Positions 1-64,000 of a stretch of DNA of 64,000 nt are shown one piece after another. The stretch lies in assembly GCA_005110385.1 (NCBI GenBank), contig DUDT01000014.1, positions 186,001-250,000 of the forward strand. The letters run 5' to 3'. This stretch comes from Candidatus Melainabacteria bacterium (lineage in GTDB: Bacteria > Cyanobacteriota > Vampirovibrionia > LMEP-6097). Every line of letters begins with the position of its first letter. The stretch's first letter is position 1. The position numbers and the translations under genes are program-made. Under the pieces are notes generated by a model. The model worked only from the letters and a program-made list of their open reading frames with translations, did no database searches and was not told where the DNA came from.

Positions 1-388
1 ATGGATCTTGAGATTCCAAATAATTACCATTTAAATATATTTTAGTTACTGGAATAAAACGATAATTAAACTGCGTGTTTTCTAAGATTTTAAACTCTTC
101 ATCTTGAGAAAACTGATTTTTCCAGCGCTCTATATTTGCCTCCAAACCACCAGCATTACCTGGCAAAAACGAAACTGAAAGATTAGAATTATCAGCTATC
201 TTGTACTGCTCTAGGCGCATAGAGTTAGAAACTGGTTCTTTAATCCAAGTGTTAAAGACTTTATAAGAGATAGCTCCCTTCGCTAAATGCCGAGTATCGT
301 ATTTAGTCATTTCGTTAACAGCAAGATTAGAGCAAGCCGCATTTAGCAAAAAAAACAAAAAAATGGAAAAATAATATTTCGATGTCAT
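1..388 (-). CDS. Partial putative lipoprotein or periplasmic protein (C-terminus cut by window edge)
   Basis: An open frame runs from an ATG at 388 down to base 1 with no stop, giving 129 residues of an unfinished protein. It begins MTSKYYFSIFLFFLLNAAC: a short basic/polar start, a hydrophobic stretch and a Cys at residue 19, so a lipoprotein-type signal is likely although the lipobox (NAAC) is imperfect. Later segments such as the Ser-Met-Arg stretch and FLPGNAGG followed by a Trp-containing helix resemble small envelope proteins of unknown function that carry a GG..NI.RW pattern. It is divergent from the gene starting at 516. The function is not known. Confidence 0.6.
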   Translation of the reverse strand, partial: MTSKYYFSIFLFFLLNAACSNLAVNEMTKYDTRHLAKGAISYKVFNTWIKEPVSNSMRLEQYKIADNSNLSVSFLPGNAGGLEANIERWKNQFSQDEEFKILENTQFNYRFIPVTKIYLNGNYLESQDP

Positions 389-515
389 AATGAAATTCAA
401 ACTCACACCTTATTTATGTAAGTATAGCAATTTTTATTTTCCGCACAGATTATTAATTAAAACTTAATAAGAATTTCATATACTACAAACTAGAAAATTT
501 GCAAGGCAAATATAT

Positions 516-1219
516 ATGGAAATTAGCAACAAGAAAGATACTGGTATAGATAAAAACTTAGGCGTAAAATCAGCAGTTGACGGATTAAAAACAGAAGCAA
601 CTCAACAAGCAGATAGTCAAAAAATACAACCAGAGGTAAAATCAATGAGTTAAGAGCGAGCATTGGCGACTTAGAAAGTTCAAAAATAGATTCAGCATCT
701 GGCAGCATAGACTCTTTAACAGATAAAACTCAAGTTATTTACCAAGAAAATACTGGGCAAAATGCAAACAGATCTGCACTTCGAGACGAAATTACCATGA
801 CAATATTGGGGCAAGAAAATGAAATAAAAAATCCTCAATATACAGCTGATATTAAAGAAACTTTTGCTAAAGAACCTAATCTTGTGTTTAAAGGTTCCTT
901 AGAAACGGATAATACTAAGATAGATGCTGCTATATCTCATCTAACAGGAAAATTAGACGAGAAAACTCAAGAGTTAAATTTACTCGAAAGCAGCAATTCC
1001 GTTGTTGAAGTTTTTAATGGTATACAAAACGAAATTCTTGATCCAGAAAAAGTCGAAGAAGAAATTCGCAGCGAGACAAACAGCTCCCAAAAGAAAACTG
1101 ATGACTTAGGTAAAGATAAAGATTCAAGTCAAGAAATCTCTGGATCCATTATAGAAAATGCCCACAGTGCCATTAATATACTTAATGAAAATATTAGGGA
1201 AAGAGCTCAGAGAGAATAA
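516..1219 (+). pseudogene. Coiled-coil hypothetical protein interrupted by a one-base frameshift
   Basis: An ATG at 516 opens a frame (MEISNKKDTGIDKNLG...) that stops at 651-653 after 45 codons. From about 638 the frame one base back is open without a stop down to 1219 and continues the same Lys/Glu/Ser/Asp-rich style (INELRASIGDLES..., then TILGQENEIKN...). Adding one A to the run of four A at 638-641 would join both parts into about 234 residues. Either the gene is truly broken or the base is a consensus error in a homopolymer. An alternative internal start is the ATG at 797 (140 aa). The product is acidic, helical, without a signal peptide or known domain, and ends 98 bases before typA. 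Confidence 0.5.
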
Positions 1220-1317
1220 AGTTATTACTGGAATTTAAAGTTTAACTTAAATTTACTTAACAAAAACTTAGATACTAGGCTAAAGCCTCACAAATCGTGA
1301 TACATTTATTCCTTGAC

Positions 1318-3141
1318 ATGTCTACCAATATCACTAACATACGTAATATCGCTATCATAGCTCACGTTGACCACGGTAAAACCACGCTTCTAGATGCAAT
1401 CTTAGATCAAACCAACTGCTTTGCAGATCATAAAGAAAGAGTAATCTGTGTCATGGACAGTAATCCTTTAGAGAAAGAGCGCGGGATTACGATATTTAGT
1501 AAAAATACTTCCGTAAAATTTGGTGATAAAACAATAAACATCGTAGACACACCAGGTCACTCAGACTTTGGTGGTGAAGTGGAAAGGGTTCTAGGTATGG
1601 TTCAGGGCTGTCTTTTACTCGTAGACGCTTTTGAAGGACCAATGCCTCAGACTAGATTCGTTTTAAAGAAAGCTTTTGAGAAAGGTCTCAAGCCTATTCT
1701 TGTTATTAACAAAATAGATAAATTAAACGCTGATCCAGCAAGAGTTATAGATGAAGTTCTCGAGTTATTTATAGATCTAGGCGCTGATGATAGTCAAATC
1801 GAATTCCCTATCATCTATGCTTCTGGCGTAAATGGCATGGCTAAAGCTAGCCTTGAAGATAAAGATGCTGGCATGGAAGTGATTCTAGAGACCATTCTCA
1901 AAGAAGTACCTGCACCGGCTGGAGATATAGAAGCACCATTCTTATTCCAAACAGTGAGCTTAGATTCAAATGAATATTTAGGTAGAATGCTTGTGGGCAG
2001 AATCCTCAATGGTAGTGTCAAAGTTAATGATCAAGTAAACCTTATCAAAATTGAAAATGGTGAAAAACAAATTATGAAAAAGAAAATCGCTAAGATTTTT
2101 GGTTTTAATGGTTTAGAGAAAGTGGAATTAGAATCTGCTTCAGCCGGAATGATAGTCATGCTAGCTGGTATGGTTGAAGGTAATATCGGAGATACGGTCT
2201 GTGTACCTACTCTTACAGATGCTCTTCCAGCAATAAAAGTAGATGAACCTACTCTAGAAATGATTTTCTCAGTAAACTCAAGTCCATTTGCTGGTCAAGA
2301 AGGTAAATTTGTTACTTCTAGACAAGTAAAAGCAAGACTAGAAAAAGAATTAGAAACTAACGTAGCGATGCGTGTCACTGCTACTGACAGCACTGATGCT
2401 TTCTTGGTCGCAGGAAGAGGTGAATTGCATTTAGGTATACTTATCGAGACTATGAGACGTGAAGGCTTTGAATTTCAGGTTGGCAAACCAAGAGTAATTC
2501 AAAAAATAGTAAACTCAAAAGTACATGAACCTTTTGAAGAATTAATTTTAGACGTAGAAGATGAGTTCTCTGGTGCTTGTATCGAGAGACTAGGAAAAAG
2601 AAGAGCTGAAATGACCTACATGAACACTCTTCATGGCAGAACCACACTTAAATTTATGATCCCTACTAGAGGCTTAATCGGCTTTGCGACTGAATTTGTG
2701 AGAATAACCAAAGGTACTGGTATCATGAGTCATTCATTTATAGAATACAGAGAATATGCTGGTGACATAGACAAAGTAAGACCTGGCGTATTAGTTAATT
2801 TAGAAGAAGGCGTGGCTACCTCTTATTCACTAGAAAACTTCTCCGATAGAGGCGTTTTCTTTATAAAACCTGGTACTAAAGTTTATAAAGGCATGATAGT
2901 CGGCGAAGCGAATCGTGCTCAGGATATAGAACTTAACCTTACTAAGGAAAAAGCTCTTACTAACATGCGTTCAGCAGGGGCAGATGTTTTAGTACAGCTT
3001 AAATCCACTCGTGATATAGGCTTAGAAGATGCTCTAGTTTATATAAATGATGAAGAGTTAGTCGAAATTACTCCTCTAAATATTCGTTTCCGTAAACAGG
3101 TTTTAGACAAGAAAGCTTTTAAAAAGCAGACTATGAGTTAA
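1318..3141 (+). CDS. typA: Translational GTPase TypA/BipA
   Basis: Ribosome-associated GTPase of the EF-G family, linked to stress adaptation and ribosome assembly. Taking the ATG at 1318 gives 607 aa, the normal family length. A GTG at 1297 would add seven residues (VIHLFLD) not seen in the family. G motifs are complete: AHVDHGKT (residues 15-22), RGIT (55-58), DTPGH (77-81) and NKID (131-134). These are followed by the EF-Tu domain-2 barrel, an EF-G III/V-like part (GRGELHLGILIETMRREG) and the BipA-specific C-terminal domain (TPLNIRFRKQVLD). The gene ends 11 bases before the next start, so the two are probably co-transcribed. Confidence 0.95.
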   Translation: MSTNITNIRNIAIIAHVDHGKTTLLDAILDQTNCFADHKERVICVMDSNPLEKERGITIFSKNTSVKFGDKTINIVDTPGHSDFGGEVERVLGMVQGCLLLVDAFEGPMPQTRFVLKKAFEKGLKPILVINKIDKLNADPARVIDEVLELFIDLGADDSQIEFPIIYASGVNGMAKASLEDKDAGMEVILETILKEVPAPAGDIEAPFLFQTVSLDSNEYLGRMLVGRILNGSVKVNDQVNLIKIENGEKQIMKKKIAKIFGFNGLEKVELESASAGMIVMLAGMVEGNIGDTVCVPTLTDALPAIKVDEPTLEMIFSVNSSPFAGQEGKFVTSRQVKARLEKELETNVAMRVTATDSTDAFLVAGRGELHLGILIETMRREGFEFQVGKPRVIQKIVNSKVHEPFEELILDVEDEFSGACIERLGKRRAEMTYMNTLHGRTTLKFMIPTRGLIGFATEFVRITKGTGIMSHSFIEYREYAGDIDKVRPGVLVNLEEGVATSYSLENFSDRGVFFIKPGTKVYKGMIVGEANRAQDIELNLTKEKALTNMRSAGADVLVQLKSTRDIGLEDALVYINDEELVEITPLNIRFRKQVLDKKAFKKQTMS

Positions 3142-3152
3142 GAGGCTCTACA

Positions 3153-5783
3153 ATGGTCTCCACAGCGCGCGCACCCACTGTAATAGACCTAATCGCAAGA
3201 GCAGCTTACTCTGATGAGCCACCAGTAGGAATAAAACAAAGCCCTCTCACTTCAGGAAATCCTCTTCCGGATTTTAATAGGTCTCCTTCTAGTCAAAGAC
3301 TGGAGTTACATCAAGTGGAGCAAGCACCGTCATTTGAGGGAACGATAAACTTAATTCGAGAAAAATATGATAGCTTAAAACAACTTATTCAAAGCCCTAT
3401 TTTTAATCAAAGCGAATTCGAACAAATCGAAAAGCAGCTCATTCAAAGCTACAAAACACTTACTAGAGAACACTTAGATAGGTTAAGAGAAGATATTGAT
3501 ATACCAAGGGCACGAGAGAGGCGCCAAGAGGCAAATAACAAGCCTATCCAGCAGTTTAAAAATCAAATCACCATATTAGAAAATATAAATAATTCTCTAA
3601 TTGATAATATTGAAAAACTAGAAAAGAATTTCAGTGATTTAAGCTTAACAGCAGAGGAAACAGAATTTTTAAGAAGAACCTCTCTAGGCAAAGTATTTAA
3701 GCTAGAACCCACTAGCACTGGACTATTTACCGAAATTATCGCTGAGCAAAAGCACCGAGTTTTAAAAAATTTAGCAAAGATATTCTCATCATCTATTTCT
3801 TCAGAAGATGAACGCATGACTAAAATCCTTCAAGAAAAGAGATTTAAAGGTCTCTATCATCAGATACTAGATATTTATGAAAACCATATACCGACCAAAG
3901 GAGAAATACCTAACCCTTTCGAACAAAGAAATTTTAATGATGGCTTAATTGAAAAAGAAATCTATCAATCGAATTATCACGACCTTGACCCTTCTGGAAA
4001 AGCTTCTCTCAATAGACAAATCGATACAAGCACAGATCCAGTAGAAAAGAATAAATTGAATTTAAAAAGAAAAGATTCATTCTACGCTGTAGGCAGGAGA
4101 AAAGCTTTAATTAAAAATCTTAATGCCCTTTATAAAAATGATTTTCGAGAAACAGTAAATATCATAAGATCCTATGTAGAAAACTCTTTTAAAAATGAAT
4201 CCAAGATAAATCATCGAGAATTGATGCCAGATGGTGCTATAGGTCCCCGTGACCTAGCCGTTCTTGGCTTTAGCAATGCTGCGCTCAGAGAAAAACATGT
4301 TCACGCACTGGGTCTTAGATTTACAATCGGTAGTATTAACGAAACACGTGTTTCCATAGCAGCTCAGTTTCTAAATCAACTTCTTGAAACTGGTGGCATA
4401 AAGAATTACTTAACAATAAAAAAGAATCAATACGAACAAATAGGACTAGAAATAGAGAAAGACCTTAACTTCAATACAAACTTTAGCATCGAAAGAATAA
4501 TACACTTTTCGCCACGGGGACCTTTTGATATAAGCGGCTCAGATATAGGCTTCTTAATTAAAGAAAAAAGAAAAGGTCTGCGAACTGGGTCTCAAGAAGA
4601 GAATTCCAAGCCATACAGCTATAAATTCATCAGAATACAAGTTAAAAGCTCAGAGCGAGCAGCAGCTAAGTCAATGGGTAGTAAATATCCAGATATACAC
4701 GCTATCTCAGGCACTCAACACAAATTAAATCCTAAAACAAGAATCCCTTTAGGGGACAGGGTTACCTCACTTTACACAAGTGGAGAAGAGCTAACTTACC
4801 CCAACGTAGAATCTGCGAAACTGACCAGGAGAGCTATTGACCCTGATCTCCCTTTAAAACTTCTCACTGGTATTAATAAAGATAGACAAAGAAATTTTTT
4901 AACCATAGAAGAAGAGCAATATCAAGAACTAGAGAAGCTTTTCAATGATGAGACTCTTTTCAAAAACCAAGGTAAAAATACAGTACCCGTAGATGATACA
5001 GCTGAAATTCAATTAATGAATGCCCTTGCAGCACAAGGCTTCTTATCATCTCTATGCCTAGCCTATCAAAAATACCCCTATACTCTTCAACGGAAATTAA
5101 TTAACGAACTACCCCATCATTTCGCACAAGCTTCTGCACTTAGCAATCAAATACCTATTGAATACTTCAGCTCAGAAGTAAATAAATTAGTAAAAAGTTT
5201 AGCTTCTAGGCTTAACTTGCCAAGCATTACAGTGTCACAGGCATTCAAAAGCGATTTGTTCAACAGCATGAATGAGCAAAAAATTGAGATGAGTTATCTA
5301 AAACCAATACTCTACAAAGCTCTCAGAGAATACCAAGCTAAAGCAAACTGGGCTGAAATAAATTTAGATGAAATCTTAAAACCTTACGCAAACGAAGCAA
5401 GGGAACAGAAAAAGATTCTTGGTCATAGGCTAGGGGGAGTTAAGAAACTACTTAAACTATATTTAAGCAAAATGCTAGAGACTTCAAATCCTCAATTAAC
5501 TCAAACTGATAGACAAAGTGTTTTAAAGATTTTAATAAATAACAAAATCGCCTTTAATCCAGCTTTCTTTCATAGAATCAGTAGTCCAGAAATTAAAACC
5601 AAGGATGATATTCTGCGCTGCCTTGATGAATTTCCTAAAAACTTCAAAACCAAATTTGAAACTGCACCCATAGACCTAAGTAAGGAAAATAAAACCAAAC
5701 AATTAAAATTAAAACTTCGCAATCATCATATTATCCCTTTCCAGCGCATTACTCAAGAATCTTTAAATCCAGCATCCGCCTAA
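3153..5783 (+). CDS. Large hypothetical protein with PD-(D/E)XK-like and terminal HHIIP motifs
   Basis: An 876-residue protein that I cannot assign to a named family. Residues about 60-170 are strongly helical (probable coiled coil). Around 430-500 there is an acidic helix (LEIEKD), then FDISGSDIGF (459-467) and a strand ending IQVKSS (495-500). The spacing D464...Q496-x-K498 matches the PD-(D/E)XK nuclease core with Gln in place of Glu; this is inference by eye. The last 22 residues begin LRNHHIIPF, the usual opening of HNH/colicin-type nuclease domains, but the protein stops soon after, so such a domain would be truncated. It starts 11 bases after typA and overlaps the convergent ligA 3' end by 35 bases. 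No signal peptide. Confidence 0.75.
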   Translation: MVSTARAPTVIDLIARAAYSDEPPVGIKQSPLTSGNPLPDFNRSPSSQRLELHQVEQAPSFEGTINLIREKYDSLKQLIQSPIFNQSEFEQIEKQLIQSYKTLTREHLDRLREDIDIPRARERRQEANNKPIQQFKNQITILENINNSLIDNIEKLEKNFSDLSLTAEETEFLRRTSLGKVFKLEPTSTGLFTEIIAEQKHRVLKNLAKIFSSSISSEDERMTKILQEKRFKGLYHQILDIYENHIPTKGEIPNPFEQRNFNDGLIEKEIYQSNYHDLDPSGKASLNRQIDTSTDPVEKNKLNLKRKDSFYAVGRRKALIKNLNALYKNDFRETVNIIRSYVENSFKNESKINHRELMPDGAIGPRDLAVLGFSNAALREKHVHALGLRFTIGSINETRVSIAAQFLNQLLETGGIKNYLTIKKNQYEQIGLEIEKDLNFNTNFSIERIIHFSPRGPFDISGSDIGFLIKEKRKGLRTGSQEENSKPYSYKFIRIQVKSSERAAAKSMGSKYPDIHAISGTQHKLNPKTRIPLGDRVTSLYTSGEELTYPNVESAKLTRRAIDPDLPLKLLTGINKDRQRNFLTIEEEQYQELEKLFNDETLFKNQGKNTVPVDDTAEIQLMNALAAQGFLSSLCLAYQKYPYTLQRKLINELPHHFAQASALSNQIPIEYFSSEVNKLVKSLASRLNLPSITVSQAFKSDLFNSMNEQKIEMSYLKPILYKALREYQAKANWAEINLDEILKPYANEAREQKKILGHRLGGVKKLLKLYLSKMLETSNPQLTQTDRQSVLKILINNKIAFNPAFFHRISSPEIKTKDDILRCLDEFPKNFKTKFETAPIDLSKENKTKQLKLKLRNHHIIPFQRITQESLNPASA

Positions 5784-7860
5784 ATCCCCCCTCATCTAAA
5801 ACCCTCACGCCAAGTGAATTAGCCTTCTCCAACTTAGAACCAGCTTCATCACCACACAATAAATAAGATGTGCTTTTAGAGACACTTGAACTAGTTTTAC
5901 CACCATTATCCTTAATTAGTTTCTCGAAATAGGATCTACTCTCAGACAGAGTTCCCGTGATAACGAAAGTCATCCCTGAAAATCTATCAGAGAGCTTACG
6001 CTGCGTTACTTCTGTAAAATTAAAACCAAGTTCATAATAGTCTTTTTTTATTTGGGCATAAATCTCAGACTGGAAAAACTGAATTAAAGAAGCTAGAATC
6101 TTCTCCCCAAGACCATCTAGCTTTAAAAGCTCTTGCCCATTATTTACTAAAACTTCATGTTCAAGCTCAGATAAATTAGGAATTAAAGAAGCTATTAATT
6201 GAGCTACATTTAAACCTACATGTTTAATACCTAAAGCGTGAAGGAATCGGTGAAAAGCCTTTCCTCGACTAGCTTGAATCGCTGCAAGTAAATTATTAAC
6301 GGACTTATCAGCCATTCTTTCTAAATCTATTAATTGCTCATATCTCAGCCTATAAAGGTCTAGCGGATTAGAAATTAATTTTACTTCTAACAGCTGCTCT
6401 ATAATAGAAGGCCCTAGACCAGAGATATCTAGAGCGTTTCTAGAAACCCAATGTTCAATACGCCTCTGTATCTGAGCAGCACAGCCCACTATATTAGGAC
6501 ATCTTAACGCGACATCCTCCTGTTCCAAGACACTGTCACAGATAGGGCATTTACTAGGCTTCTGTATTTGGCTGCGAATTTCATTTTCTAAAAAAGACCG
6601 CTGCACAACTCCATTTTCTGCGTTCACATCATCTCTAATTACAGAAACTATCTCTGGGATTATCTCACCAGCCTTACGTACAGAAACCTTATCTCCAAGC
6701 CCAACTCCGAGCCTAGCTATCTGATCAAAGTTATGCAAAGTTGCACGCTTCACAGTAGTACCTGCTAAAAGTACTGGCTCTAAATTAGCTACTGGAGTGA
6801 TTATGCCAGTACGGCCAACTTCATAATCCACTGAAATCACTTTAGTTATAGCCTCTTCAGCTGTAAACTTTAAAGCCATTGCCCAACGTGGGAACTTACT
6901 AGTCACCCCAAGTGTTTTCTGCAAGTGAGTTTCATTAATTTTAACGACAGCTCCATCTATCTCTAGATCTAAGCTGTCTTTCTTCTCTTGCCATTCATGG
7001 TATAAATTAATCACCTCTTCAATACTAGTACAGAGATGATTACCCCCTTTATTTACATGAAAGCCCCAATCCTCAAGCTGCTTTAATGCATGCCAGTGCG
7101 TGAACACCTTATCATCAGAGTCAGCAGTGGAATTCTCAGATACCTCAGCACCTGTATCCTTGGCTAAATGTAAACCATAACAAATAATATCTAAATTTCT
7201 CTCAGCTGTAATTTTAGGGTCAAGCTGCCTAAGTGCTCCAGAAGCCGTATTGCGAGGATTTGCGTAAAGATCTAATCCTTGATTAGCCCTAGCTTCATTT
7301 ACCTTTATAAATTCAGCTTTAGGTAGGTAAACTTCTCCACGAACAGTAAAGTCACCCAAACCTTGAACATCTTTAGGCAAAGACTTTATAGTAAAAATAT
7401 TAGGGGTAACATCTTCACCTACTCTTCCATCACCACGAGTAGCCGCCCTGTATAAGTTACCATTCTTATAATCTATCGTTATACTCAAACCATCTATCTT
7501 CAGCTCAAATACATAAGTCCTTACTGTTTCAGCCCCTATTATTCGATTAATTCTTTCTTCCCAAGCACGTATATCCTGCTCCCCAAAAGCATTAGCAAGG
7601 CTCATCATCGGAATTGCATGTGCAATTTTATTAAAAGATGTTTTATATACTCCCGTTCCTACAGTCTGCGTAATACTGTCAGCTTCCATTAAATCTGGAT
7701 AAGCAGCCTCTAAAGCTATCAGCTCTTGTAAATGAGCATCATAAACAGCATCAGCAACTTCGCTATTATTTTCTATATAATACTGATGGCTCCAATGTTT
7801 GAGCTTGATTTGAAGATCTTGGTATTTAGCCTCAGCTTCCTTGTATGTTTCTTTGAGCAC
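5749..7860 (-). CDS. ligA: NAD-dependent DNA ligase LigA
   Basis: Seals nicks in duplex DNA using NAD+ during replication and repair. At 703 aa it is slightly longer than the usual 660-680. The order is an Ia domain, an adenylation domain with the nucleophile in ELKIDG (K121), an OB fold, a four-Cys zinc finger (CPIC near residue 437, then C..C near 454-460), helix-hairpin-helix repeats and a C-terminal BRCT domain (GMTFVITGTLSESR). The start is GTG at 7860. Residues about 407-421 (DVNAENGVVQRS) form an insertion between the OB fold and zinc finger that matches the dispersed repeat described below. It is last in the thyX-antiporter-atpB-permease-ligA run, 9 bases after the permease. Confidence 0.96.
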   Translation of the reverse strand: MLKETYKEAEAKYQDLQIKLKHWSHQYYIENNSEVADAVYDAHLQELIALEAAYPDLMEADSITQTVGTGVYKTSFNKIAHAIPMMSLANAFGEQDIRAWEERINRIIGAETVRTYVFELKIDGLSITIDYKNGNLYRAATRGDGRVGEDVTPNIFTIKSLPKDVQGLGDFTVRGEVYLPKAEFIKVNEARANQGLDLYANPRNTASGALRQLDPKITAERNLDIICYGLHLAKDTGAEVSENSTADSDDKVFTHWHALKQLEDWGFHVNKGGNHLCTSIEEVINLYHEWQEKKDSLDLEIDGAVVKINETHLQKTLGVTSKFPRWAMALKFTAEEAITKVISVDYEVGRTGIITPVANLEPVLLAGTTVKRATLHNFDQIARLGVGLGDKVSVRKAGEIIPEIVSVIRDDVNAENGVVQRSFLENEIRSQIQKPSKCPICDSVLEQEDVALRCPNIVGCAAQIQRRIEHWVSRNALDISGLGPSIIEQLLEVKLISNPLDLYRLRYEQLIDLERMADKSVNNLLAAIQASRGKAFHRFLHALGIKHVGLNVAQLIASLIPNLSELEHEVLVNNGQELLKLDGLGEKILASLIQFFQSEIYAQIKKDYYELGFNFTEVTQRKLSDRFSGMTFVITGTLSESRSYFEKLIKDNGGKTSSSVSKSTSYLLCGDEAGSKLEKANSLGVRVLDEGGFRRMLDLKILE
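6596..6640 (-). repeat. In-frame half-copy of palindromic repeat inside ligA
   Basis: On the minus strand the 3' part reads gcagaaaatggagttgtgc followed by agcggtc, matching the 36348-36392 copy (gcagaaattggagttgtgc, agcggtctc) with few changes. It encodes NAENGVVQRS in the LigA frame, between conserved blocks of the enzyme. Confidence 0.75.
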
Positions 7861-7869
7861 AAGAAAATA

Positions 7870-8937
7870 TTATAGCCATAAGTCAGTTAAGACCGAAAGC
7901 AAAGCAATAACCACAACAGAAATAACTGTCAAGTAAATAGCCACCTTTAAGCCAAATGCCTGCTTATAAACAAAAACCGTAGTTAAATTCACCGATGGAC
8001 TAGCCGTCATAAAAGCAAGCACAGCTCCTATAGGCACTCCCATATTTAAAAATTCTTGGCTCATAGGAATATCGGCTCCTGCACAAAAATAAAAAGGAAA
8101 TGCTATAAGTGAGAAAATCCAAGGTGCCAAATATTTATTAGTTAGCACAGCTTGGAAAGCAGTCAGGGATTCATAATTAAAATGAAGCAAGCTTGCAAGA
8201 GCTACAGACAAAAGTACCCACGGTAAAAACTGTTTTATCGCAGCGATAAGATCCTCTCTTATATGTGCCAAAACTTCATTAGTCCCTAATTTATGCTGAT
8301 GATCTTCATCATTATGCTCATGCACAGCAGCGTGATTTTCATTATCATGATGATGATCTTCGCCACTATGCTCATGCACAGCAGCGTGATTATCATTTCC
8401 ATGATGATGATCAGCTTCGCAACAAGATTCCTTAGATGATCCACCTGGAGCTAATTTCAACGCAATAAAATCTGCAATTTTCGCTTCTCCAGAGAAGATA
8501 AAAACATAGGTAACTAAAACAGCAAAAGCTATCGCCATTAATAAACGATAAGCCGTAATCTCTAAACCAAAAATTCCATAATTAAGGATTAAAGCTGGGA
8601 CACTACAAGCATTTCCAGCAAGAAGAAAAGCTAAAATTATTTTCCAGTCAAGCTGCTTACGATACAGTCCTAGAGCAAGTGGAATCATCCCACAGGTACA
8701 AATAGGAATTAATGCACCAAGAAAAGCTGAAACTAATATCATCAAAAAAAGACGTAATTGATAGCTTAAGAACTCTGAAAATTTCCAGGAAGGATTAACT
8801 CTAGCTAAAGCCACTAATCCTATTTTTTCAAAATAACCATCTGGTAAATAAACTTCTATTAAAGATGAGCAAATAACCGCAATGAAAAATACAGGTAGTA
8901 TTTCAAATAGTATATGGCTAAAATGCTCTATAAACAC
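7870..8937 (-). CDS. Permease of the ArsP_1/DUF318 type with a His-rich loop (probable metal efflux)
   Basis: A 355-residue membrane protein with about eight hydrophobic segments. The segment PICTCGMIP, near residue 80, is the CxCG signature of the DUF318 permease family, which includes arsenic- and Cu/Zn-efflux members. Between the two membrane halves lies a cytoplasmic loop (about residues 175-215) with a Cys and two near-identical His-rich units (HHH..N.NHAAVHEH), a likely metal sensor or buffer. Family knowledge and the loop suggest Cu/Zn-type export; the substrate is inferred. It begins 3 bases after atpB and is followed 9 bases later by ligA. Confidence 0.75.
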   Translation of the reverse strand: MFIEHFSHILFEILPVFFIAVICSSLIEVYLPDGYFEKIGLVALARVNPSWKFSEFLSYQLRLFLMILVSAFLGALIPICTCGMIPLALGLYRKQLDWKIILAFLLAGNACSVPALILNYGIFGLEITAYRLLMAIAFAVLVTYVFIFSGEAKIADFIALKLAPGGSSKESCCEADHHHGNDNHAAVHEHSGEDHHHDNENHAAVHEHNDEDHQHKLGTNEVLAHIREDLIAAIKQFLPWVLLSVALASLLHFNYESLTAFQAVLTNKYLAPWIFSLIAFPFYFCAGADIPMSQEFLNMGVPIGAVLAFMTASPSVNLTTVFVYKQAFGLKVAIYLTVISVVVIALLSVLTDLWL

Positions 8938-8940
8938 GAA

Positions 8941-9726
8941 TTAATGATGTTCGGCATCATGCACAAGATGCTCAGCATGCTGCACTGCGCCACCGATATA
9001 AACACAAGTAAGAATAGCGAATAGAAAAGCTTGTAATAATCCGACAAACATTTCAAAACCAAGAACAACTACAGGAATAATTAACGCCACTAAACCAATA
9101 AAAGTAGCAAGCAAAGTCTCACCAGCAACAGTGTTTGCAAAAAGTCGCAATGTTAAAGTAAGCGGGCGAATCAAAAGATCCATAAGCTCAATCAAACACA
9201 TTAAATTTAAACTCAAACCTTTTTCTTTAGAAAAGTTAATCGGCAAGAACATTTGAATATACTTCCAACCACCGATCATGGCTCCGGCAGCAAGATAGAT
9301 AAGGACTACTAAAATAGAAATCGCAGCAGGAACATTAATATCAGCACAAGTACTAGCTCCATGCCAAATATGAGCATGCTCTTCACCATGGCTTGGCAAA
9401 GTAGGCCACCAATGGAAAAACTTACCTAGCTGCCATGGTAGTAAACCAGCATAATAATTTACCAGAATGAAAATAAAAATACTCCCGATCAAAGGTACGA
9501 ACTGATCGCCTCGTTTACCAATTTGACCAGTAGTTAAAATTCTAAAAAAAGACACAACCGACTCTGCAAGATGCTCTTTCATACCATATTTCGAAACTTC
9601 CTTCTGCAAAGAAGATCCTAGATAAGCTGCTATTACTAAAACCAAAGCCATGGTTCCCCAAGCATAATAGAGAGTGTCTAGATTGACCTGCTGCCCGAAT
9701 ATTTCACCTGTTATATGTTGAGTCAT
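8941..9726 (-). CDS. atpB: F0F1 ATP synthase subunit a
   Basis: Membrane subunit a of ATP synthase, forming the proton half-channels against the c-ring. It has 261 aa and five or six membrane helices. The essential Arg is in LTLRLFANT (R194), and the final helix QAFLFAILTCVYI is typical. The termini and a loop around 112-122 are His-rich. None of the other atp genes lies beside it; instead it sits between a cation antiporter and a metal-type permease, so the ATP synthase genes must be split in this genome. ATG start at 9726. Confidence 0.93.
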   Translation of the reverse strand: MTQHITGEIFGQQVNLDTLYYAWGTMALVLVIAAYLGSSLQKEVSKYGMKEHLAESVVSFFRILTTGQIGKRGDQFVPLIGSIFIFILVNYYAGLLPWQLGKFFHWWPTLPSHGEEHAHIWHGASTCADINVPAAISILVVLIYLAAGAMIGGWKYIQMFLPINFSKEKGLSLNLMCLIELMDLLIRPLTLTLRLFANTVAGETLLATFIGLVALIIPVVVLGFEMFVGLLQAFLFAILTCVYIGGAVQHAEHLVHDAEHH

Positions 9727-9773
9727 AATAGTTTAAAGCGAGGGTTAATTCAAGATGCCTGAAAACCCCGAAA

Positions 9774-10805
9774 TCAGAATAAGATTATAGCAACTAGATA
9801 CAGTAAATATAAAAAGCCAAGAAAAGTAAGTGTCGCAGCATGAACACGCTTAAATACTTTCAAAGAAAGCAGAAGAATAAAAGCTGAAAGTAAAGCTAAA
9901 ACAAAACAAAACATAGTATGTGAATCCAAATTCCAGGGAGTCAAACTTACACCTACTGCACAAGGAATAGCCGACTGAAAAACCATAGCTCCAGTGATAT
10001 TTCCCATCGCAAGTCCATCTTTACCAGAACTTGCCCAGAACCAACTATTCACTTTTTCAGGAAGCTCGGTCGCTATAGGGGCAATAATTAAACTTAAAAC
10101 AAGTGGACTTACATTCATCATCACCGAAGCTTCCTCTATAGAAATAATAAACCTATGAGCGAAATAAATAATCCCGAGTAATGAAAGTAAAACCTGAGCA
10201 ATCATCCAGAATAAATTTGAGGGTAAACGGAAACCAGCTACCGCAACACTAGATATATAAAGTGCATCAACCCCCTCTGCATCCTCCTCAGTGTGATTAT
10301 GATCAGACCCCTCTCTTAAAGTAGTCACAAAATATGTCACGTAAATTCCTAGAAGTATTACCGTAAAAACTATTTTAGATATAGCATCCGGGAAAAGGGT
10401 AGCGAACATAGCTACGGAGAGAGCCACTATAAAATATGTCAGATCTTTACTAACATGGCCATGAGCTGCTCTTAAATTCAAGTCTTGTCTTTTTTTATAA
10501 TTTACTAATATCGCTAAACCTAAAAGAGCCATAGCTAAGGTAGATAAGAGAAAAGGTGCACCAACAATAGATCCTATCGCGATATCAGTCTTCGGATCCC
10601 CATGGGCAGACCCTGCTAAAAATATAGCGATAATAGGTAAAAGAGTTTCCGGCAAAGCCGTTCCTATAGCCGCGAGTAAACTTCCAACAACTTGTTCACC
10701 TAATTTCAGGCGTACTCCAATATTTTCTACTGCATTCGTAAACCAGAGGCAGACAAATAAAATAGCTGCAAGCAGCAGAATAATTTTTCCAATAACAATG
10801 ATCAT
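9774..10805 (-). CDS. CaCA-family sodium/calcium (cation) antiporter
   Basis: A 343-residue inner-membrane antiporter with about ten hydrophobic segments in two inverted halves. Each half has the alpha-repeat signature: AIGTALPETLLP in the first and APIATELPEKVN...GNITGAMVFQS in the second. This is the Ca2+/H+ or Na+/Ca2+ exchanger superfamily. A hydrophilic, acidic/His loop (DHNHTEEDAEG) separates the halves. It begins 2 bases after thyX and is followed by atpB after 47 bases. The transported ion cannot be fixed from sequence. Confidence 0.85.
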   Translation of the reverse strand: MIIVIGKIILLLAAILFVCLWFTNAVENIGVRLKLGEQVVGSLLAAIGTALPETLLPIIAIFLAGSAHGDPKTDIAIGSIVGAPFLLSTLAMALLGLAILVNYKKRQDLNLRAAHGHVSKDLTYFIVALSVAMFATLFPDAISKIVFTVILLGIYVTYFVTTLREGSDHNHTEEDAEGVDALYISSVAVAGFRLPSNLFWMIAQVLLSLLGIIYFAHRFIISIEEASVMMNVSPLVLSLIIAPIATELPEKVNSWFWASSGKDGLAMGNITGAMVFQSAIPCAVGVSLTPWNLDSHTMFCFVLALLSAFILLLSLKVFKRVHAATLTFLGFLYLLYLVAIILF

Positions 10806-10807
10806 AT

Positions 10808-11545
10808 TTAGTTACCTTTCTCAGAAACCTCTAACAGAGACTCTTTCTCTAATTCTTCAAAGCATTCCACCGCCACTGGAAAAACTCTTTTAACTAACTG
10901 TATTCCAGCCTTAGCATACTGCTGTATCTCCCACTGAGCTTCTTTCGGAGCTCTAAGATTATACCAGTGCATAAAATTTCTTAAATTAACTGTAGTAATA
11001 AATTCTGTATGCGAGCCTACGGGAAGTACTCCACGAGCCTGCTCCCTGCATACTCCTAGCTCTATTAGTTTATTATATGCCTCTATAGCTGTTTTAGCAG
11101 CGTTATCATATATTTCACCCGCAATAGCCTGATCTAGACTCTCACCAGCTTTTACACTCGCTTGTTTATTAGTCTCGGCCTGCTCTCTAAACTCATCTGG
11201 TCGATAAATAGTGTTATCAAATTTCGTATATCTAGCACTAATTTCATTAAAAACCCAGCATCTATGCTTCATCCATTGACGTGCAATATAGATCGGACAC
11301 TTAACTCTAAAAGTAATAGAATTTTGTTCAAAAGGCGTCCAATGCCTATGCTTAGCTAAAAACTTTATTAGCTTTTTATCTTTCTCCTCAAACTCCGCAG
11401 AATATTTATTGTAAGAGACTCTTGCTGAATTCACGATAGATAAATCACCACCCATCGAATCCATAAGCTCCATATAGCCAAGAGAGCCTAAATCAGCTTT
11501 ATCTTCAATAATAACAATATTATCTTTTTCAAGAGTGTCTGCCAT
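10808..11545 (-). CDS. thyX: Flavin-dependent thymidylate synthase ThyX
   Basis: Makes dTMP from dUMP using FAD, NADPH and methylenetetrahydrofolate. The ThyX motif is present as KHRCWVFNEISARY, with Lys in place of the first Arg of RHR. The C-terminal part (GVCREQARGVLPVG, NLRNFMHWYNLR) is also diagnostic. ATG at 11563 and ATG at 11545 are both in frame; I prefer 11545 (MADTLEKD, 245 aa) because an extended -10 box at 11554-11562 overlaps the upstream choice and predicts transcription starting about at 11547. First gene of the minus-strand run to ligA. Confidence 0.93.
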   Translation of the reverse strand: MADTLEKDNIVIIEDKADLGSLGYMELMDSMGGDLSIVNSARVSYNKYSAEFEEKDKKLIKFLAKHRHWTPFEQNSITFRVKCPIYIARQWMKHRCWVFNEISARYTKFDNTIYRPDEFREQAETNKQASVKAGESLDQAIAGEIYDNAAKTAIEAYNKLIELGVCREQARGVLPVGSHTEFITTVNLRNFMHWYNLRAPKEAQWEIQQYAKAGIQLVKRVFPVAVECFEELEKESLLEVSEKGN

Positions 11546-11553
11546 AAAGAAAC

Positions 11554-11562
11554 ATTCTAACA
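11554..11562 (-). promoter_or_regulatory. Extended -10 promoter of thyX operon
   Basis: The minus strand reads TGTTAGAAT, an extended -10 (TGn + TAGAAT). It ends 8 bases before the ATG at 11545, so the message would have a leader of about 0-3 nt. Confidence 0.5.
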
Positions 11563-11624
11563 TCTGCGTTTCAAGTCCACTATCTACAAAATAATAAGAA
11601 AAAAATTAAACTCCTTTAAGACCC

Positions 11625-11653
11625 TTGCAGAACCATAGGCGGCTTGCTAAGAT
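11625..11653 (+). promoter_or_regulatory. Promoter of the 5S rRNA gene
   Basis: TTGCAG at 11625-11630, a 17-base spacer and TAAGAT at 11648-11653, with TG two bases before the -10 (TGCTAAGAT). The 5S rRNA begins 6 bases after the -10 box, so transcription should start at or next to the mature 5' end. Confidence 0.7.
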
Positions 11654-11659
11654 ATTAAA

Positions 11660-11775
11660 TCTAGCGTTCCAAGCGACTGAATCACACTCGTTCCCATCCC
11701 GAACACGACAGTTAAGGCAGTTTGCGGTAACAATACTTGGCTGGAGACGGCCTGGAAAGATAGCTAAACGCTAGA
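11660..11775 (+). rRNA. rrf: 5S ribosomal RNA (isolated gene)
   Basis: About 116 nt. The ends pair perfectly (tctagcgtt at 11660-11668 with aacgctaga at 11767-11775), forming helix I. The internal core cactcgttcccatcccgaac followed by acgacagttaag is the conserved loop B/helix III region of bacterial 5S rRNA. No 16S or 23S lies nearby: thyX is upstream on the other strand and pnp downstream. It has its own promoter and terminator, so it is transcribed alone. Confidence 0.93.
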
Positions 11776-11790
11776 CTCTATTTTAATTAA

Positions 11791-11820
11791 AAAAGGAAGC
11801 ACTGTTGCTTCCTTTTTTTT
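11791..11820 (+). terminator. Intrinsic terminator of 5S rRNA
   Basis: The stem GGAAGCA/TGCTTCC with loop CTGT (11795-11812) is followed by eight T (11813-11820), 15 bases after the 5S rRNA. It is a textbook Rho-independent terminator on the plus strand. Confidence 0.9.
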
Positions 11821-11889
11821 CGTAATCACAATTAGCTTCATCACAGAAACCATATCTCTTTTATAGGCACTATGAATTAAATTAACAAT

Positions 11890-11927
11890 GAGAAAGGAGA
11901 CTATTCCTTAAAACAGCCTCCTTTCTC
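11890..11927 (-). terminator. Hairpin downstream of pnp (probable terminator)
   Basis: A perfect 10-bp stem, GAGAAAGGAG at 11890-11899 with CTCCTTTCTC at 11918-11927 and an 18-base loop, 20 bases past the pnp stop. The following minus-strand sequence is only moderately T-rich, so it may also be an RNA-stabilising stem. Confidence 0.55.
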
Positions 11928-11947
11928 AAAAATATAAGATTATTAAT

Positions 11948-14092
11948 CTACGCCACTGGCTCTTCAGCCCTCTGAGTATTTTCCAGTAAAGCCTTGATCG
12001 ATAAAGACATTCTACCTTTAAAATCTAGACCTTGAACTAGAACTTTAGTCTTATCTCCGACCTTGAAGAATTCATGAACATCATCAACTCTCTCAAGTGC
12101 GATCTGAGAAATATGAACTAAGCCGCTAACGCCTGGTATTAATTCAACGATAACACCAACACCGTCTAAGACTTTAACGACCTCACCTTCCCATATCTCG
12201 CCCTGCTTAGCACCTTCAGCATTTACAGTAACGTACTTTTTCGCAAGATTCGCAGCTTCTTCAGATACACAGTACACACAGACAGTACCATCATCAGTGA
12301 TATTGATCTCAGTACCAGTAACTTCTGTAATCCACTTAATGTTTTTACCACCAGAGCCGATAACTGCACCAATTTTATCTGGATCGATTTTAAATGAAAC
12401 GATTCTCGGAGCATTTGCTCTAAGAACATCTCTTGGAGCTGCTATCACCGCTGTCATCGCAGATAAAATATGCAATCTACCTTCTCTTGCTTGTTTAATA
12501 GCGGTTCTAATGATTTCTAGTGATATTCCTTTAATCTTAATATCCATTTGTAAAGCTGAGATACCCTTATCGTTACCCGCTACTTTAAAGTCCATATCCC
12601 CAAGGAAGTCCTCTAATTCATGAATATCAGTAAGAACCACAGTACTCGCTTCCTCTTTAATAAGACCCATCGCGATACCAGCTACTGGAGTAGTTACTGG
12701 AACACCCGCATCCATTAAAGCAAGTGAACTTGCGCAGGTAGCTGCCATAGAAGTAGATCCACTAGATTCAAGGACTTCTGAAACGACTCTCATCGCATAA
12801 GGGAAATCTTCTCTCTTTGGTAGTGAAGGCTGTACAGCTCTTTCAGCAAGAGCACCATGACCTATTTCTCTACGACCAGGTCCTCTGTTTGGCTTAGCCT
12901 CTCCTACAGACCAACCTGGGAAATTATAGTTATGCATATAGAATTTCTGTGTCTCTGAATCTATACCATCTAATGATCTCGCTAGTTTTTCTGTACCTAA
13001 AACAAGTAAAGCCAGAACTTGAGTATTACCTCTTGTGAAAAGACCGTCACCATGAACTCCTGGATAAGAACCCACCTCGATGTCGAGTTGTCTAATCTCA
13101 GTATTTTTTCTTGAATCAGCTCTCACACCAGTCTCTGTAATCTGCTTACGTAAAAGTTTTTTCTCTAATTTTTTCAATTGTGCAGATAGCTCATGTGGAT
13201 TATCTAAAAGATATTCATGTAGCTCATCGTCTTCTGCTAACGCATCTAATGCTGCGTCCACCTTCTCTTGAGCTTTTGCCACCCACGCTCTTCTAGATTC
13301 TTTATTCGCGTTCTGCATAGACTCAATTAAATCTTTTTTAGCATGCGTTTCGAGTATCTCTATCAATTTAGAATTAGGTTCTGGATTAATAAATTCTTCT
13401 TTAGTCACACCAACTTCTTTGGCAAATTCTCTAATTACGGCAACTTGTTCCTGAATACGGGCATGAGCATAAGCTATAGCATCAACTACTTTGTCGTCTT
13501 CAACAAAATTAGCACCAGCCTCTACCATCATGACCGAATCCTCTGTACCAGCTACAACTATATCCAAAGGAGAACTAAGAATCTCTTCCTCAGATGGATT
13601 CACAATAAAATTAGCATCCGCATCTAGAGATATTCTTACAGCACCAACTTCACCAGCAACAGGCAAACCAGATAATTCAAGTGCAAAGCCCACTCCTAAC
13701 ATCCCCAGAGTATCTGGCGGACATAGCTGATCCACGGATAAAGTCATTACATTTACCTGAACTTCATTTCTATAAGCATCTGGGAAGAGTGGTCTTATAG
13801 GTCTATCTATTAAACGAGAGGTAAGGACAGCTTTATCACTAGCTCTTCCTTCTCTTCTGTTATAACTACCAGGTATTCTACCTACTGAATAAATTTTTTC
13901 TTCAAAATCAACCATTAAAGGAAAGTAGTCTAATTCTTTTTTTGCTTTCTCAGACTTAGTTACAGTAACAAGAAGAATAGTATTTCCAGATTTGATTTGT
14001 ACTGATGCTGTTGCTTGGCGAGCAAGCTTACCAGTAGAGACCTCTATCTCTTTTCCAGCTATAGTAAATTTTTTCTTCTTCTCATTAAACAT
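11948..14092 (-). CDS. pnp: Polyribonucleotide nucleotidyltransferase (PNPase)
   Basis: Phosphorolytic 3'-5' exoribonuclease of mRNA decay. At 714 aa it is full length. It contains two RNase PH domains separated by a helical linker (GSYNRREGR in the first; the second begins TETGVRADSR), then a KH domain (DKIGAVIGSGGKNIKWI) and an S1 domain (GEVVKVLDGVGVIVEL). The start ATG at 14092 has an AAGGA ribosome site 8 bases upstream. It follows rpsO in the same direction after 218 bases, the classic rpsO-pnp arrangement, which in other bacteria is autoregulated by PNPase. A hairpin lies between them. Confidence 0.97.
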   Translation of the reverse strand: MFNEKKKKFTIAGKEIEVSTGKLARQATASVQIKSGNTILLVTVTKSEKAKKELDYFPLMVDFEEKIYSVGRIPGSYNRREGRASDKAVLTSRLIDRPIRPLFPDAYRNEVQVNVMTLSVDQLCPPDTLGMLGVGFALELSGLPVAGEVGAVRISLDADANFIVNPSEEEILSSPLDIVVAGTEDSVMMVEAGANFVEDDKVVDAIAYAHARIQEQVAVIREFAKEVGVTKEEFINPEPNSKLIEILETHAKKDLIESMQNANKESRRAWVAKAQEKVDAALDALAEDDELHEYLLDNPHELSAQLKKLEKKLLRKQITETGVRADSRKNTEIRQLDIEVGSYPGVHGDGLFTRGNTQVLALLVLGTEKLARSLDGIDSETQKFYMHNYNFPGWSVGEAKPNRGPGRREIGHGALAERAVQPSLPKREDFPYAMRVVSEVLESSGSTSMAATCASSLALMDAGVPVTTPVAGIAMGLIKEEASTVVLTDIHELEDFLGDMDFKVAGNDKGISALQMDIKIKGISLEIIRTAIKQAREGRLHILSAMTAVIAAPRDVLRANAPRIVSFKIDPDKIGAVIGSGGKNIKWITEVTGTEINITDDGTVCVYCVSEEAANLAKKYVTVNAEGAKQGEIWEGEVVKVLDGVGVIVELIPGVSGLVHISQIALERVDDVHEFFKVGDKTKVLVQGLDFKGRMSLSIKALLENTQRAEEPVA

Positions 14093-14196
14093 ATATTATT
14101 CCTTCTCTTAATTATCTCTTTTAATTTATCTATCTTCAAAACAGGTATTCGCAAAAACCACAGCAAGCCCAGAAACTAGGAATCAAGAAAAGCAGT

Positions 14197-14213
14197 GGCT
14201 TTAGACTAAAGCC
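14197..14213. other. Inverted repeat between rpsO and pnp
   Basis: GGCTTTA GAC TAAAGCC, a perfect 7-bp stem with a 3-base loop, about 100 bases after the rpsO stop and 105 bases before pnp. It could be an attenuator or an RNase III/PNPase processing hairpin. No good T-run follows on the minus strand. Confidence 0.5.
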
Positions 14214-14310
14214 TTATTAAATAATAACCTATAAGTATCTCGCACATTAAGGAGATTTTCTAAACTCTATATTTTCAAACTAAAAATAGAATATTAAACA
14301 AATAAATTAT

Positions 14311-14577
14311 TTACTTACGCAAATTAAGCTCAGTGATTAATTCACGATATCTCTTAACATCTCTTCTCTCTATATATGAAAGAAGTCTCTTTCTACGCCC
14401 AACAAGCTTTAATAGACCTCTTTTCGTAGAATAATCTTTTTTATTAGCCTTCAAGTGTTCTGTAAGACCGATGATTCTTGTCGTTAGTAAAGCTACCTGC
14501 ACGGCATCTCTACCAGTGTCAGTCTCATTAAGACCAAACTTTACTACAATATTTTTCTTTTCTTCTTTGTTAGACAT
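14311..14577 (-). CDS. rpsO: 30S ribosomal protein S15
   Basis: 88 aa, standard length for S15, a primary 16S rRNA-binding protein of the 30S platform. The motifs GRDAVQVALLTTRI, LTEHLKANKKDYSTKRGL and GRRKRLLSYIERRD are all typical. It begins with ATG at 14577 and lies upstream of pnp on the same strand; the convergent-side neighbour hemN is divergent, starting at 14664. Confidence 0.97.
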   Translation of the reverse strand: MSNKEEKKNIVVKFGLNETDTGRDAVQVALLTTRIIGLTEHLKANKKDYSTKRGLLKLVGRRKRLLSYIERRDVKRYRELITELNLRK

Positions 14578-14663
14578 TATATGAAACGATCCCTATTTTT
14601 AAAATAGACGAAGTAATATGATAGCATACGAATATCAATAAATGTTAAGATTTAATGTAAGCA

Positions 14664-16067
14664 TTGCAACAAGTAGATATTAATTTACAAGAGTTACTGA
14701 AAAAGTATGGCGGGGCGGTGCCTCGCTATACTAGCTATCCTACTGCCCCAGAGTGGAAAACGCCTTATAGTGAAACTGCCTTTGAAGCTGCCATTGAAGC
14801 TTCAAATCTTGAAGGAAATAATTATTCTCTATACCTTCACCTACCTTTCTGTGAAAGTCAGTGTTACTACTGTGCTTGCAATATCATCATAAGCAAGAAG
14901 CACGAAATTAGTAAATCTTACATAAAGCGTATCAAAGAAGAGATTGAGTATATAGGCGAAAAAATCTCCCCCAACAGAAAAGTCATACAAATGGCTTGGG
15001 GCGGGGGTACTCCAACATTTCTGCACCCTGATGAGCTAGAAGAAATTTACGAACACCTTGCTAAATATTTTAATCTTTTAGATAGAGCCGATGAGCCATT
15101 TTTCAATCACGAATATTCTATCGAGATAGACCCAAGAGTCACAAGCACAGAGCATCTAAAAACCTTATCTAGGTTAGGTTTTAATCGACTCAGTATGGGA
15201 GTGCAAGATTTTAATGAAAAAACTCAAGAAGCTATCAATCGTATTCAGACATATGAATCAGTAGAAAATATACTAAAAATTGCTCGTGATAATAATTTCA
15301 GTAGCGTTAATTTTGATTTAATTTATGGCTTACCGCATCAGAATTTAGAAACATTTAAAAAAACTATTGAGCAAGTCATAAAACTATCACCAGAAAGAAT
15401 TGCGCTCTTTAATTATGCTCACATACCAGATTTTTTCCCTTTTCAGAAAAAATACATTGAAGAAGAGACACTACCAGACCAAAAAACCAAGTTAGAGATA
15501 TTTGAATTTGCAATGAGATCTTTTATTGCAGAAGGTTACGAATTCATAGGCTTAGATCATTTTGCAAGACCCGAAGATGAACTCTCTAAAGCTCACAAGA
15601 GCAAAAAACTTTATCGTAATTTCCAGGGTTACACCACTCATGACGGCTGCGATCTATTCGGGATAGGACTAACCGCGATATCCTCTGTCCAAGGGACTTA
15701 CAAGCAAAATAAAAAAAAATTGAGTGAATATTATAATGAAGAAGAGCCTTTTGCCGCAGAAAAATTTTTCATTTCCGATATGCAAGATATTGAACGCAAA
15801 GAAATTATTAAAGAGATAATGTGCCATTTCTATACTGAGTTAGATTATAAAAAATACAAAAAAGAATATTATTTATTAGAATCTTTTACTCAAGATGGAT
15901 TAATTGAACTTAATCATGTCACACCTAACAAAAATCATCTTGGTAATAAAAAGTTTTCCATCACCGTAACTGAGCTTGGACGCCTGTTCGTGCGTAATAT
16001 CGCAAGTGTTTTTGATTATTACCTAAACCAAAAAAATGCCCATAAGCTTTTTTCTAAATCACTTTAA
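14664..16067 (+). CDS. hemN: Oxygen-independent coproporphyrinogen III oxidase (HemN-type radical SAM)
   Basis: Converts coproporphyrinogen III to protoporphyrinogen IX in haem synthesis without oxygen. 467 aa, the full length of true HemN rather than the shorter HemW. The radical-SAM cluster is CESQCYYCAC (CxxxCxxC plus the extra Cys of HemN), preceded by YTSYPTAPEW and YLHLPFC; GGGTP and NFDLIYGLP follow. HemN N-terminal features support the assignment. The start is TTG at 14664 (LQQVDINLQELLKKYGG); no better start is near. A TGTTAAGAT box ends 12 bases upstream. It converges with murA. Confidence 0.92.
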   Translation: MQQVDINLQELLKKYGGAVPRYTSYPTAPEWKTPYSETAFEAAIEASNLEGNNYSLYLHLPFCESQCYYCACNIIISKKHEISKSYIKRIKEEIEYIGEKISPNRKVIQMAWGGGTPTFLHPDELEEIYEHLAKYFNLLDRADEPFFNHEYSIEIDPRVTSTEHLKTLSRLGFNRLSMGVQDFNEKTQEAINRIQTYESVENILKIARDNNFSSVNFDLIYGLPHQNLETFKKTIEQVIKLSPERIALFNYAHIPDFFPFQKKYIEEETLPDQKTKLEIFEFAMRSFIAEGYEFIGLDHFARPEDELSKAHKSKKLYRNFQGYTTHDGCDLFGIGLTAISSVQGTYKQNKKKLSEYYNEEEPFAAEKFFISDMQDIERKEIIKEIMCHFYTELDYKKYKKEYYLLESFTQDGLIELNHVTPNKNHLGNKKFSITVTELGRLFVRNIASVFDYYLNQKNAHKLFSKSL

Positions 16068-16077
16068 GATGACAAGC

Positions 16078-17406
16078 TTAAATCTTGGCCGCAGCCTTAG
16101 GTTCCGAATTAATAGAATTATCAGAAACCCTTTCAATAGTCGCTCCAAGCGACCTAAGTTTATCTTCTAACTCTTCATAACCCCTATCTAGGTGTATAAG
16201 CCCTCTAACTTCACTAGTACCTTCAGCAGCAAGAGCTGCGACAACCAATGCAGCAGTAGCCCTCAGATCACGACCCTCTACTTGAGTAGCTTTTAATTTA
16301 TCTACACCAGTAATTACCGCTACTTCACCATTTACATCAGCCCTAGAACCCATCTTTTGCAATTCTTCAATGTGTTGAAATCTTGAATTATAAATATTCT
16401 CAACTACAGTACTAGTACCATCACATAATGCAAGCAAAACTGAAAAAATTGGCTGAATATCAGTAGAGAAACCTGGATACCACATAGTTTTCACATCCGT
16501 AGCTTTCAAGATTCTATTTTCAGCAGATACCTCTATATCCACCAAGCCCTCTATCTCTGATTTAAAAATAGTTATATCAACTCCAATATCCTCAAGCTTA
16601 CTTAGCAGTGCTTGTAAATCTTCCTCAACCACAGAATTAGCTCTAACTCGACCCTTCGTCATCGCTCCTGCAATTAAGTAAGTCGCAGCCTCTATTCGGT
16701 CTGGTAAGCACCTGAAATCTGAGCCATGTAATTCATCTGGAGCGACCCCCTGTATATGAATATTACTAGTACCAGCGCCCGCGATCTTACAACCAAGTGA
16801 ATTTAAAAACTTAGCAAGATCAACTATCTCTGGGTCTCTAGCAGCATTTTCTATAATAGTGTCACCCTCTGCCATAACTGCAGCTATCATAATATTTTCT
16901 GTAGCTCCGTTACTTGGCAAATCCAAATAAATTTTAGTACCAACAAGCTTATCAGCACTAGCAAAAACGTAGCCATGCTCTTCTGTAATCTTCACTCCTA
17001 AGGCTTTTAATCCTTTAAGGTGTAAGTCAACTTTTCTTGCACCTAAGTCACAACCACCTGGAAGAGCGACTTGGGCATTTTTAAACCTTGCAACCAAAGC
17101 CCCTAAACAAACAAAACTCGCTCTTAACTTACGCGCCAATTCAATAGGCACCATATCACTAGACAAATTAGTACTATCTATTTCTAACACTTTATCTTTA
17201 AAACTAATCTCCGCTCCGAGTAGTGCGAGTATATCTATCATCGCGTAGACATCTGATAATTCTGGGACGTTCGATAATCTAACTTTTCCTTTCGGTAAAA
17301 TTAAGGCTGCGGCCATTTGTTTCAGTACAGCATTTTTTGCACCAGAGACTAAAACCTCACCATGGAGAGCATTTGAACCTTTGATTTTTAATTTTTCTTG
17401 AGGCAA
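16078..17406 (-). CDS. murA: UDP-N-acetylglucosamine 1-carboxyvinyltransferase MurA
   Basis: First committed step of peptidoglycan synthesis: transfers enolpyruvate from PEP to UDP-GlcNAc. 442 aa, family length or slightly more because of a short C-terminal tail (SNEPKAAAKI). VSGAKNAVLK near the N-terminus and the catalytic loop PGGCDLGARKVD with the Cys at 119 are present. That Cys is the residue attacked by fosfomycin, so the enzyme should be sensitive. The start is TTG at 17406, supported by AAGGA 7 bases upstream and by family alignment of the following residues. It is downstream of glyA on the same strand. Confidence 0.95.
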   Translation of the reverse strand: MPQEKLKIKGSNALHGEVLVSGAKNAVLKQMAAALILPKGKVRLSNVPELSDVYAMIDILALLGAEISFKDKVLEIDSTNLSSDMVPIELARKLRASFVCLGALVARFKNAQVALPGGCDLGARKVDLHLKGLKALGVKITEEHGYVFASADKLVGTKIYLDLPSNGATENIMIAAVMAEGDTIIENAARDPEIVDLAKFLNSLGCKIAGAGTSNIHIQGVAPDELHGSDFRCLPDRIEAATYLIAGAMTKGRVRANSVVEEDLQALLSKLEDIGVDITIFKSEIEGLVDIEVSAENRILKATDVKTMWYPGFSTDIQPIFSVLLALCDGTSTVVENIYNSRFQHIEELQKMGSRADVNGEVAVITGVDKLKATQVEGRDLRATAALVVAALAAEGTSEVRGLIHLDRGYEELEDKLRSLGATIERVSDNSINSEPKAAAKI

Positions 17407-17422
17407 TCGTGTTTCCTTTTAA

Positions 17423-17439
17423 AGTTGGGAGGGCCAACT
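17423..17439. other. Short inverted repeat in murA leader
   Basis: AGTTGG GAGGG CCAACT (17423-17428 with 17434-17439), a 6-bp stem between glyA and murA, just before the murA ribosome site. It may end the glyA message or affect murA translation; neither can be decided from sequence. Confidence 0.35.
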
Positions 17440-17515
17440 ATCACATAATAGCCTAAATCCCAATATTTGGGGGGCTCTAACTAACATAAACAAGTCCAAA
17501 ATGTCGATTTTTTTA

Positions 17516-18814
17516 TTAAGTAGTCAAAGAACCTGCACGATCATCGGTATAAAAATTCAACCCCGCGGTAAGCCTCTTCACTTCAGCTTTAACAAAGCTC
17601 TCAGTTTCACAATCCAAAGCAAGATTATTTACGGCCATCGACTTAATAAATCTTGCAATCAAAAGAGCTAAATCCTCGAAATCTTTCTCTTTAAAACCTC
17701 TACGAGTCATAGCTGGAGTACCAACCCTAATTCCACTAGTAACGAAAGGACTCTGAGGATCTTTTGGGATACCATTCTTATTAACAGTAATCTTGTACTG
17801 ATCTAAAAGATTTGCTAAATCTTTACCAGTAATACCATACTTAACCAAGCTAATTAAAACTAAATGATTATCACTACCACCGCTTACTATCTCTATCCCT
17901 TCTTTAACTAGACTATCAGCAAATATACTTGAATTTTTTATGACTTGAGTTTGATATTTTTTAAATTCTTGACTTAAAGCCTCTCCAAAACAAACAGCCT
18001 TAGCTGCAATCACGTGCATTAAAGGTCCGCCTTGAGAACCTGGAAAAATAGCAGAATCTATTTTTTTAAAAAGATCTTCATTATTAGATAAAATTATGCC
18101 GCCTCTTGGACCACCGAGCGTTTTATGAGTCGTAGAAGTTACTATGTCTGCATAGGGTAGAGGATTAGGGTGCAAACCAGCTGCTATCAAACCCGCAATG
18201 TGAGCCATGTCTACAAGAAGATAAGCGCCCACACTATCAGCTATCTCACGAAATCTTTTAAAGTCAATAATTCGAGGATAGGCAGATGCTCCTGCGATAA
18301 TCAACTGTGGCTTTTCTTGTTTAGCTATTCTTTCAACTGCATCATAATCAAGAAAACCATTGTCATCAACACCATACTCAAAGGCTTGATAAAACTTACC
18401 TGAAAAATTTACAGAAGTTCCGTGAGTAAGGTGCCCACCTTCTTTAAGGCTCATGCCAAGAATCTTGTCACCTGGTTTTAACATCGCCATGAAAGCAGCA
18501 ATATTAGCATTAGCGCCAGAATGAGCTTGTACATTAGCATATTTAGCGGAGAAGAGTTTTTTAACTCTTTCAATAGCAAGGATTTCTACATCATCACAGT
18601 TTTCACAGCCATTATAGTATCTCTTACCAGGGTAACCTTCTGCATATTTATTAGTAAAGCAGGAGCTCATAGCTTGCATAACAGCCTTACTAGTGAAGTT
18701 TTCACTTGCAATAAGCTCAATGTTCTCAGATTGTCTTTCTAATTCCTTCTGAATAGAGTTATAGACTTCTTGGTCTGAAGTTTGGAGATCATTGTTTAAA
18801 TCAAAAAATGCCAT
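17516..18814 (-). CDS. glyA: Serine hydroxymethyltransferase
   Basis: PLP enzyme that interconverts serine and glycine while loading tetrahydrofolate with a one-carbon unit; it feeds the folate pool used by ThyX. 432 aa from the ATG at 18814; a TTG directly before it (18817) would add one residue. The motifs [27 protein letters not shown] and the PLP lysine in [12 protein letters not shown] are intact. A TGCTACAAT box at 18824-18832 lies 6 bases before the TTG, so the mRNA is probably leaderless. Confidence 0.96.
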
Positions 18815-18823
18815 CAATTATTT

Positions 18824-18832
18824 ATTGTAGCA
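18824..18832 (-). promoter_or_regulatory. Extended -10 promoter of glyA
   Basis: The minus strand reads TGCTACAAT, with TTGACA further upstream (spacer about 20, longer than ideal). The box ends 9 bases before the ATG, predicting a leader of about 0-3 nt. Confidence 0.5.
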
Positions 18833-18950
18833 ATTCACTTTTCAGTAAGTGTCAACTCAATGATTGAGTTAATTTAATCGAGATACGTCAAATATATAAA
18901 TCATACAAATTAAATTAAATAATTGAGTTCCAGTTACCATGGAGAAAAAA

Positions 18951-19559
18951 ATGCAAAATACCAACCCTACCAGTACTAGTAAAAGAGCTTTAGACACCAT
19001 TAAACTTATAGGCTCTCAAATTATAGAGATTAGAGAAATTTTAAATAGGCAAGTGGATACTATACAAATGCTTGAGCAGGAAGTAAAAAAATTGAGAAGC
19101 CTCGGCAGAGATAATGAGCAAAACATAAAAATTCTACAAATTGATCAAAGAGATATAGTGAAGCAACTCAGAAAAGTTCGTGAAAGCTCAAGTCAAATGG
19201 GGCAAGTCATAGATTCAGTTGAAATAACACACGAAGACGCGACTGATATGCTATTTGGCAAAAAACTAGATTTAGGCGATGAAGGAAAACTTTCTCGCGG
19301 TCATGTCGATCAGCTTTTAAGCTATGACGAAAAAGAGGTTGCAGAGAGGTTTTATCCTAACTATAGAAACAGTAAAATTATCGAAAAACATGAACGAAAT
19401 CAACCACAGTCAAATTCAATTAAGCACAAAATTAACAAAAAAGAACTGTCTCAAAGAGTAGATTCTCGTTTAGAAATGTTGGAAAAAGAAGCAATGGAAA
19501 GAAAAAAATCAGAGCGTTTTTCTTTTGATAGAATTCCACGGTTATTAAACTTAGACTAA
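18951..19559 (+). CDS. Hypothetical coiled-coil protein
   Basis: About 202 aa and highly charged. Residues about 15-75 have heptad-like spacing of Ile/Leu/Val (TIKLIGSQIIEIREILNRQ...), a probable coiled coil. The rest is rich in Lys, Glu and Ser, with no signal peptide or membrane segment. Two ATGs are possible, 18939 and 18951; GGAG at 18941-18944 sits 6 bases before the second, which I prefer. Monocistronic, ended by the strong terminator at 19613. The function is unknown. Confidence 0.7.
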   Translation: MQNTNPTSTSKRALDTIKLIGSQIIEIREILNRQVDTIQMLEQEVKKLRSLGRDNEQNIKILQIDQRDIVKQLRKVRESSSQMGQVIDSVEITHEDATDMLFGKKLDLGDEGKLSRGHVDQLLSYDEKEVAERFYPNYRNSKIIEKHERNQPQSNSIKHKINKKELSQRVDSRLEMLEKEAMERKKSERFSFDRIPRLLNLD

Positions 19560-19604
19560 TGAACTCCCCAAACTATCCTAGCTAAAAGATAGTGAATTCA
19601 TTAA

Positions 19605-19640
19605 ATAAAAAAGAGGGCTTTAAAGCCCTCTTTTTTATTT
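19605..19640. terminator. Bidirectional intrinsic terminator
   Basis: The perfect palindrome GAGGGCTTTAAAGCCCTC (19613-19630) is flanked by an A-run on the left and a T-run on the right, so it can stop both the 18951 gene (plus) and the 19863 gene (minus). Confidence 0.9.
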
Positions 19641-19662
19641 CCCCTCTCTAAATTTTCAAAAA

Positions 19663-19863
19663 TTACTTTTGAGTTGTAGTTGCAGCAGGAGCTTTAGCAG
19701 CTGGAGCAGCTGTGTTAGCTTTAGCAGCAGGAGCTTTAGCTTCTGTTTTTTGTTCAGCTTTAGCTGGTTTTTCAGCTTTAGCTGGTTTTTGCTCAGCTAA
19801 GTTAGCATTAGCAGATAGAGTAGCTACAACTAGTAAAGCAAACAATGCAGATATTTTTTTCAT
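19663..19863 (-). CDS. Small secreted Ala/Lys/Pro-rich protein
   Basis: 66 aa. The first 20 residues (MKKISALFALLVVATLSANA) form a clear Sec signal peptide with an ANA cleavage site. The mature 46 residues consist almost only of repeats of PAKAE/KAPAAKA followed by Thr-Thr-Thr-Gln-Lys. Such basic, proline/alanine-rich tails are seen in small envelope proteins that bind peptidoglycan or nucleic acid; this is inference. AAGGAAA lies upstream of the ATG. A strong terminator follows. The composition makes homology searches uninformative. Confidence 0.75.
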   Translation of the reverse strand: MKKISALFALLVVATLSANANLAEQKPAKAEKPAKAEQKTEAKAPAAKANTAAPAAKAPAATTTQK

Positions 19864-20018
19864 TTGATATTTTCCTTTTACAAAGTTAATTAATTTACAA
19901 ACCTTTGCAACTCTAAATCATAAAAAAAAAAAGCAAAAAAAACTTCACGAAAAAGCCCAGAAAGATTAAATATTTCTTAAACTTACTTTAAGGCTACAAT
20001 TCTTTCTTGGATAGAACC

Positions 20019-21668
20019 ATGGCTCAAAGCGAATTTAATATATTGTCCGTGATCACTTTGCTTGGAGGTGCATCGTTACTACTCTTTGGCTTAGATTTAA
20101 TCTGCCTAAATTTAAAAAGCTTAGCTGGGCCTATTTTCAAAACCACAGTAGAAAAAGCTACAAAAACCACTTTTCATGGAATTTTCTTAGGGACAGCCCT
20201 TACGGGCTTAGTGCAAAGCAGCACTGCTGTAACATCAATCCTAGTCTCACTTGTGCAAGCCAACATTGTGAGTTTTGAAAGAACCATAGGTGTAATGTTA
20301 GGAGCTAATATTGGAACTACTGTCACAGCCCATATTATGGCTTTTAATATTATTAAATGGTCTCTAGCAATAGTCTGCATAGGTTTTTTAATACAAGTCA
20401 CCGCAGCTAAAGATAAAGTTCTTTACATAGGAAACTCTATTCTTGGATCAGGAATTATGCTTTTTGGCTTACAGCTTATGTCTGAATCCATGAAACCTTT
20501 ACAGCACTCTGAAATGTTCTTAGATATGATGCGAAATTTCCAAGATCCTCTTATTGGAATATTAGTAGGAACTCTCTTTACCGCAATAATTCATTCAAGC
20601 AGTGGTGCTTTAGGTGTAATGATAGGTCTTGCTCTACAGGGTCTAATCACACCAATGGCTGTTATACCACTGATGCTAGGAGCTAATATCGGCACTTGTT
20701 TTACAGCCGTTATAGTTTCGCTTAATACCTCATTCCAAGCTCGCAGAGTGGCTGCTTCTCATATACTTTTCAATATTTTAGGTGTCTTACCTTTTGTATT
20801 CTTCATCCCAGAATTTACTAATTTCGTAGAACAGTTTACACCGCAGGATAATGTACCACAGTTCATCGCTAATGCTCAGACCATCTTTAATATCATCACA
20901 GTATTGATTGCCATTCCTTTTGTAAAACAGCTCGCTTGGCTTTCTTGTCTTTGCGTGCCCGATTCCAACAAAGGAAAATATCAAAAATATACTATTCCTG
21001 AAATAGAAAAATTCTCTAAAGATATAGACGTCGCTCTAGCCGAAGCTAGAAGTGCATTGAAATCTATGCGAAATATAATCAGAGAAATGCTTTTAGTCGC
21101 TGGTAAGTATTTTATTAAAAGACAAAGCTTAGATGAAAAGAAAATCAGAAAATTAATCGAGGATCACCATGATTTACGTTTAGGCTTAGTTAAGTTTTTA
21201 CGTCAATTGAAATCTTCTCACCGTAAGACTTTCACCGTAGATGAAGTCACTGAACTTTTAGATATACTTTTGATCATAAATGAATGTGAACAAGTAGTCC
21301 ACACTCTCAAAGTTGGACTTGATCATATGGATGGTAAAACACCTGATTTTGATGAAGGTTTTAAAGATTTAGATAAGTATTTAGTTGGCACTATAAGGTC
21401 ATTCAATGCATCCTTAGGCTCTTTTATTAAAGATACTCAATGCAATGCCCAAATAGTGAAACAAAAACTTGAAGAAGCAAGTTCTTTTTATGAAAAATTT
21501 CGAATGCGTGCAATTGAGGATATTTGCCAAATCAATGAACAAGAAAGAGATAGGCTCAACCTCGAAGTTTTAGACACCCTCAAGTCTATTAATGGCATCT
21601 CAGAAAGAATTTGCGAAATCAGTATCGGAACTAGAAATTATATTCAAAACCCACTGGGAAATGCTTGA
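20019..21668 (+). CDS. Na+/phosphate symporter with C-terminal PhoU-like domain
   Basis: About 549 aa. The first 310 residues are hydrophobic and contain the two inverted Na/Pi-cotransporter repeats with their QSSTAVTS (about residue 65) and HSSSGALG (about 195) signatures, plus GANIGTTVTA and GANIGTCFTA. The last 200 residues are helical and PhoU-like, usual in the bacterial NptA/YjbB group. It probably imports phosphate driven by sodium. A TTG at 20007 lies 6 bases after the TACAAT box at 19995-20000; the ATG at 20019 gives a more usual start with a short leader. Confidence 0.88.
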   Translation: MAQSEFNILSVITLLGGASLLLFGLDLICLNLKSLAGPIFKTTVEKATKTTFHGIFLGTALTGLVQSSTAVTSILVSLVQANIVSFERTIGVMLGANIGTTVTAHIMAFNIIKWSLAIVCIGFLIQVTAAKDKVLYIGNSILGSGIMLFGLQLMSESMKPLQHSEMFLDMMRNFQDPLIGILVGTLFTAIIHSSSGALGVMIGLALQGLITPMAVIPLMLGANIGTCFTAVIVSLNTSFQARRVAASHILFNILGVLPFVFFIPEFTNFVEQFTPQDNVPQFIANAQTIFNIITVLIAIPFVKQLAWLSCLCVPDSNKGKYQKYTIPEIEKFSKDIDVALAEARSALKSMRNIIREMLLVAGKYFIKRQSLDEKKIRKLIEDHHDLRLGLVKFLRQLKSSHRKTFTVDEVTELLDILLIINECEQVVHTLKVGLDHMDGKTPDFDEGFKDLDKYLVGTIRSFNASLGSFIKDTQCNAQIVKQKLEEASSFYEKFRMRAIEDICQINEQERDRLNLEVLDTLKSINGISERICEISIGTRNYIQNPLGNA

Positions 21669-21737
21669 AATAACACTTCTAGACCGTGACCAAAGAATCT
21701 TGAATAATTCACAAATTATGTGTTACAATTTTTTTTC

Positions 21738-21824
21738 ATGCAAGTTCTGCAAAAAAAAATAAAAGTTTCAGAACCTTCTTCAGATTCGATTGAGGCTGCT
21801 CAGCAGAACCGTCTTTGTTGTTGA
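21738..21824 (+). other. Probable 5' end of the next gene, in a shifted frame
   Basis: The ATG at 21738, 8 bases after a TACAAT box (21724-21729), opens 28 codons (MQVLQKKIKVSEPSSDSIE...) ending TGA at 21822. The following gene continues one base forward. Removing one T from the CTTT run near 21812-21815 would fuse them as ...QQNRL-VVDEKKNSS..., a natural hydrophilic continuation. CTT-T is also the slippery site type used for +1 shifting in prfB. So this is either a consensus error, a mutation or a programmed +1 shift. Confidence 0.4.
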
Positions 21825-22872
21825 TGAGAAAAAAAATTCATCTATAAATTCAGATCTTGAACAGTCTTCAGCTAAAGAAAATATTCAAGAAACTAACCGT
21901 ACTCAAAGCTCTCTTTTAGCTAAACTTGAGAACAATTATAGAGCCTCACAATCTTTTGATGGATTCGAAGGTGTTCCGCTAGAAGTAATTCCAGCAAGTG
22001 ATTCCAAAGATTCAATTTCAGATTTCATTCGCAATACGCTGCCCGTAATCGGCTATGCGGCAGCTTCACTAGGTCATTTAACTGCTGGAGCTGGAGGGGT
22101 GTCAAAATTCATTCCTGAACCACTTGCAAAGTTCCTAGATCAAAATATACTTAGCTTTTCTAAATTAGTTAACGTCGCAAATTATACCCATAAAGGCATA
22201 GAAGCCGTAGCTGACAAACGTGCTTGGGAAGGTTTATCTAGACTAGCTTATTCAGCAGTAGTGCCATTTATGCCACTAGAATCTGTGTTCACTGCATCTG
22301 GTATTAGCAGTGGTCCTACCATGTTTGAGCAAGCTCAGAGACATAAAGTTAAATTTTCTAATGCGACAAAAGAAAATCCACAGGGTACACCAAGTTCAGC
22401 TCTAGAAGATTTACAAGAAAACGGCAAAGCCTTTTTAAGCATGTGCCAAGAGACTTTCGGTAATTTATTCGGGGCTAACAGAAAGGTTTTCATTCATCCA
22501 GATAAAGAACAAGGGCATACAATGTTTCTATGCGCTTGGGGGAATTTTCTCGGTGCTATAGGTGGCATGCTAGCTGGCTCTAATCATCACAGTCCTCTTG
22601 GAAAAGCCTCTTCAATAATACGTAATGTAGGGGGAATAGGCTGTGACTGGGCTAAATTTATTCATCCCGACATTAACAATAAGCTCTCAGCTATTTTCTA
22701 TGGTGTCGTCTCTATATGTGATGTAGCTAAGTCATTTACACCAAAGCATGTCTCACACATACTTTCACATTTCAGTATGGCTATGAATAATTTTGCTAAT
22801 TATTATTATGTGAATACGACTAAAGCTACTACTGATAAGACTTTTAAAGATTATGCTGCGGTTGCGGCATGA
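21790..22872 (+). CDS. Hypothetical protein, Gly/His-containing C-terminal half
   Basis: 360 aa from a TTG at 21790; the true start is probably the ATG at 21738 through a frame change (see that entry). The first 60 residues are polar. From about 70 on there are several moderately hydrophobic, small-residue-rich helices (VIGYAAASLGHLTAGAGG; GNFLGAIGGMLAGSNHH). That composition suggests membrane association, but there is no signal peptide. I recognise no family. It is not in an obvious operon; the minus-strand Fic gene converges on it. Confidence 0.65.
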   Translation: MRLLSRTVFVVDEKKNSSINSDLEQSSAKENIQETNRTQSSLLAKLENNYRASQSFDGFEGVPLEVIPASDSKDSISDFIRNTLPVIGYAAASLGHLTAGAGGVSKFIPEPLAKFLDQNILSFSKLVNVANYTHKGIEAVADKRAWEGLSRLAYSAVVPFMPLESVFTASGISSGPTMFEQAQRHKVKFSNATKENPQGTPSSALEDLQENGKAFLSMCQETFGNLFGANRKVFIHPDKEQGHTMFLCAWGNFLGAIGGMLAGSNHHSPLGKASSIIRNVGGIGCDWAKFIHPDINNKLSAIFYGVVSICDVAKSFTPKHVSHILSHFSMAMNNFANYYYVNTTKATTDKTFKDYAAVAA

Positions 22873-22944
22873 TATAGAGAGAATGTGCTTGCGGAGGCTT
22901 TGCCATTGTGAGGGATGATACATCTCGGTAATAACAGAAAAATA

Positions 22945-24015
22945 TCACATATTTTTCCTTGGTAAGTAGTTACTTGCAGCAAACTCAAACTGTTCAATAA
23001 AGAGCTGTTTTAAATAACTTAAATTATTCTGCTCATAGAAAAGTAAAACGGCTTTCTTATATTCATTTTCATCAATACTCCTAAAAGAAAGAGGGCAGTA
23101 ACCATCAGCAAGCAGACATGCGTTTGCAGCAAGCCTACTAGTTCTCTTATTACCGTCTTCAAAAGCTTGGATGTATGATAAAAGTGCCAAGGTCGCCAAA
23201 GATCTGTCCAAGCCTGATTTGAATTCATTAATCAGCTCAATAAATTTATTAAGGACCTCTTCTATTTGCCATTGATTATCTAAAGGTTTGTAATTCGTAC
23301 CAGTAATAGCGATTTGATGAGGGCGTGGTTTATTTTCTATTCCTAAGCCTTTCATTAAGAACGAATGTAATTCTAATATTTTTTGTAAACTCCATTCATT
23401 ATAGTGAGCAGGTTCTTGCAATATATAATCAAAAGCTTCTTTATGATTTAGTATCATAAGCGCTTCTTCTTCACTTTTATCATCAGCTCTCTGAGCTGAT
23501 TTGATTAAAGCTTCAGTATCAAGAATACTATAGGTATTCCCCTCTATCTTAGACGATTTCCAGCTCAGTTCTATCGTGAACCTTTCAAGCTCTTTATCTC
23601 TGGTAATTTTACTTGCTTTTAAATACCTTTGTTTATAGGCAGAGTTGAGCTGTTCTAAGTTTTTCCTCTCTGCTTCTGTGAATAAGGATTTTGCCTCTTT
23701 AAAAATCTGAAAAATTTCTAAGTTAAAGCTTGCTTTGATTTTTCTTTCATCAATATCATTTTTAAAATACTCTATAACATTGATGGGTATTAATAAATTT
23801 GATACTTTAGCTATCTGATATTTAGTGGCTCTAGCTTGACCCGTCTTTTCAATCAAGCCAAGTTCTAAAAGGAGTTTTAAATCTCTATTTAAAGTGATTT
23901 TTTTAACATCACTGAAAATTAGCTGTAAATCAGCAATGGACTGGCTTTGTTTTTGAAGCTCTAATATTATTTTATTTTGCCTATTATTCAGTCCTAGAGA
24001 CATAGCTAAAATCAT
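22945..24015 (-). CDS. Fic-family protein with N-terminal winged helix; catalytic His replaced by Gln
   Basis: About 356 aa. The N-terminus (NNRQNKIILELQKQS...LNRDLKLLLELGLIEKTG) is a DeoR/MarR-like winged-helix segment. Then comes the self-inhibition motif SSKIEGN typical of class II Fic proteins, and the Fic core. The core reads IQAFEDGNKRTSR where AMP-transferring Fic enzymes have HPFxDGNGRxxR, so the catalytic His is Gln, encoded by CAA. A known subgroup carries Gln here; activity cannot be assumed. Start choices are TTG 24024, ATG 24015 and ATG 24003. It lies next to the tRNA-Asp repeat region. Confidence 0.85.
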   Translation of the reverse strand: MILAMSLGLNNRQNKIILELQKQSQSIADLQLIFSDVKKITLNRDLKLLLELGLIEKTGQARATKYQIAKVSNLLIPINVIEYFKNDIDERKIKASFNLEIFQIFKEAKSLFTEAERKNLEQLNSAYKQRYLKASKITRDKELERFTIELSWKSSKIEGNTYSILDTEALIKSAQRADDKSEEEALMILNHKEAFDYILQEPAHYNEWSLQKILELHSFLMKGLGIENKPRPHQIAITGTNYKPLDNQWQIEEVLNKFIELINEFKSGLDRSLATLALLSYIQAFEDGNKRTSRLAANACLLADGYCPLSFRSIDENEYKKAVLLFYEQNNLSYLKQLFIEQFEFAASNYLPRKNM

Positions 24016-24081
24016 ATCATTCAAAGCCGGAGAATCGTATCATTTTGATATGATTCTCGGCATCTGCATGATTCGATATCA

Positions 24082-24146
24082 AGTCCCTAATTTAATTTAA
24101 AAAAATGGCGGAGACGAAGATCTGTAAAAGCGCCAGCTTTTACAAT
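24082..24146 (+). repeat. 65-bp direct repeat, copy 1, carrying the tRNA-Asp 3' end
   Basis: Identical over 65 bases to 24307-24371. It contains TGGCGGAGACGAAG, the (complement) 3' end of the nearby tRNA-Asp including CCA, and a perfect hairpin TGTAAAAGC-GCCA-GCTTTTACA. It is followed by a diverged T-arm-like piece (GGTTCAAGTCCC) in inverted orientation. Confidence 0.9.
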
Positions 24147-24191
24147 ATAAAAAATCAACCCCAGGTTCAAGTCCCTTCGTCGACGCTAATT

Positions 24192-24312
24192 GGGACTGCT
24201 CGCAATCTTCAATTTCTGCGTTTTCGTCGTCCTCATGATCCTCATGTACCTTTAGTACACTGCGGTCATTCGTCCTCCTCAGCCTTGAACTTGTGCGTTT
24301 GTGAGCAGTCCC
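24192..24312 (-). repeat. Full-length 121-bp palindromic element, copy B
   Basis: Bounded by inverted repeats gggactgctcgcaa (24192-24205) and ttgtgagcagtccc (24299-24312), 13 of 14 paired. Read on the minus strand, its right half (49 bases) carries the core gaaaacgcagaaattg shared with all other copies. An internal stem TGTAC/GTACA lies near the middle. taatt flanks both sides, a possible 5-bp target duplication. It sits between the two 65-bp tRNA-derived repeats. Confidence 0.85.
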
Positions 24313-24371
24313 TAATTTAATTTAAAAAAATGGCGGAGACGAAGATCTGTAAAAGCGCCAGCTTTTACAAT
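24307..24371 (+). repeat. 65-bp direct repeat, copy 2, carrying the tRNA-Asp 3' end
   Basis: An exact duplicate of 24082-24146, followed at 24389-24400 by GGTTCAAGTCCC and at 24405-24410 by GTCGAC. A third, shorter match (20 bases) is the real tRNA 3' end at 24427-24446. Confidence 0.9.
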
Positions 24372-24431
24372 GAAAAAGGCAACCCTAGGGTTCAAGTCCC
24401 GTAGTCGACATTATTTTAATTTATTAAAAAA

Positions 24432-24508
24432 TGGCGGAGACGAAGGGACTTGAACCCTCGACCCCCTGCGTGACAGACAGGTGCTCTAACCAACTGAGCT
24501 ACGCCTCC
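24432..24508 (-). tRNA. tRNA-Asp (GTC)
   Basis: 77 nt including the encoded CCA (plus-strand tgg at 24432-24434). The acceptor stem GGAGGCG pairs with CGTCTCC (one G-T), the D arm has GCTC/GAGC, the anticodon stem CCTGT/GCAGG has loop CTGTCAC with anticodon GTC, and the T arm contains GGTTCAAGTCC. The discriminator base is G, as expected for Asp. Pieces of its 3' end are repeated downstream at 24105-24118 and 24331-24344. Confidence 0.95.
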
Positions 24509-24606
24509 GCGAGTCGACTTTTTAAAGAGAGATCACCTCTTACACATCCAATGCGTTTAAAAATCCTAGCATAAAAAATCTAAATTCGTGCCAAGATTAG
24601 ACTAGC

Positions 24607-25737
24607 TTGCGAATCAATTTCACAAATAATTTAAGATTCCTTCCTTCGCTTCTATTATTACAGGGCTTATCTTTCGCTAATGTTTATGCTCAGCCCATTG
24701 GTGTTTTACATTCTGCTGTTAAGCTCACTGAGACTGGATCTTACTCACAGTACCCGCAGGGATCTTCTGTATTAAAAGGCTACGCCTCTATTGAAGAGGA
24801 ATCTAAACTTGAAGATGAAACCTTACATTTAATTAGCCTTGAAAGCTTCGATCCACGCTTAATTTTAAGTGGTGATAGTTTAATTTTCAGAGCTACGCCT
24901 GAAGTAGGGGAACTTTTTAAAATTCCAGTGAACACTTATATAAAAGCGTCAATAGAAGGGGACTCTACGAATAATAGGAATTTTCTTTTTAGAATTACCG
25001 ATCTTATTTCTGAAAATGGTTCTAGCACGGCAGCTTCAGGGCTTTTTAAAATAGATACTAAAGAACAGGATAAAAGCTTAGAAAATAAAATTAGTGAAAA
25101 TGCTTTTCTTAGAACTAGCTCTAATATGGTTCTTGGAAGCTTAAGTGGTAGTTTGAAAACTTTAAAATATGGTGGTTTACCATTAATTATGTTAACTGAT
25201 GGATTTTCAGTAGTAACTGGAGCTGGTCTAGGAGCTGTTTATGGGATAGTAAATTCTTTTGTGGCTGCCCCACAGCCATTTTATTCAGAGCCGAGTGGTT
25301 CACAACTTAAGGTGAAATTTATAGAACCGATAAAAGCTGACCTGTATTCTTTTATAAAATCTGCGCCTGAGTTTCCTCAGCCTCTACCAGTTGACGATAT
25401 TAATCTTGAGGTAAAAATTACTCAGTCGAAAAAGTTTTATTCTTATAATTTTGGTGATTCTATATTTCTGGAATTAAAAATAGAAAATGCTTCAGAGAAA
25501 GACTTTGATTTGCAAGATTTTATTTTAGTAGATAAAACTAATTCTCAGGAATTTTTACCAAATCCATTTTTATTTAATTTTAATTCTGAAGAGCTTTCTG
25601 AGATTAATTCAGATACGACACGCACACTTAAGCTCTGCTATTCGCTCGGTAAATTTTCTAATTTAGATAATTACAATTTAAGAATTTTAGATCCTGTAAC
25701 TGCAAAGCATTTATATTATGTGCCTATACAGATTTAA
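24607..25737 (+). CDS. Secreted (periplasmic) hypothetical protein
   Basis: 376 aa from a TTG start. A signal peptide is visible: LRFLPSLLLLQGLSFANVYA, with cleavage after VYA before QPIG. The mature protein is beta-rich. A Gly/hydrophobic stretch lies at about 195-222 (GLPLIMLTDGFSVVTGAGLG...), and a C-terminal Ig-like part (LEVKITQSKKFYSYNFGDSIFLELKIEN) resembles domains that bind or assemble at the cell surface. No family name can be given. It stands alone, between tRNA-Asp and efp. Confidence 0.75.
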   Translation: MRINFTNNLRFLPSLLLLQGLSFANVYAQPIGVLHSAVKLTETGSYSQYPQGSSVLKGYASIEEESKLEDETLHLISLESFDPRLILSGDSLIFRATPEVGELFKIPVNTYIKASIEGDSTNNRNFLFRITDLISENGSSTAASGLFKIDTKEQDKSLENKISENAFLRTSSNMVLGSLSGSLKTLKYGGLPLIMLTDGFSVVTGAGLGAVYGIVNSFVAAPQPFYSEPSGSQLKVKFIEPIKADLYSFIKSAPEFPQPLPVDDINLEVKITQSKKFYSYNFGDSIFLELKIENASEKDFDLQDFILVDKTNSQEFLPNPFLFNFNSEELSEINSDTTRTLKLCYSLGKFSNLDNYNLRILDPVTAKHLYYVPIQI

Positions 25738-25805
25738 AGAGACTAAAACATATCAAAAATTTTTTAATAATTTAGTTTTAAGGTTTTAGAAACCTCGCCA
25801 TAAAG

Positions 25806-25814
25806 TGTTAGAAT
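25806..25814 (+). promoter_or_regulatory. Extended -10 promoter of efp
   Basis: TGTTAGAAT at 25806-25814 ends 11 bases before the efp ATG, so the leader would be only about 5 nt. Confidence 0.5.
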
Positions 25815-25825
25815 AACTCTAGTTT

Positions 25826-26392
25826 ATGTACACACCTACTGATTTCAAAAATGGCTTAACCCTAGAATGGAAGGGGAATTTATACCAAGTCGTGGAATTT
25901 CTTCACGTTAAACCTGGTAAGGGAGCAGCTTTCGTTAGAACTAAATTCAGAAATTTGACGACTAAAAAAATTTTAGAAGAATCTTTCAGAATGAATGAAC
26001 AATTTAAACCAGCTCATGTAGAAAGAAAAGAAATGCAGTATCTTTACCAGAGTGGTGATAATTATGCTTTTATGGATATGAAATCCTATGAACAAGTTGA
26101 ATTGTCTAAAGATGATTTAGGTGATAACGTTACTGATTTCCTAAAAGAAGAAATGGTCTGTTCAATTATGTCTTGTGATGGAAAAATCTTAAGTGCAGAA
26201 TTGCCTAACTCCATTGAGCTCATAGTACAAGATACGGCACCGAATGAAAAAGGAAATACCTCATCTGGTGGTTCTAAACCAGCGGTTCTTGAAACTGGTG
26301 CTACTATTGATATACCTTTCTTTGTTAATATCGGGGATAAAATTCGATTAAATCCTCAAACGAGAGAATATCAAGACAGGGTGAAAGTATAA
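25826..26392 (+). CDS. efp: Translation elongation factor P
   Basis: Rescues ribosomes stalled on polyproline. 188 aa with the three beta-barrel domains of EF-P. The tip loop is HVKPGKGAAFVRTKFRNL, with an unmodified-type Lys flanked by PGKG as in cyanobacterial proteins. The C-terminal signature (ETGATIDIPFFVNIGDKI) is complete. Its stop overlaps the accB start by one base (TAATG), so efp-accB-rnc-argB form one operon. The efp-accB pair is common in Cyanobacteria and Firmicutes. Confidence 0.96.
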   Translation: MYTPTDFKNGLTLEWKGNLYQVVEFLHVKPGKGAAFVRTKFRNLTTKKILEESFRMNEQFKPAHVERKEMQYLYQSGDNYAFMDMKSYEQVELSKDDLGDNVTDFLKEEMVCSIMSCDGKILSAELPNSIELIVQDTAPNEKGNTSSGGSKPAVLETGATIDIPFFVNIGDKIRLNPQTREYQDRVKV

Positions 26393-26892
26393 TGAAAACC
26401 ATTGATAAGGCAGAAAAGAGTATGAATAATGTAGAAGTTCCTTTAACAGCTATAAATCAATTAGCTGAAATTCTTAAAACTCAAGAATTGAGCGAGATAG
26501 AGCTTGAATTTGAAGGACAGTACCGTATTAAGGTAAAAAAAGAAATTACTGGAACTGTGTTTAGTAGTGTATCTGCACCAGCAATGCACTCCACTGTAAA
26601 TGCTGTTTCTGAAACAGCTCCTGTAAAGGTTACTGCACCCAACAAAAACCTTTTTGAAGTAAAATCACCAATGGTTGGTACCTACTATGCATCTCCATCT
26701 CCAGATGCTGATGCATTTGTAAAAGTCGGAGATAGAGTTAAGAAGGGTGATACCCTCTGTATTATCGAAGCTATGAAACTGATGAATGAGCTTCCTTCCG
26801 AAGTTTCAGGCATAGTAAGAGAGATTTCAGTAGATAATTCTCAAGCTATATCTTTTGGCGAAGTAATTATTAAAATCGAAAAAGATGCCTAA
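26392..26892 (+). CDS. accB: Biotin carboxyl carrier protein of acetyl-CoA carboxylase
   Basis: Carries the biotin that shuttles CO2 in the first step of fatty acid synthesis. 166 aa. The N-terminal part (LAEILKTQELSEIELEFEG) is followed by a flexible Ala/Pro/Val linker and the biotinyl domain with EAMKLMNEL (the biotinylated Lys). The linker is shorter than in many BCCPs. A second ATG at 26422 (MNNVEVPL) is possible, but the TAATG overlap with efp supports 26392. It overlaps rnc by 8 bases. Confidence 0.93.
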   Translation: MKTIDKAEKSMNNVEVPLTAINQLAEILKTQELSEIELEFEGQYRIKVKKEITGTVFSSVSAPAMHSTVNAVSETAPVKVTAPNKNLFEVKSPMVGTYYASPSPDADAFVKVGDRVKKGDTLCIIEAMKLMNELPSEVSGIVREISVDNSQAISFGEVIIKIEKDA

Positions 26893-27571
26893 GCGGATTT
26901 TCTCCTTAACTTCTTTCTTAAATCATTTAAATTTACCATCTAATAGACTTTTAGAGCAGGCCTTCACTCATAAATCCTGTTCTAAAGACGATCCTAATCT
27001 TCTAAATAATGAAAGATTAGAATTTCTCGGTGATGCCGTCTTAAAACTCGTCTTCAGTGAATACCTTTCCGATAATTTCCCAGAGGAAGATGAAGGAAAT
27101 TTATCTAAATTCAGAGCTAGACTCATTTCGGATGACTTGCTTGCGGAACTTGCTTTAGAAATGGACTTCAGGAAACTTATACGCATAGGCAGAATGTTAA
27201 AAGGACAAAAAAAGCTACCCAATTCTATTTACGGAAATGCCTTAGAAGCCTTAATAGCAGTTATATACAAAGAAGCTGGTTATGATAAGGCTCGTGAATT
27301 TATTTTAAATGCTTGGGAGAATCATATCGAAAGAGCTATCACTGAATCCATCGCTCATAACTATAAAGCCTTGTTAATAGAAAAATTTCAAGCTAAATAT
27401 TCTAAAGCACCAGTCTTTGAAACAGTTATGACAAGTGGAGAAGCTCACGAAAGAAGTTTTGAAATAGCTGTACTCTTCGATGGCAAAGAGCTGAGTAAAG
27501 GTACTGGTAAATCTAAAAAAGAAGCTGGACAAAACGCGGCCAAAGCCGCTTTAGACAGGTTATCATTTTAA
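26885..27571 (+). CDS. rnc: Ribonuclease III
   Basis: Cleaves double-stranded RNA, maturing rRNA and regulating mRNAs. 228 aa: the endonuclease domain has NERLEFLGDAVL (residues 42-53), and a dsRNA-binding domain follows (HNYKALLIEKFQAKY...SKKEAGQNAAKAAL). At the second metal site the sequence is YGNALEA: the Asp equivalent to E. coli D114 is Asn118, while the more critical Glu (E121) is kept. Similar Asn variants occur in other lineages, so activity is likely. It lies in the efp operon, with 3 bases before argB. Confidence 0.93.
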   Translation: MPKRIFSLTSFLNHLNLPSNRLLEQAFTHKSCSKDDPNLLNNERLEFLGDAVLKLVFSEYLSDNFPEEDEGNLSKFRARLISDDLLAELALEMDFRKLIRIGRMLKGQKKLPNSIYGNALEALIAVIYKEAGYDKAREFILNAWENHIERAITESIAHNYKALLIEKFQAKYSKAPVFETVMTSGEAHERSFEIAVLFDGKELSKGTGKSKKEAGQNAAKAALDRLSF

Positions 27572-27574
27572 GTC

Positions 27575-28438
27575 ATGCCCGATTATGCTAACACCGACAG
27601 AGTAAAAATTCTTTCTGAAGCTCTGCCTTATATTCAAAAATTTCACTCCAAAATATTTGTTATTAAATATGGCGGTTCAGCTCTAACTAACCCTGATATA
27701 GAGAAGAGTACCATTAAGGATTTGGTGCTTTTAAATAGTGTCGGTATAAAAGTCGTGCTGACCCATGGTGGCGGCCCTGAAATCAATCAAATGCTCACTA
27801 AGATAGGTAAAGAAATTAAATTCGAGAATGGACTCAGACACACTGATACAGAGACGATGGAAATAGTCGAAATGGTTTTACACGGTAAAATACAAAGGCG
27901 TATAGTAAGTTCTATCAACTGTGCGGGAGCAAGAGCTATAGGACTTTCTGGTCGTGATGGCAGAATCATGGTGGCTGAGAGAGATTCACGTATTGCCGAA
28001 GGCAATATGGTAGGTGAAATTAAAACTACTAATCTAGCTTTAATTCATGAAGTTTTTAAATTAGGTTTAATTCCAGTAATCAGTTCTATTGCACCTAATG
28101 AAGCTGGTGAGGCTTTTAATATTAACGCTGATACGATGGCAGCTGAGCTTGCTATAGGGCTTCAAGCTGATAAATTAATTCTTATGACAGATATACAGGG
28201 TATACTTGCAGATAAAAATGATCCAGAGTCTTTAATAAAAGAGATGAATCTAGAAACAGCTAGGAGATTAGAGTCTAAGGGAATTATTCAAGGTGGCATG
28301 ATTCCGAAGACCGACTGTTGCATTAAAGCTATAGAGCATGGAGTTAAAGAAGCGATTATTCTTAATGGCTTAAAAGAACACAGTTTACTTTTAGAGACCT
28401 TTACTAATGAGGGGGCTGGGACTTTAATTCGGAATTAA
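27575..28438 (+). CDS. argB: Acetylglutamate kinase
   Basis: Second step of arginine synthesis, phosphorylating N-acetylglutamate. 287 aa. It has the amino-acid-kinase fold with KYGGSA near residue 30, the THGGGPEINQML substrate loop, GLSGRDG and the ATP-side DIQGILADKNDP. The ATG at 27575 is 3 bases after rnc. It is the only arginine-pathway gene in the window apart from argS, so the pathway is scattered. Confidence 0.95.
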   Translation: MPDYANTDRVKILSEALPYIQKFHSKIFVIKYGGSALTNPDIEKSTIKDLVLLNSVGIKVVLTHGGGPEINQMLTKIGKEIKFENGLRHTDTETMEIVEMVLHGKIQRRIVSSINCAGARAIGLSGRDGRIMVAERDSRIAEGNMVGEIKTTNLALIHEVFKLGLIPVISSIAPNEAGEAFNINADTMAAELAIGLQADKLILMTDIQGILADKNDPESLIKEMNLETARRLESKGIIQGGMIPKTDCCIKAIEHGVKEAIILNGLKEHSLLLETFTNEGAGTLIRN

Positions 28439-28439
28439 T

Positions 28440-28790
28440 TTATCTGAGCTCAAAAACTAAACCCTTAACTTCTTTTATATAATCTTGCGCGAAATCCTTA
28501 CGCCCATGCATATCACTATTAGCAGAACTAATAGCTTGATTTAAAAGATTCAGTAACTCTATTTTACGAAACTGTAATTCATTTGCTAAAGCAGAATGTT
28601 TCACCCCAACTATTAATTTCATATCTTTAGTAACTCTGTGAGCGAAAGTTCTTTTTTTAATAGAATCTGGCATTTCTAATTCTTGCCAAAGCTGAAAAAT
28701 AGAGTAATGTCTCTGCTTATCAATATTGCGCGCAACACTATCAAAAAGTTTTTTTATTGGTAAAAGATCTTCTTGTTTAGCTCTTTGCAT
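28440..28790 (-). CDS. DUF721 (DciA-like) protein, candidate helicase loader
   Basis: 116 aa. The central part (SIFQLWQELEMPDSIKKRTFAHRVTKDMKLIVGV...SALANELQFRKIELLNLLN) matches the DUF721 pattern of a W followed by basic residues, a beta-meander ending in SxxWAxELxFxxxxLL. DciA proteins of this family help load DnaB at origins in bacteria without DnaC/DnaI. It overlaps the recF stop by 14 bases, and the recF-dciA pairing is known in several phyla. Family assignment is by eye. Confidence 0.7.
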   Translation of the reverse strand: MQRAKQEDLLPIKKLFDSVARNIDKQRHYSIFQLWQELEMPDSIKKRTFAHRVTKDMKLIVGVKHSALANELQFRKIELLNLLNQAISSANSDMHGRKDFAQDYIKEVKGLVFELR

Positions 28791-29886
28791 ATTCGACTAA
28801 GGCTCCAGCTTTAATATTTATAATTTGAGCATTTTCGCTCCATTTTTGCAAATGCTTACCTAAATGGGTCGTAGTAATTATGACCTGTGTATCATCTGAA
28901 ATCGCTTCTAGCAAGTGATCCTGCCTCGCTTCATCTAATTCCGCTAAAACATCATCCAATAAAAGAATGGGCTTTAATCTATGCTCTTCCTTTAATAACT
29001 CTATTTCTGTAAGCTTAAGGGCTAGCACTATACTCCTTTTTTCTCCTTGGCTTGCAAAATCACTAGCTAACTGTTCTTTAAGCATAAAATTAATATCATC
29101 TCGCTGCGGTCCATGACTAGTACAGGCTCTAATAAAATCTAATTTATGATCTGCTTTTAAATCTTCAGGACTTAGCACTTTACCTAAATATTCTAATCTT
29201 AATGAAAGTGCCTCCCCTGCGATATTTTGGTAATATTTTTCTACCAAAGGGCTAATTTTAGTAACTAGTTCATGTCTATATTTAGTAAGCTCATTTGCCG
29301 CATTTATAAACAGCTCATCCCATATAGAAAGCTGCTCTTGGAAAGCTGCTGCTAGATTATTATAAAAAAAATCTTTCTCTAAACATGACTTAATGAAGCT
29401 ATTACGCTGACTTAAAGCTTTCTCAAATTTAGTTAAGATCTCAGCATAAGGTAAATAAAGCTGTTCCAAGATAGTATCTAACCAGTCTCGACGAGAACTG
29501 GGGCTGCCAGAAACGATATTTAAATCATCTACCATAAAAGATACAGAATAAAGCTTATGATTGATATCTTTGGGCTTCATATTAACTTCATTAATTTTCA
29601 GAGTCCTTCTACCAGAACGCCTTATCATCATCGCTATATTTAAATCATTAGCATTTTCGCGTAAAATCTTAGCGTGTATAACAGCATTTTCAGCATTAAA
29701 ATTGACTAATTGAGCGTCTTTAGCAGCTCTTTTAGATTTACCCGTACTGAATATCTGCACCACTTCTAATAAACTAGTTTTACCTTGCGAATTATCCCCA
29801 AGAATAATAAGCTTAGGACGCTCAATATTTAAAAAGAGTTCCTGATAATTTCTAAAATTTATTAAATTTATGGTTTTCAAGAACAT
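28777..29886 (-). CDS. recF: DNA replication/repair protein RecF
   Basis: ABC-type ATPase that helps load RecA at gaps. 369 aa. The Walker A is GDNSQGKTSLLEV near residue 30, the ABC-type signature is SQGEKRSIVLAL and Walker B is PILLLDDVLAELD. The N-terminal LINFRNYQ is diagnostic. ATG start at 29886. It is co-transcribed with the DUF721 gene and divergent from the lptD-like gene across 66 bases. Confidence 0.95.
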   Translation of the reverse strand: MFLKTINLINFRNYQELFLNIERPKLIILGDNSQGKTSLLEVVQIFSTGKSKRAAKDAQLVNFNAENAVIHAKILRENANDLNIAMMIRRSGRRTLKINEVNMKPKDINHKLYSVSFMVDDLNIVSGSPSSRRDWLDTILEQLYLPYAEILTKFEKALSQRNSFIKSCLEKDFFYNNLAAAFQEQLSIWDELFINAANELTKYRHELVTKISPLVEKYYQNIAGEALSLRLEYLGKVLSPEDLKADHKLDFIRACTSHGPQRDDINFMLKEQLASDFASQGEKRSIVLALKLTEIELLKEEHRLKPILLLDDVLAELDEARQDHLLEAISDDTQVIITTTHLGKHLQKWSENAQIINIKAGALVEYAKS

Positions 29887-29952
29887 AGGATTTAAAGGTC
29901 TAGAATTTTATAAGTATAGCGGGATTTTTTTAGTATATGATTATTCTAGCTA

Positions 29953-31887
29953 GTGAACCTGCAATTAAAAGATCTTTTTAAAAAAATTTTTTTGCTATTT
30001 ATTGCAGTAAATTTTTGTATTTTAGAAATCGAGGCGAAAAAAAAATCTGACGAGTCTGTCAATAGAAAAGATAAAAAAAATCACGAAGTTAAACTCTTAG
30101 AAGTTAATCCAGATGAATCTGCTACGGATTCTAGCCCTAAGTCTGATTTAATAGTAAATCCAACTAATCCCTCCATTTTCACAGAAGCATCCTCACTCAG
30201 CGAAGAGGTACTTGAAGAAGTCGGGAATCATCCAGAGAATGAAACATTTGTAGAGATAATCGCAGATGAACTACGCTATAACGAAACTCAAGATTTTTAC
30301 GAAGCAGTTGGAGAGGCTATAGCCACTTTCCCAGAAAAAAATATAATAGTCACTGCTGATCAAATGAATTTTGATGGGCTAAAAAAACTTTTAATCGCAG
30401 AGGGAAATGTAAAAGTCACCCAGAATGATACTACTGCCTTTGGTGAGTATGTAGTCTTTCATACTGATACGAAAACCTATAGCATGGAAGAACCAAAAAT
30501 ATTCAGCCCCGGAATACGCCTTAAAGCCCGTAGCAGTACTTCTGAATTTGAAGAACGAAAAAAGCCAGATGAAAAGGATAAAGTCACTGTAAATTTCAAA
30601 GATGGTTTTATCGCATTAGATAAACCAGTTGGTGTTTACTTTTCAGGGAATCATGAATGGACCAGATATACTCGTGAGCGTAAACTCTACTATCAGAACC
30701 GTGAACTCAGATGGAAGGATATTCCACCTTTACAGAGCGATATTAAATATAGCGCCAAACGCATTACCTACGACCAAAACAAAAGAATGAACAACCTGAA
30801 AATTCAGGGAGCAAGGCTCTGGCTAAATGATAAATTAAGTATCCCTTCTCCAATAGAACTCACTACTAGTGTAGGAGAGGCTGCAAACACTAGATTCAGG
30901 GGACCAGTTTTAGGTCAGCAGGAAAGAATCGGTGGTTTTGCTGTTGGTCCTAGATTCTTTAAATCCTATAAAAATTCGACTTTTGCATTAGCTCCTATAA
31001 TCCAAATCGGTAATGATGGTGGCTTCGGAGCAGGTTCTATTGTCAGCTACAATACACCAGGTGACACCACTGCCGTTATGGCAGGCTACGGCTCTCTCTA
31101 TAATAGATTTATATTAAATGCCCATCAAGAACTGCCATATAATTTCGAAGCGAATGCACTGGTTAATCAATTCAACCGTAATCTCTTATTTGGTTCGAGC
31201 CAAGTTGGTCAAAATTACGAAATAGCTCACAAATTCAGACTTAAACATGAATGGTTCGATAGACGCGGCATACAGTTTAGAACTATTATGGGATACGCTG
31301 CGGATAATTTAGATCTGTTTACAGCAAGGAATAAAGAACTTCTTTTTCAAGCGAGAAGAGATAGAGGCGACAATAGTACTGATGAGCATAGCGGTTTTAG
31401 ATTTGAAGAAAACATATCTTTCTATACAAAGCCCTTATATCGAGTTGGAAATGAAGCCTATAATCTAACTCTAAGATTCAGAGAAGCTGGTTCATTTGCT
31501 TTTTATGGTACTGGCGATTCCTATCTTGTTAATCGCATAGGTCCAGCTATAGAGGCGACTTTTGATAGGCTTAGCTTTGAGGTAGATTATTTATATGCTT
31601 TAATAAGCGGTGAATCACCATTTGTCTTTGACCAGTTTATAGATGGCTCTAGTGCTATAGTCTTTGACGGTGATTTAGCAATTAACAAGTGGCTTTCCGT
31701 AGGCACTTTCGTAAATTTCAATATTAATGATAGTGAAATTACAAGGAATCAAATAAGAGCTGAAGTTGGACCACCTGATTTTAAGTTCAGAGCGAGTTAT
31801 GACACCGTAAGAAATCAAGTCGGCTTCGGCGTTAATATGACATTTGGTGAACCTATTCGTTATGAACAACTCAAGGTAAACCTCTAA
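29953..31887 (+). CDS. LptD/OstA-like outer-membrane assembly protein
   Basis: 644 aa from a GTG start. A hydrophobic N-terminal segment (LFKKIFLLFIAVNFCILEIEA) forms a signal peptide. An OstA/LptA-like periplasmic beta-jellyroll follows at about 95-195 (IIADELRYN...DQMNFDGLKKLLIAEGNVKVTQND). The rest (about 250-644) is a beta-barrel-like region rich in alternating aromatic residues, ending in L. Together these match the shortened LptD-like proteins of Cyanobacteria and relatives, which export LPS or glycolipid to the outer leaflet. A TATGAT box ends 11 bases before the GTG. Confidence 0.75.
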   Translation: MNLQLKDLFKKIFLLFIAVNFCILEIEAKKKSDESVNRKDKKNHEVKLLEVNPDESATDSSPKSDLIVNPTNPSIFTEASSLSEEVLEEVGNHPENETFVEIIADELRYNETQDFYEAVGEAIATFPEKNIIVTADQMNFDGLKKLLIAEGNVKVTQNDTTAFGEYVVFHTDTKTYSMEEPKIFSPGIRLKARSSTSEFEERKKPDEKDKVTVNFKDGFIALDKPVGVYFSGNHEWTRYTRERKLYYQNRELRWKDIPPLQSDIKYSAKRITYDQNKRMNNLKIQGARLWLNDKLSIPSPIELTTSVGEAANTRFRGPVLGQQERIGGFAVGPRFFKSYKNSTFALAPIIQIGNDGGFGAGSIVSYNTPGDTTAVMAGYGSLYNRFILNAHQELPYNFEANALVNQFNRNLLFGSSQVGQNYEIAHKFRLKHEWFDRRGIQFRTIMGYAADNLDLFTARNKELLFQARRDRGDNSTDEHSGFRFEENISFYTKPLYRVGNEAYNLTLRFREAGSFAFYGTGDSYLVNRIGPAIEATFDRLSFEVDYLYALISGESPFVFDQFIDGSSAIVFDGDLAINKWLSVGTFVNFNINDSEITRNQIRAEVGPPDFKFRASYDTVRNQVGFGVNMTFGEPIRYEQLKVNL

Positions 31888-32012
31888 ATAGTATCCCTCT
31901 CTGGCTTGAAGCTCCAAGCGGCAAGGCTTTTAGCCTAGTGACTTATCTTGAAATTAATATTTTCTCATGAATTAATGAGATCTTAACTTGATATTAATTT
32001 TGTTTGTCTCTA

Positions 32013-32945
32013 ATGGGTTTATACATGAAAGAAAGGACCCTAAAACTTAGCCTTGATAGCATTCTTGCTCTTGATACTCATACTGAGAAAAAGTCTTTCT
32101 TTGATGAGGTTTCTTCAAGTTCAGCTAAAGTGGGAACTTATAGCGATGGCGCTGATTTTACTTTAACTCGAATCAATCAAGTAATTCCGAGACCTAGTGC
32201 AGATAATTTCCTTGAACCTTGGACTGATATATCCAAAGAAAAAAAAGCAAAAATGATTTCTGAATATTTTAGGAAGAATCCCTTTGCACATTTGAAAAAT
32301 TTCCCTAAAGCAAAAAAAATCTTTTTAGATTTTTTTGATAACATCGAAAACATATCAAAAGATGTTGAATTTTTACGCGAAGAATTAGATAAATCGACTG
32401 CTAGTGGTGATCAATATGGAAAAGTTATAATTAACTTCTTTTGCGATAAGAACAACTCCGCTAAGTTTAAATTACAATTTTTCAGACCAATGATGGAAGA
32501 AATAAAGCAGTTTTTTGTTTTCGATTTAAGTAAGCCTAAAGATAGTCATGAAAGACTTCATACTGTCACCCAAAATGAAAAGTCTAAAAAATTAATCATT
32601 AATCGTTCACTAAAAAATACTAATAAAGCAGTTAGGAATTCACTAAAATCGATAGCTTTTGATGCTGAGGTCTGGAAAGGTTTTATCCAAGGAAAGATAG
32701 AACCAAGTCAATATGACATGGTCATGGACTGCCTTGAAAGAAACCACATTAACTTTGAAGATTTCGTTAAATTGGTTAATAGTAGGGATAATAAATATTG
32801 GAAATTTTTACACAAAGATTTCTTAAAAAATATTTCCATTAGAACAAACAGTAAAGATACTAGCTTTATTAACTTTAAAACAGAGTCGAATCAACAGGTT
32901 GAGCTTAAATTAAATAAATATGCTTTAAGTTTACAGCTTTCCTAG
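32013..32945 (+). CDS. Hypothetical soluble protein
   Basis: About 310 aa from the ATG at 32013; TTG 32004 and ATG 32025 are alternatives. Lys/Phe/Asn-rich, mostly helical (LKNFPKAKKIFLDFFDNIENI; LNKYALSLQLS at the end), with no signal peptide, membrane segment or catalytic motif that I recognise. It lies 16 bases before the mlaE-like gene on the same strand, so the two may share a transcript. The function is unknown. Confidence 0.65.
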   Translation: MGLYMKERTLKLSLDSILALDTHTEKKSFFDEVSSSSAKVGTYSDGADFTLTRINQVIPRPSADNFLEPWTDISKEKKAKMISEYFRKNPFAHLKNFPKAKKIFLDFFDNIENISKDVEFLREELDKSTASGDQYGKVIINFFCDKNNSAKFKLQFFRPMMEEIKQFFVFDLSKPKDSHERLHTVTQNEKSKKLIINRSLKNTNKAVRNSLKSIAFDAEVWKGFIQGKIEPSQYDMVMDCLERNHINFEDFVKLVNSRDNKYWKFLHKDFLKNISIRTNSKDTSFINFKTESNQQVELKLNKYALSLQLS

Positions 32946-32961
32946 CTATAATCAAGCATTG

Positions 32962-33738
32962 ATGCAAGCTAATTTAAAACGAGCATTTGCTGAAATATCG
33001 CAAGTATTAGGACTTATCACTAAATTTGTTTTAAATTTTTTTGAAACTCTAAGCTATCTTTTTAAAAACAAAATTTTCCAGCCTAACTTAGTTAGTTATG
33101 GAGCAAGATTCATTAGCTCTGTAACCCTGCCAACCATAGTAATCGCTATCGCACTAGGCGTGGTAATCGGTGTACAACTAGGACCACAATTCGTTAGTAA
33201 AGGCGTCGGTTCTAAACTTGGTATACTTGCGCTTTTAACTATGAGTCGTGAATTAGTACCGATCATGGGTGGTTTTATGATAGCAACTCAATACGGCACT
33301 GCCATTACTGCAGAAATTGCAAATATGCAAATTACTGAACAGTTAGATGCTCTGAAAATTTTAAAAATCAACCCTATCTATTATTTAGTTTTACCCGCAA
33401 TGCTAGCTGGACTAGTTTTAGCACCATTGGTTTTTTGGCTTGCAGTAATATTCGGAACTTATAGTACCTTCCTTACAGTCTGGATTAATGAAGGACTTGT
33501 GTGGAGCAGCTTTCAATCTGGCATAATGAGTTTTTTTCATATAAGTGACTTACTACTTTGCTTAATAAAAGCTTGCCTATTTACAGTTCTTCTAGTTATT
33601 CTATCTGCGACCATCGGAATGAATGTTGGCAAGGGTGGAGCAAGAGAAGTTGGAACCGCTACTACTACTACGGTTATAGCTGGCTTCATTACCGTTATAA
33701 TTTGTGATTTAATTTGCACGATGGTTTATCTTGAATAA
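32962..33738 (+). CDS. MlaE-family lipid ABC transporter permease
   Basis: 258 aa from the ATG at 32962 (a TTG precedes it). Four to five membrane helices. The central block SRELVPIMGGFMIATQYGTAITAEI...ITEQLDALKILKINP is the MlaE/Ycf63 signature; in E. coli MlaE works with an ATPase and an MCE protein to move phospholipids across the envelope. No MlaF or MlaD gene is in the window. Its 3' end overlaps rsmG by 8 bases. Confidence 0.88.
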   Translation: MQANLKRAFAEISQVLGLITKFVLNFFETLSYLFKNKIFQPNLVSYGARFISSVTLPTIVIAIALGVVIGVQLGPQFVSKGVGSKLGILALLTMSRELVPIMGGFMIATQYGTAITAEIANMQITEQLDALKILKINPIYYLVLPAMLAGLVLAPLVFWLAVIFGTYSTFLTVWINEGLVWSSFQSGIMSFFHISDLLLCLIKACLFTVLLVILSATIGMNVGKGGAREVGTATTTTVIAGFITVIICDLICTMVYLE

Positions 33739-34411
33739 TTTAAAACTTATAAATAAATACTCTAATGATTTCCAAAAGCTTTACAAGCTTTACAGTGACT
33801 TTATTTCACACACAAACATCTCTGCAATTACCAATGAAGGAGATGTCTATCATAAACACTTTGAAGACTCATTAATCACTTATCCATTTATTGCAGCTCA
33901 ATTAAAAGTAAATCCATCTCTAGAAATTATTGATATCGGTACTGGAGGGGGTTTCCCAACCTTACCTTTAGCTTTAGTCGCAGAGCGAGAACAGTTAAAT
34001 CTTCATTTTACGGCTTTAGACTCTACAGCTAAAAAGCTTAAATTTATTGAAATAGTCAAAGAAAACTTAGCTTTAAAAAATTTAGATACCCTTGCTGCTA
34101 GAGCCGAAGAAATCGCAGAAAATAAAAGAGAATCTTATGACATAGCTCTATGCCGTTCAGTAGCAAGCTTACCAATAATTTTAGAAATCTGCACCCCACT
34201 AATCAAACTTGGGGGCTATTTCCTTGCTTACAAGCAACGTGGAACAGAGTCCGAGAGAGCAGCTTCAGCCATGCAAGAATTAGGAGTTGAGCTAATGGAC
34301 AGAATTATTTATTTTAATAACGAGAGAGAAATACTAGTTTTTAAGAAAAATCAGAGTACGAAAAAGGTTTACCCACGCAGTTATTCACTGATTAAAAAAT
34401 CCCCATTATAA
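33731..34411 (+). CDS. rsmG: 16S rRNA (guanine-527-N7) methyltransferase RsmG
   Basis: Methylates G527 of 16S rRNA with S-adenosylmethionine. 226 aa from a TTG that overlaps the mlaE stop. The motif I loop DIGTGGGFPTLPLAL, the NAISNEGD-like N-terminal segment (here NISAITNEGDVYHKHFEDSL), the LCRSVAS strand and the C-terminal YPRSYSLIKKSPL are all typical of GidB/RsmG. Confidence 0.93.
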   Translation: MNNLKLINKYSNDFQKLYKLYSDFISHTNISAITNEGDVYHKHFEDSLITYPFIAAQLKVNPSLEIIDIGTGGGFPTLPLALVAEREQLNLHFTALDSTAKKLKFIEIVKENLALKNLDTLAARAEEIAENKRESYDIALCRSVASLPIILEICTPLIKLGGYFLAYKQRGTESERAASAMQELGVELMDRIIYFNNEREILVFKKNQSTKKVYPRSYSLIKKSPL

Positions 34412-34467
34412 CGACAAACCCTAAATTACAACTCCATATTTAGCCCCCCCATTCACCATATTTCAAA

Positions 34468-34473
34468 TATAAT
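34468..34473 (+). promoter_or_regulatory. -10 box of pyrC, leaderless arrangement
   Basis: A perfect TATAAT 6 bases before the ATG at 34480, so transcription should start at the A of the start codon. Confidence 0.55.
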
Positions 34474-34479
34474 TAAAAT

Positions 34480-35865
34480 ATGGCTAGAAATACTCTTCTC
34501 TCTAATGCAAAAATTATTAATGAAGGGGAAATTTATTCAGGGGAAATTATTATCGAGGGAGATTTAATTAAAAACATCATCAGGCACGACTCTAAGGATT
34601 ATCAAGAATTTCGTAATCATGCGATGAAAGACCAAATGGAGATTCATGATCTGAAATTTAAGTACGTGATGCCTGGAATGATAGATGGGCAAGTGCATTT
34701 CAGAGAACCAGGTCTTACTCATAAAGGTGACTTAGAAACTGAATCTAGGGCTGCTGTCGCTGGCGGTATAACCTCATTTATGGAAATGCCGAATACGCAC
34801 CCACGAGCTCTTACACAGGAACTTTTAGCTGAGAAGTTTGAACTAGCTAGTCAGAAGTCACACGCCAACTACTCTTTCTACATGGGGACTTCGAATGACA
34901 ATCTAGCAGAAGTTTTAAAGACAGATCCTAAAACTGTGTGTGGCGTTAAAATATTTATGGGAGCCTCTACTGGAAATATGCTCGTAGATAACGATAAAAC
35001 TTTAAATGATGTTTTTTCTCAAAGCCCAATGTTAATAGCAACTCACTGCGAAGAAGAATCAGTTATTAATGCAAATGCCAAAAAATTTATAGAGTTGCAC
35101 GGTGAAGATCTCTCAGTAGATTATCATCCATTAATCCGCAATCATGAAGCCTGTTTTCGTTCATCCGAGAAGGCTGTTAATTTAGCTAAGAAATATGGCA
35201 CTCGCCTTCATGTCCTACATCTCACAACAGCAGATGAATTAAAGTTGTTTGACAATAAATTACCAGTTAAAGAAAAAAGAATAACAGCAGAAGTCTGCTG
35301 CCATCATCTCTGGTTTTCAGATGAAGATTATGAATCCAAAGGTGCTTTAATTAAATGGAACCCTGCAGTTAAAACAAAAGGGGACAGGGAAGCATTACAG
35401 AAAGCTGTCAGAGAAAACATTCTAGATATAATAGCTACAGATCATTCACCACATACATTAGAAGAGAAAAATAATCCTTATTTTAAATCCCCAGCTGGAG
35501 CACCAATGGTGCAACACGCTCTGAATGTACTATTCGAATTACATATACAAGGTAAATTAAGTCTTGAAAAAATAGTAGAGAAAGTTGCTCACAGTCCAGC
35601 TCATTGCTTTCAGGTTGAAAATCGAGGCTTTATTAGGAAGGGTTATAAAGCAGACTTAACCGTGTTTAGCTTAGATAAATCAGAAAGAGCTCCGAGTTGG
35701 ACTGTAGATAAATCTAACATCCTCTATAAATGTGGCTGGTCACCGCTTGAAGGAACTAAATTTCACTCTAAAATTCATCAGACTTTTATTAACGGTGTTT
35801 TAGTTTATGATAACGGTGTATTTAATGAGGATTTTAGAGGCGAAAGATTAACTTTCGCAAGATAG
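34480..35865 (+). CDS. pyrC: Dihydroorotase
   Basis: Third step of pyrimidine synthesis (carbamoyl-aspartate to dihydroorotate). 461 aa, the class-I amidohydrolase type. GQVHFREPG gives the HxH zinc ligands with the following Arg; CEEES, HVLHLTTA and ATDHSPHT (catalytic Asp) follow in order. ATG start directly after TATAAT with a 6-base gap. A weak GGGG...CCCC hairpin with a T-rich tail (35877-35901) follows the stop. Confidence 0.93.
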   Translation: MARNTLLSNAKIINEGEIYSGEIIIEGDLIKNIIRHDSKDYQEFRNHAMKDQMEIHDLKFKYVMPGMIDGQVHFREPGLTHKGDLETESRAAVAGGITSFMEMPNTHPRALTQELLAEKFELASQKSHANYSFYMGTSNDNLAEVLKTDPKTVCGVKIFMGASTGNMLVDNDKTLNDVFSQSPMLIATHCEEESVINANAKKFIELHGEDLSVDYHPLIRNHEACFRSSEKAVNLAKKYGTRLHVLHLTTADELKLFDNKLPVKEKRITAEVCCHHLWFSDEDYESKGALIKWNPAVKTKGDREALQKAVRENILDIIATDHSPHTLEEKNNPYFKSPAGAPMVQHALNVLFELHIQGKLSLEKIVEKVAHSPAHCFQVENRGFIRKGYKADLTVFSLDKSERAPSWTVDKSNILYKCGWSPLEGTKFHSKIHQTFINGVLVYDNGVFNEDFRGERLTFAR

Positions 35866-35876
35866 ACTAAAATTTT

Positions 35877-35901
35877 GGGGAAAAATGACCCCTTATAATT
35901 T
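35877..35901 (+). terminator. Weak terminator-like hairpin after pyrC
   Basis: GGGG AAAAATGA CCCC followed by ttataattttt. The stem is only 4 bp, so termination may be partial. Confidence 0.4.
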
Positions 35902-35927
35902 TTATTCCTACTAGATAAATTTAATAA

Positions 35928-35954
35928 AGGACTTCGGAATTAAGACTGAGTCCT
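35928..35954. promoter_or_regulatory. Inverted repeat upstream of LuxR-type gene
   Basis: AGGACT (35928-35933) and AGTCCT (35949-35954) with a 15-base loop, lying 12 bases before the AGGAG ribosome site. Possible operator or mRNA stem; inference only. Confidence 0.35.
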
Positions 35955-35979
35955 CTATTAAAACAAGGAGTAAAATTAA

Positions 35980-36351
35980 ATGTTCAAGTACGATACAGAG
36001 AATCTTCCACGCATTACCTTTAAAGGAAAGAGGCTTACTGAAAAGCAAATCGCAGTTCTAGAGTTTTTAGCACAGGGGCAGACGAATACAGAAATAGCCG
36101 AAAATCTTTTCCTCTCTGTAAGAACCGTAGAATCGCACATCTCTAGAATTAGAGGAATTATCAGTGAGCATATGCCACAGTCACAGAGAATAAGTGATAG
36201 GCAACTCGTTTTATTCGCTAAAGATCTAATTGATGGCTTTAAAATTTTCGACATACTGAAAAGCGGCATGAATGAAGGCTTTGAGCTATCAGAATTTAAA
36301 ACTTATCAAAAAACAGTAAGCCTGAATAATGATAGATATTATATTCAATGA
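35980..36351 (+). CDS. Small LuxR-type DNA-binding regulator
   Basis: 123 aa. Residues about 18-65 are a LuxR/GerE helix-turn-helix (LTEKQIAVLEFLAQGQTNTEIAENLFLSVRTVESHI, described in parts: LTEKQ, NTEIAENL, VRTVESHI). There is no receiver or ligand domain, so it is a stand-alone regulator. A clear AGGAG lies 10 bases before the ATG. The gene ends inside a copy of the palindromic repeat: one extra A in CAATGAG creates the TGA. Without it the frame would run through the element (HEAGENAEIGVVQRS) to a TAG at 36404-36406. Confidence 0.85.
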   Translation: MFKYDTENLPRITFKGKRLTEKQIAVLEFLAQGQTNTEIAENLFLSVRTVESHISRIRGIISEHMPQSQRISDRQLVLFAKDLIDGFKIFDILKSGMNEGFELSEFKTYQKTVSLNNDRYYIQ

Positions 36352-36392
36352 GGCGGGCGAAAACGCAGAAATTGGAGTTGTGCAGCGGTCTC
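36348..36392 (+). repeat. Half-copy of palindromic repeat at the 3' end of the LuxR-type gene
   Basis: Reads atgaggcgggcgaaaacgca then gaaattggagttgtgcagcg and gtctc. Its core is identical to that of 36470-36510, but the outer end (gtgcagcggtctc) matches the ligA and wecB copies. It encodes ENAEIGVVQRS in a frame one base off the LuxR frame. Confidence 0.85.
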
Positions 36393-36396
36393 TTTT

Positions 36397-36518
36397 GGGC
36401 GTGTAGCCAAACGAACAAGTTCAAGGTCTGAGGAGGATGAATGACCGCAATGTATCAAGCATACATGAGGATCATGAGGCGGGCGAAAACGCAGAAATTG
36501 GAGTTTCGCTACACGCCC
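36397..36518 (+). repeat. Full-length 122-bp palindromic element, copy A
   Basis: Ends are inverted repeats gggcgtgtagccaaac (36397-36412) and gtttcgctacacgccc (36503-36518), 15 of 16 paired. Internal stem TGTAT/ATACA. The interior is about 80% identical to copy B at 24192-24312, whose ends have a different sequence. It lies 4 bases after the half-copy at 36348 and stops 3 bases from the argS stop codon. Confidence 0.9.
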
Positions 36519-36521
36519 CTG

Positions 36522-38417
36522 TTACATTTTCTCTGGTGCAGAAATGGCAAGTATACTAAGAGCATTTTTTATAACTATCTTAGAAGCTGCCACCAGAGAT
36601 AGCCTAGCCTTCATAACCTCTTCGTTTTCACCTATAATACGATTTTCATTATAGAACTGATGAAATAAGCTAGCTAAATTCTTTAAGTAGACTGAGATTT
36701 TATAAGGTGCCCTGATATCAGCAGCATCAATAACAAGCTTAGGTAATTCAATCAATTCTAAAACTAAGCTTCTGATAGTTTTCAACTGCTCTTCACTATG
36801 ATATTCATCAGAAAAGAGTTTCTTGAAATTTGCAGAAAATGTTTTAAACTCTTCATTTAATAAACGTTCCAGCTCATCTACTTCAAAAATAGCAGCTTCT
36901 TCCGTATTATCAACTATATTGATACGAGGGCTTACTAAATTACGAAATATACTTGCCGAGCGGGCATGTGCATACTGTATGTAGTAAACTGGATTATCTT
37001 TATCATGTTTTTGCGCTAAAGCTAAATCAAAAACCATGCGATTATTGGCTTGGCTATCCACGAGAAAGAATCTCAGAGCATCTTTACCGACTTCAGCTAA
37101 AAGCTCATCAACGTTAACTATAGTGCCTTTGCGCTTAGACATTTTTTTCTCAACGCCATCTTCTTTAACGGAAACCAATTGAATAAAAATCAACTCTAAC
37201 TGATCTGAATTATAGCCAATAGCGTGAATCGCCCCCCTGATACCAAGCTCTTGTCCGTGATGATCACTGCCCCAAACATTAATTAACTTATCAAAGCCTC
37301 TGTCAAATTTATCTTTATGATAAGCGATATCACCAGCTAAATAAGTGAACATGCCTTGAGATTTCCTAAGGACTCTATCTCGCTCATCACCAAAGGATTT
37401 CGCTCTAAACCATAGAGCCGAGTCTTCTTCATACACAGCAGAGACCTCATGGGCGTGCAGCGGAACTCCAATTTCTGCGTTTTCGCCCGCCTCATGATCC
37501 TCCGTCACATCTTCTTGCTTTACTTTTGCTGCTTTAAGTGTTTCACAGATTAACTCAATTTTATTTTTATCATTAATTTTTACTTGATGTAGATTCTCGT
37601 TCTCCGAGTACCACGTATCGAAATGAACTTCTATGTCAGCTAAAACTTTCTTCTGTAAATCAAGAAAAAGACTTTTCGCTAATTTACCAGCTATTTCTTT
37701 TGCTTGATCACCAGCAAGGGAAGCCGCATCCAAATAGCCTTCTAGCTTAGATTTATAAATCTCCGGCTTTAAAACATCTAGCATAGAATCCAGTGGATAA
37801 GCATCCACTGGATAATTTTCCTTAGTGATGTGACCCTCTTGAATTTGAATTGCAGCTTGAGCAGAGAGTGAAAGCTTTTCTATCTGCACACCAGCATCAT
37901 TAATATAAAATTCACTAGATACATCGTAACCAGCCCAGTCAAGTAATCTTGCAAGAGAATTACCCAGAACTGCTTGCCTGCCATGACCTAAATGTAGATT
38001 ACCAGTAGGGTTCGCTGAAACATACTCTATAAGAAAGCGATGCGGCTCCATATTAGCCCGAGCTTCTTTAGATAAACGACCATAATTATCTTTCTCTTGA
38101 TGAATCTCTATCAGAGCAGATTCCAGAAAATCCCAATTCAAACGAATATTAATAAATCCAGGACCCGCGATAGATATATCACCAATGGCAACTACATCCA
38201 AATGCTTAACTATACTTTGAGCTATCTTTACTGGTGGTAGTTTCGCCTCACGAGACAATTTGAGGGCTATACTTACGGCGATATCGCCATGATCAGGGTT
38301 TTTACATCTCTCCACATCTATATAATCAGAAAAACTTTTCAGCTCACCTAAGTCAGATGCCGCAATAGCTTTATTTATAGCTATTTGGAATAAATTACGA
38401 ATCTTGCTGCTTAACAT
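36522..38417 (-). CDS. argS: Arginyl-tRNA synthetase
   Basis: Class I synthetase charging tRNA-Arg. 631 aa, longer than the usual 550-590. HIGH-like HLGH occurs in NPTGNLHLGHGRQAV, the KMSKR-like motif in KKMSKRKGT, and the C-terminus ends LAISAPEKM. Part of the extra length is an insertion at residues 307-322 (DHEAGENAEIGVPLHA) encoded by a copy of the palindromic repeat, placed in the loop before the conserved DSALWFRAKSFGD block. A full repeat copy abuts its 3' end. The 5' end overlaps the upstream 38395-39585 gene by 23 bases. Confidence 0.95.
   Translation of the reverse strand: MLSSKIRNLFQIAINKAIAASDLGELKSFSDYIDVERCKNPDHGDIAVSIALKLSREAKLPPVKIAQSIVKHLDVVAIGDISIAGPGFINIRLNWDFLESALIEIHQEKDNYGRLSKEARANMEPHRFLIEYVSANPTGNLHLGHGRQAVLGNSLARLLDWAGYDVSSEFYINDAGVQIEKLSLSAQAAIQIQEGHITKENYPVDAYPLDSMLDVLKPEIYKSKLEGYLDAASLAGDQAKEIAGKLAKSLFLDLQKKVLADIEVHFDTWYSENENLHQVKINDKNKIELICETLKAAKVKQEDVTEDHEAGENAEIGVPLHAHEVSAVYEEDSALWFRAKSFGDERDRVLRKSQGMFTYLAGDIAYHKDKFDRGFDKLINVWGSDHHGQELGIRGAIHAIGYNSDQLELIFIQLVSVKEDGVEKKMSKRKGTIVNVDELLAEVGKDALRFFLVDSQANNRMVFDLALAQKHDKDNPVYYIQYAHARSASIFRNLVSPRINIVDNTEEAAIFEVDELERLLNEEFKTFSANFKKLFSDEYHSEEQLKTIRSLVLELIELPKLVIDAADIRAPYKISVYLKNLASLFHQFYNENRIIGENEEVMKARLSLVAASKIVIKNALSILAISAPEKM
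37451..37499 (-). repeat. In-frame half-copy of palindromic repeat inside argS
   Basis: The minus strand reads gatcatgaggcgggcgaaaa, cgcagaaattggagttccgc, tgcacgccc: 49 bases differing from 36470-36518 at two positions. It starts exactly on an ArgS codon and encodes DHEAGENAEIGVPLHA. Confidence 0.92.
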
Positions 38418-39585
38418 TATAATCTTCTAATTTTTGAGCGAGAACACTGATCGGATTTACGAAGGATTTTAAAGGCTGATTAAGAGCAATAGACAATGGA
38501 CTGAAATAATCATCCATATAGTTTACAGCTATTTGATCAACGAATCTAGATCCTCTCGCAAAAGATAATAGTCCCGCACTCAAGGCTCTAATAATAGCAG
38601 AATGATCAGCTTCTTTATGTCTCTTCTTCGCATAGGCAAAGACTTCAGAAAAACTATTATTTTTCAAAAGCATGTAGCTAAAATTCGGCGACTCCGAAAC
38701 ACTTAGGTCAACAACGAAAAGAGGTTTATTTTTTTCAAACTCTGGTATATGCGTTAAAAGATCCAAGTCATTAATTAGGATTATAAAATCAGAATTATTC
38801 GAATCTGTTTCAGTAATATCTAAGTGATGTAATATTGATTTGACATCTAATTGGACTTCCGAGCTCAGTTTTTTTGAATTAGAGATTATACTTCCCCTAA
38901 GGTTTTTAAGCTTATAGTCAGAGATAATATCTTTCGCGAGAAAGAATAAAGCACTAGTTAGGCAAGAAGGTGAAATTGAGCAAATATTGTGTGCATGATG
39001 ATCTTTGATAACTTTATTTAAGTAAATCTCCTCCGCAACATCAAAGCCAAATTCACCAATCAAAGGATTATCCTTACGATTACTTGCAAAAATAATACGA
39101 TTAAAATATGTATGATTTTTAATAATATTGAGATAAACAGATAAATTAATTTCACGACGCGCCTTAAACTCTGCTAGTTTATTCACATCTAATTTATCTT
39201 CAAATTTATGCCACTCATCTAGTGCTTTAATGTCAGTACCTTTAGAAGCCGTATATTTATGACTATAATATGACCAATAAAATAAATCCTCATCTACTGT
39301 CGATTTTATATCTACCAAATTAATTCGCAAAATTCTATATTGCTTTTCTCGATTGGGCTTAGCATCTATATCGCCTAAAGTTTTCAGCAATTCATTTAGT
39401 TTAAACATTAAATCTTGGATTGGGTAAGGGTGATTACTTTGATTAAGCTTCAAATTACTTGAAAACAACAATGTGTCCAAGTCAATATAAATATTTTTAG
39501 CACCCTGCAATTTTGTTGTTTGAGGCAGCTGCAAATACTCTAGGTAAGAGTCAAATTCTTTTTTTTGAAAATTGGTATAATACAT
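38395..39585 (-). CDS. Hypothetical protein upstream of argS
   Basis: 396 aa without a recognised family. Alternating alpha/beta pattern with strand-like segments (KNIYIDLDTLLFSS, FIILINDLDLL, PLFVVDLSVS), which would fit a Rossmann-like enzyme. No signal peptide or membrane helix. It overlaps the argS start by 23 bases on the same strand, so argS is translated from the same message. ATG start at 39585, divergent from the ApaG-YccV gene. Confidence 0.7.
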   Translation of the reverse strand: MYYTNFQKKEFDSYLEYLQLPQTTKLQGAKNIYIDLDTLLFSSNLKLNQSNHPYPIQDLMFKLNELLKTLGDIDAKPNREKQYRILRINLVDIKSTVDEDLFYWSYYSHKYTASKGTDIKALDEWHKFEDKLDVNKLAEFKARREINLSVYLNIIKNHTYFNRIIFASNRKDNPLIGEFGFDVAEEIYLNKVIKDHHAHNICSISPSCLTSALFFLAKDIISDYKLKNLRGSIISNSKKLSSEVQLDVKSILHHLDITETDSNNSDFIILINDLDLLTHIPEFEKNKPLFVVDLSVSESPNFSYMLLKNNSFSEVFAYAKKRHKEADHSAIIRALSAGLLSFARGSRFVDQIAVNYMDDYFSPLSIALNQPLKSFVNPISVLAQKLEDYNVKQQDS

Positions 39586-39643
39586 TCATTAATTTAAGTT
39601 ATAGTTCTTAGTATAGAGATAAGGATATCTCATTTGTGTTCCA

Positions 39644-40333
39644 ATGCCTAGTATAGCCACTAGCTCCGACATCGAAGTCAAAGCAGCTTCTATTTACCTA
39701 GATGACTATTCTGCTCCAGCTAACAATAATTTTCTTTTTTGCTACAGAATCGAAATTCAAAATAAAAGCCCTAAAGAAGTGCAATTACTTAACAGATACT
39801 GGCTCATTATTGATTCTGATTCAGATAAGTCTGAAGTTTCTGGAGAGGGTGTCGTAGGCAAAAAACCTACTCTTGCTCCTGGAGAAACGCATGTATATTT
39901 TAGTTTTTCTAACCTTAAAACTAATTTCGGAACAATGGAAGGTACTTACGGCTTTGTTGACCAAGATGGTAATAGCTTTAATGTTGAGATCCCAAGATTC
40001 TATCTATCCATAAACCTTAATGAATTTCCTAAAAATCGCTTCAATAAAGGTCAAGTGCTTAAACATAAAGAAGAAGAATATTATGGACTAGTTGTTGACT
40101 TCGACATGTATTTTCTAAGCAATGCCGATCTAGACACAAGTAAATTTGATAAAAATTTTGAAAACAAGCCTTGGTACTATGTTTTAGTGCATGATACAGA
40201 TTTAATGCTTTATGTGCCGGAAGAGTTTATGCTCCCGATAGAAGATGATTTCATTATCAATCATCCTTTAGTAGAGGTTTTCTTCGACAAAAAAAATGGA
40301 CATTATCTTAGGAAAGCTAATTCCGATGAATAA
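39644..40333 (+). CDS. ApaG domain fused to YccV/HspQ-like domain
   Basis: 229 aa. Residues about 5-125 match ApaG/DUF525: FLFCYRIEIQNKS, VQLLNRYWLI, GEGVVGKKPTLAPGE, FGTMEGTYGFVDQDG. Residues about 130-225 match the YccV (HspQ, hemimethylated-DNA-binding) domain: FNKGQVLKHKEEEYYGLVVDFD, PWYYVLVHD, YVPEEF, HPLVEVFF. The same two domains are joined in the opposite order in the animal protein PolDIP2. In E. coli YccV/HspQ is a heat-shock factor modulating Lon; ApaG is a small beta-sandwich of unclear role. The gene is followed by glmU after 36 bases. Confidence 0.85.
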   Translation: MPSIATSSDIEVKAASIYLDDYSAPANNNFLFCYRIEIQNKSPKEVQLLNRYWLIIDSDSDKSEVSGEGVVGKKPTLAPGETHVYFSFSNLKTNFGTMEGTYGFVDQDGNSFNVEIPRFYLSINLNEFPKNRFNKGQVLKHKEEEYYGLVVDFDMYFLSNADLDTSKFDKNFENKPWYYVLVHDTDLMLYVPEEFMLPIEDDFIINHPLVEVFFDKKNGHYLRKANSDE

Positions 40334-40354
40334 GCTCGCCAGTAAATATTTTTT

Positions 40355-40363
40355 TGCTATTAT
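40355..40363 (+). promoter_or_regulatory. Extended -10 promoter of glmU, leaderless arrangement
   Basis: TGCTATTAT ends 6 bases before the glmU ATG, predicting a transcript that begins at the start codon. Confidence 0.5.
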
Positions 40364-40369
40364 AAAACA

Positions 40370-41740
40370 ATGATTAAATCTGTTGTACTTGCAGCAGGCA
40401 AGGGTTCTAGATTAAAGTCTAGCAACGCTAAAGTCCTGCATCGAATATTCGATAAGCCAATCCTAGCTTGGGTTCTGGATTCACTTGCAGAAGTTGACCA
40501 AGATGAAATCATAGTAGTTTGTGGTCACCAAGCAGAAAAAGTAAGAAGTTTTTTACATGCATATCCCGTCACAATTGTAGATCAAGCTGTACAGATGGGT
40601 ACTGGACATGCACTCATGTGTGTCCAAGATGAACTTGATGATTTTGAAGGAACTGTTTTAGTAGTAAATGGTGACTCTCCACTCATTCGCTCAGAAACCT
40701 TAAATGACATGCTTAATTATCACGAGCAACGAGAACACCAGATTACTTTACTAACCAGTCAAGTGAATTGTGCAGATGGCTATGGGCGTATAGTAAGAAG
40801 AAATAATACGATAATCGGTATCAAAGAGGACAAGGACTGCTCTGAAGCAGAGAAAACGATTAAAGAGGTCAATGCTGGTGTTTACTGCTTTGAATGGCAA
40901 TTTATTAAAGAAGGCTTAGGTAAACTTAAAAGCAATAATGCTCAAGAAGAATTTTACTTAACTGATTTAGTAGCTTGGGCTTACAGTCAAGGTCTTAGTA
41001 TCGGTAATTTTATTTTACAGAATCCGAATGAAGCCTTAGGTATTAATAGCCGTGCTGATCTAGCAGAAGTTTCAAGATTAAAAAATCAAGAAGCACTAGA
41101 ATCTCTTATGGATGCAGGTGTGACCATTATAGATACTAACAGTACTGTCATTAGTCCAGAAGTAGATATCGGACCAGACACTGTCATATATCCTGGTACT
41201 TACATACATCGTCGCGTAACTATAGGTTCAAACTGTTCTATTGGTCCGAATACCTCTATATTTGGGCCAGCAGAAATAGGCTCTCATAGTACAATAATTC
41301 AGTCTCATATAAATAGAAGCTCCATCGGTGAACACTGTAATATTGGTCCTTTTGCACACATTAGAGATGGCAGCGACGTCTACAATAAAGCACGCGTAGG
41401 GTGTTTTGTTGAAGTAAAAAACAGCACTATGGGTGAAGCCTCTTCGGCAGCCCACTTAAGCTATCTTGGCGATGCCCAGATTAAATCTAATGTAAATATT
41501 GGAGCGGGTACTATTACGGCTAACTACAATTCCTTTACTGGTGAAAAATCCACCACTGTCATCTGCCAAGGAGCCAGTACCGGAGCGAACTCCGTCTTGG
41601 TAGCTCCGATAACCATACACGAAGGAGCCTCTGTGGCAGCAGGTTCCGTAGTCACCCAAGATATTCCAGCCCAAATGCTAGGTATTGCAAGACCTAGACA
41701 AGAGATTAGGGGTTTGCCAGTAGCGAAAAAAGTGAGCTAA
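40370..41740 (+). CDS. glmU: Bifunctional UDP-GlcNAc pyrophosphorylase / GlcN-1-P acetyltransferase GlmU
   Basis: Makes UDP-GlcNAc, the substrate of MurA and of the WecB epimerase in this window. 456 aa, normal length. The N-terminal nucleotidyltransferase has LAAGKGSRLKSSNAKVLH and VNGDSPLI. The C-terminal left-handed beta-helix has hexapeptide repeats (VIYPGTYIHRRVTIGSNCSIG) and the acetyltransferase signature NIGAGTITANYN. Two bases separate it from the next gene. Confidence 0.96.
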   Translation: MIKSVVLAAGKGSRLKSSNAKVLHRIFDKPILAWVLDSLAEVDQDEIIVVCGHQAEKVRSFLHAYPVTIVDQAVQMGTGHALMCVQDELDDFEGTVLVVNGDSPLIRSETLNDMLNYHEQREHQITLLTSQVNCADGYGRIVRRNNTIIGIKEDKDCSEAEKTIKEVNAGVYCFEWQFIKEGLGKLKSNNAQEEFYLTDLVAWAYSQGLSIGNFILQNPNEALGINSRADLAEVSRLKNQEALESLMDAGVTIIDTNSTVISPEVDIGPDTVIYPGTYIHRRVTIGSNCSIGPNTSIFGPAEIGSHSTIIQSHINRSSIGEHCNIGPFAHIRDGSDVYNKARVGCFVEVKNSTMGEASSAAHLSYLGDAQIKSNVNIGAGTITANYNSFTGEKSTTVICQGASTGANSVLVAPITIHEGASVAAGSVVTQDIPAQMLGIARPRQEIRGLPVAKKVS

Positions 41741-41742
41741 TA

Positions 41743-42285
41743 ATGTTCCATCGATTACTCTACATTCTTTCGGCTTTAATCCTTATGCAGACATCGGTTC
41801 AAGCCGATCTAATTTCTGTTAAAAAAAATAAAGCCATCGAACTTAAAAATGGGCAGATGAATATGCTGTTCAAAGTTGACTTTCGTGAATTCGATAAAGA
41901 TAGAATTCTAGAGTTTCGCTTTTATGATCAGCCTTTTGTAAACATCACCGTCCTTCATGATCCAGGAAAAAATAATCCTAAATTTACTAGCTTCTCTTCC
42001 AAGATAATCAGTCTTGATAAAAATCAAATCGCTGCTGTAAGCAAGATTCATGACCAATTAAAGGTTTTGAAATTTAAAAACACCTTTCCTTGGAAAGAAA
42101 ACTTTAATAAAAGGGGTGATATCTATTACATCCACAGCCTGCAAGAGTATCTCCCAGTAACTGATTCAACGAGCTCAACATCTAAATTAATTTCAGTGCC
42201 ACAAGTTTTCGTTTTCTACAAAGGGTTTAAAGATGAATACCCTACGGTTTATGCAGAAATCGTTGATCTAATAAATAGTTTCTAA
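41743..42285 (+). CDS. Secreted hypothetical protein
   Basis: 180 aa. Signal peptide MFHRLLYILSALILMQTSVQA with an AxA-like cleavage (VQA). The mature part is a mixed alpha/beta domain with FPWKENF and VPQVFVFYKG segments. The arrangement of a signal peptide and FFYKG-like strand is thioredoxin-like in feel, but no CxxC is present. It starts 2 bases after glmU and is therefore probably translated from the glmU message. Unknown function. Confidence 0.75.
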   Translation: MFHRLLYILSALILMQTSVQADLISVKKNKAIELKNGQMNMLFKVDFREFDKDRILEFRFYDQPFVNITVLHDPGKNNPKFTSFSSKIISLDKNQIAAVSKIHDQLKVLKFKNTFPWKENFNKRGDIYYIHSLQEYLPVTDSTSSTSKLISVPQVFVFYKGFKDEYPTVYAEIVDLINSF

Positions 42286-42308
42286 GCCCCCTGCCTCACT
42301 AATGACTC

Positions 42309-43520
42309 TTAGAGTTTTTTTATTAAGGCAAAGATATCTCTGCTGCTTTCAGGTCTTGCAAATCGATACAAATTTTTCTTCATCGCCGATATTTTCTCAG
42401 GGTTCTTAGCTAAGTCTAAAAGCAAATCAGCAATCTCCTTTTGCGGAGAGTATCGCGGAATTCCATTTTCTGCATTTTCACCACCAGAAAAATTATCTTG
42501 CCGAATCATAAAACCGCAATCCGCCTTAACTAAAGCCTCTGCATTTTTAGTCTGATGATCATGAGCAGCCCAAGGTAAAGGAATTAGTATCGGTACTATA
42601 AGCGACACTGCCATTTCAGCACAAGTCATAGCACCAGACCTACAAATAGCGACGTCAATAGTTTTAGAAATATTCGCCATTTCATGGGTATAACTTAAAA
42701 CCTTATAATTAGAATATTTCTGAGGATCACCATTTAAATATTTATTTACGTGTTCATTAAAAAGCTTAGAGCCGGTAATGTGCGTAATAGATATTTCTTT
42801 GCCTTCAATCGCAAGTCTTTTATTAAAATCCTCAAAATCTTTAAGTAAAATGCCTATACTATCATTAACGAACTGGGAACCCTGACTACCACCAGTTACT
42901 AAGACCCTCAAATGATTTTCATCACGGGGTTCACGCTTGGCAGCAGCCCCATAAGCGGCTTCCCTATAAATATTAATAAAGTCCTGCGAAACTGGATTAC
43001 CCGTGTAACGATATTTATCATTAAAACTTATATTTATCGGAAAGCCTAAGCTCACACAACTCGCAAATATTCTAAATAATTTGTTTACTAAACCAAAATT
43101 ACTATCAAGATTATGAATTAAGAATTTAGTTTTTGTTGTTACGCAGGCAAGAAATACTGGCGCTGCCACATAGCCACCAGTACCCATAACTACGTCGATT
43201 TTATTCTCTCTTAGATAATTCACTGAGCATTTATAAGCTTTAAAAAAAATGCTAAACCATTCTAGATTTTCTTTCAAAGAATTATTTCGAGAAGGAAGCT
43301 TAGGGGAATTAATCGGGAGAAACTTAATATATTCTTTACGCACACACAATTCCTGCTCAAGTTTTCCTTCACCACCGATATAATATAAAGCATTTTTTTC
43401 AGCTCCGAGGGACTGCTCGCAATCTTCAAATAACTCAGCAACAGCAAGGCAAGGATAAATATGTCCCCCAGTGCCTCCTCCCGTAAATGCAACTCGCACA
43501 GCAATTTCCTTTATCGACAT
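42309..43520 (-). CDS. murG: UDP-GlcNAc--undecaprenyl-pyrophosphoryl-MurNAc-pentapeptide transferase MurG
   Basis: Adds GlcNAc to lipid I, giving lipid II at the inner membrane. 403 aa against the usual 355-370. The diagnostic loops are FTGGGTGGHIYP, VMGTGGYV, VTGGSQGSQFVND and the C-terminal CRSGAMTCAEM...PWAAHDHQTKNAE. The additional length includes two pieces that match the palindromic repeat: EDCEQSL (residues 31-37) and GGENAENGIPR (about 346-356). ATG start at 43520. It converges with the gene ending at 42285. Confidence 0.95.
   Translation of the reverse strand: MSIKEIAVRVAFTGGGTGGHIYPCLAVAELFEDCEQSLGAEKNALYYIGGEGKLEQELCVRKEYIKFLPINSPKLPSRNNSLKENLEWFSIFFKAYKCSVNYLRENKIDVVMGTGGYVAAPVFLACVTTKTKFLIHNLDSNFGLVNKLFRIFASCVSLGFPINISFNDKYRYTGNPVSQDFINIYREAAYGAAAKREPRDENHLRVLVTGGSQGSQFVNDSIGILLKDFEDFNKRLAIEGKEISITHITGSKLFNEHVNKYLNGDPQKYSNYKVLSYTHEMANISKTIDVAICRSGAMTCAEMAVSLIVPILIPLPWAAHDHQTKNAEALVKADCGFMIRQDNFSGGENAENGIPRYSPQKEIADLLLDLAKNPEKISAMKKNLYRFARPESSRDIFALIKKL
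42455..42485 (-). repeat. Diverged in-frame half-copy of palindromic repeat inside murG
   Basis: The minus strand reads ggtggtgaaaatgcagaaaa then tggaattccgc, aligned with the argS copy core (gcgggcgaaaacgcagaaat, tggagttccgc). Same reading frame, peptide GGENAENGIP. Confidence 0.65.
43409..43429 (-). repeat. Outer arm of palindromic repeat (copy-B type) inside murG
   Basis: 21 bases (gggactgctcgcaatcttca plus a on the plus strand) are identical to the outer end of the full copy at 24192-24212. It encodes EDCEQSL near the MurG N-terminus, in the loop after the first Rossmann helix. Confidence 0.8.
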
Positions 43521-43622
43521 TAGCTAAAAGCCTGTTGTCAATTACTAAAAAATATAATAGCAGCTAAAATTAAACATTTTAATCTTGGCTTATTTTTTTT
43601 ATGAGATAATGACTTTATAAGT

Positions 43623-44564
43623 ATGACAAATCGAGTTTCAAGAGAAAAGATAAATTGGGGTAATACCATTTATCTAATAATCAGCCCTATCATTTCAGCT
43701 TTAGCTGTCAGCTATTGGTTCTACAAAGGATGGTTTAACTGGAAGACTGTAATCCTATTCCTAGTCTTAACTTCACTAATAGAAATAAGCATTACCGCTG
43801 GCTATCATCGACTATTTTCACACAGAACTTATAAAGCAAATCCTATCGTTAGTATGTTTTTCTTGTTTTTCGGAGCTGGAGCACTTCAAAGCTCTGCCCT
43901 CCTATGGTCATTAGATCACAGAGTTCATCATCAATTCGTAGATCACAAGGATAAAGATCCATACAGTATCAGTAGAGGGTTCATGTGGGCTCATATTACT
44001 TGGTTGTTTTATAAATTCGATGATCAAGTTAAGGATATTAAACCAGCGGATCTTTATCAAGATAAATTGGTTGTTTTCCAAGATAAATATTGGGGATATA
44101 TAGCAGTTTTATCTGGATTCATTTTACCTACATTAATCGCACATTTCGCTTGGGGCGATGCTTTCGGTGGTTTTTTCGTAGCTGGCGTATTCAGATCAGT
44201 AGTGAATCACCATGCGACTTTCCTCATTAATTCTGTTTCACATTGTATTGGGAAACAGACTTATTCTGACACTCACAGTGCAAGAGATAATTGGTTTACA
44301 GCTTTACTAACTTTTGGAGAAGGTTATCATAACTTCCACCATGAGTTTCCTTCCGATTATAGAAATGGGGTTAGGTACTATCAATACGATCCAAGCAAGT
44401 GGCTTATTTATAGCTTATCCCTTATCGGCTGGACTTATGATCTAAAAAGAGTTAGCGATAATCTTATTGAAAGAAAACGCTCAGCTATGACTAAAAAAAG
44501 AGCAGCTCAACAATTACAAATTGCTACTCAATCAAAAATTCCTCAACTCCAGCCTGCATGTTAA
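43623..44564 (+). CDS. Membrane fatty-acid (delta-9 type) desaturase
   Basis: 313 aa with four membrane helices. The three di-iron His boxes are HRLFSH, HRVHH and HNFHH, with DRVHH-type spacing (LDHRVHHQFVDHKDKDP) and GEGYHNFHHEFP, as in acyl-CoA/acyl-lipid delta-9 desaturases. It introduces a double bond into saturated fatty acyl chains with oxygen, so the organism can use O2. GATAAT, with TG before it, ends 12 bases before the ATG. The stop overlaps the next gene by 7 bases. Confidence 0.92.
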   Translation: MTNRVSREKINWGNTIYLIISPIISALAVSYWFYKGWFNWKTVILFLVLTSLIEISITAGYHRLFSHRTYKANPIVSMFFLFFGAGALQSSALLWSLDHRVHHQFVDHKDKDPYSISRGFMWAHITWLFYKFDDQVKDIKPADLYQDKLVVFQDKYWGYIAVLSGFILPTLIAHFAWGDAFGGFFVAGVFRSVVNHHATFLINSVSHCIGKQTYSDTHSARDNWFTALLTFGEGYHNFHHEFPSDYRNGVRYYQYDPSKWLIYSLSLIGWTYDLKRVSDNLIERKRSAMTKKRAAQQLQIATQSKIPQLQPAC

Positions 44565-44845
44565 GCCCCGAGGAAAAAACCGAACTCACTCATTTTTTAA
44601 ATCGCCTTCAAGGCAAAGAAGTCAGAGTAGAACTAAGTTCTAGATTTAATGTCGGCTATAGGATATCCTTTGCCGTTAAAGTCGAAGCATTGGGTGGGAA
44701 AACCTATAGCTTCGTGAGCGATAGCGGTAACGCCTCTGTATTTATAGACCCTAGCGAAGCAGAGGCTTTCAGTGCGGATAGCAGCTCAATTAGCTTAGTT
44801 TATGGTGATGATCTCATAACAATTCGTTATGGGAGAATTCGATAA
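44558..44845 (+). CDS. Small hypothetical protein after the desaturase
   Basis: 95 aa starting with ATG inside the last codons of the desaturase (ATGTTAA overlap), so translationally coupled. A helical start (SPEEKTELTHFLNRLQGKEVRVEL) is followed by short beta strands ending TIRYGRIR. No known motif or signal peptide. Coupling suggests a role linked to the desaturase; this is inference. Confidence 0.7.
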   Translation: MLSPEEKTELTHFLNRLQGKEVRVELSSRFNVGYRISFAVKVEALGGKTYSFVSDSGNASVFIDPSEAEAFSADSSSISLVYGDDLITIRYGRIR

Positions 44846-44849
44846 AAAA

Positions 44850-44858
44850 TGCTAGAAT
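44850..44858 (+). promoter_or_regulatory. Extended -10 promoter of gyrB
   Basis: TGCTAGAAT ends 11 bases before a GTG (44870) and 17 before the ATG at 44876. The message would carry at most a leader of about 11 nt. Confidence 0.45.
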
Positions 44859-44863
44859 TATAA

Positions 44864-46906
<2,043 letters not shown>

Positions 46907-46953
46907 CTTCAGTCATTTAACCTATATCCTTTAAATTAAGTAAAAAAATAGGT

Positions 46954-46975
46954 ATTCTTAACTGATTCTTAACTG
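46954..46975 (+). repeat. Tandem 11-bp direct repeat upstream of a small gene
   Basis: ATTCTTAACTG occurs twice back to back, 20 bases before the ATG at 46996. The position suggests a regulator site or an overlapping promoter element. Confidence 0.45.
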
Positions 46976-46995
46976 CTAATCTAGATAAAGAGTAT

Positions 46996-47277
46996 ATGGG
47001 TTTAGGAGGATTACCTTCAATTGGCGGACAAGGACCAAATATAGGTCCAGGTAATAATGGTCCTTCCCAAAACAAAGGTGGAGCAGAGTTTTCACTTGAA
47101 CAACAGAAGTCTAATTTAGCTCAAGCCCAAGCCGCACAAGATAAAGCTAATTCTGCACTTTCTGGTGCTAAATTAATGAAGATTATAGATAAGAAAAAGA
47201 AAAACCGTAAAGGTGCTCCCCGCACCATGCTTATAGATGGAGAGATCTATGAAGTTTACCTTCTAGCGATAGCGTAA
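46996..47277 (+). CDS. Small Gly-rich hypothetical protein
   Basis: 93 aa. The first 30 residues are Gly/Pro/Asn-rich and disordered (MGLGGLPSIGGQGPNIGPG...). An Ala/Gln helix follows (LAQAQAAQDKANSALSGAK), then a basic stretch KKKKNRKG and a final strand (TMLIDGEIYEVYLLAIA). No family recognised, no signal peptide. Its location after gyrB with its own upstream repeat suggests independent control. Confidence 0.6.
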   Translation: MGLGGLPSIGGQGPNIGPGNNGPSQNKGGAEFSLEQQKSNLAQAQAAQDKANSALSGAKLMKIIDKKKKNRKGAPRTMLIDGEIYEVYLLAIA

Positions 47278-47308
47278 CAAGGCTCACTTGTTAGCGGGTA
47301 GCATAAAA

Positions 47309-47530
47309 TCACCACTGTATAGGCACATAATTTCGAGAACTACATTCAGGGCAGACATAAACTGGATCATTTCGCTGTGGTAACATCTTTCGAGTAAAAT
47401 CACCTTCACAATGCCCGCAAATTAATTGCACATAATGCCCGCGAATCCCAAACTGTGACGGCAATATAGCCCTACGCTGCTCTGCATTAATCCGCCACTC
47501 TCTTAATTCTTCTGGATCTGGCCTCTGCAT
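47309..47530 (-). CDS. Small zinc-ribbon protein
   Basis: 73 aa. A helical N-terminus (PDPEELREWRINAEQRRAILP) is followed by a zinc ribbon with CGHC and CPEC pairs about 25 residues apart. Likely a nucleic-acid or protein-binding adaptor. It lies 5 bases after the proS stop on the same strand, so they are probably co-transcribed. No named family. Confidence 0.7.
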   Translation of the reverse strand: MQRPDPEELREWRINAEQRRAILPSQFGIRGHYVQLICGHCEGDFTRKMLPQRNDPVYVCPECSSRNYVPIQW

Positions 47531-47535
47531 AAACC

Positions 47536-48984
47536 TTAATAAGCTTTAGCTATAAGTATTTCACGATTCTGAGGAGAAACTGTACCTGAAATAATACAAG
47601 GATGATCACTTGGCAACTCCGGTCTGAGTGGCATACAGCGAATACTTGCACTAAATTTTTCTTTTAAAATTTTCTCTAACTCTAGATCACCGTTCCACAT
47701 CGCTCTAGCAAAACCTAATGATTTAGAATCTAAAACTGAATCTAATTCAGCGATATTTTTTACTATTTTCGTATTCTCTTTTCTGTATTCTAATGCACGA
47801 GTGAGAAGCCCAGACTGGATTTCATCTAAAAGCCTAATTATTCTTTCTATTAGACCTGCTATCTGAATATCCTTCTCTTTACTACGAATATCACGGCGAT
47901 GGAGTTCTACGCAGCCATTCTCTAGATCTCGCTCGCCGATTACTAATCTTAGTGGCACACCCTTCTGTTCATATTCATTAAATTTAATCCCTTGGCTAAT
48001 CTGCTCCCTGTCGTCTAGCTTCACTCTTAGACCTAAATCAGCAAGCTCCTTATGGAATAATTTAGCTTGATTAAGTACTTTCGTATTATCAAGATTCTTT
48101 TTCAGAATAGGGATTATAACTACCTGATAAGGAGCTATTTTCGGAGGTAATATCAGCCCAACTTCATCATGGTGACCCATAATCACAGCACCAATAAGTC
48201 TAGTACTCACTCCCCAAGAAGTCTGCCAGACATGAGCTAATTTATTCTCTGAATCTGTAAAAGTAGTGTCAAAGGCTTTAGCAAAATTCTGACCCAAATC
48301 ATGTGAAGTTCCAGCCTGTAGAGCCTTACCATCACGCATTAAAGCTTCTATCGAAAATGTAGAAACAGCTCCAGCAAACCTCTCAGACTCAGTTTTTTCA
48401 CCTATATGTATCGGCAGGGCTAGGTAATTATGCAAAAGGTCTTCATAAACATGGATCATCTTAATTACTTCTTCTTTAGCTTCTTCGTGAGTCGCATGAC
48501 AAGTATGGCCTTCTTGCCATAGAAACTCTGAAGTCCTTAAAAATAAACGGGTACGCATCTCCCAACGCATAACATTCGCCCACTGATTCAGTTTCAGAGG
48601 AAGATCACGATAGGAATTAATCCATTTAGAAAACATGTGATTAATAATCGTTTCAGAAGTTGGTCTAATTACATATCTCTCGGAGAGTTCTTTCCCACCA
48701 GCATGGGTCACTACAGCACACTCTGGTGCGAAGCCTTCTACATGCTCTGCTTCCTTCTGTAAAAAGCTTTCTGGAACTAATAACGGGAAATAAGCATTTT
48801 CATGACCAGTATCTTTAATCATCTTATCGAGTATTCTCTGAATATTTTCCCAGATGGCATAACCATAAGGTCTAATAACCATACAGCCTTTAACGGGGCT
48901 GTAATCGGCAAGCTCAGCCTTAATAGCTATATCAGCAAGTAAACTCTCTGCACTATTCTCTTTAACTGCATTATCAATAGACAT
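47536..48984 (-). CDS. proS: Prolyl-tRNA synthetase, archaeal/eukaryal (short) type
   Basis: Class II synthetase charging tRNA-Pro. 482 aa and lacking the long editing insertion of the E. coli-type enzyme. Motifs are VKGCMVIRPYGYAIWE, RPTSETIINHMF, FLWQEGHTCHATHEEA and TSHDLGQNFAKAF. The anticodon-binding domain and the Zn-like C-terminal domain end ILIAKAY, the terminal Tyr typical of this class. ATG start at 48984. It is followed 5 bases later by the zinc-ribbon gene and preceded by the sigma-factor gene on the same strand. Confidence 0.94.
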   Translation of the reverse strand: MSIDNAVKENSAESLLADIAIKAELADYSPVKGCMVIRPYGYAIWENIQRILDKMIKDTGHENAYFPLLVPESFLQKEAEHVEGFAPECAVVTHAGGKELSERYVIRPTSETIINHMFSKWINSYRDLPLKLNQWANVMRWEMRTRLFLRTSEFLWQEGHTCHATHEEAKEEVIKMIHVYEDLLHNYLALPIHIGEKTESERFAGAVSTFSIEALMRDGKALQAGTSHDLGQNFAKAFDTTFTDSENKLAHVWQTSWGVSTRLIGAVIMGHHDEVGLILPPKIAPYQVVIIPILKKNLDNTKVLNQAKLFHKELADLGLRVKLDDREQISQGIKFNEYEQKGVPLRLVIGERDLENGCVELHRRDIRSKEKDIQIAGLIERIIRLLDEIQSGLLTRALEYRKENTKIVKNIAELDSVLDSKSLGFARAMWNGDLELEKILKEKFSASIRCMPLRPELPSDHPCIISGTVSPQNREILIAKAY

Positions 48985-49002
48985 ATATATAATCCTACAA
49001 AA

Positions 49003-49971
49003 TTATTCTTGACTAGGCTGACTCTTAGCTCTTAACTTAGCCCCTAAACTTGATCTAGAGACCTTTCTACCAGCAGAACCGCGATTACCTGTAATATTAG
49101 TATTTAAAGGACTGTTAGCGGTAGTCACGACTTGAGCGGCAGCTTTCCTTTCCTCTGGAATTATAGTCGTATCAGCTAATCTTTCTGGATTCATAGAGCC
49201 ATTAAATAATTCTTGGAGAGCAGCTGTAGCCTTTTTTAATCTCCTAGAAACCTGCATCTGAGAGATACCTAGAATATTAGCGACATCAGACTGTGGCGTA
49301 TCTTGGAAATATATTAAGTCTATAATTTCAGCTAAAGGCTCTTTTAGCTTAGTAATCATCTCCTTAACAGTCATAAAGTCCTCACGGACATCATTTCTGC
49401 GATACTCACGCATATCAGCTAAGGTATCAACCAGCGAAGTGTCATTCTCAGAAGGATTTGGACTTATAGTTTGATCCAGAGATACCAAAGTCTTTCTTCT
49501 ATCTACTTCATAGGCTTCTTTTATCTTCGTCTCTTTAACATCAGTAAGCACGCTTGCGATTTCTAAATCAGTCGGATCTCTACCAAATTCAGCTCTTAAC
49601 TTTTGGACTACTTTATTAATTCTAAAACTTAATTCCTGAAGCTCTCTTGGAGCTCTAATCATCGAAGTTTTATCACGAAGATAATGACGAATCTCACCAG
49701 TAATAAGGTGAGTCGCGTAAGTTGTAAATCTTGCTCCAGCGTCTGGATTAAAATAATCTATAGCCTTAATAAGACCGATAGAGCCTATCTGTATCAAATC
49801 ATCTACAGGGTCAGTGCTTCTTCGAGCAAGACCATGGGCGATCTTTTTAACAAGGATAAAGTTAATATTGACAAGCTTGTCTCTAACCTTCTTGTCTTTA
49901 GTTTTTGCATAATCAGCTAGAAGCTTGTGAATTTCTTCAGTCTTTTCTTTTTTCTGCTTTTGCTTTTCCAT
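49003..49971 (-). CDS. RNA polymerase sigma factor of the SigB/SigF/SigG group
   Basis: 322 aa from the ATG at 49971 (a TTG at 49992 is less likely). Region 2 is VDDLIQIGSIGLIKAIDYFNPDAGARFTTYATHLITGEIRHYLRDK; individual hallmarks are DLIQIG, FTTYA and the GEIRHYLRD of the B/F/G group. Region 3 follows, and region 4 has DTPQSDVANILGISQMQVSRR. The 75-residue tail is Ser/Thr/Ala/Arg-rich and looks disordered. In other bacteria this group controls stress or development; no anti-sigma gene is adjacent. Confidence 0.9.
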   Translation of the reverse strand: MEKQKQKKEKTEEIHKLLADYAKTKDKKVRDKLVNINFILVKKIAHGLARRSTDPVDDLIQIGSIGLIKAIDYFNPDAGARFTTYATHLITGEIRHYLRDKTSMIRAPRELQELSFRINKVVQKLRAEFGRDPTDLEIASVLTDVKETKIKEAYEVDRRKTLVSLDQTISPNPSENDTSLVDTLADMREYRRNDVREDFMTVKEMITKLKEPLAEIIDLIYFQDTPQSDVANILGISQMQVSRRLKKATAALQELFNGSMNPERLADTTIIPEERKAAAQVVTTANSPLNTNITGNRGSAGRKVSRSSLGAKLRAKSQPSQE

Positions 49972-50068
49972 TGATAAACACTCTGAGTTCAAAAAGTACC
50001 TTAAAACAGTGTATCATCAAGTTATTTCTTTGGGGAGTCTAAAAATATGACACAATTATCAGCTTTTT

Positions 50069-50084
50069 CTGACAGAGATGTCAG
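50069..50084. promoter_or_regulatory. Perfect inverted repeat between the sigma and fabH genes
   Basis: CTGACA GAGA TGTCAG, a 6-bp stem 33 bases before the fabH ATG and overlapping the region of its likely -35/-10. It could be an operator for a fatty-acid regulator or a divergent-promoter site; inference. Confidence 0.4.
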
Positions 50085-50117
50085 TTTATTGGTATATTTA
50101 TATTTAGTGAACTTATT

Positions 50118-51140
50118 ATGAATATTGGATCAAAAATACTGGCCTTTGGAAAGGCTCTACCAAAGAAGGTAGTAACTAACTTTGATTTAGAATCACTGAT
50201 GGATACTTCCGATGATTGGATAACTCAACGCACTGGCATTAAAGAACGTCGTGTCGCCGATGAATCTATCGGGGAAAATTCGACTAGTTTGGCTGCAGCC
50301 GCAGCTAAATCTTGCTTCGAGCAGGCTAAAAAATTAAACCCTGAATTCGATATTAAGCCTAGCGATATAGATTTAATCATCTGCTCTACAGCCACTAGCG
50401 ATAATCTTTTTCCATCTACAGCATGTATGGTGCAGCCATTACTTGGGATAGAATCCTGTGCAGCATTTGATATCTCTGCTGCTTGCACTGGCTTTATCTA
50501 CGCGCTAAACATCGCTGATACCTTTATTAAAAGCGGCCAATATAAAAACGTTTTAGTTCTTTCTGTAGACCTAATGTCTAGGTACGTAGACTGGTCAGAT
50601 AGAAGAACGGCTGTAATCTTCGGAGATGGTGCTGGAGCCGTACTCTTAACTGCTGTACCTGAGGCAGATGCATCATTTAAAGGTTTCTATCTAAATGCTA
50701 AAGCAGATAAGGATCAGGCTCTTTATCTAAAAAATACTCGCTCACACTACCCAGTAAAAGCTGAAGATATTGACACTAAACCAGAAATGGTCAACATGAA
50801 CGGTCAAGCCGTCTATCATTTCGCAGTAAAAGCCCTCCCAGAATCAATTGAGCAAGCTTGTGCGAAAGCAAATGTAGATCCATCTACCATAGACTGGGTA
50901 GTACCACACCAAGCTAATTACAGAATTCTCGAAAGTGCTGCTAAACGGTTCAATCTACCAATGGAAAAATTCATCTGCAATATTGAAAAATATGGAAACA
51001 CCAGCTCTGCCAGCATTCCTATTGCTTTTCATGAAGCCATAGAAGAAGGGCGTATAGTTAAAAATGGTAAAAAACAGACTATCGCGATGGCTGGTTTCGG
51101 AGCAGGGATGACTTGGGGTGCGACGGTTATTGAATTCTAG
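50118..51140 (+). CDS. fabH: 3-oxoacyl-ACP synthase III (FabH)
   Basis: Starts fatty acid chains by condensing acetyl-CoA with malonyl-ACP. 340 aa. The catalytic triad is visible: Cys in DISAACTGFIYAL, His in VPHQANYRI and Asn in KYGNTSSASIP. Other motifs are DDWITQRTGI and AGFGAGMTWG near the end. ATG at 50118. Its 3' end overlaps the convergent 51137-51418 gene by 4 bases. Confidence 0.96.
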   Translation: MNIGSKILAFGKALPKKVVTNFDLESLMDTSDDWITQRTGIKERRVADESIGENSTSLAAAAAKSCFEQAKKLNPEFDIKPSDIDLIICSTATSDNLFPSTACMVQPLLGIESCAAFDISAACTGFIYALNIADTFIKSGQYKNVLVLSVDLMSRYVDWSDRRTAVIFGDGAGAVLLTAVPEADASFKGFYLNAKADKDQALYLKNTRSHYPVKAEDIDTKPEMVNMNGQAVYHFAVKALPESIEQACAKANVDPSTIDWVVPHQANYRILESAAKRFNLPMEKFICNIEKYGNTSSASIPIAFHEAIEEGRIVKNGKKQTIAMAGFGAGMTWGATVIEF

Positions 51141-51418
51141 AAACTATCATTGATTAGCCTTTTAATATTATCCCTGATCATGGCACAGCGACGATTCAGG
51201 GCGCAAAGAAGATCTCCACCAGAAGCTTTAAGTTCGCCCTGACCTACTATACAACCCCGTTTACCCTTAAAAGCAAAATGTTTATACTTTAAAAATAACT
51301 CCTTCAGTATATTTGGATAACAAGTAGCCTGCTCTGAAGAAAATAAAATATTTTTATCTCTGTATTTCCTAATATCCATAAGCATTTCTTTGATTTTTTT
51401 CTGATTTTCTAATTTCAT
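51137..51418 (-). CDS. Small hypothetical protein coupled to wecB
   Basis: 93 aa, basic, with three Cys (EQATCYPN, RGCIVGQGE, LNRRCAMIRD). Its ATG overlaps the wecB stop (ATGA-type, 4 bases), so translation is coupled. No membrane segment or known domain. Possibly a regulatory or accessory protein of the envelope sugar pathway; this rests only on position. Confidence 0.6.
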   Translation of the reverse strand: MKLENQKKIKEMLMDIRKYRDKNILFSSEQATCYPNILKELFLKYKHFAFKGKRGCIVGQGELKASGGDLLCALNRRCAMIRDNIKRLINDSF

Positions 51419-52800
51419 TTAATTGGGGCAGTTTTAATGATTTTAATTATCTTCTTTGCCGCATCCCCATTCCCATAGAGGGACTTTTTACCCTTTTCAA
51501 TTTCTGTTTGACTATTATTAAGTAAAGATTTAGTCATTAACTGAGAGATAAGACTCTTAATCGCAAATTTAATACTTTTGGAATCAGGACTTAGTCTCTC
51601 ACTTAGACCCTGTTCTAAATATTCCTCTCTCTCTGCCTCCTCTCGCATAACAAGAGTATATTTATTTAGATAAGCCGCCTCTTCTTGGACGCCGCCACTA
51701 TCAGTAATTATAAAGAATGCATTCTGCATTAACTGTATAAACTCCCAGTAAGTCACCGATTCCAGCAAACAAAGACCTGAAATATTCATAGATAATAGCT
51801 TTTCAGATAATTTTAAAAAATTTTCTTTTGCATGCGGGTTATTATGCAGGCATATAGTAAATTCTATAGTTTCTTCGCAGTGTTTGGGAAACTTAGTTTC
51901 TGGTTTTTTAAGATTCTCCCTACTTTGTTCTTGAAGAATCTGAAAGATACTTTCACAGAGTGTTGCTTGAAATCCACTGCTGATGTTTTCTCGTCTATGA
52001 CTAGTAATTAGAATATACTTTTTCGCATCTAGCCTAGGTTCATTTCTGGAGCTCTTTTCAACAATAGTAGAATTACCAAGCTTTAAATTCTTATTATCAA
52101 TTATGCTGTGAGCTTTAAAAAGAGCATCTATGCCAGTGTTTCCAGTGTTAAATATATTGTTAGCAATAGCAAATTCCTTTAAATCTAGCGAAAGTTTAAG
52201 ATTAGGATGATCAATATTCAATTGTGATATAGCTATATTCTTTAAAATCATTTTCTCCTGAATAAGCCTTCTGTAAACCTTCTCACTGGGGCAGAAATGA
52301 TAGTCAGCTATCTGACTAATAACACGCCTAGAGAGTTCTTCGGGAAATGGGCTTTTTGGGTTAACCGTTCTTAGACCAGCTTCTACATGAGCTACCCTAA
52401 TATGATTATAAAAGGCTGCTAAAGCAGCCTGCACAGCACTTAAAGTATCTCCCTGCACTATAACTAAATCTGGTTTTTCTCTGCGAAAGAGCAGATCTGC
52501 CTCAGTAAGGAGCTTTGCTGCAAGCTCCGCTAAGCTAAGTCCTTGATTTACTAGGCTAAATTCATAATCTGGCTGTATATCCCAAAATTCCAAAAGATCA
52601 CTGAGAATGAGTTTATTGTGTTGATTGGTGTGTACCCACTTAATCTCAGGGATTGCTTTAGGAGACCGCTGCACCACTCCATTTCCTGCATTTCCCTCGC
52701 CTTCATTTTCTACGAGTTTACTTAAGCTTTGGAATTCCAAATATACGGGTGCTAGTTTTATATATTCAGGTCTAGTACCGACTATAATAAAAATTTTCAT
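51415..52800 (-). CDS. wecB: UDP-N-acetylglucosamine 2-epimerase (non-hydrolysing)
   Basis: Makes UDP-ManNAc from UDP-GlcNAc for surface polysaccharides. 461 aa versus the usual 360-380. Core motifs are VGTRPEYIKLAPV, QGDTLSA, VEAGLRT, SHRRENI and DSGGVQEEA. Extra length comes from an insertion at residues about 25-50, which includes EGNAGNGVVQRS encoded by a palindromic-repeat copy, and from loops near 220-290. The AGGAG ribosome site lies 5 bases before the ATG. Divergent from the ABC ATPase with overlapping -10 boxes. Confidence 0.9.
   Translation of the reverse strand: MKIFIIVGTRPEYIKLAPVYLEFQSLSKLVENEGEGNAGNGVVQRSPKAIPEIKWVHTNQHNKLILSDLLEFWDIQPDYEFSLVNQGLSLAELAAKLLTEADLLFRREKPDLVIVQGDTLSAVQAALAAFYNHIRVAHVEAGLRTVNPKSPFPEELSRRVISQIADYHFCPSEKVYRRLIQEKMILKNIAISQLNIDHPNLKLSLDLKEFAIANNIFNTGNTGIDALFKAHSIIDNKNLKLGNSTIVEKSSRNEPRLDAKKYILITSHRRENISSGFQATLCESIFQILQEQSRENLKKPETKFPKHCEETIEFTICLHNNPHAKENFLKLSEKLLSMNISGLCLLESVTYWEFIQLMQNAFFIITDSGGVQEEAAYLNKYTLVMREEAEREEYLEQGLSERLSPDSKSIKFAIKSLISQLMTKSLLNNSQTEIEKGKKSLYGNGDAAKKIIKIIKTAPIK
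52662..52709 (-). repeat. In-frame half-copy of palindromic repeat inside wecB
   Basis: The minus strand reads gaaggcgagggaaatgcagg then aaatggagtggtgcagcggt and ctc, matching the 36348-36392 copy including its outer end gtgcagcggtctc. It encodes EGEGNAGNGVVQRS. Confidence 0.8.
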
Positions 52801-52817
52801 CGAAACTCCTAGTCTTA

Positions 52818-52823
52818 TATAAT
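52818..52823 (+). promoter_or_regulatory. -10 box of the ABC ATPase, overlapping the wecB promoter region
   Basis: TATAAT 8 bases before the GTG at 52832, so the transcript should begin at about the start codon. On the other strand TATTAT occupies the same place for wecB. Confidence 0.5.
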
Positions 52824-52831
52824 ACTAGTCA

Positions 52832-53974
52832 GTGGTTCAAGTTTCTTTAAATAAAATATCTAAAAAATATGATGAGAATTACATCATCAAAGATATCAGC
52901 CTAGAATCTCAAGATAAAGAATTTATAGTTTTAGTAGGACCTAGTGGTAGCGGTAAGAGTACGATTATTAGAATAATCGCAGGCTTAGAAGGTGATTTTG
53001 AAGGTGAATTAAAATTCGCTGGTGAAACGGTAAAGGACTTAGCAGCGAAAGATCGTAACCTCAGCATGGTTTTCCAGAATTATGCGCTTTATCCCCATAA
53101 AACAGTTTTTGAGAATATCGCCTTCCCTTTAGTAATTAAATCTGAGCCTAAAAATCTAATTAAAGAAAAAGTACATAAAGTAGCCGGGAAGCTTGATTTG
53201 ATGAAATATCTAGAACGCAAGCCTGGGCAGCTTTCTGGCGGGCAGAAGCAGAGGGTCGCTGTGGCTAGAGCTTTAATTAAAGAACCGCAGCTTTTTTTAA
53301 TGGATGAACCCTTAAGTAATCTTGATGCGAAGTTAAGAACCTCTACTAGACAGGAAATACGCAAGCTCTATCAGGAATTAAACAGTACTTTTATTTATGT
53401 AACTCATGATCAAATCGAGGCTATGAGCCTTGGCGATAGAATCGCCATATTACATGAAGGTAAGATACAGCAGTTTGATACTCCATCCAAGATATATCAT
53501 GAGCCCGCAAATACTTTTGTTGCGAGCTTTATCGGCTCCCCCCCGACTAATTTATTTGAACCAAACTCAACTCTATTTCAAGCTTTAAAAGAGGAACTGA
53601 TCCCTAAACTCAATCGCGAAGATTTAATCATCGGCATTCGCCCAGAATATTTTTATTTAACCGCAGAAAATTTAGATCATGAGGACAACGAAAACGCAGA
53701 AATTGGAGTTCCGCTACACACCCTTGAGGCAGAATTAGTTAATATTGAGAACCTAGGTGAAGAGATTCTAGTTTATGCAAAGCTAGATGAAAATTCAGGC
53801 AAGCTAAATGGTAGCGAATACTTGATAGCTAAAATTGATAATGCAGAGTATATTAAATTACTTAATGGCAAATGCAGCGCCTTAAGTCCTGAAAACCCAG
53901 TAAAATTACAATTATTCTTTGATCCTAAAATGATTTACCTTTTTGATAAGCGATCTAGTATGCGAATCAGTTAG
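52832..53974 (+). CDS. ABC transporter ATP-binding protein, MalK/UgpC type
   Basis: 380 aa. Walker A GPSGSGKST (about residue 35), the Q-loop MVFQNYALYPH, signature LSGGQKQRVAVARAL, Walker B LFLMDEPLSNLDAKLR and a C-terminal TOBE/OB regulatory domain. Such ATPases power carbohydrate or glycerol-phosphate importers and can serve several permeases. No permease or binding protein is nearby. Residues 282-297 (DHEDNENAEIGVPLHT), in the TOBE region, come from a palindromic-repeat copy. GTG start. The next gene follows after 12 bases. Confidence 0.92.
   Translation: MVQVSLNKISKKYDENYIIKDISLESQDKEFIVLVGPSGSGKSTIIRIIAGLEGDFEGELKFAGETVKDLAAKDRNLSMVFQNYALYPHKTVFENIAFPLVIKSEPKNLIKEKVHKVAGKLDLMKYLERKPGQLSGGQKQRVAVARALIKEPQLFLMDEPLSNLDAKLRTSTRQEIRKLYQELNSTFIYVTHDQIEAMSLGDRIAILHEGKIQQFDTPSKIYHEPANTFVASFIGSPPTNLFEPNSTLFQALKEELIPKLNREDLIIGIRPEYFYLTAENLDHEDNENAEIGVPLHTLEAELVNIENLGEEILVYAKLDENSGKLNGSEYLIAKIDNAEYIKLLNGKCSALSPENPVKLQLFFDPKMIYLFDKRSSMRIS
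53675..53723 (+). repeat. In-frame half-copy of palindromic repeat inside the ABC ATPase gene
   Basis: gatcatgaggacaacgaaaa, cgcagaaattggagttccgc, tacacaccc: 49 bases, about 90% identical to the argS copy. It starts exactly on a codon and encodes DHEDNENAEIGVPLHT. Confidence 0.92.
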
Positions 53975-53986
53975 AATATAAAGATT

Positions 53987-54796
53987 ATGGCGATTGGCTC
54001 TGAAACATCAGGAAAAAAAATAGACCTTAACTTAAATCTAGCTGAACACTATGGCTTAGGTAGAGAAGCTCTAGAAAGAGATTTATTACCTTTCGCAAGC
54101 TCTGTAAGTATAGCTACTGGCGCACATACTGGAGATATTTTCCAAGCGAATCTTGCCTTAGAAGCTTGCCAAGCCTATCCTAACACCAGCATAGGCGCTT
54201 TAATCTCTTATCCTGACGTTATTGGCTTCGGTATTAGAAAAGTTCAGCTCAGTAGGGAGGAGCTTAGAGCCACTATTCTAGCCCAACTAGGAGCTTTAGC
54301 AGCTTTAGCTAAACAGTTTAACTATGAATTAAATCATGTCAGAATTCATGGATATCTTTATCACCAAATGCTTACTAATTACTCTGTCGCAGAGACAGTA
54401 GCTAAGACTATACAAGACTTTAGTCAGTGGTTAATTGTTGTAGCACCTTCTAGTAAAGTGCTTAAAGAAGTTATCTCATGGGTTAATCTCAGAGTAAGCT
54501 ACGAAGCTAGAGTGGATTTAAGATACGATAGTGAAGGGCATCCTATAGCTTATGAATATGATAAGGATGGGAATTTAGATATAAATATAATCGCAGATAG
54601 AGCAAGAAAGCTTATCTATGATTCTAAAGTAGTCTCTGAAGAAGGCGTCGAGAATAAAATCCAGTTCGAGACTATACATTTACCGAGTTCTCCTAAAAAT
54701 GCTCTAGAGATAGCTAAGTTACTTAAAGGTATGGTGCCAGTATTAAGCTCTTTAAAAGAATTTGATTATAGTGTTTATCTGCCAGAGTTTTTGTAA
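53987..54796 (+). CDS. LamB/YcsF family protein (5-oxoprolinase subunit A-like, PxpA)
   Basis: 269 aa. Family motifs are recognisable but diverged: DLNLNLAEHYG (usual DLNCDLGEGFG), SIATGAHTGD (usual NIACGFHAGD), ISYPDVIGFG and VRIHGYLYHQM (usual KPHGALYN). PxpA with PxpB and PxpC opens 5-oxoproline in an ATP-dependent way, but no pxpB/C is present and changed Cys/Asp residues make the activity uncertain. It lies 12 bases after the ABC ATPase, and a TAGAAT box ends 9 bases before the ATG. The 3' end overlaps crtB by 22 bases. Confidence 0.75.
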   Translation: MAIGSETSGKKIDLNLNLAEHYGLGREALERDLLPFASSVSIATGAHTGDIFQANLALEACQAYPNTSIGALISYPDVIGFGIRKVQLSREELRATILAQLGALAALAKQFNYELNHVRIHGYLYHQMLTNYSVAETVAKTIQDFSQWLIVVAPSSKVLKEVISWVNLRVSYEARVDLRYDSEGHPIAYEYDKDGNLDINIIADRARKLIYDSKVVSEEGVENKIQFETIHLPSSPKNALEIAKLLKGMVPVLSSLKEFDYSVYLPEFL

Positions 54797-55614
54797 AAAG
54801 ATCCGAGTAGGACTAAGCTTTTTCCTACACTAGAAATCCTAATCCTTTTTTCAATTAGCTGAAAAGCTGAGGTCTTTTTAATTTTATTAAACAGCTTTAA
54901 ATATAAAGAGTAGGCAGCGTAAACACCTAAACGCACACCTTGAGGGAGTTCTTTGATGCCTATAGCAGCAGCATTAAAGTCTTTTTGAATATCTGCTTCT
55001 AATTCTTTTTTAATTTCAGTACTGAAATTTTCTAAATCCAAGTCTGGAAAATAAGTTCTACCCATACCTTCATAATCAGCTTTTAAATCTCTTAAAAAAT
55101 TTACTTTTTGAAAAGCTGATCCTAAGCTCATCGCAGGGCTTTTAAGCTTCTGATATAGCCTATCATCACCTTCACAGAATACTCTTAAACACATCAGTCC
55201 GACTACTTCTGCTGAACCAAGTATATATTTTTTAAAGCTATTTAAATCATATTCCTTCTTTTCTAAATCCATCGCCATGCTCTCTAAAAAGCACTCTATA
55301 AGCTCATTATCTATGTAGTACTTATTTACAGCCCACTGAAAACTATTAAGGATGGGGTTTAAACTAACTTGATCCTTAATGGCTTTATAGGTATCTGCTT
55401 TAAACTCACTCAATAAAGCTGCTTTATCATGCTCATGAAAAGTATCGACTATCTCATCAGCGAAACGCACGAAGCCATAAATGGCATAAATAGCAGCATG
55501 GTATTTTCTGTCTAAAAGATAAATGCCGAGCGAAAAAGAACTGCTATAAGCATTAGTCGTAAGTTTACTGCATTTAAGACAGGTCTCATTATATAGAGCT
55601 AAATTAGTAGACAT
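54775..55614 (-). CDS. crtB: Phytoene/squalene synthase family protein (CrtB-like)
   Basis: Head-to-head prenyl transferase. 279 aa. The first Asp-rich motif is FADEIVDTFHEHD, the second FLRDLKADYEGMGRTYFPD, and YHAAIYAIYGFVR is the usual N-terminal block. Whether it joins C20 units (phytoene) or C15 units (dehydrosqualene) cannot be told. It is downstream of the crtI-like gene on the same strand (57 bases between), so together they make a coloured carotenoid or a related C30 product. Confidence 0.85.
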   Translation of the reverse strand: MSTNLALYNETCLKCSKLTTNAYSSSFSLGIYLLDRKYHAAIYAIYGFVRFADEIVDTFHEHDKAALLSEFKADTYKAIKDQVSLNPILNSFQWAVNKYYIDNELIECFLESMAMDLEKKEYDLNSFKKYILGSAEVVGLMCLRVFCEGDDRLYQKLKSPAMSLGSAFQKVNFLRDLKADYEGMGRTYFPDLDLENFSTEIKKELEADIQKDFNAAAIGIKELPQGVRLGVYAAYSLYLKLFNKIKKTSAFQLIEKRIRISSVGKSLVLLGSFYKNSGR

Positions 55615-55671
55615 TAAGCACCTTATTCTAGACTAAAATCATAACTCAGTTAGAAGTAGCTTAGGTGAATT

Positions 55672-57150
55672 TTACTTAGAATATCTATGAGCTATTTCCT
55701 TTGCCACTATTTCACCAGAAATTATAGAAGGAGGAATTCCTGGACCAGGGACAGTAAGCTGCCCAGCGTAATAAAGATTATGCACTCGCTTACTCTTCAC
55801 CCTAGGCTTTAAAACTGCTGTCTGCTTAAGAGTATTAGCTAGACCATAAGCATTACCTTTAAAAGCATTATAGTCCTGAATAAAATCAGAGTGTGCATAA
55901 GTCTTTTTATAAACTATATGATCTCTTATATTCTGCTTGCAGAGTCTTTCTAGTCTATCCATAATTAAATTAAAGTAAGATTCTCTAAGAGCTTCATTAT
56001 CATTTAGCAGTCCAGACGCTACTGGCATTAATATAAATAAATTTTCATGACCTTCTGGAGCTACACTTGGGTCTGTTCTTGATGTACAGGATACATAGAA
56101 AAGAGGTCTAGTCGGCCACTGTGGTTCTTTATAAATCTCACGAGAATGTTCATCTAATGACTCATCAAAGAAAAGATTATGATGTTCTAAGGCTGGAATC
56201 TTTACATTAGTACCTAAATAATAGATAAGCCCAGATGGTGCCATAACTCTAGAATTCCAATACTCTTTAGAATAGGACTGGTATTCTTCTAGTAGTAAAT
56301 CTTTTTCAACATGAGCATAATCAGCTCCAGCTAAAACCACATCAGCATTAACTTCTAATCCTTTCACGCTAATCGTATCGACTAAACCATCTATTACATT
56401 AATTTTTTTCACTGGACTAGATGAATACATCTCTACGCCTAGGCTTTCACAGACTTTTACGAAACCTTTTATAATCTCATTCATTCCACCCATCGGATAC
56501 CAAGTCCCTAAAGCCATATCAGCATGATTCATCATGCTGTAAAGAGCTGGAGTCTCTTTAGCAGTGGCTCCTAAAAAGAGAATAGGGAATTCGACTATGC
56601 TTCTTAGCATAATATTTTTAAAATGTTTTTCACTATAAGATCTAAAGGAATTAAATAAATCACATTGAAGTAAACCGCCGATTATCTCTAAATCCATAAA
56701 TTCAAAAATACTAAGACTTGGTTGCGGAATCATTTTCCTTAGAGCTATTTCATAACGATACCGAGCTTCTTCTAAAAATTCCCTAAGCTTATCTGCTGAA
56801 CCTGTTTCATAACTCTCAAAAAGAGTGTAAATATCATCAAGATTACTAGGCAAGGAGATTTGATCATTTTCACTAAAGAAAACTTTATAAGAGGGTTCTA
56901 ATCTTTTTAATTCATAAAAATCACTGGTTTTTTGCCCAAAATCTGCGAAAAATTTATCAAATATTTCTGGCATCCAATACCAACTCGGCCCCATATCAAA
57001 TTTAAAACCATTTTCCTCTAAAATCCTTGCTCGGCCACCAAACTGTTCATTTTTCTCAAATAATTTGACGTTAAAGCCATATTTAGCAAGATAAGCAGCC
57101 GCACTTAAGCCTGCAAATCCCGAACCAATAATTACTGCTGTTTTAGACAT
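55672..57150 (-). CDS. crtI: Phytoene desaturase family protein (CrtI-like)
   Basis: FAD-dependent desaturase of carotenoid synthesis. 492 aa. The N-terminus AVIIGSGFAGLSAAAYLAKYG is the dinucleotide-binding fold, followed by GGRARILEENGFKFDMGPSWYWMP. The C-terminal signature is NLYYAGQLTVPGPGIPPSIISG. These match the bacterial CrtI/CrtN group rather than cyanobacterial CrtP/CrtQ. ATG start at 57150. It is divergent from the 57179 gene and first in a pair with crtB. Confidence 0.88.
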   Translation of the reverse strand: MSKTAVIIGSGFAGLSAAAYLAKYGFNVKLFEKNEQFGGRARILEENGFKFDMGPSWYWMPEIFDKFFADFGQKTSDFYELKRLEPSYKVFFSENDQISLPSNLDDIYTLFESYETGSADKLREFLEEARYRYEIALRKMIPQPSLSIFEFMDLEIIGGLLQCDLFNSFRSYSEKHFKNIMLRSIVEFPILFLGATAKETPALYSMMNHADMALGTWYPMGGMNEIIKGFVKVCESLGVEMYSSSPVKKINVIDGLVDTISVKGLEVNADVVLAGADYAHVEKDLLLEEYQSYSKEYWNSRVMAPSGLIYYLGTNVKIPALEHHNLFFDESLDEHSREIYKEPQWPTRPLFYVSCTSRTDPSVAPEGHENLFILMPVASGLLNDNEALRESYFNLIMDRLERLCKQNIRDHIVYKKTYAHSDFIQDYNAFKGNAYGLANTLKQTAVLKPRVKSKRVHNLYYAGQLTVPGPGIPPSIISGEIVAKEIAHRYSK

Positions 57151-57164
57151 ATTGAAGATACAGC

Positions 57165-57170
57165 TATAAT
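57165..57170 (+). promoter_or_regulatory. -10 box of the 57179 gene
   Basis: TATAAT, 8 bases before the ATG at 57179, predicting an almost leaderless message. It lies in the 28-base gap shared with the divergent crtI. Confidence 0.5.
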
Positions 57171-57178
57171 CATAACTA

Positions 57179-57622
57179 ATGAGAATTTTTATTTTTGTTT
57201 TTTTCAGTCTCTTCTTCTTTAGTTCACTATACTTTAATCATCCAGCTTATAAACTTGAAGCTGAGCTTGATGACGAAGTAGATATAAATGATCTGAACTC
57301 AGATAAAAGATATTATGAATTAGTAAATAAAAGATTTAAACCAGATCAAGATGAGTTTTACTTAGATTCTATTTATTCTTTAGGTGATAATAACTGGGCA
57401 AGTATATCTCGTTCAAAGGAGGTCAGAGCAAGTGATCTACATAGAAGTGGCTTAAGCTATACAGCAGGTAGTCCACTTAATGATTATTTAGTAATCGAAG
57501 AAATTATACCCTCAAAAAAATCAGTTATTATCCGTGATACAAGAAATGAAAAATTTTTCCAACTGAGAATGAGCTATGGCTCTGCTAAGTCAAGATTAAT
57601 TCCTATCATAAACAAGAACTGA
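57179..57622 (+). CDS. Secreted or anchored hypothetical protein
   Basis: 147 aa. The first 22 residues (MRIFIFVFFSLFFFSSLYFNHP) form a signal peptide or membrane anchor. The mature part is acidic at first (ELDDEVDINDLNSDK), then forms a small beta-rich domain ending RDTRNEKFFQLRMSYG, similar in style to bacterial SH3-like or pilus-assembly (PilP-like) beta domains; this is only a resemblance. The 3' end overlaps the convergent gene by 27 bases. Confidence 0.7.
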   Translation: MRIFIFVFFSLFFFSSLYFNHPAYKLEAELDDEVDINDLNSDKRYYELVNKRFKPDQDEFYLDSIYSLGDNNWASISRSKEVRASDLHRSGLSYTAGSPLNDYLVIEEIIPSKKSVIIRDTRNEKFFQLRMSYGSAKSRLIPIINKN

Positions 57623-58753
57623 AGTGATTCTATATTTACCTAATTTTTTAGAATTGGTAAAAACTGCTAGGTAATAGGTTCCAGCCGCTACTCTTCTTTC
57701 TATATTAAAATTCAAAGGAGCTAAATCTGCCTGTAACTCACGACCCTGATAATTATACAGACGTCCTTGTATTGATAGTAAAGTCTTATCCCGTGTCTTA
57801 GATGGTCTTGCCATTAAAAACAGCTCACCTGGCTTATCGACTGTGATTTTAATAATATCTACATCACCGAGATAATTAATGCTGGACTTTATAGATTTTT
57901 TATAAGTATTTTTCTGAGGATTCCTTATGGTAATAATTTCTTTTCCCGTAAAATTAATGATTGAGTCAGAGTCTTCATCAACAATGGCTCCCGTATGTAT
58001 AATGGATAGGGTGTAATTTGCAGAAATTTGCTCTTCACCCTGAATTACTATAATATACTTCCCGGCAGCTAAGTCATGAAGATATTGCTTAGCAGCAGAA
58101 GCATCAGCTTCTTGAATTAAATTATAATTTATGTCATAAAGACTGAATTTAATAGGAAAACTAGAAGCTTCAAGTGAAAAGTTTATTTTACCTTCTTGTT
58201 TTAAATCAAAACTAAAATAATCTGCATCACCATAATAGTTAATAGTCTTGTTGACAATCACACTTGGGCTAACCTGTGGATTGAGCGTAACAACTGAGCT
58301 CGGATTTATATTATTAGCGACATCGTCACTGAGTGTTCCTAAGGCTCGAGTAGTAACTTTAAGTGTATAAAAACTATCTATATCACTACGGTTATCTAAC
58401 ACAATAAAATAAGTCCCTGCGCTAAGTTCATAAACTATATGAGAATTAGCTTTCGCACCATTATTATTATCAAAAGCTAGTAATTTTTCATTCTGGGTAT
58501 ACAGCTTCAAATAAGGATCTACATCTCCGGAGGTTTCTATATCAAGGTAAGAATTGCTAGGTATAACGACTCTGTAAACATCAATATCATCAGCTACTTC
58601 AAATAAGCCTTGAACCTGAAAGCTAGACTGTAGATTAAAATTAAAATCCACTTTACTATTAGGAGCTATATAATCTGGCTGATCCAGAGCGGCAAAAGAC
58701 GTCCCACAACTAAGAAGAAAAAATAAAAATAGAGTAAAAAATCTTACTCTCAT
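57596..58753 (-). CDS. Exported protein with repeated PPC domains
   Basis: 385 aa. Signal peptide MRVRFFTLFLFFLLSCGTSFAA; LLSC is also a possible lipobox. The mature protein has three tandem units of the bacterial pre-peptidase C-terminal (PPC) fold: each has a D..Y/F-x-F/V start, a DPYLKLYTQNEKLLAFDNN-like strand pair and AGTYFIVL or AGKYIIVI at the end (visible near residues 105, 215 and 350). No protease domain is present. PPC domains act as secretion or binding modules on the cell surface. Confidence 0.8.
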   Translation of the reverse strand: MRVRFFTLFLFFLLSCGTSFAALDQPDYIAPNSKVDFNFNLQSSFQVQGLFEVADDIDVYRVVIPSNSYLDIETSGDVDPYLKLYTQNEKLLAFDNNNGAKANSHIVYELSAGTYFIVLDNRSDIDSFYTLKVTTRALGTLSDDVANNINPSSVVTLNPQVSPSVIVNKTINYYGDADYFSFDLKQEGKINFSLEASSFPIKFSLYDINYNLIQEADASAAKQYLHDLAAGKYIIVIQGEEQISANYTLSIIHTGAIVDEDSDSIINFTGKEIITIRNPQKNTYKKSIKSSINYLGDVDIIKITVDKPGELFLMARPSKTRDKTLLSIQGRLYNYQGRELQADLAPLNFNIERRVAAGTYYLAVFTNSKKLGKYRITSVLVYDRN

Positions 58754-58793
58754 GCAAGTTAAGTCTAGTATATCAAAATTATAATTTTGTTAA

Positions 58794-58841
58794 GGGCGTG
58801 TAGAGAAACTCCAATTTCTGCGTTTTCATCGTCCTAATGAC
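58794..58841 (-). repeat. Half-copy of palindromic repeat forming the 3' end of the O-antigen-ligase gene
   Basis: The minus strand reads cgtcattaggacgatgaaaa, cgcagaaattggagtttctc, tacacgccc. The outer end is the copy-A type. In the host reading frame CAT-GAG of other copies has become CAT-TAG, which is the stop codon of the upstream gene. Confidence 0.85.
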
Positions 58842-60444
58842 GCTTCTGTATAATCTCCACATAAGGCAATGGTAAGTATAATTTCTCCCCACTACGATAA
58901 AAAGCCTTAATTCTCGAATCACCCGATTTCCCGCCTATAACTTTGTACGATGGTAGTGAGGGATCGCTTAAAAAAGTCTCTAGATGAGGGTCTATCTTTA
59001 AAGCTTTTATATAATGTGCTTTGGCTTTCTTAGAGTCTTGGTTCTGATAAATTAAAGAACTAATTAAAAACCAGTAAGCATCATTACCAGTGTATTTTAA
59101 GGCAAAATCTACAGATTCCCTTGCTTCTTTTAAATGCATATTACTTAATTGTGCGGCAGCCAACGCACCTCGAATATAAGGCACTGCTGGAGCTAACTCT
59201 ACAGCTTTTAGTAAATCCTGTTCACTATTTAGTAAATCTGATTCTATGGTTTTTACACCACGCATAAGAAAATATAGAGGATGCTTAGTATCTATATTTA
59301 TTGCTTTATCTAAATCGCCTTGGTCGTAATAATAATGCCCCACAGCACTTGGTACTAAAATTATTAAACTTAAAAATAAAAAACTTATCTGGGCTGGTTT
59401 TCGTAAATAAAAAGGTAATTTTTTAAAAATACTTTCAAAAAACATATTATCAGATTTAGGTAAATAACACAGGGGCATTATGATTAGCCCCATAAGCAGA
59501 AATTGATTAAATGACTGTAAGTTGCTATCAGCAGCACCAATCAAAGCTAGGCAGGGTAAGGCTTGCGGTGCTTTAACTGCTACTAGATAAAATAGAGCTG
59601 TTACTAATATTAAACCTACTAAGCCAAGCTCAAAAGCATAGTGGATAAAAAGATTGTGCCCGTGATTTACTTGCTCATTAGCATGAGCGCCTAAGACTTT
59701 TTCCAAATGACGATATACAGGAAAATCTAAAACAAAAGTTCCGAAACCATGACCGAATAAAGGTTTTTTCAAAAAACCATGGAAAGCTCCCTCCCAGATT
59801 AATATACGTGGTTGAATAGATTTTTCAATAAAGTGAATTAACTTTTCTTTAAATACGAAACTTAACCCAACTAAAATAAAAGCTAAAATATAAATCAACC
59901 TAGAACGCAAATATACTCTAAAGCTCAATACCTGAGCTAAAAAAGTTATTTTTTTATTTAAAAAGAAAAGCATGATAAGAAAACTTAAGTAAATAAAAGT
60001 ACCTAAGCGCACGCCCAAAAATTTTCTTTTCAACTTAGGTACCAGACTATCATCATCTCTAAGGTAAATAACGAGGAATACAGGTACCCACATCAGTAAG
60101 CTTCCAAGCTCTGAAAGTGAGAATTTGAAAAAATCACAGATACTTAAAGCGATAAAAACTACTAATAATATTCTGAAACGCTTTCTCGTATCTAAATCTA
60201 ACCAAAATTTAGATGCACCAAAAATTAAACAAGCAGAGGAGATTAATAAATACTCTAAGCTCAATCTAGAATTAGCTGCAAATAAGTAAGTAATTAATAA
60301 TAAAAACCAGATTAGATAATATTGAGAAATTTTAGAAACTTGAATAAGTGTAAAAATACAAGTTAAGGCATGCGTGAACCAGATACTCATCGCAATTGGT
60401 GAACCGATAACAAAAATCAATAAAAAGATTCCTAAACTCAGCAT
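58834..60444 (-). CDS. O-antigen ligase/polymerase-like membrane protein with TPR tail
   Basis: 536 aa. About 10-12 membrane helices cover residues 1-380. The Wzy_C/WaaL motif is visible in the periplasmic loop: WEGAFHGFLKKPLFGHGFG followed by VNHGHNLFIHYAFELG (the conserved HN and G). The last 150 residues are TPR-like helices (YWFLISSLIYQNQDSKKAKAHYIKALKIDP). Such proteins join or polymerise surface glycans, which fits wecB and murG nearby. It starts 3 bases after the 60448-61116 gene. The stop codon lies inside a repeat copy. Confidence 0.82.
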   Translation of the reverse strand: MLSLGIFLLIFVIGSPIAMSIWFTHALTCIFTLIQVSKISQYYLIWFLLLITYLFAANSRLSLEYLLISSACLIFGASKFWLDLDTRKRFRILLVVFIALSICDFFKFSLSELGSLLMWVPVFLVIYLRDDDSLVPKLKRKFLGVRLGTFIYLSFLIMLFFLNKKITFLAQVLSFRVYLRSRLIYILAFILVGLSFVFKEKLIHFIEKSIQPRILIWEGAFHGFLKKPLFGHGFGTFVLDFPVYRHLEKVLGAHANEQVNHGHNLFIHYAFELGLVGLILVTALFYLVAVKAPQALPCLALIGAADSNLQSFNQFLLMGLIIMPLCYLPKSDNMFFESIFKKLPFYLRKPAQISFLFLSLIILVPSAVGHYYYDQGDLDKAINIDTKHPLYFLMRGVKTIESDLLNSEQDLLKAVELAPAVPYIRGALAAAQLSNMHLKEARESVDFALKYTGNDAYWFLISSLIYQNQDSKKAKAHYIKALKIDPHLETFLSDPSLPSYKVIGGKSGDSRIKAFYRSGEKLYLPLPYVEIIQKRH

Positions 60445-60447
60445 CTG

Positions 60448-61116
60448 CTAGTCAGCGGCAGTATCTTGTGTAAATTTAATAGTGAATCTTCCTCTAGCTA
60501 AATTGGCTTTAGTCCCTAAACCCTCTTCATTTAGAACTCTAATTAAATCACCTTTTACTGTAACAACATTAGGAGTACGAAGAGTTCTTACCGCTCCTAC
60601 CCTAGATGTTTTAAACTTAAGAGTTACATCTTCTATACTCTCTATACTTTCTACACTTTTCTTGACTTTGAGTCCCTTCGCTTTTAAAGCTTCGACTACA
60701 GAGCTAGAAAATGCTCCTACTATTGAATCAAGAGATTTAAGATTTACTGTTATTTTTTTCTGTCCTTTAGCAAACTCTGTATTAAAGAGGTTCTGAACGG
60801 CATCTGTTAGTATCCCAGATAACAAGAAAGAATATTTTTTCTCTTCATCCGTGTCCTCTTCAAGAGTTATAGCCTCGCCAGATTCTCCAACTACGCTAGC
60901 TTCTAAGCTAACTAATTTAGAAGGCTTAGGATTTTTATCGTTTCCTTTATAAAAAGCATCTACTCGTGGTGATATTTCTTTATTAAATGGCGTTAAAGTA
61001 AATTTTGCATCCGCTTGAAAAGTATCAGCTGGTAATGATAAAGCATTAACCGGTGTTAAACTAATCCAAAACGATAAAATCAGTATTAATGAAAATTTTA
61101 AAATCCCTCTAAACAT
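60448..61116 (-). CDS. Secreted hypothetical protein
   Basis: 222 aa. Signal peptide MFRGILKFSLILILSFWISLTPVNA. The mature part looks like a lipid-binding-type alpha/beta fold (repeated long strands such as KKITVNLKSLDSI, DVTLKFKTSRV, RGRFTIKFTQD) and has a weak likeness to DUF2993-type periplasmic proteins. GGGAG lies 7 bases before the ATG. It is upstream of the O-antigen-ligase-like gene with a 3-base gap, so probably in the same operon. Confidence 0.7.
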   Translation of the reverse strand: MFRGILKFSLILILSFWISLTPVNALSLPADTFQADAKFTLTPFNKEISPRVDAFYKGNDKNPKPSKLVSLEASVVGESGEAITLEEDTDEEKKYSFLLSGILTDAVQNLFNTEFAKGQKKITVNLKSLDSIVGAFSSSVVEALKAKGLKVKKSVESIESIEDVTLKFKTSRVGAVRTLRTPNVVTVKGDLIRVLNEEGLGTKANLARGRFTIKFTQDTAAD

Positions 61117-61304
61117 AATAAGTCTCCCATGATTTTTTACCCATCTAGATGAAAAGATTTATTAAAAAAACTTTACATTTAAACGCTACAGAAGTAGGAC
61201 TAAGCCCAGCAAAGCTTTAAGCTATTTAATAAAAGTTTAATTTATGAAAAGATCAGCTTAAAGGATTAACCTAAAGATTAAGCACAGAGATGCTGAGTGG
61301 GGCA

Positions 61305-62993
61305 TTAATCTTGATTCGGAACACGTAATACTGCTCCAGTGTCAGCGCTAGTTACGAAATACGTATAACGTGCAAGCCAACCGTGCTTGATTTTAGCTTC
61401 AAAAGGTAATTTCGCTGCAAGTCTCTTAGAAATCTCTTCATCAGATAGTCTTACACTAATGCTTTGTTTAGGAATATCTATATCAATAATATCGCCATTC
61501 TGAATAATACCAATAGGACCACCAGAAGCAGCTTCTGGTGATATGTGCCCGATACAAGCTCCTCTAGTCGCACCACTGAAGCGTCCATCAGTTATTAATG
61601 CTACTTTCCCGCCTAAACCAGCTCCCATAATCGCACTAGTCGGAGCTAACATCTCTGGCATACCAGGTCCGCCTTTTGGTCCTTCATAGATAATGACAAC
61701 TACATCGCCCTCGACTATTTGATTTGCGTATATGGCTTTTAAACATTCATCTTGAGAGGTAAAGACTTTCGCTGGCCCACTGTGTACCAGCATCTCAGCT
61801 ACTACACCTGCGGATTTAACGACTCCACCAGCTGGAGCGATATTACCAAATAAAGCGACTAAGCCACCAGTCTGTGAATAAGGGTTATCTAATCTGCGAA
61901 TAATTCTTTCATCGAGAATGTCAGCAGTGGCTATATTTTCACCAAGAGTTTTTAAGGTAACAGTCGGTTTATCTAGATTTAATAAGCCTGGACGCTTAGC
62001 AAGCTCACTTAAGATAGCTGAAACGCCGCCTGCACGGTGTACATCTGCCATATGAATGTCTGGTGAACTAGGACTTACTTTACAGATATACGGTGTGCGA
62101 GCTGCTATAGTATTTAACCTTTCTATAGGATAGTCGAATCCCGCTTCTTGAGCTATCGCTAAGGTATGTAAAACTGTATTAGAAGAGCCTCCCATAGCTA
62201 CATCTAGAGTGAAAGCATTATCTATACTATCCATAGTGATAATATCTCTAGGCTTTAAATCTGCTTTAAAAATTTCCAGAATTTGGCGAGCAGCACTGCG
62301 AGCTAATTCTAAGCGTCCATTATCTGTCGCTAATATAGAACCATTTCCAGGTAATGCCATGCCGATAGCTTCTAAAAGACAGTTCATGCTATTAGCAGTA
62401 AACATCCCAGAACAACTGCCACAAGTCGGACAGGCATTGTCTTCTATCTCTTTAAGTTTTGTTGCGTCGATATCACCTTTCGCGTAGGCACCTACAGCCT
62501 CAAAAGCAGAAACTAAATCGACTTTAGTACCATCACTAAGAGTGCCAGCTTCCATAGGGCCACCCGAAACAAAAATGGTAGGAATATTTACCCGAGCGGC
62601 TCCTAGCATCATACCAGGGACTATTTTATCGCAGTTCATTATACAGACTAAAGCATCCAGCCTATGAGCTTCCACCACTGTCTCTAAGCAGTCTGCTATC
62701 AACTCACGGCTAGCAAGACTGTAACGCATACCGATATGCCCCATCGCAATACCATCATCTACGCCAATAGTATTAAACTCAAAAGGCACACCACCAGCCT
62801 TGCGAATCTCTTCTTTAACAACTCTACCGAATTCTTGAAGATGTACATGCCCTGGAATCAAGTCTATATAACTATTACAGACGCCTATGAAAGGTTTATT
62901 AAAATCACTATCGTCTTTAATTACTCCAGTAGCCTTAAGAAGACTTCTGTGTGGAGTTTTATCAAAACCTTTTTTAATTAGATCGCTGCGCAT
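61305..62993 (-). CDS. ilvD: Dihydroxy-acid dehydratase
   Basis: Fe-S enzyme of branched-chain amino acid synthesis, forming 2-oxo acids from dihydroxy acids. 562 aa. Cluster and active-site motifs: [24 protein letters not shown] and [18 protein letters not shown]; the C-terminus has [12 protein letters not shown] and [16 protein letters not shown] at 62993, with TAAAAT ending 7 bases upstream, so the mRNA is probably leaderless. No other ilv gene is in the window. Confidence 0.97.
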
Positions 62994-63140
62994 AACTATG
63001 ATTTTACAAAATATATGAAAAGAATCTCATAATATCTGCTTCTAGTATTAAAAAAAGTTACTAATAGATGCTGACTATCTTTAGTGAATTTGTTAGGATT
63101 TATGAGGTAGTGGAAGCTGATTCGCTGTAGTTTTGGTAGT

Positions 63141-63524
63141 ATGTTAATTTTCGATAGTTCTGAAGGAGAAAGTGGATCATCACAGTCTGTAGGAGGAAGT
63201 CTAGGACCAGTACAGTCTGTAGTAGGAGGAAGTCCAGCATCAGTAAAGCCTGCAGCACGAATAATTCCAATATCAACGCCTGCAAATACTATTAGCCCCT
63301 ATAGAATTCCTAAAAGCTTACTGCAGCAAGCGATGGGTGCACCTGGGAGGGTCGCAAACAGTATGAAAGGTGTACCTGATAGGGTCACAGCTAGACTTCT
63401 TTCAAATGTTCCTCTTACTGTAATATATCCTACAGTAAACGCCGCGAGGGACACAGGTAAGCGCTTACTGTTCTTTTTCTCACTTGAGCTGCTCTCAAAA
63501 ATACTCTCCAAAATACGAAACTAA
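63141..63524 (+). CDS. Hypothetical Ser/Gly/Pro-rich protein
   Basis: 127 aa if the ATG at 63141 is used. The first 60 residues are low complexity with a repeated unit (SVGGSLGPVQSVVGGSP). The middle is basic (SMKGVPDRVTARLL) and the end is helical (LFFFSLELLSKILSKIR). The internal near-repeat in DNA (acagtctgtag twice, 63182-63216) explains the N-terminus. No family; this may or may not be a real gene. Confidence 0.4.
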   Translation: MLIFDSSEGESGSSQSVGGSLGPVQSVVGGSPASVKPAARIIPISTPANTISPYRIPKSLLQQAMGAPGRVANSMKGVPDRVTARLLSNVPLTVIYPTVNAARDTGKRLLFFFSLELLSKILSKIRN

Positions 63525-63602
63525 ATTTAGAAAGCTTAGGCTTCATAATCAAGATGATAGATTATACTCTAGCGCCACTAGTACTTACTGGGGCTTTACT
63601 TA

Positions 63603-64000
63603 TTAACAAGGCTCAACAAGGGAGAGATACAGCTCATCTAACTGCTCCTGATCTACGTGCGAAGGGGCCGAAGTAAGCTGACAGAAAGCTGACTGATTTT
63701 TAGGGAAAGCGATAACGTCTCTAATGCTATCCGTATTAGAAAGTAGCATAATAAACCTATCTAAACCTAAAGCTATGCCACCGTGTGGAGGAGCGCCTAA
63801 TTCTAAAGCCTCTAATAAAAAGCCGAAACGCTCTTGAGCCGTTTCATCATCTATGTTTAAAGCTTTAAAAATTTTCTCTTGGACTTTTTTATTATGAACC
63901 CTTATAGACCCGCCCCCGAGCTCTATTCCGTTGAAAACTATGTCATAGGCATAAGTCTTAACAGCGGCTGGATCAGTCTCTAATTTATCAACGTCTTGAT
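63603..64000 (-). CDS. aspS: Aspartyl-tRNA synthetase, C-terminal part (runs off the window)
   Basis: The minus-strand frame open from 64000 ends TAA at 63603-63605. The 130-odd residues read [10 protein letters not shown]...[19 protein letters not shown], then [31 protein letters not shown], the class II motif 3 of AspRS, and finish with the family-typical [28 protein letters not shown]. The N-terminal anticodon-binding and bacterial insertion domains lie beyond the window. Confidence 0.93.

Follow-up and report, generated by a model that had tools for sequence, protein, structure and literature searches.

The 64-kb window analysed here, the whole stretch of DNA under study, carries two complete copies of a palindromic repeat together with a series of shorter pieces of it in and beside protein-coding genes. 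The first complete copy, intergenic and on the minus strand at 24192..24312, is a 121-nt hairpin with arms GGGACTGCTC and GAGCAGTCCC; it scores 143.6 bits under covariance model R1 (alignment A1) and is bracketed by TAATT at 24187..24191 and 24313..24317, a 5-bp target duplication by sequence and by the duplication statistics given below. The second, on the plus strand at 36397..36518, is a 122-nt hairpin with one extra base, arms GGGCGTGTAGC and GCTACACGCCC, and flanks ctttt and ctgtt that are identical at four of five bases. Its upstream side is adjoined by a half-element with arm GTGCAGCGGTCTC (36344..36391, plus), in which TGA at 36349-36351 is the stop of ORF 35980-36351. Similarly, a half-element at 58794..58842 (minus) lies at the 3' end of ORF 58834-60444 (minus), where one changed base creates TAG, the stop codon; the element thus provides the stop at both 3'-end sites.

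Inside genes, half-elements occupy 37451..37499 (minus) in argS (ORF 36522-38417, minus) and 53675..53723 (plus) in a UgpC/MalK-like ABC ATPase gene (ORF 52832-53974), and diverged ones occupy 6594..6642 in ligA (ORF 5749-7860), 42446..42494 in murG (ORF 42309-43520) and 52662..52710 in wecB (ORF 51415-52800), all on the minus strand. A shorter 3'-arm remnant in murG, encoding FEDCEQSL, lies at 43409..43435 (minus). An earlier note, made from the sequence alone, had described both palindromes as we find them, and had named the genes, an assignment that NCBIfam matches bear out for LigA, ArgS, MurG, WecB and the UgpC/MalK-like ATPase. Its count of at least ten sites sharing a core also holds: the 15-base core is exact at 6 sites, 13 sites lie within three mismatches (4.7 expected from shuffling), and the total is about ten once the degenerate copies in ligA, murG and wecB are added.

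The repeat is abundant well beyond the window. In the 1.91-Mb genome (G000) the core occurs 84 times exactly and 163 times with one mismatch, compared to 2 for a reversed control, and the full element has 52 BLAST matches; genomes of the same genus hold 172 and 84 core copies. The host genus belongs to the Caenarcaniphilales (Cyanobacteriota), outside the Rickettsiales, and is represented by three genomes, G000, G001 and G002, all genomes compared here being metagenome assemblies. Numerous copies are intergenic, many of them directly 3' of stop codons, and 73 lie in genes, spread over 51 ORFs. In the stretches fetched around the copies, 72 of these 73 share one reading frame and orientation, where a random choice among open frames would give 20.3, and the same holds for 52 of 53 in G001 and 23 of 24 in G002. 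The claim of the earlier note that the in-gene pieces share a frame, an orientation and a peptide holds in the window, where they read (D)HExxENAE(I/N)G(V/I). The favoured frame encodes the hydrophilic, acidic and stop-free peptide GTVAERTSSRLRRTNDRSVLxVHEDHEDDENAEIGV...

That an insertion leaves the frame of the host gene intact follows from its length. Flank statistics from the fetched stretches around full copies give a target duplication of exactly 5 bp (identity 61.6% against 34.9% in the null, z = 11), with no signal at lengths 2-4 or 6-10, although about half of the full copies retain three or fewer matching duplication bases. Since 121 bp plus 5 bp make 126 bp, or 42 codons, insertion keeps the frame automatically, as is seen at clean empty sites for 126-nt polymorphisms between closely related genomes: the filled loci L059 and L078 against the empty L155 show the duplication AAGAT, and L121 against L169 shows CTAAG. 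Insertion sites differ among close genomes, and orthologues without the insertion exist for argS and other genes. The argS insertion is of 51 nt, or 17 codons (residues 304-320), and these 17 residues are absent from the alignment in G001, where the site is empty, and in 14 further relatives; relatives that lack the repeat thus also lack its residues. In the AlphaFold model the insert is the only segment with pLDDT below 50, a very-low-confidence loop that is predicted to be disordered, which supports the suggestion of the earlier note that the element is tolerated in surface loops. The half-elements that it described are present, but we believe that they are not independent units. Judging from a few comparisons, such as that at a murQ-like locus, the gene pieces look like 5'-truncated or recombined remnants of full insertions; the locus of the UgpC/MalK-like gene in G001 (L097) holds a half and a full copy.

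The unit is a hairpin folded end to end, with a covarying outer stem of 16 bp, a covarying central hairpin and, between them, a run of tandem G.A pairs interrupted by single Watson-Crick pairs. Compensatory changes are found at 24 of 39 pairs; 97% of the cells are paired, compared to 27-43% when the alignment is slid, and 252 are doubly changed, compared to 61 after shuffling. One copy folds as RNA with z = -7.6 and another folds as DNA with z = -3.3, which is significant but weaker, and these values do not settle whether an RNA or a DNA stage is involved. A second, long form of the element has about 80 extra nucleotides; it is the only larger version in the fetched DNA, where no autonomous form with a gene in the loop was found.

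The folding evidence admits two other explanations. The outer arms, which come in several unrelated sequences, form near-perfect palindromes, and 15 of the 16 outer pairs are altered on both sides, as copying of one arm from the other would produce; together with the ability of the strand to fold as DNA, this could mean that template switching during replication (palindrome correction) keeps the arms complementary and that the element is a plain derivative of a DNA transposon. We consider this unlikely, given that isolated pairs of the G.A ladder, and the central hairpin, show compensatory changes too, at places where copying would remove the G.A mismatches on either side, and that the plus strand of the outer stem has 15 G-U pair types against 6 A-C; moreover, template switching bears solely on how the fold is maintained and not on mobility. 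The strong covariation and that same excess of G-U would also suit a structured RNA, or an element acting on mRNA stability, that is retained for its regulatory function, with the in-gene copies as accidents, as would the position of many copies directly after stop codons and the effect of the comparable ERIC on mRNA stability (PMC2229807). Polymorphism between close genomes, 5-bp duplications and the invasion of dozens of unrelated coding frames are, however, traits of a mobile element, which makes a primarily regulatory origin improbable, although a regulatory role secondary to mobility could still be present.

Two further explanations concern the proteins. The single conserved peptide frame across 51 ORFs might suggest that the inserts are useful modules, acting as a ligand or in localisation or interaction, and that selection on the peptide has spread them, but the hosts are functionally unrelated, close genomes are polymorphic, many copies have decayed, numerous others are intergenic and the ArgS insert is predicted to be disordered, so that we regard this as very improbable. 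Small, highly structured inserts in housekeeping genes also recall introns, and could be removed from the RNA or bypassed by the ribosome to leave normal proteins. In that case neither frame nor stops would matter, whereas all but one of the in-gene copies of G000 keep one open frame, and genes also retain truncated remnants from which the hairpin is gone; we find this scarcely credible.

The repeat resembles RPE1 of Rickettsia (TIGR01045), described by Ogata et al. 2000 and 2002 and reviewed in PMC2229807 and PMC10969869. Like RPEs in the broad sense, it is a palindromic unit of about 100-150 bp with one long predicted stem-loop, found between genes and in frame within functionally unrelated housekeeping genes, some orthologues of which lack it; the central hairpin and the codon phase (VHED) are those of RPE1. 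It differs in host phylum, in its several arm sequences, in its 5-bp duplication and many remnant half copies, and in its peptide: the TIGR01045 profile matches neither the peptides of the genus nor six-frame translations of G000 and G001. For RPEs the target duplication and insertion mechanism are given as unknown (PMC2229807). The earlier note had proposed a likeness to Rickettsia palindromes in a host that did not look rickettsial, and both parts are borne out. Model R1, built solely from the Caenarcaniphilales family, matches the RPE1 domain at 7763-7889 of viral contig L210 over its full length (46 bits, E 1.5e-8), and model R2 matches it end to end (62 bits), a link drawn from one RPE1 copy with rough E-values and not wholly independent, since the contig was first located by the central-hairpin pattern. 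Related hairpins occur in all nine sampled members of the family and in a second Vampirovibrionia family, in Listeria booriae and in 112 of 399 Pseudomonadota genomes (287 negative), and the codon phase recurs in copies within genes of other genera, in RPE1 and in several Pseudomonadota. By contrast, 19-mer matches in Pedobacter, Polaribacter and others are probably due to chance; those inspected (L104, L068 and L108) are unrelated coding sequence without the element. The resemblance to RPE1 appears to reflect homology, and the best reading places the element in an RPE1-like superfamily, as a cyanobacterial branch.

Other known repeats share some of these features. The Wolbachia repeats of Ogata et al. 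2005 (cited in PMC2229807) are similar by description, being palindromes in frame within protein genes. ERIC/IRU (127 bp, Enterobacteria) is similar in length, in its single long stem-loop and in its mostly intergenic location, but has reported TA termini (PMC2229807), unlike the element here; R2 scores one E. coli ERIC copy at a weak 23 bits, on the right strand and with matching limits, and kinship is not established. MITEs such as Bcr1, RUP, Correia and Coxiella QMITE1 (PMC5896051, PMC3733652) are likewise small and transposase-free, with terminal inverted repeats and a fixed-length duplication as found here, but the terminal repeats of our element vary among copies while their pairing is kept, and a search for IS240 and Y1 transposases gave no parent insertion sequence. 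REP/BIME elements with RAYT (Y1) are also palindromic and high-copy, but the REP unit is far shorter and the genus genomes have no Y1_Tnp. For one long-form copy Rfam 15 gave no match at E <= 5, Rfam held nothing relevant for the Listeria, G015 and G004 copies, and no similar DNA was found in PLSDB plasmids or INPHARED phages.

We propose, with a probability of roughly 0.85, that the repeat is a mobile hairpin of the non-autonomous kind, working like RPE1 of Rickettsia and built on the same folded core. It would be mobilised in trans by an enzyme encoded elsewhere, and its folding would matter while it passes through RNA or single-strand DNA. Selection would remove copies that lie in other frames or at critical positions, and those kept in genes would later be shortened from the 5' side, through in-frame deletion or recombination between tandem cores, until roughly 43-51 nt are left. 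A search of the three genus genomes for a mobilising gene with PF13610 and PF01797 gave no match. An IS6-family mobiliser, suggested by the end GGCACTGTTGC, is ruled out by the lack of PF13610 (IS240), and a RAYT/Y1 transposase by its absence from G000, G001 and G002. If one transposase recognised a terminal repeat, arms with several unrelated sequences would not be expected.

More broadly, RPE1 and the Caenarcaniphilales, Listeria and Pseudomonadota hairpins, perhaps with ERIC, may form one ancient superfamily of mobile hairpins of about 121-128 nt, recognisable by a covarying fold around the core CAAGGC...GNAGNGUAC-loop-GUACAUGAGNAU...AACGC and bound to a single reading frame; to us the chances of this appear even. 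If true, in-frame invasion of genes by whole codons (121 + 5 bp) would have come about repeatedly and would be no peculiarity of the rickettsiae.

For 25 years protein-coding palindromes have been seen as mainly a feature of Rickettsia and Wolbachia. To the earlier reading we add the 5-bp duplication with its frame neutrality, the covariation, the host identity and a probable homology with RPE1, and RPE-like invasion of genes on a large scale is now found in another phylum. With the covariance model one can search across bacteria for where RPE1-like elements came from and how they spread, and presence and absence over hundreds of genomes make a comparative search for the mobilising enzyme tractable. 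In this non-photosynthetic relative of the cyanobacteria the repeat has copied itself more than 100 times, into essential genes as well, without breaking the frame, and this provides a natural experiment on the tolerance of essential enzymes to inserts of about 14-42 residues.

The 15-base core of the element has six exact sites in the window and 13 sites at three or fewer mismatches, compared with 4.7 expected from shuffling, and a count of 13 was reached in none of 100 shuffles of the window. The earlier note had described two full palindromes, at 24192-24312 and 36397-36518, together with in-frame pieces in ligA, argS, murG, wecB and an ABC ATPase gene; both palindromes are confirmed in the window sequence, the pieces are in frame and the gene names stand. 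Further copies are plentiful, as a search of all 25 contigs of the genome (1.91 Mb) found the core 84 times exactly and 163 times at one mismatch or fewer, against 2 for a reversed control. The full element at 24192-24312 is flanked by two 110-nt repeats (24082-24191 and 24307-24416; 86% identical), which include a piece of the adjacent tRNA-Asp (24432-24508) and resemble tandem partial tRNA copies. At 36349-36351 and 58834-58836 the upstream gene ends on a stop codon provided by the element, and many other half copies lie directly behind stop codons.

Alignment A1, which comprises 68 full copies (65 from the genus and three from a further genome, G006) and is the source of our covariance model R1, supports a single end-to-end hairpin for the unit of approximately 121 nt. 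The fold consists of a 16-bp outer stem, CAA.UUC/GAA.UUG next to it, a ladder of four tandem G.A/A.G mismatches with single Watson-Crick pairs between them, an inner stem (AUGACC/GGAUCAU) and a central hairpin (GUGUAC/GUACAU). Both sides have changed at 24 of the 39 pairs, 97% of cells are paired compared with 27-43% when partners are slid by one to three columns, and doubly changed cells number 252 against 61 in shuffles. The outer arms occur as several unrelated yet self-complementary sequences (GGGACTGCTCGC, GGGCGTGTAGCC, GAGACCGCTGCAC and GGCACTGTTGCC). The pair types of the outer stem include 15 G-U and 6 A-C, an excess that leans towards + strand RNA and is not decisive. A long form (L056 3280-3480, L027, L151, L073, L114 and others), longer by about 80 nt, has two additional hairpins in its loop and is likewise in frame, giving the peptide VISSDAE..ASHVSGSYPSKQKYKLDLSSL. 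Mini versions of about 45 nt have both arms and the AACGCAGAAATTG core alone (L102 1664-, L107 1925-, L130 691+ and L088 5455-).

For elements of the Rickettsia palindromic (RPE) kind, target duplication is recorded as unknown and mobilisation as unproven (PMC2229807). We compared sites among three genus genomes, the source genome G000 and its relatives G001 and G002 (median flank identity 92.5%). Between G000 and G001, a length difference of at least 25 nt is seen in 25 of 44 comparable copies, and exactly 126 nt is the commonest non-zero difference; these loci were picked for holding copies, so that the counts do not represent the genome as a whole. Filled and empty sites display insertion directly, with duplication of AAGAT at loci L059 and L078 versus L155 and of CTAAG at L121 versus L169. 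Among 64 distinct full copies, the five flanking bases on each side are 61.6% identical, compared with 34.9% for sides reassigned at random among the copies (z = 11), and perfect 5-bp pairs number 12 against 0.78 expected; in the same copies there is no duplication signal at lengths of 2-4 or 6-10. A perfect TAATT pair flanks the window copy at 24192-24312. Since the 121-nt unit and its 5-bp duplication together make 126 nt, or 42 codons, a full insertion leaves the reading frame unshifted. Tandem copies have core-to-core spacings of mostly 126, 123 or 129 nt. IS6-type and Y1 transposases are absent from all three genus genomes.

That in-gene copies share one frame and orientation, as the earlier note had claimed, holds well beyond the window: within open frames of at least 120 codons, one orientation and codon phase is used by 72 of 73 copies in G000 (spread over 51 distinct ORFs), 52 of 53 in G001 and 23 of 24 in G002. 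For most copies, about four frames out of six are open, and the chance expectation for the used frame among open frames is 20.3 in G000. The simplest reason for this bias would be selection for a soluble acidic peptide. Most in-gene copies retain the 3' part of the element and vary in where they begin at the 5' end, presumably through 5' truncation. One genome has a half and a full copy at a murQ-like locus where another has a fused half alone, as expected if the two cores had recombined.

The insert in ArgS (residues 304-320) is missing at the DNA level (51 nt) in G001, and in the protein alignment it is present in G000 and G002 only, 14 other relatives lacking the residues; orthologues without the insertion exist, also within the genus. 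The suggestion that such inserts are tolerated in surface loops is supported. In an AlphaFold model of ArgS (17 orthologues; mean pLDDT 88.3), the single segment below 50 is residues 305-318, which lies between two strands.

Among 60 listed genomes, a 19-base core (at most one mismatch) has 172 and 84 copies in two same-genus genomes and four in one further family member, and is missing from 56. As matching contig positions identify the two same-genus carriers as Cyanobacteria bacterium REEB446 and Candidatus Caenarcaniphilales bacterium RE-15aug16-7, the host belongs to Caenarcaniphilales, a non-photosynthetic cyanobacterial order, and not to Rickettsiales, in agreement with the earlier reading of its gene content. 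A phytoene desaturase is encoded at 55675-57150 (NF058655, 704 bits) in this non-photosynthetic cyanobacterial relative.

Six other genomes of the family each hold 11-45 copies matched by R1, and G015, from another family, holds 21. At E <= 1e-4, 15 of 289 genomes of the class are positive: all nine of the host family, four of a second family and two with single matches elsewhere. With a broader model, R2, built from alignment A3, positives number 4 among 292 genomes of the phylum and 112 among 399 of Pseudomonadota, the phylum of a gammaproteobacterial MAG, and Listeria booriae (G293) has 16 matches of up to 84 bits. That the rate is low in one phylum and high in another argues against R2 being promiscuous, as does the coherent consensus of those matches that were inspected. 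Inspected in-gene copies all share the same codon phase in G004, G006, an f8 genome and loci L272, L274, L288 and L291; some others have ambiguous high-GC frames or no clear motif. The sixteen Listeria copies (L261-L268) are intergenic hairpins with the element's fold and core, several with very long complementary arms. The Pseudomonadota repeat (L269-L298; R2 consensus CAAGGC..GCGGAGUUUAC-loop-GUAAAUGAGCAU..AACGC) is apparently common and unnamed. In f8 genomes (L246, L247, L248, L206 and L194), several copies have the extended arms GACCTCTTGC and GCAAGAGG in common, as would be expected if a single subfamily with uniform ends had spread recently.

In the literature searched, which largely leaves out subscription papers and so gives no proof of absence, we found no earlier account of such elements in Cyanobacteriota, Caenarcaniphilales included. 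In-frame RPE fusions are described as unusually frequent (PMC10969869), and the likeness to Rickettsia elements that the earlier note had seen is borne out by one viral contig, L210, which was found with a central-hairpin pattern. Its in-frame peptide EFEGGEARRTAVYKQVHEDSSTDTTYKLPLE is an RPE1 domain, with TIGR01045 scores of 46.7 bits (cut-off 30) and, in another search, 54.7 bits. R1, which was built without any sequence of this kind, aligns end to end with exactly the RPE1 stretch (46 bits, E 1.5e-8), and R2 scores 62 bits there. The RPE1 profile gives weak, sub-threshold matches to several of the G015 copies found by R1. The E. coli repeat ERIC (L299 253-387), on which R2 scores a weak 23 bits with the right strand and limits, is possibly a distant relative, a weaker lead than RPE1. 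Because both models align the RPE1 stretch but peptides of the genus have no match to TIGR01045, the element, which works like RPE1, is best called a relative of RPE1 rather than a member.

Follow-up and report, generated by a model that had tools for sequence, protein, structure and literature searches.

Introduction

Rickettsia palindromic elements (RPE) are not known to have an identified mover, and the spread of protein-coding palindromes such as these has been a standing question ever since they were first described, in 2000; RPE are also found in intergenic positions. They are short palindromes, belonging to several families, that form in-frame insertions in unrelated protein genes (PMC10969869). 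The family described here shares with RPE a palindrome of ~100–150 bp that lies on one strand and in one frame within unrelated protein genes. It differs in its host, which is Caenarcaniphilales-like (Cyanobacteriota), so that a Rickettsia origin, which the resemblance to RPE had suggested, was rejected. It also differs in its documented 5-bp target site duplications (TSDs) and right-half stubs, in arms that vary yet pair with each other, and in covariation of the entire rod-shaped fold between genera. We know of no sequence relation between RPE and this family. The element is a MITE-like palindrome that works as RPE do, with no kinship implied.

Other described systems offer partial parallels. 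Like MITEs of the IS5/IS1182 type, the element is non-autonomous, with terminal inverted repeats and a TSD of fixed length, and the genome contains a relic IS whose ends resemble one of the arm types; yet here the ends are largely free provided that they pair, the internal fold is conserved, and a matching IS is missing for most arm types and from other genera. REP/REPIN sequences with their RAYT (Y1) are likewise palindromic, hairpin-forming and present in many copies, as singlets and doublets, but the present element is much longer and has a TSD, and its own genus is without a Y1 transposase. Integron attC sites are also imperfect palindromes of variable sequence, conserved fold and variable terminal loop; the present element, in contrast, is scattered, with TSDs and without cassette arrays. 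The attC sites carry RYYYAAC/GTTRRRY boxes, and none was seen by inspection at the outer positions of the element.

Here, we report that two copies, A and B, are members of a family of mobile palindromes, 121 bases long and not catalogued before, which occurs in dozens of copies per genome in non-photosynthetic relatives of cyanobacteria and often lies in frame within essential genes.

Results

In the window, that is, the whole 64-kb stretch of DNA that was analysed, a profile search recovers two full copies plus several right-end pieces:

36397–36518, + strand: full copy A, arm type T1 (GGGCGTGTAGCC), 122 nt
36392–36396, + strand: CTTTT, target duplication (5 bp) on the left of copy A (right: CTGTT), read from the sequence
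36519–36523, + strand: CTGTT, target duplication (5 bp) on the right of copy A, read from the sequence and a species comparison
36348–36391, + strand: half copy immediately upstream of copy A, truncated at 5' so that the right end alone is left, arm type T4 (..GTGCAGCGGTCTC)
24192–24312, - strand: full copy B, arm type T2 (GGGACTGCTC), 121 nt
24187–24191, + strand: TAATT, one of the two target duplications bordering copy B
24313–24317, + strand: TAATT, the second target duplication bordering copy B
37452–37502, - strand: truncated half copy (..CCGCTGCACGCCC), in frame in the arginine--tRNA ligase gene argS (36522–38417, - strand), missing from the G001 orthologue
53675–53726, + strand: truncated half copy, in frame in an ABC-transporter ATP-binding protein gene (52832–53974, + strand)
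58794–58851, - strand: truncated half copy at an ORF boundary
6594–6624, - strand: short right-end remnant (arm T4 plus ~15 nt of core) in ligA (5749–7860, - strand)
42446–42492, - strand: degenerate right-end remnant in murG (42309–43520, - strand)
43409–43424, - strand: isolated right arm (T2) in murG
52662–52695, - strand: short right-end remnant (arm T4) in ORF 51415–52800

The arms of copy A, in + orientation (GGGCGTGTAGCCAAAC / GTTTCGCTACACGCCC), pair at 15/16 positions, and those of copy B, in the opposite, - orientation (GGGACTGCTCACAAAC / GATTGCGAGCAGTCCC), at 14/16, or 13/14 as first counted. The initial annotation, which had noticed that the ends differ between copies while each pairs with its own partner, was correct on this point, as it was on the internal stems, TGTAT/ATACA in A and TGTAC/GTACA in B. 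The half copies with other arm types to which it drew attention do exist, at 36348–36391 and 37452–37502, but they are 5'-truncated remnants that keep the right end only, and so have no partner arm and no fold of their own; as a separate folding type they were rejected, being truncations. Copy B is flanked by 110-bp direct repeats (24082–24191 and 24307–24416; 86%) with tRNA-like 3' fragments, and a tRNA gene (24435–24508) adjoins these repeats. Elsewhere in the window, a tandem 54-bp repeat (8293–8400) lies within ORF 7870–8937.

Copies A and B fold better than 200/200 of their dinucleotide shuffles (z -5.3 and -4.4), and a chance origin of their pairing is excluded. The + strand forms one long rod. 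Its outer part comprises a 16-bp stem (model positions 1–16/106–121) followed by 20–22/101–103 and 24–26/97–99 around a G.A mismatch; a core follows in which single Watson-Crick pairs (29/93, 32/90, 35/87, 38/84, and 41/81) stand between tandem GA/GA mismatches, the latter located between 32/90 and 44/78; above it lie 44–47/75–78, 48–49/72–73 and an apical hairpin, with a stem at 53–58/64–69 and a hypervariable 5-nt loop. In an alignment of 48 copies from two genera (A3, with six copies from the second genus), compensatory changes occur in 26 of the 39 pairs, and 95.8% of cells are paired, against 82.7% in shuffled alignments and ~28–42% when the partner is slid; none of 500 shuffles reaches any of the measures. 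A second alignment (A4), of 63 distinct sequences mostly from genomes outside model building, has 37/39 pairs covarying and 93.8% of cells paired versus 63.1% in shuffles, values in which the structure is favoured, since A4 was fitted to the covariance model and a few of its members were also used to build it. Pairs of the core covary too, namely 41/81 (CG, GC, AU, UA), 45/77, 46/76, 48/73 and 20/103. Within four arm subfamilies, compensatory double changes number 30 in the arms, where 1.6 would be expected if the two sides changed independently, 11 in the apical stem (0.17 expected) and three in the core (0.06 expected); the copies share descent, and the counts are thus not independent, with 30 distinct double events in 31 loci remaining. 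Preservation of the fold over the sequence, as initially proposed, is therefore upheld; covariation, whose absence over more copies had been named as a possible refutation, is found, and recombination of only two arm families fails as an explanation, given at least seven arm types within one genus and unrelated types in other genera, all self-paired.

The finer features of the rod vary in a structured manner. At 23/100 the mismatch is G.A in most copies and A.G in several, and T4 copies shift it by one position (CAGTTTC / GAAAATG); the wobble G53.U69 is conserved, and the tandem-GA zone is a continuous ordinary helix in several genera (genomes G003, G007, and G008). Over 84 distinct loci, most pairs of the 16-bp arms are >85% Watson-Crick with 2–4 pair types each, positions 11 and 12 pairing more weakly than the others. 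Among full copies of the genus (G000, G001, and G002), divergence within one arm type amounts to 3% of sites in the core and 46–58% in the apical loop (model positions 59–63), and arm variation occurs mostly in matched pairs. Identical apical loops are found with different arm types. A by-eye comparison gave no match between the apical loop and the target duplication, and no Rfam family matches the element. Of all that is proposed for the element, its fold has the strongest support.

Lacking a transposase gene, short and high in copy number, the element has the non-autonomy of a MITE, and its paired terminal arms are a MITE's inverted repeats. A sample of the own genome (827,517 bp, 43% of the genome) contains 35 full copies, 52 truncated right halves and 10 left-type hits, a density perhaps slightly high, as the sample consists of whole 20-kb stretches of contigs known to carry copies; both congeners (G001 and G002) are likewise rich in copies. 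In species genomes, the exact core pattern matches almost only Cyanobacteria bacterium REEB446 and Candidatus Caenarcaniphilales bacterium RE-15aug16-7, records that correspond by sequence identity to G001 and G002. A covariance model built from A3 and searched against 289 genomes of the class matches 13, namely every one of the nine genomes of the own family (f1, five genera) together with four genomes of a second one (f8, two genera), with no match in the remaining 276; nor did a search of phage and plasmid records yield any. Element size is 121 nt in the own genus and ~105–150 nt in other genera. The distant sequences retain the rod plus the internal loops CAAGG / AACGCAG and ACCGSAGU / AUGAGGAU, and the outer stem is mostly 11–15 bp longer in the second family.

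Insertion leaves a 5-bp duplication, which is exact in 20 of 95 flanked full copies versus 1.3 expected under shuffled pairing; for flanks of five bases, 50–60 of the 95 match per position, and no other length stands out. In a separate genus (G004), perfect 5-bp repeats border 7/12 copies (TAAAA, TACTA, TTTAA, TAAAG, TTAAA, ATTGA, TTTTT). Many sites differ between species as half versus half plus full, by exactly 126 bp (121 + 5). At 36344–36523, the half copy of G001 carries a GGGACTGCTC-like arm and precedes a full copy of the GAGACC type; in G000 and G002, the half copy bears the GAGACC arm, and the full copy after it is of the GGGCGTG type, with the duplication CTTTT/CTGTT. From this comparison, we infer that a half-plus-full unit collapsed into a half bearing the newcomer's arm and that a fresh insertion followed at its right end; the imperfect duplication of copy A would be explained by such insertion at the right end of an older half copy. 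Right halves can also form when a full copy loses its left part to deletion; for example, full copies of the own genome at L196:13039 and L171:5095 are halves in G001. Recently active subfamilies are T1 here and the GAGACC type in G004.

Several variants accompany the standard copies. Apparent left halves were discarded as a class, since most of them represent a long version in which ~80 additional nt take the place of the apical loop (L187:16415-16614, L175:13377 onwards, L231, L084). The ~80-nt module is variable yet a self-paired hairpin (GCGAGACAAGTCTCATATGC and others), and short and long versions are present at the same orthologous site. Full copies also form tandem arrays with a 126-bp unit and identical 5–10 nt linkers (the L194:16613 region, in reverse, the L066:5562 region, and the start of L180). 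In half-plus-full units of the same type, linkers often fail to match the right flank, a pattern suggestive of recombination with a 126-bp unit or circle; an origin from a tandem dimer or minicircle fits the 126-bp differences and the flank-mismatched linkers, and unequal recombination does so equally. The arms of G004 pair, in addition, at ~221 bp (a longer version) and at 43 bp (a mini-palindrome), at C116:20525-20745, C192:7816-8036 and C205:12925-12967.

Copies located in large ORFs share strand and reading frame in 35 of 36 cases, the host genes in the window being argS, ligA, murG and that of the ABC ATPase; the right half contributes the peptide ..DDENAEIGV... Genes survive insertion because element and duplication together make 126 nt (42 codons) with one sense frame open. 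In full copies, frame +1 is open in 74/81 and the antisense frame in 53/81, so that the lack of antisense use is not due to stops alone.

Discussion

Our findings favour, with a probability of roughly 0.6, the view that these palindromes form a MITE-like, non-autonomous family of mobile elements, protein-coding and probably handled as a folded single strand in transit. As the fold is kept by matched double mutations despite completely changed sequence, the folded strand itself may matter for spread; that it is also the moving form is a further step that we infer from the maintained fold, and movement may involve an RNA intermediate. In the model that we propose, the mobilisation machinery would handle the element as RNA or as a ssDNA hairpin, reading the conserved core and internal loops and demanding paired ends, with end sequence largely free. 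DNA template switching between the arms could supply part of the matched double changes, and inserted copies would degrade, in most cases by losing the left half, new copies inserting or recombining beside the right-half stubs. We read the constrained core and pairing, next to free loop and arm sequence, as the mark of long-lived propagating lineages, with decay following insertion. Whether these properties define a new class of bacterial mobile element, a folded single strand recognised by shape, with freely drifting paired ends and a 5-bp duplication on integration, can be answered only tentatively, and we hold it to be a possibility short of even odds.

A more conventional view, in which the copies are ordinary MITEs of one or more DDE IS, the arms being TIRs that track IS variants and the fold a by-product, seems to us rather unlikely. 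It would accommodate the 5-bp TSDs, and a candidate source exists: a relic IS1182/IS5-like element (L188:13263-14418), with fragments at G001 contig ends, has a broken transposase (G000:C12:103411-104320) that is the only DDE_Tnp_1 match in the genome, and the ends of the relic and the fragments (GGCACTGTTGC / GAGACTGTTGCC / GGACTGTTGCT) match T3/T6 arms over 11 nt. Yet GGCACTGTTGC and GRGACTGTTGC match only T3-like arms, of the own genus; the family of the relic transposase's N-terminal domain is absent from G003–G008, and the ends of a related IS, with 53 copies in G015, differ from the element arms. A search for autonomous elements through arm pairs 0.3–5 kb apart gave none convincing and no IS partner for T1, T2 or T4 arms, nor was an IS with G004 arms found. 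Across the 827 kb of the own genome, no IS of at least 350 bp is repeated, the sole repeat being a local tandem; a near-identical tandem repeat of ~220 bp lies at L188:19079-19900 (593 nt at 98% to itself when shifted). TIR matching also leaves unexplained why compensatory pairs occur well inside the core and the apex, why the G53.U69 wobble is conserved, why 23/100 swaps and shifts, and why a helix replaces tandem GA. The preferred reading faces a difficulty of its own in that a DDE transposase cutting double-stranded ends would require a fixed terminal sequence, beyond mere pairing, and in that no consistent transposase was found.

Matched arms could also be purely mutational, produced by polymerase template switching at hairpins (quasi-palindrome correction) with no selection on the fold. 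Template switching homogenises inverted-repeat arms and can generate compensatory changes (PMC8794818, PMC8604942), and some observations fit: half and full copies at one locus share rare arm variants, and at L085 a GT became AC together with its partner, G002 keeping an unmatched intermediate. As a full account we judge it improbable, for it can neither maintain a specific rod with the same internal loops over two families nor hold the core at 97% against varying arms and loop. Its other signature would be loop inversions, and visual inspection of the apical loops showed none. It would, in addition, correct orthologous copies in place, where stem changes are mostly one-sided (e.g. L012/L079, L038/L223/L246, L033/L066, L002/L049) among full-copy pairs that are few and come from incomplete genomes. 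In-place matched changes, which tell against the preferred reading, are found at two orthologous loci, L013/L085 and L025/L243, and gene conversion or replacement could explain them. Stems thus mostly decay uncompensated after insertion, so that selection on the fold acts mainly during propagation.

The same decay bears on the other functional reading of the initial annotation, a resident structured RNA, be it an sRNA or an mRNA element, with selection on its fold in place, to which we accord slightly less weight still. The strong covariation, the strict sense orientation within genes and the predominance of G.U over A.C where only one side of an arm pair has changed (34 versus 18, p 0.036) are what such an RNA would show. 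In-place orthologous copies, however, mostly lose their pairing by one-sided changes; intergenic full copies in co-directional gaps are seven sense and seven antisense, convergent gaps being favoured; and most copies are truncated and unable to fold, with no Rfam counterpart. Of the two readings first put forward, that of a hairpin transposition substrate thus fits better, given the 5-bp target duplications, the uncompensated in-place changes and the lack of intergenic sense bias. A SINE-like retroposon, its RNA copied by reverse transcription, would account for the 52 right-end stubs, which start at scattered points within model positions 20–87 in the own genome and contrast with few left-end stubs, and for an RNA-like fold conserved on one strand, but it is very improbable, as orthologues show stubs formed by deletion from full copies and RVT_1 is absent from eight of the nine f1 genomes (G000–G005, G007, and G008; assemblies incomplete). 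Y1 transposase (PF01797) is absent from the own genus (G000–G002) and, together with the missing reverse transcriptase, this leaves no known machinery of an RNA or ssDNA route in evidence, a point against the preferred reading.

Overall, the family makes the spread of protein-coding palindromes testable, since it combines clear target duplications, recently active subfamilies and a fold with helices that can be broken and repaired. It is, at the same time, a natural case for telling selection on a fold from mutational template switching, and in a bacterial order about which little is known it supplies essential enzymes with in-frame peptide insertions.

Follow-up and report, generated by a model that had tools for sequence, protein, structure and literature searches.

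Two genes in the genome of an uncultured, non-photosynthetic relative of cyanobacteria, a member of a Caenarcaniphilales genus, share a stretch of almost the same DNA within their open reading frames. One is argS, which encodes arginyl-tRNA synthetase (36522–38417, minus strand; NCBIfam TIGR00456, E 4e-106), and the other encodes a UgpC/MalK-like ABC transporter ATP-binding protein (52832–53974, plus strand; Pfam PF00005; its best NCBIfam model, NF008653, scores under the cut-off of that model). How did one sequence enter both genes without breaking them, and did it arrive recently, as an earlier note had concluded from the high identity of the two copies? All positions refer to the window, by which we mean the whole 64,000-nucleotide stretch analysed, bases 186001–250000 of the 351-kb contig C14. 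We read C14 in full and compared its genome (G000, a 1.91-Mb draft, 88.5% complete) with other genomes, all of them draft MAGs, among which G001 and G002 belong to the same genus and G006 to another.

Results

The two stretches, 37451–37499 on the minus strand and 53675–53723 on the plus strand, are identical at 43 of 49 positions (87.8%); the encoded peptides are DHEAGENAEIGVPLHA (argS) and DHEDNENAEIGVPLHT (ABC ATPase). As the earlier note had held, the host proteins are unrelated, with no common Pfam family at the place of the insert. The similarity did not arise by chance, since a 20-base core (ARAAYGCAGAAAWTGGAGTT) occurs at 270 places in G000 when up to three mismatches are allowed, versus a single place for the reversed control (54 versus one on C14 alone). 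Each of the two is one copy of a dispersed element whose actual unit extends beyond the 49 bases first reported.

The complete unit measures 121 bp. Arms of 16 nt form its two ends; the left one is followed by 4 nt, and then comes a conserved core bearing an apical hairpin of about five variable nt. Searching G000, G001, G002 and G006 yielded 98 distinct complete copies; the uniform length of 121 came from selecting one spacing, and the independent figure is the identical spacing seen in 82 of these 98. Arms fall into several types (GGGCGTGTAGC, GGGACTGCTC, GGnACTGyTGC and GAGACCGCTGC), with left and right arm matching within each copy. Left halves were found 66 times in G000 (control, none) against 270 cores, so most copies of this genome are shortened. 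The argS and ABC stretches comprise the right-hand part only, with a constant right end and a ragged left end.

Complete elements within the window lie at 24192–24312 (minus strand; covariance model R1, E 1.1e-35; flanks AATTA/AATTA) and 36397–36518 (plus strand, 122 nt; E 7.6e-32; flanks CTTTT/CTGTT), the latter between the convergent genes 35980–36351 and argS. A shortened copy at 36344–36391 (plus strand) directly precedes it as part of a dimer and overlaps the end of gene 35980–36351. Inside genes, shortened copies are found in argS (37451–37508, minus strand; ArgRS residues 307–322 correspond to DHEAGENAEIGVPLHA), in the ABC ATPase gene (53675–53723, plus strand, starting at residue 282), in ligA (6594–6626), in a wecB-like epimerase gene (52662–52694) and in murG (42446–42478), the last three on the minus strand. 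Another (58794–58826, minus strand; R1 E 9e-6; 33 of 34 bases) lies just past the stop codon of gene 58834–60444. Scored over 34 bases against the nearest complete copy, with arm type allowed for, the argS and ABC copies match at 33 bases each, compared to 31 in ligA, 30 in wecB and 28 in murG. That is, the pair is indeed less decayed, as had been proposed, but the stronger decay of ligA and wecB is partly only apparent and reflects a different arm type (GTTGTGCAGCGGTCT).

Several further features were seen in or near these copies. In thirteen complete copies (for example near 48017 on contig C2 of G002 and at 263396 on C14), the hairpin loop contains an additional palindromic module of about 70–84 nt, which is perhaps a nested element. 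Complete copies such as that at 36397–36518 have GAGGAGG in the core, four bases before ATGACC, and in two genomes an ORF apparently starts from the element in that ATGACC frame; the core might supply a ribosome-binding site. The complete element at 24192–24312 is flanked by a 110-nt direct repeat (86%; 24082–24191 and 24307–24416), with a tRNA-Asp gene beside it (24432–24508). Elsewhere in the window, a 54-nt tandem duplication at 8293–8400 encodes a His-rich loop in a permease-like protein.

We then analysed base pairing of the arms. Among the 98 complete copies, unselected, at least 12 of the 16 arm positions paired in 84, while seven paired at 9–11 positions (nine in three copies, ten in three, eleven in one) and seven at five or fewer. 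In an alignment (A1) of 41 of the 48 copies picked one per distinct left arm, the arms were 93.9% paired, a flattering value because several of the seven copies left out (L081, L006, L025, L067, L130, L151 and L182) have poorly pairing arms. Both sides had changed in 14 of the 16 arm pairs of A1, which none of 500 shuffles matched. RNAalifold proposed additional pairs in the core. A wider alignment of 27 copies (A2), including the genus of G006, gave 37 pairs with 97.2% of cells paired and double changes in 30 pairs; covariation was 0.655, compared to 0.185 for shuffled alignments and no more than 0.104 for slid ones, with A2 having been fitted to the arm and hairpin pairs and 15 core pairs lying outside that model. 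In the predicted fold, lone Watson–Crick pairs recur every three bases of the core, with 5'-GA-3'/3'-AG-5' mismatches between them. At the four GA/GA sites, the mismatch is retained by 38, 36, 35 and 39 of the 41 copies of A1 and by 15, 21, 19 and 24 of the 27 copies of the wider set. For the relics in argS and the ABC gene, predicted folding did not exceed that of shuffled sequence (z −0.28 and +1.96). Five G000 loci compared with Rfam at a relaxed threshold gave unrelated weak matches only. The idea of a hammerhead-like or other known ribozyme, suggested by the CTGAGGAGGACGAA core, was dropped for want of an Rfam match.

Insertion left a distinct footprint. Of 41 solo copies whose arms pair, 26 have 5-bp flanks that agree at four or five of five bases (3.2 copies expected by shuffling), and moving the frame of comparison by 1–4 bases left only 0–2 agreeing copies. 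That is, the element is bordered by a target-site duplication of fixed 5-bp length, as expected of a MITE. Together with the 121-bp unit, an insertion therefore adds 126 bp, or 42 codons. Tandem copies are spaced 126 bp apart, and one G000 gene contains two units more than in G001 (252 bp).

The reading frame is almost invariant. We counted copies separated from either end of a dominant ORF by 15 codons or more, and 150 of 154 distinct copies in such long ORFs are on the sense strand in the single frame (D)ENAEIGV. On C14, where gene calls were home-made, 31 of the 54 copies are inside genes, all 31 in sense orientation and in this frame; the counts for the remainder of G000 (20/21), G001 (69/71) and G002 (30/31) come from loci chosen for high similarity, with orthologous copies recurring between genomes. 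Three of the four exceptions use another sense frame and one is antisense; two orthologous exceptions look like N-terminal extensions. In-frame insertions affect unrelated conserved genes, namely argS, the ABC ATPase gene, ligA, murG, wecB and trmD. The single sense frame is accounted for by a frame-safe length and later in-frame shortening. Stop codons do not fully explain why placement is sense-only: among 82 complete copies the sense frame is open in 69 and an antisense frame in 59, and the short part of the element is for the most part free of stops in five of the six frames.

The other 23 of the 54 C14 copies are noncoding and located at gene 3' ends, 18 of them on the strand of the upstream gene. 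Examples from the window are found at 36360, 36486 and 58807. Fourteen noncoding C14 copies face an opposite-strand downstream gene. Two of these are the first members of dimers; in nine of the other 12, the core lies 12–17 nt from the end of the opposite-strand gene, such that the right arm ends at the stop codon.

Comparison with related genomes revealed the history of individual sites. At the argS site, 58 bases stand in place of seven in G001 (net 51 bp, 17 codons) and the same insert is present in G002; the empty site of G001 may represent a loss there. The ABC site is filled in G001 as well, where it is 93 bp longer, in frame and open, comprising the remnant plus a complete unit. Since the same site is filled, and longer, in G001, the ABC insertion predates the split of G000 and G001. 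TrmD shows the reverse of ABC: G000 has the complete copy, and that of G001 is shorter by 81 bp. Shortening has hence taken place in both lineages. The murG copy is the same in G002 and present in a diverged version in G001, and at wecB 69 bp are absent from G001. Scoring a core anywhere in the matched stretch as present, we found it in 24 and missed it in six of the 30 C14 copies (of 54) with an examined G001 counterpart, and found it in 16 of 16 with an examined G002 counterpart. For the complete element at 36397–36518, the hairpin loop is common to all three genomes, and both arms differ together in G001.

These data bear on the inference of recent spread from high identity, which fails. 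The ABC copy is old enough to occupy the same site in G001, in longer form, whereas that genome lacks the wecB copy, which has decayed further, and the argS and ABC copies are both 5'-shortened relics, not fresh insertions. Presence and absence, which the earlier note had proposed to compare among strains of the species, gave a divided picture within the genus, with the argS insert found in G002 and missing from G001 and the ABC site filled in G001. Distant orthologues, whose possession of the same insertion would, according to the earlier note, have refuted its reading, lack them: 12 of 12 argS orthologues outside the genus are without it, and none of 11 ABC orthologues outside the genus has one. 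A longer stretch in the ABC orthologue of G006 was considered as an element remnant and rejected, as its score was no better than that of shuffles.

Constraint on the inserted segment is relaxed. In nine orthologous pairs, the inserted 45 nt have a pN/pS of 0.65 versus 0.09 in the flanks. In the AlphaFold model of ArgRS (mean pLDDT 89.6), the only stretch below 50 is residues 305–320, the insert; in that of the ABC ATPase (mean pLDDT 86.8), it is residues 282–291, again the insert. Given this ratio and the lone low-confidence stretch in each model, the inserts look tolerated, not needed. Judged from these lowest-confidence loops of the predicted structures, they appear to occupy an exposed, tolerant part of the protein, as is the case for Rickettsia palindromic elements (RPEs).

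Beyond the host genus, covariance model R1 was run against 382 genomes of the class and, at E 0.01, matched 16. These comprise every one of the nine from the host's family, two of family f8 (G015 and G025) with clear matches, and five further genomes with single weak ones. A pattern scan of named genomes gave at least 73 stretches and, among the matches listed, 70 stem from two MAGs, 'Cyanobacteria bacterium REEB446' and 'Candidatus Caenarcaniphilales bacterium RE-15aug16-7'. The other listed matches (L129, L180 and L188) contain no element according to the covariance model. One copy of G006 is in frame in a GTPase-like ORF, one copy of G007 is in the same frame, and G008 has one copy in an antisense ORF. 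At the RNase P RNA gene of G006 (RF00010, L227 1574–2051), copies were observed at 1482–1601 and 1711–1833, one of them inside the gene. The plasmid and phage collections searched contained no match to the element. In an IMG/VR contig (L271), the element occurs at 3612–3652 and 10183–10279, in HsdR-like and SNF2-like ORFs; this contig, which carries restriction and helicase genes, probably represents a defence island of a chromosome rather than a virus. Our searches of open-licence papers turned up no account of such an element in this lineage.

We also looked for a mobiliser. No active transposase tied to the element was found. The lone DDE_Tnp_1 relic of G000 (L280, 1185–2336) is IS1182-like and bounded by GGCACTGTTGC and GAGACTGTTGCC, and L289 and L290 of G001 end in the same IS1182-like element with the terminus GCAACAGTGCC and different flanks. 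The terminus GGCACTGTTGC is identical to the opening 11 bases of one class of arms; the GGnACTGyTGC arm class accounts for 20 of the 98 complete copies. Most arms differ from the IS1182-like ends (33 of 98 are of the GGGCGTGTAGC type, and there are others), the internal sequence of this transposon is unrelated to the element, and its G000 copy is interrupted and has no clear 5-bp repeat. An ISAs1-type DDE_Tnp_1 element of G001 was rejected as a source because its ends are unrelated (AGGGCTGTCTC). To look for autonomous versions, in which the hairpin loop would hold a gene, we examined 99 left halves; six had no right half within 260 nt, and no recognisable gene was enclosed.

Discussion

We interpret the argS and ABC stretches as relics of a non-autonomous, MITE-like palindromic element, RPE-like in kind, that spread through this Caenarcaniphilales genus, and put the probability of this reading at about 0.85. 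An incoming copy would duplicate 5 bp of its target and lengthen it by 42 codons; where it enters in the open sense phase, the protein would gain a hydrophilic, acidic and probably unstructured segment. Genes stay unbroken because the length added is always a multiple of three and can be read through in one frame. Later in-frame deletions of the left part would leave relics of 15–17 codons, of which the argS and ABC ATPase copies are examples. The element may move by DNA transposition in trans, its recognition would depend partly on hairpin shape, and the host protein would tolerate the insert rather than benefit from it. The IS1182-like transposase is the best lead for the enzyme acting in trans, a tentative candidate put forward on the likeness of its terminus to one arm class, and the odds are somewhat against it. 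A fuller scheme, which unites recognition by hairpin shape, joint rewriting of both arms with the core kept, transcript-tied entry in sense orientation only, and a protein-safe combination of length, duplication and frame, seems to us rather unlikely.

Other explanations account for part of these data. Plain segmental duplication or chance likeness of two genes draws on the pair's own similarity and nothing more; set against 270 copies versus one in the control, defined ends and direct repeats, its probability is negligible. A single-strand HuH/Y1 transposase of the REP type could move the element via its hairpin, as in REPINs or IS200/IS605. Such enzymes occur in G004 and G006, and since arm sequence varies and pairing is kept, the shape of the hairpin may matter. 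No Y1 transposase was found in any of the three genomes of the genus, G000, G001 and G002 (drafts 54–93% complete), and the element has a 5-bp target duplication, which is not expected from single-strand HuH/Y1 chemistry; we regard this route as improbable.

Two further alternatives concern the inserted peptide. It could be a selected motif, a useful binding or targeting tag spread by gene conversion, which would fit the one frame, the one orientation and the similar acidic peptide across unrelated proteins. Its pN/pS relative to the flanks argues otherwise, as do the noncoding position of 23 of the 54 C14 copies and of the two at the RNase P RNA gene of G006, arm covariation that follows base pairs, not amino acids, and a peptide that matches no Pfam or NCBIfam family, so that we give this idea very little credence. 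Or the insert might never reach the mature product, being taken out of the RNA or passed over during translation (by a splicing-like process or ribosome bypassing) to yield a protein without the element. The conserved, covarying hairpin would suit such a process, as would the sense-only placement, both within genes and in 18 of 23 copies at gene 3' ends, though the antisense frame is usually open. Yet a removed segment need not keep the frame that 150 of 154 copies share, and the argS and ABC relics are in frame despite having lost the left arm and hairpin, and show no folding beyond that of shuffles; removal of this kind is highly improbable.

If the palindromic element is what we propose, coding palindromes compatible with the reading frame, of which those of Rickettsia and Wolbachia are the best known, have arisen or been retained in a distant phylum. 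With intact copies, target duplications, sites lacking the element and nested deletions all represented among three related genomes, entry into, and erosion within, essential proteins can be followed directly, and the sense-only frame together with the jointly changing paired arms renders the mechanism testable. Annotation of these genomes should treat additional acidic loops of conserved proteins as inserts, not domains.

NCBIfam includes RPE models. When the 40-aa consensus peptide was compared with the family models of NCBIfam and Pfam at E values up to 1, no family matched, so that the peptide showed no similarity to a described family such as RPE1-8, and no Rfam family matches the element at the G000 and G006 loci.

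RPEs and the coding palindromes of Wolbachia and Methanocaldococcus measure about 105–150 bp, have terminal inverted repeats, and occur in intergenic regions as well as in frame within conserved genes; RPEs are reported in RNA genes, too (PMC2229807, PMC10969869, PMC3767692). Our element resembles RPEs as a dispersed repeat of 121 bp with 16-nt inverted arms, in-frame genic copies and a copy in the RNase P RNA gene of G006, but its host belongs to a different phylum. The target duplication of RPEs is entered as '?' in a review table (PMC2229807), compared to 5 bp here, and the accessible parts of the three reports describe neither a covarying tandem-G·A hairpin nor a strict sense-only frame for RPEs (PMC2229807, PMC10969869, PMC3767692). 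ERIC, NEMIS/Correia, RU-2/YPAL and RU-3 MITEs are likewise small, non-autonomous and hairpin-forming and sometimes give in-frame gene fusions; ORF-bearing MITEs are described as mainly intergenic, whereas 31 of 54 C14 copies are genic (PMC2229807, PMC2759123). PARCELs are also palindromic DNA that is translated, but they are tandem repeats in membrane proteins of unassigned function, in contrast to the single inserts in housekeeping proteins found here (PMC2996958). Coding palindromes are thus already known as a kind, and by sequence comparison the present family appears to stand apart from those in Rfam, Pfam and NCBIfam. What distinguishes this element is its 5-bp duplication, its covarying tandem-G·A hairpin and its single, sense-only reading frame.
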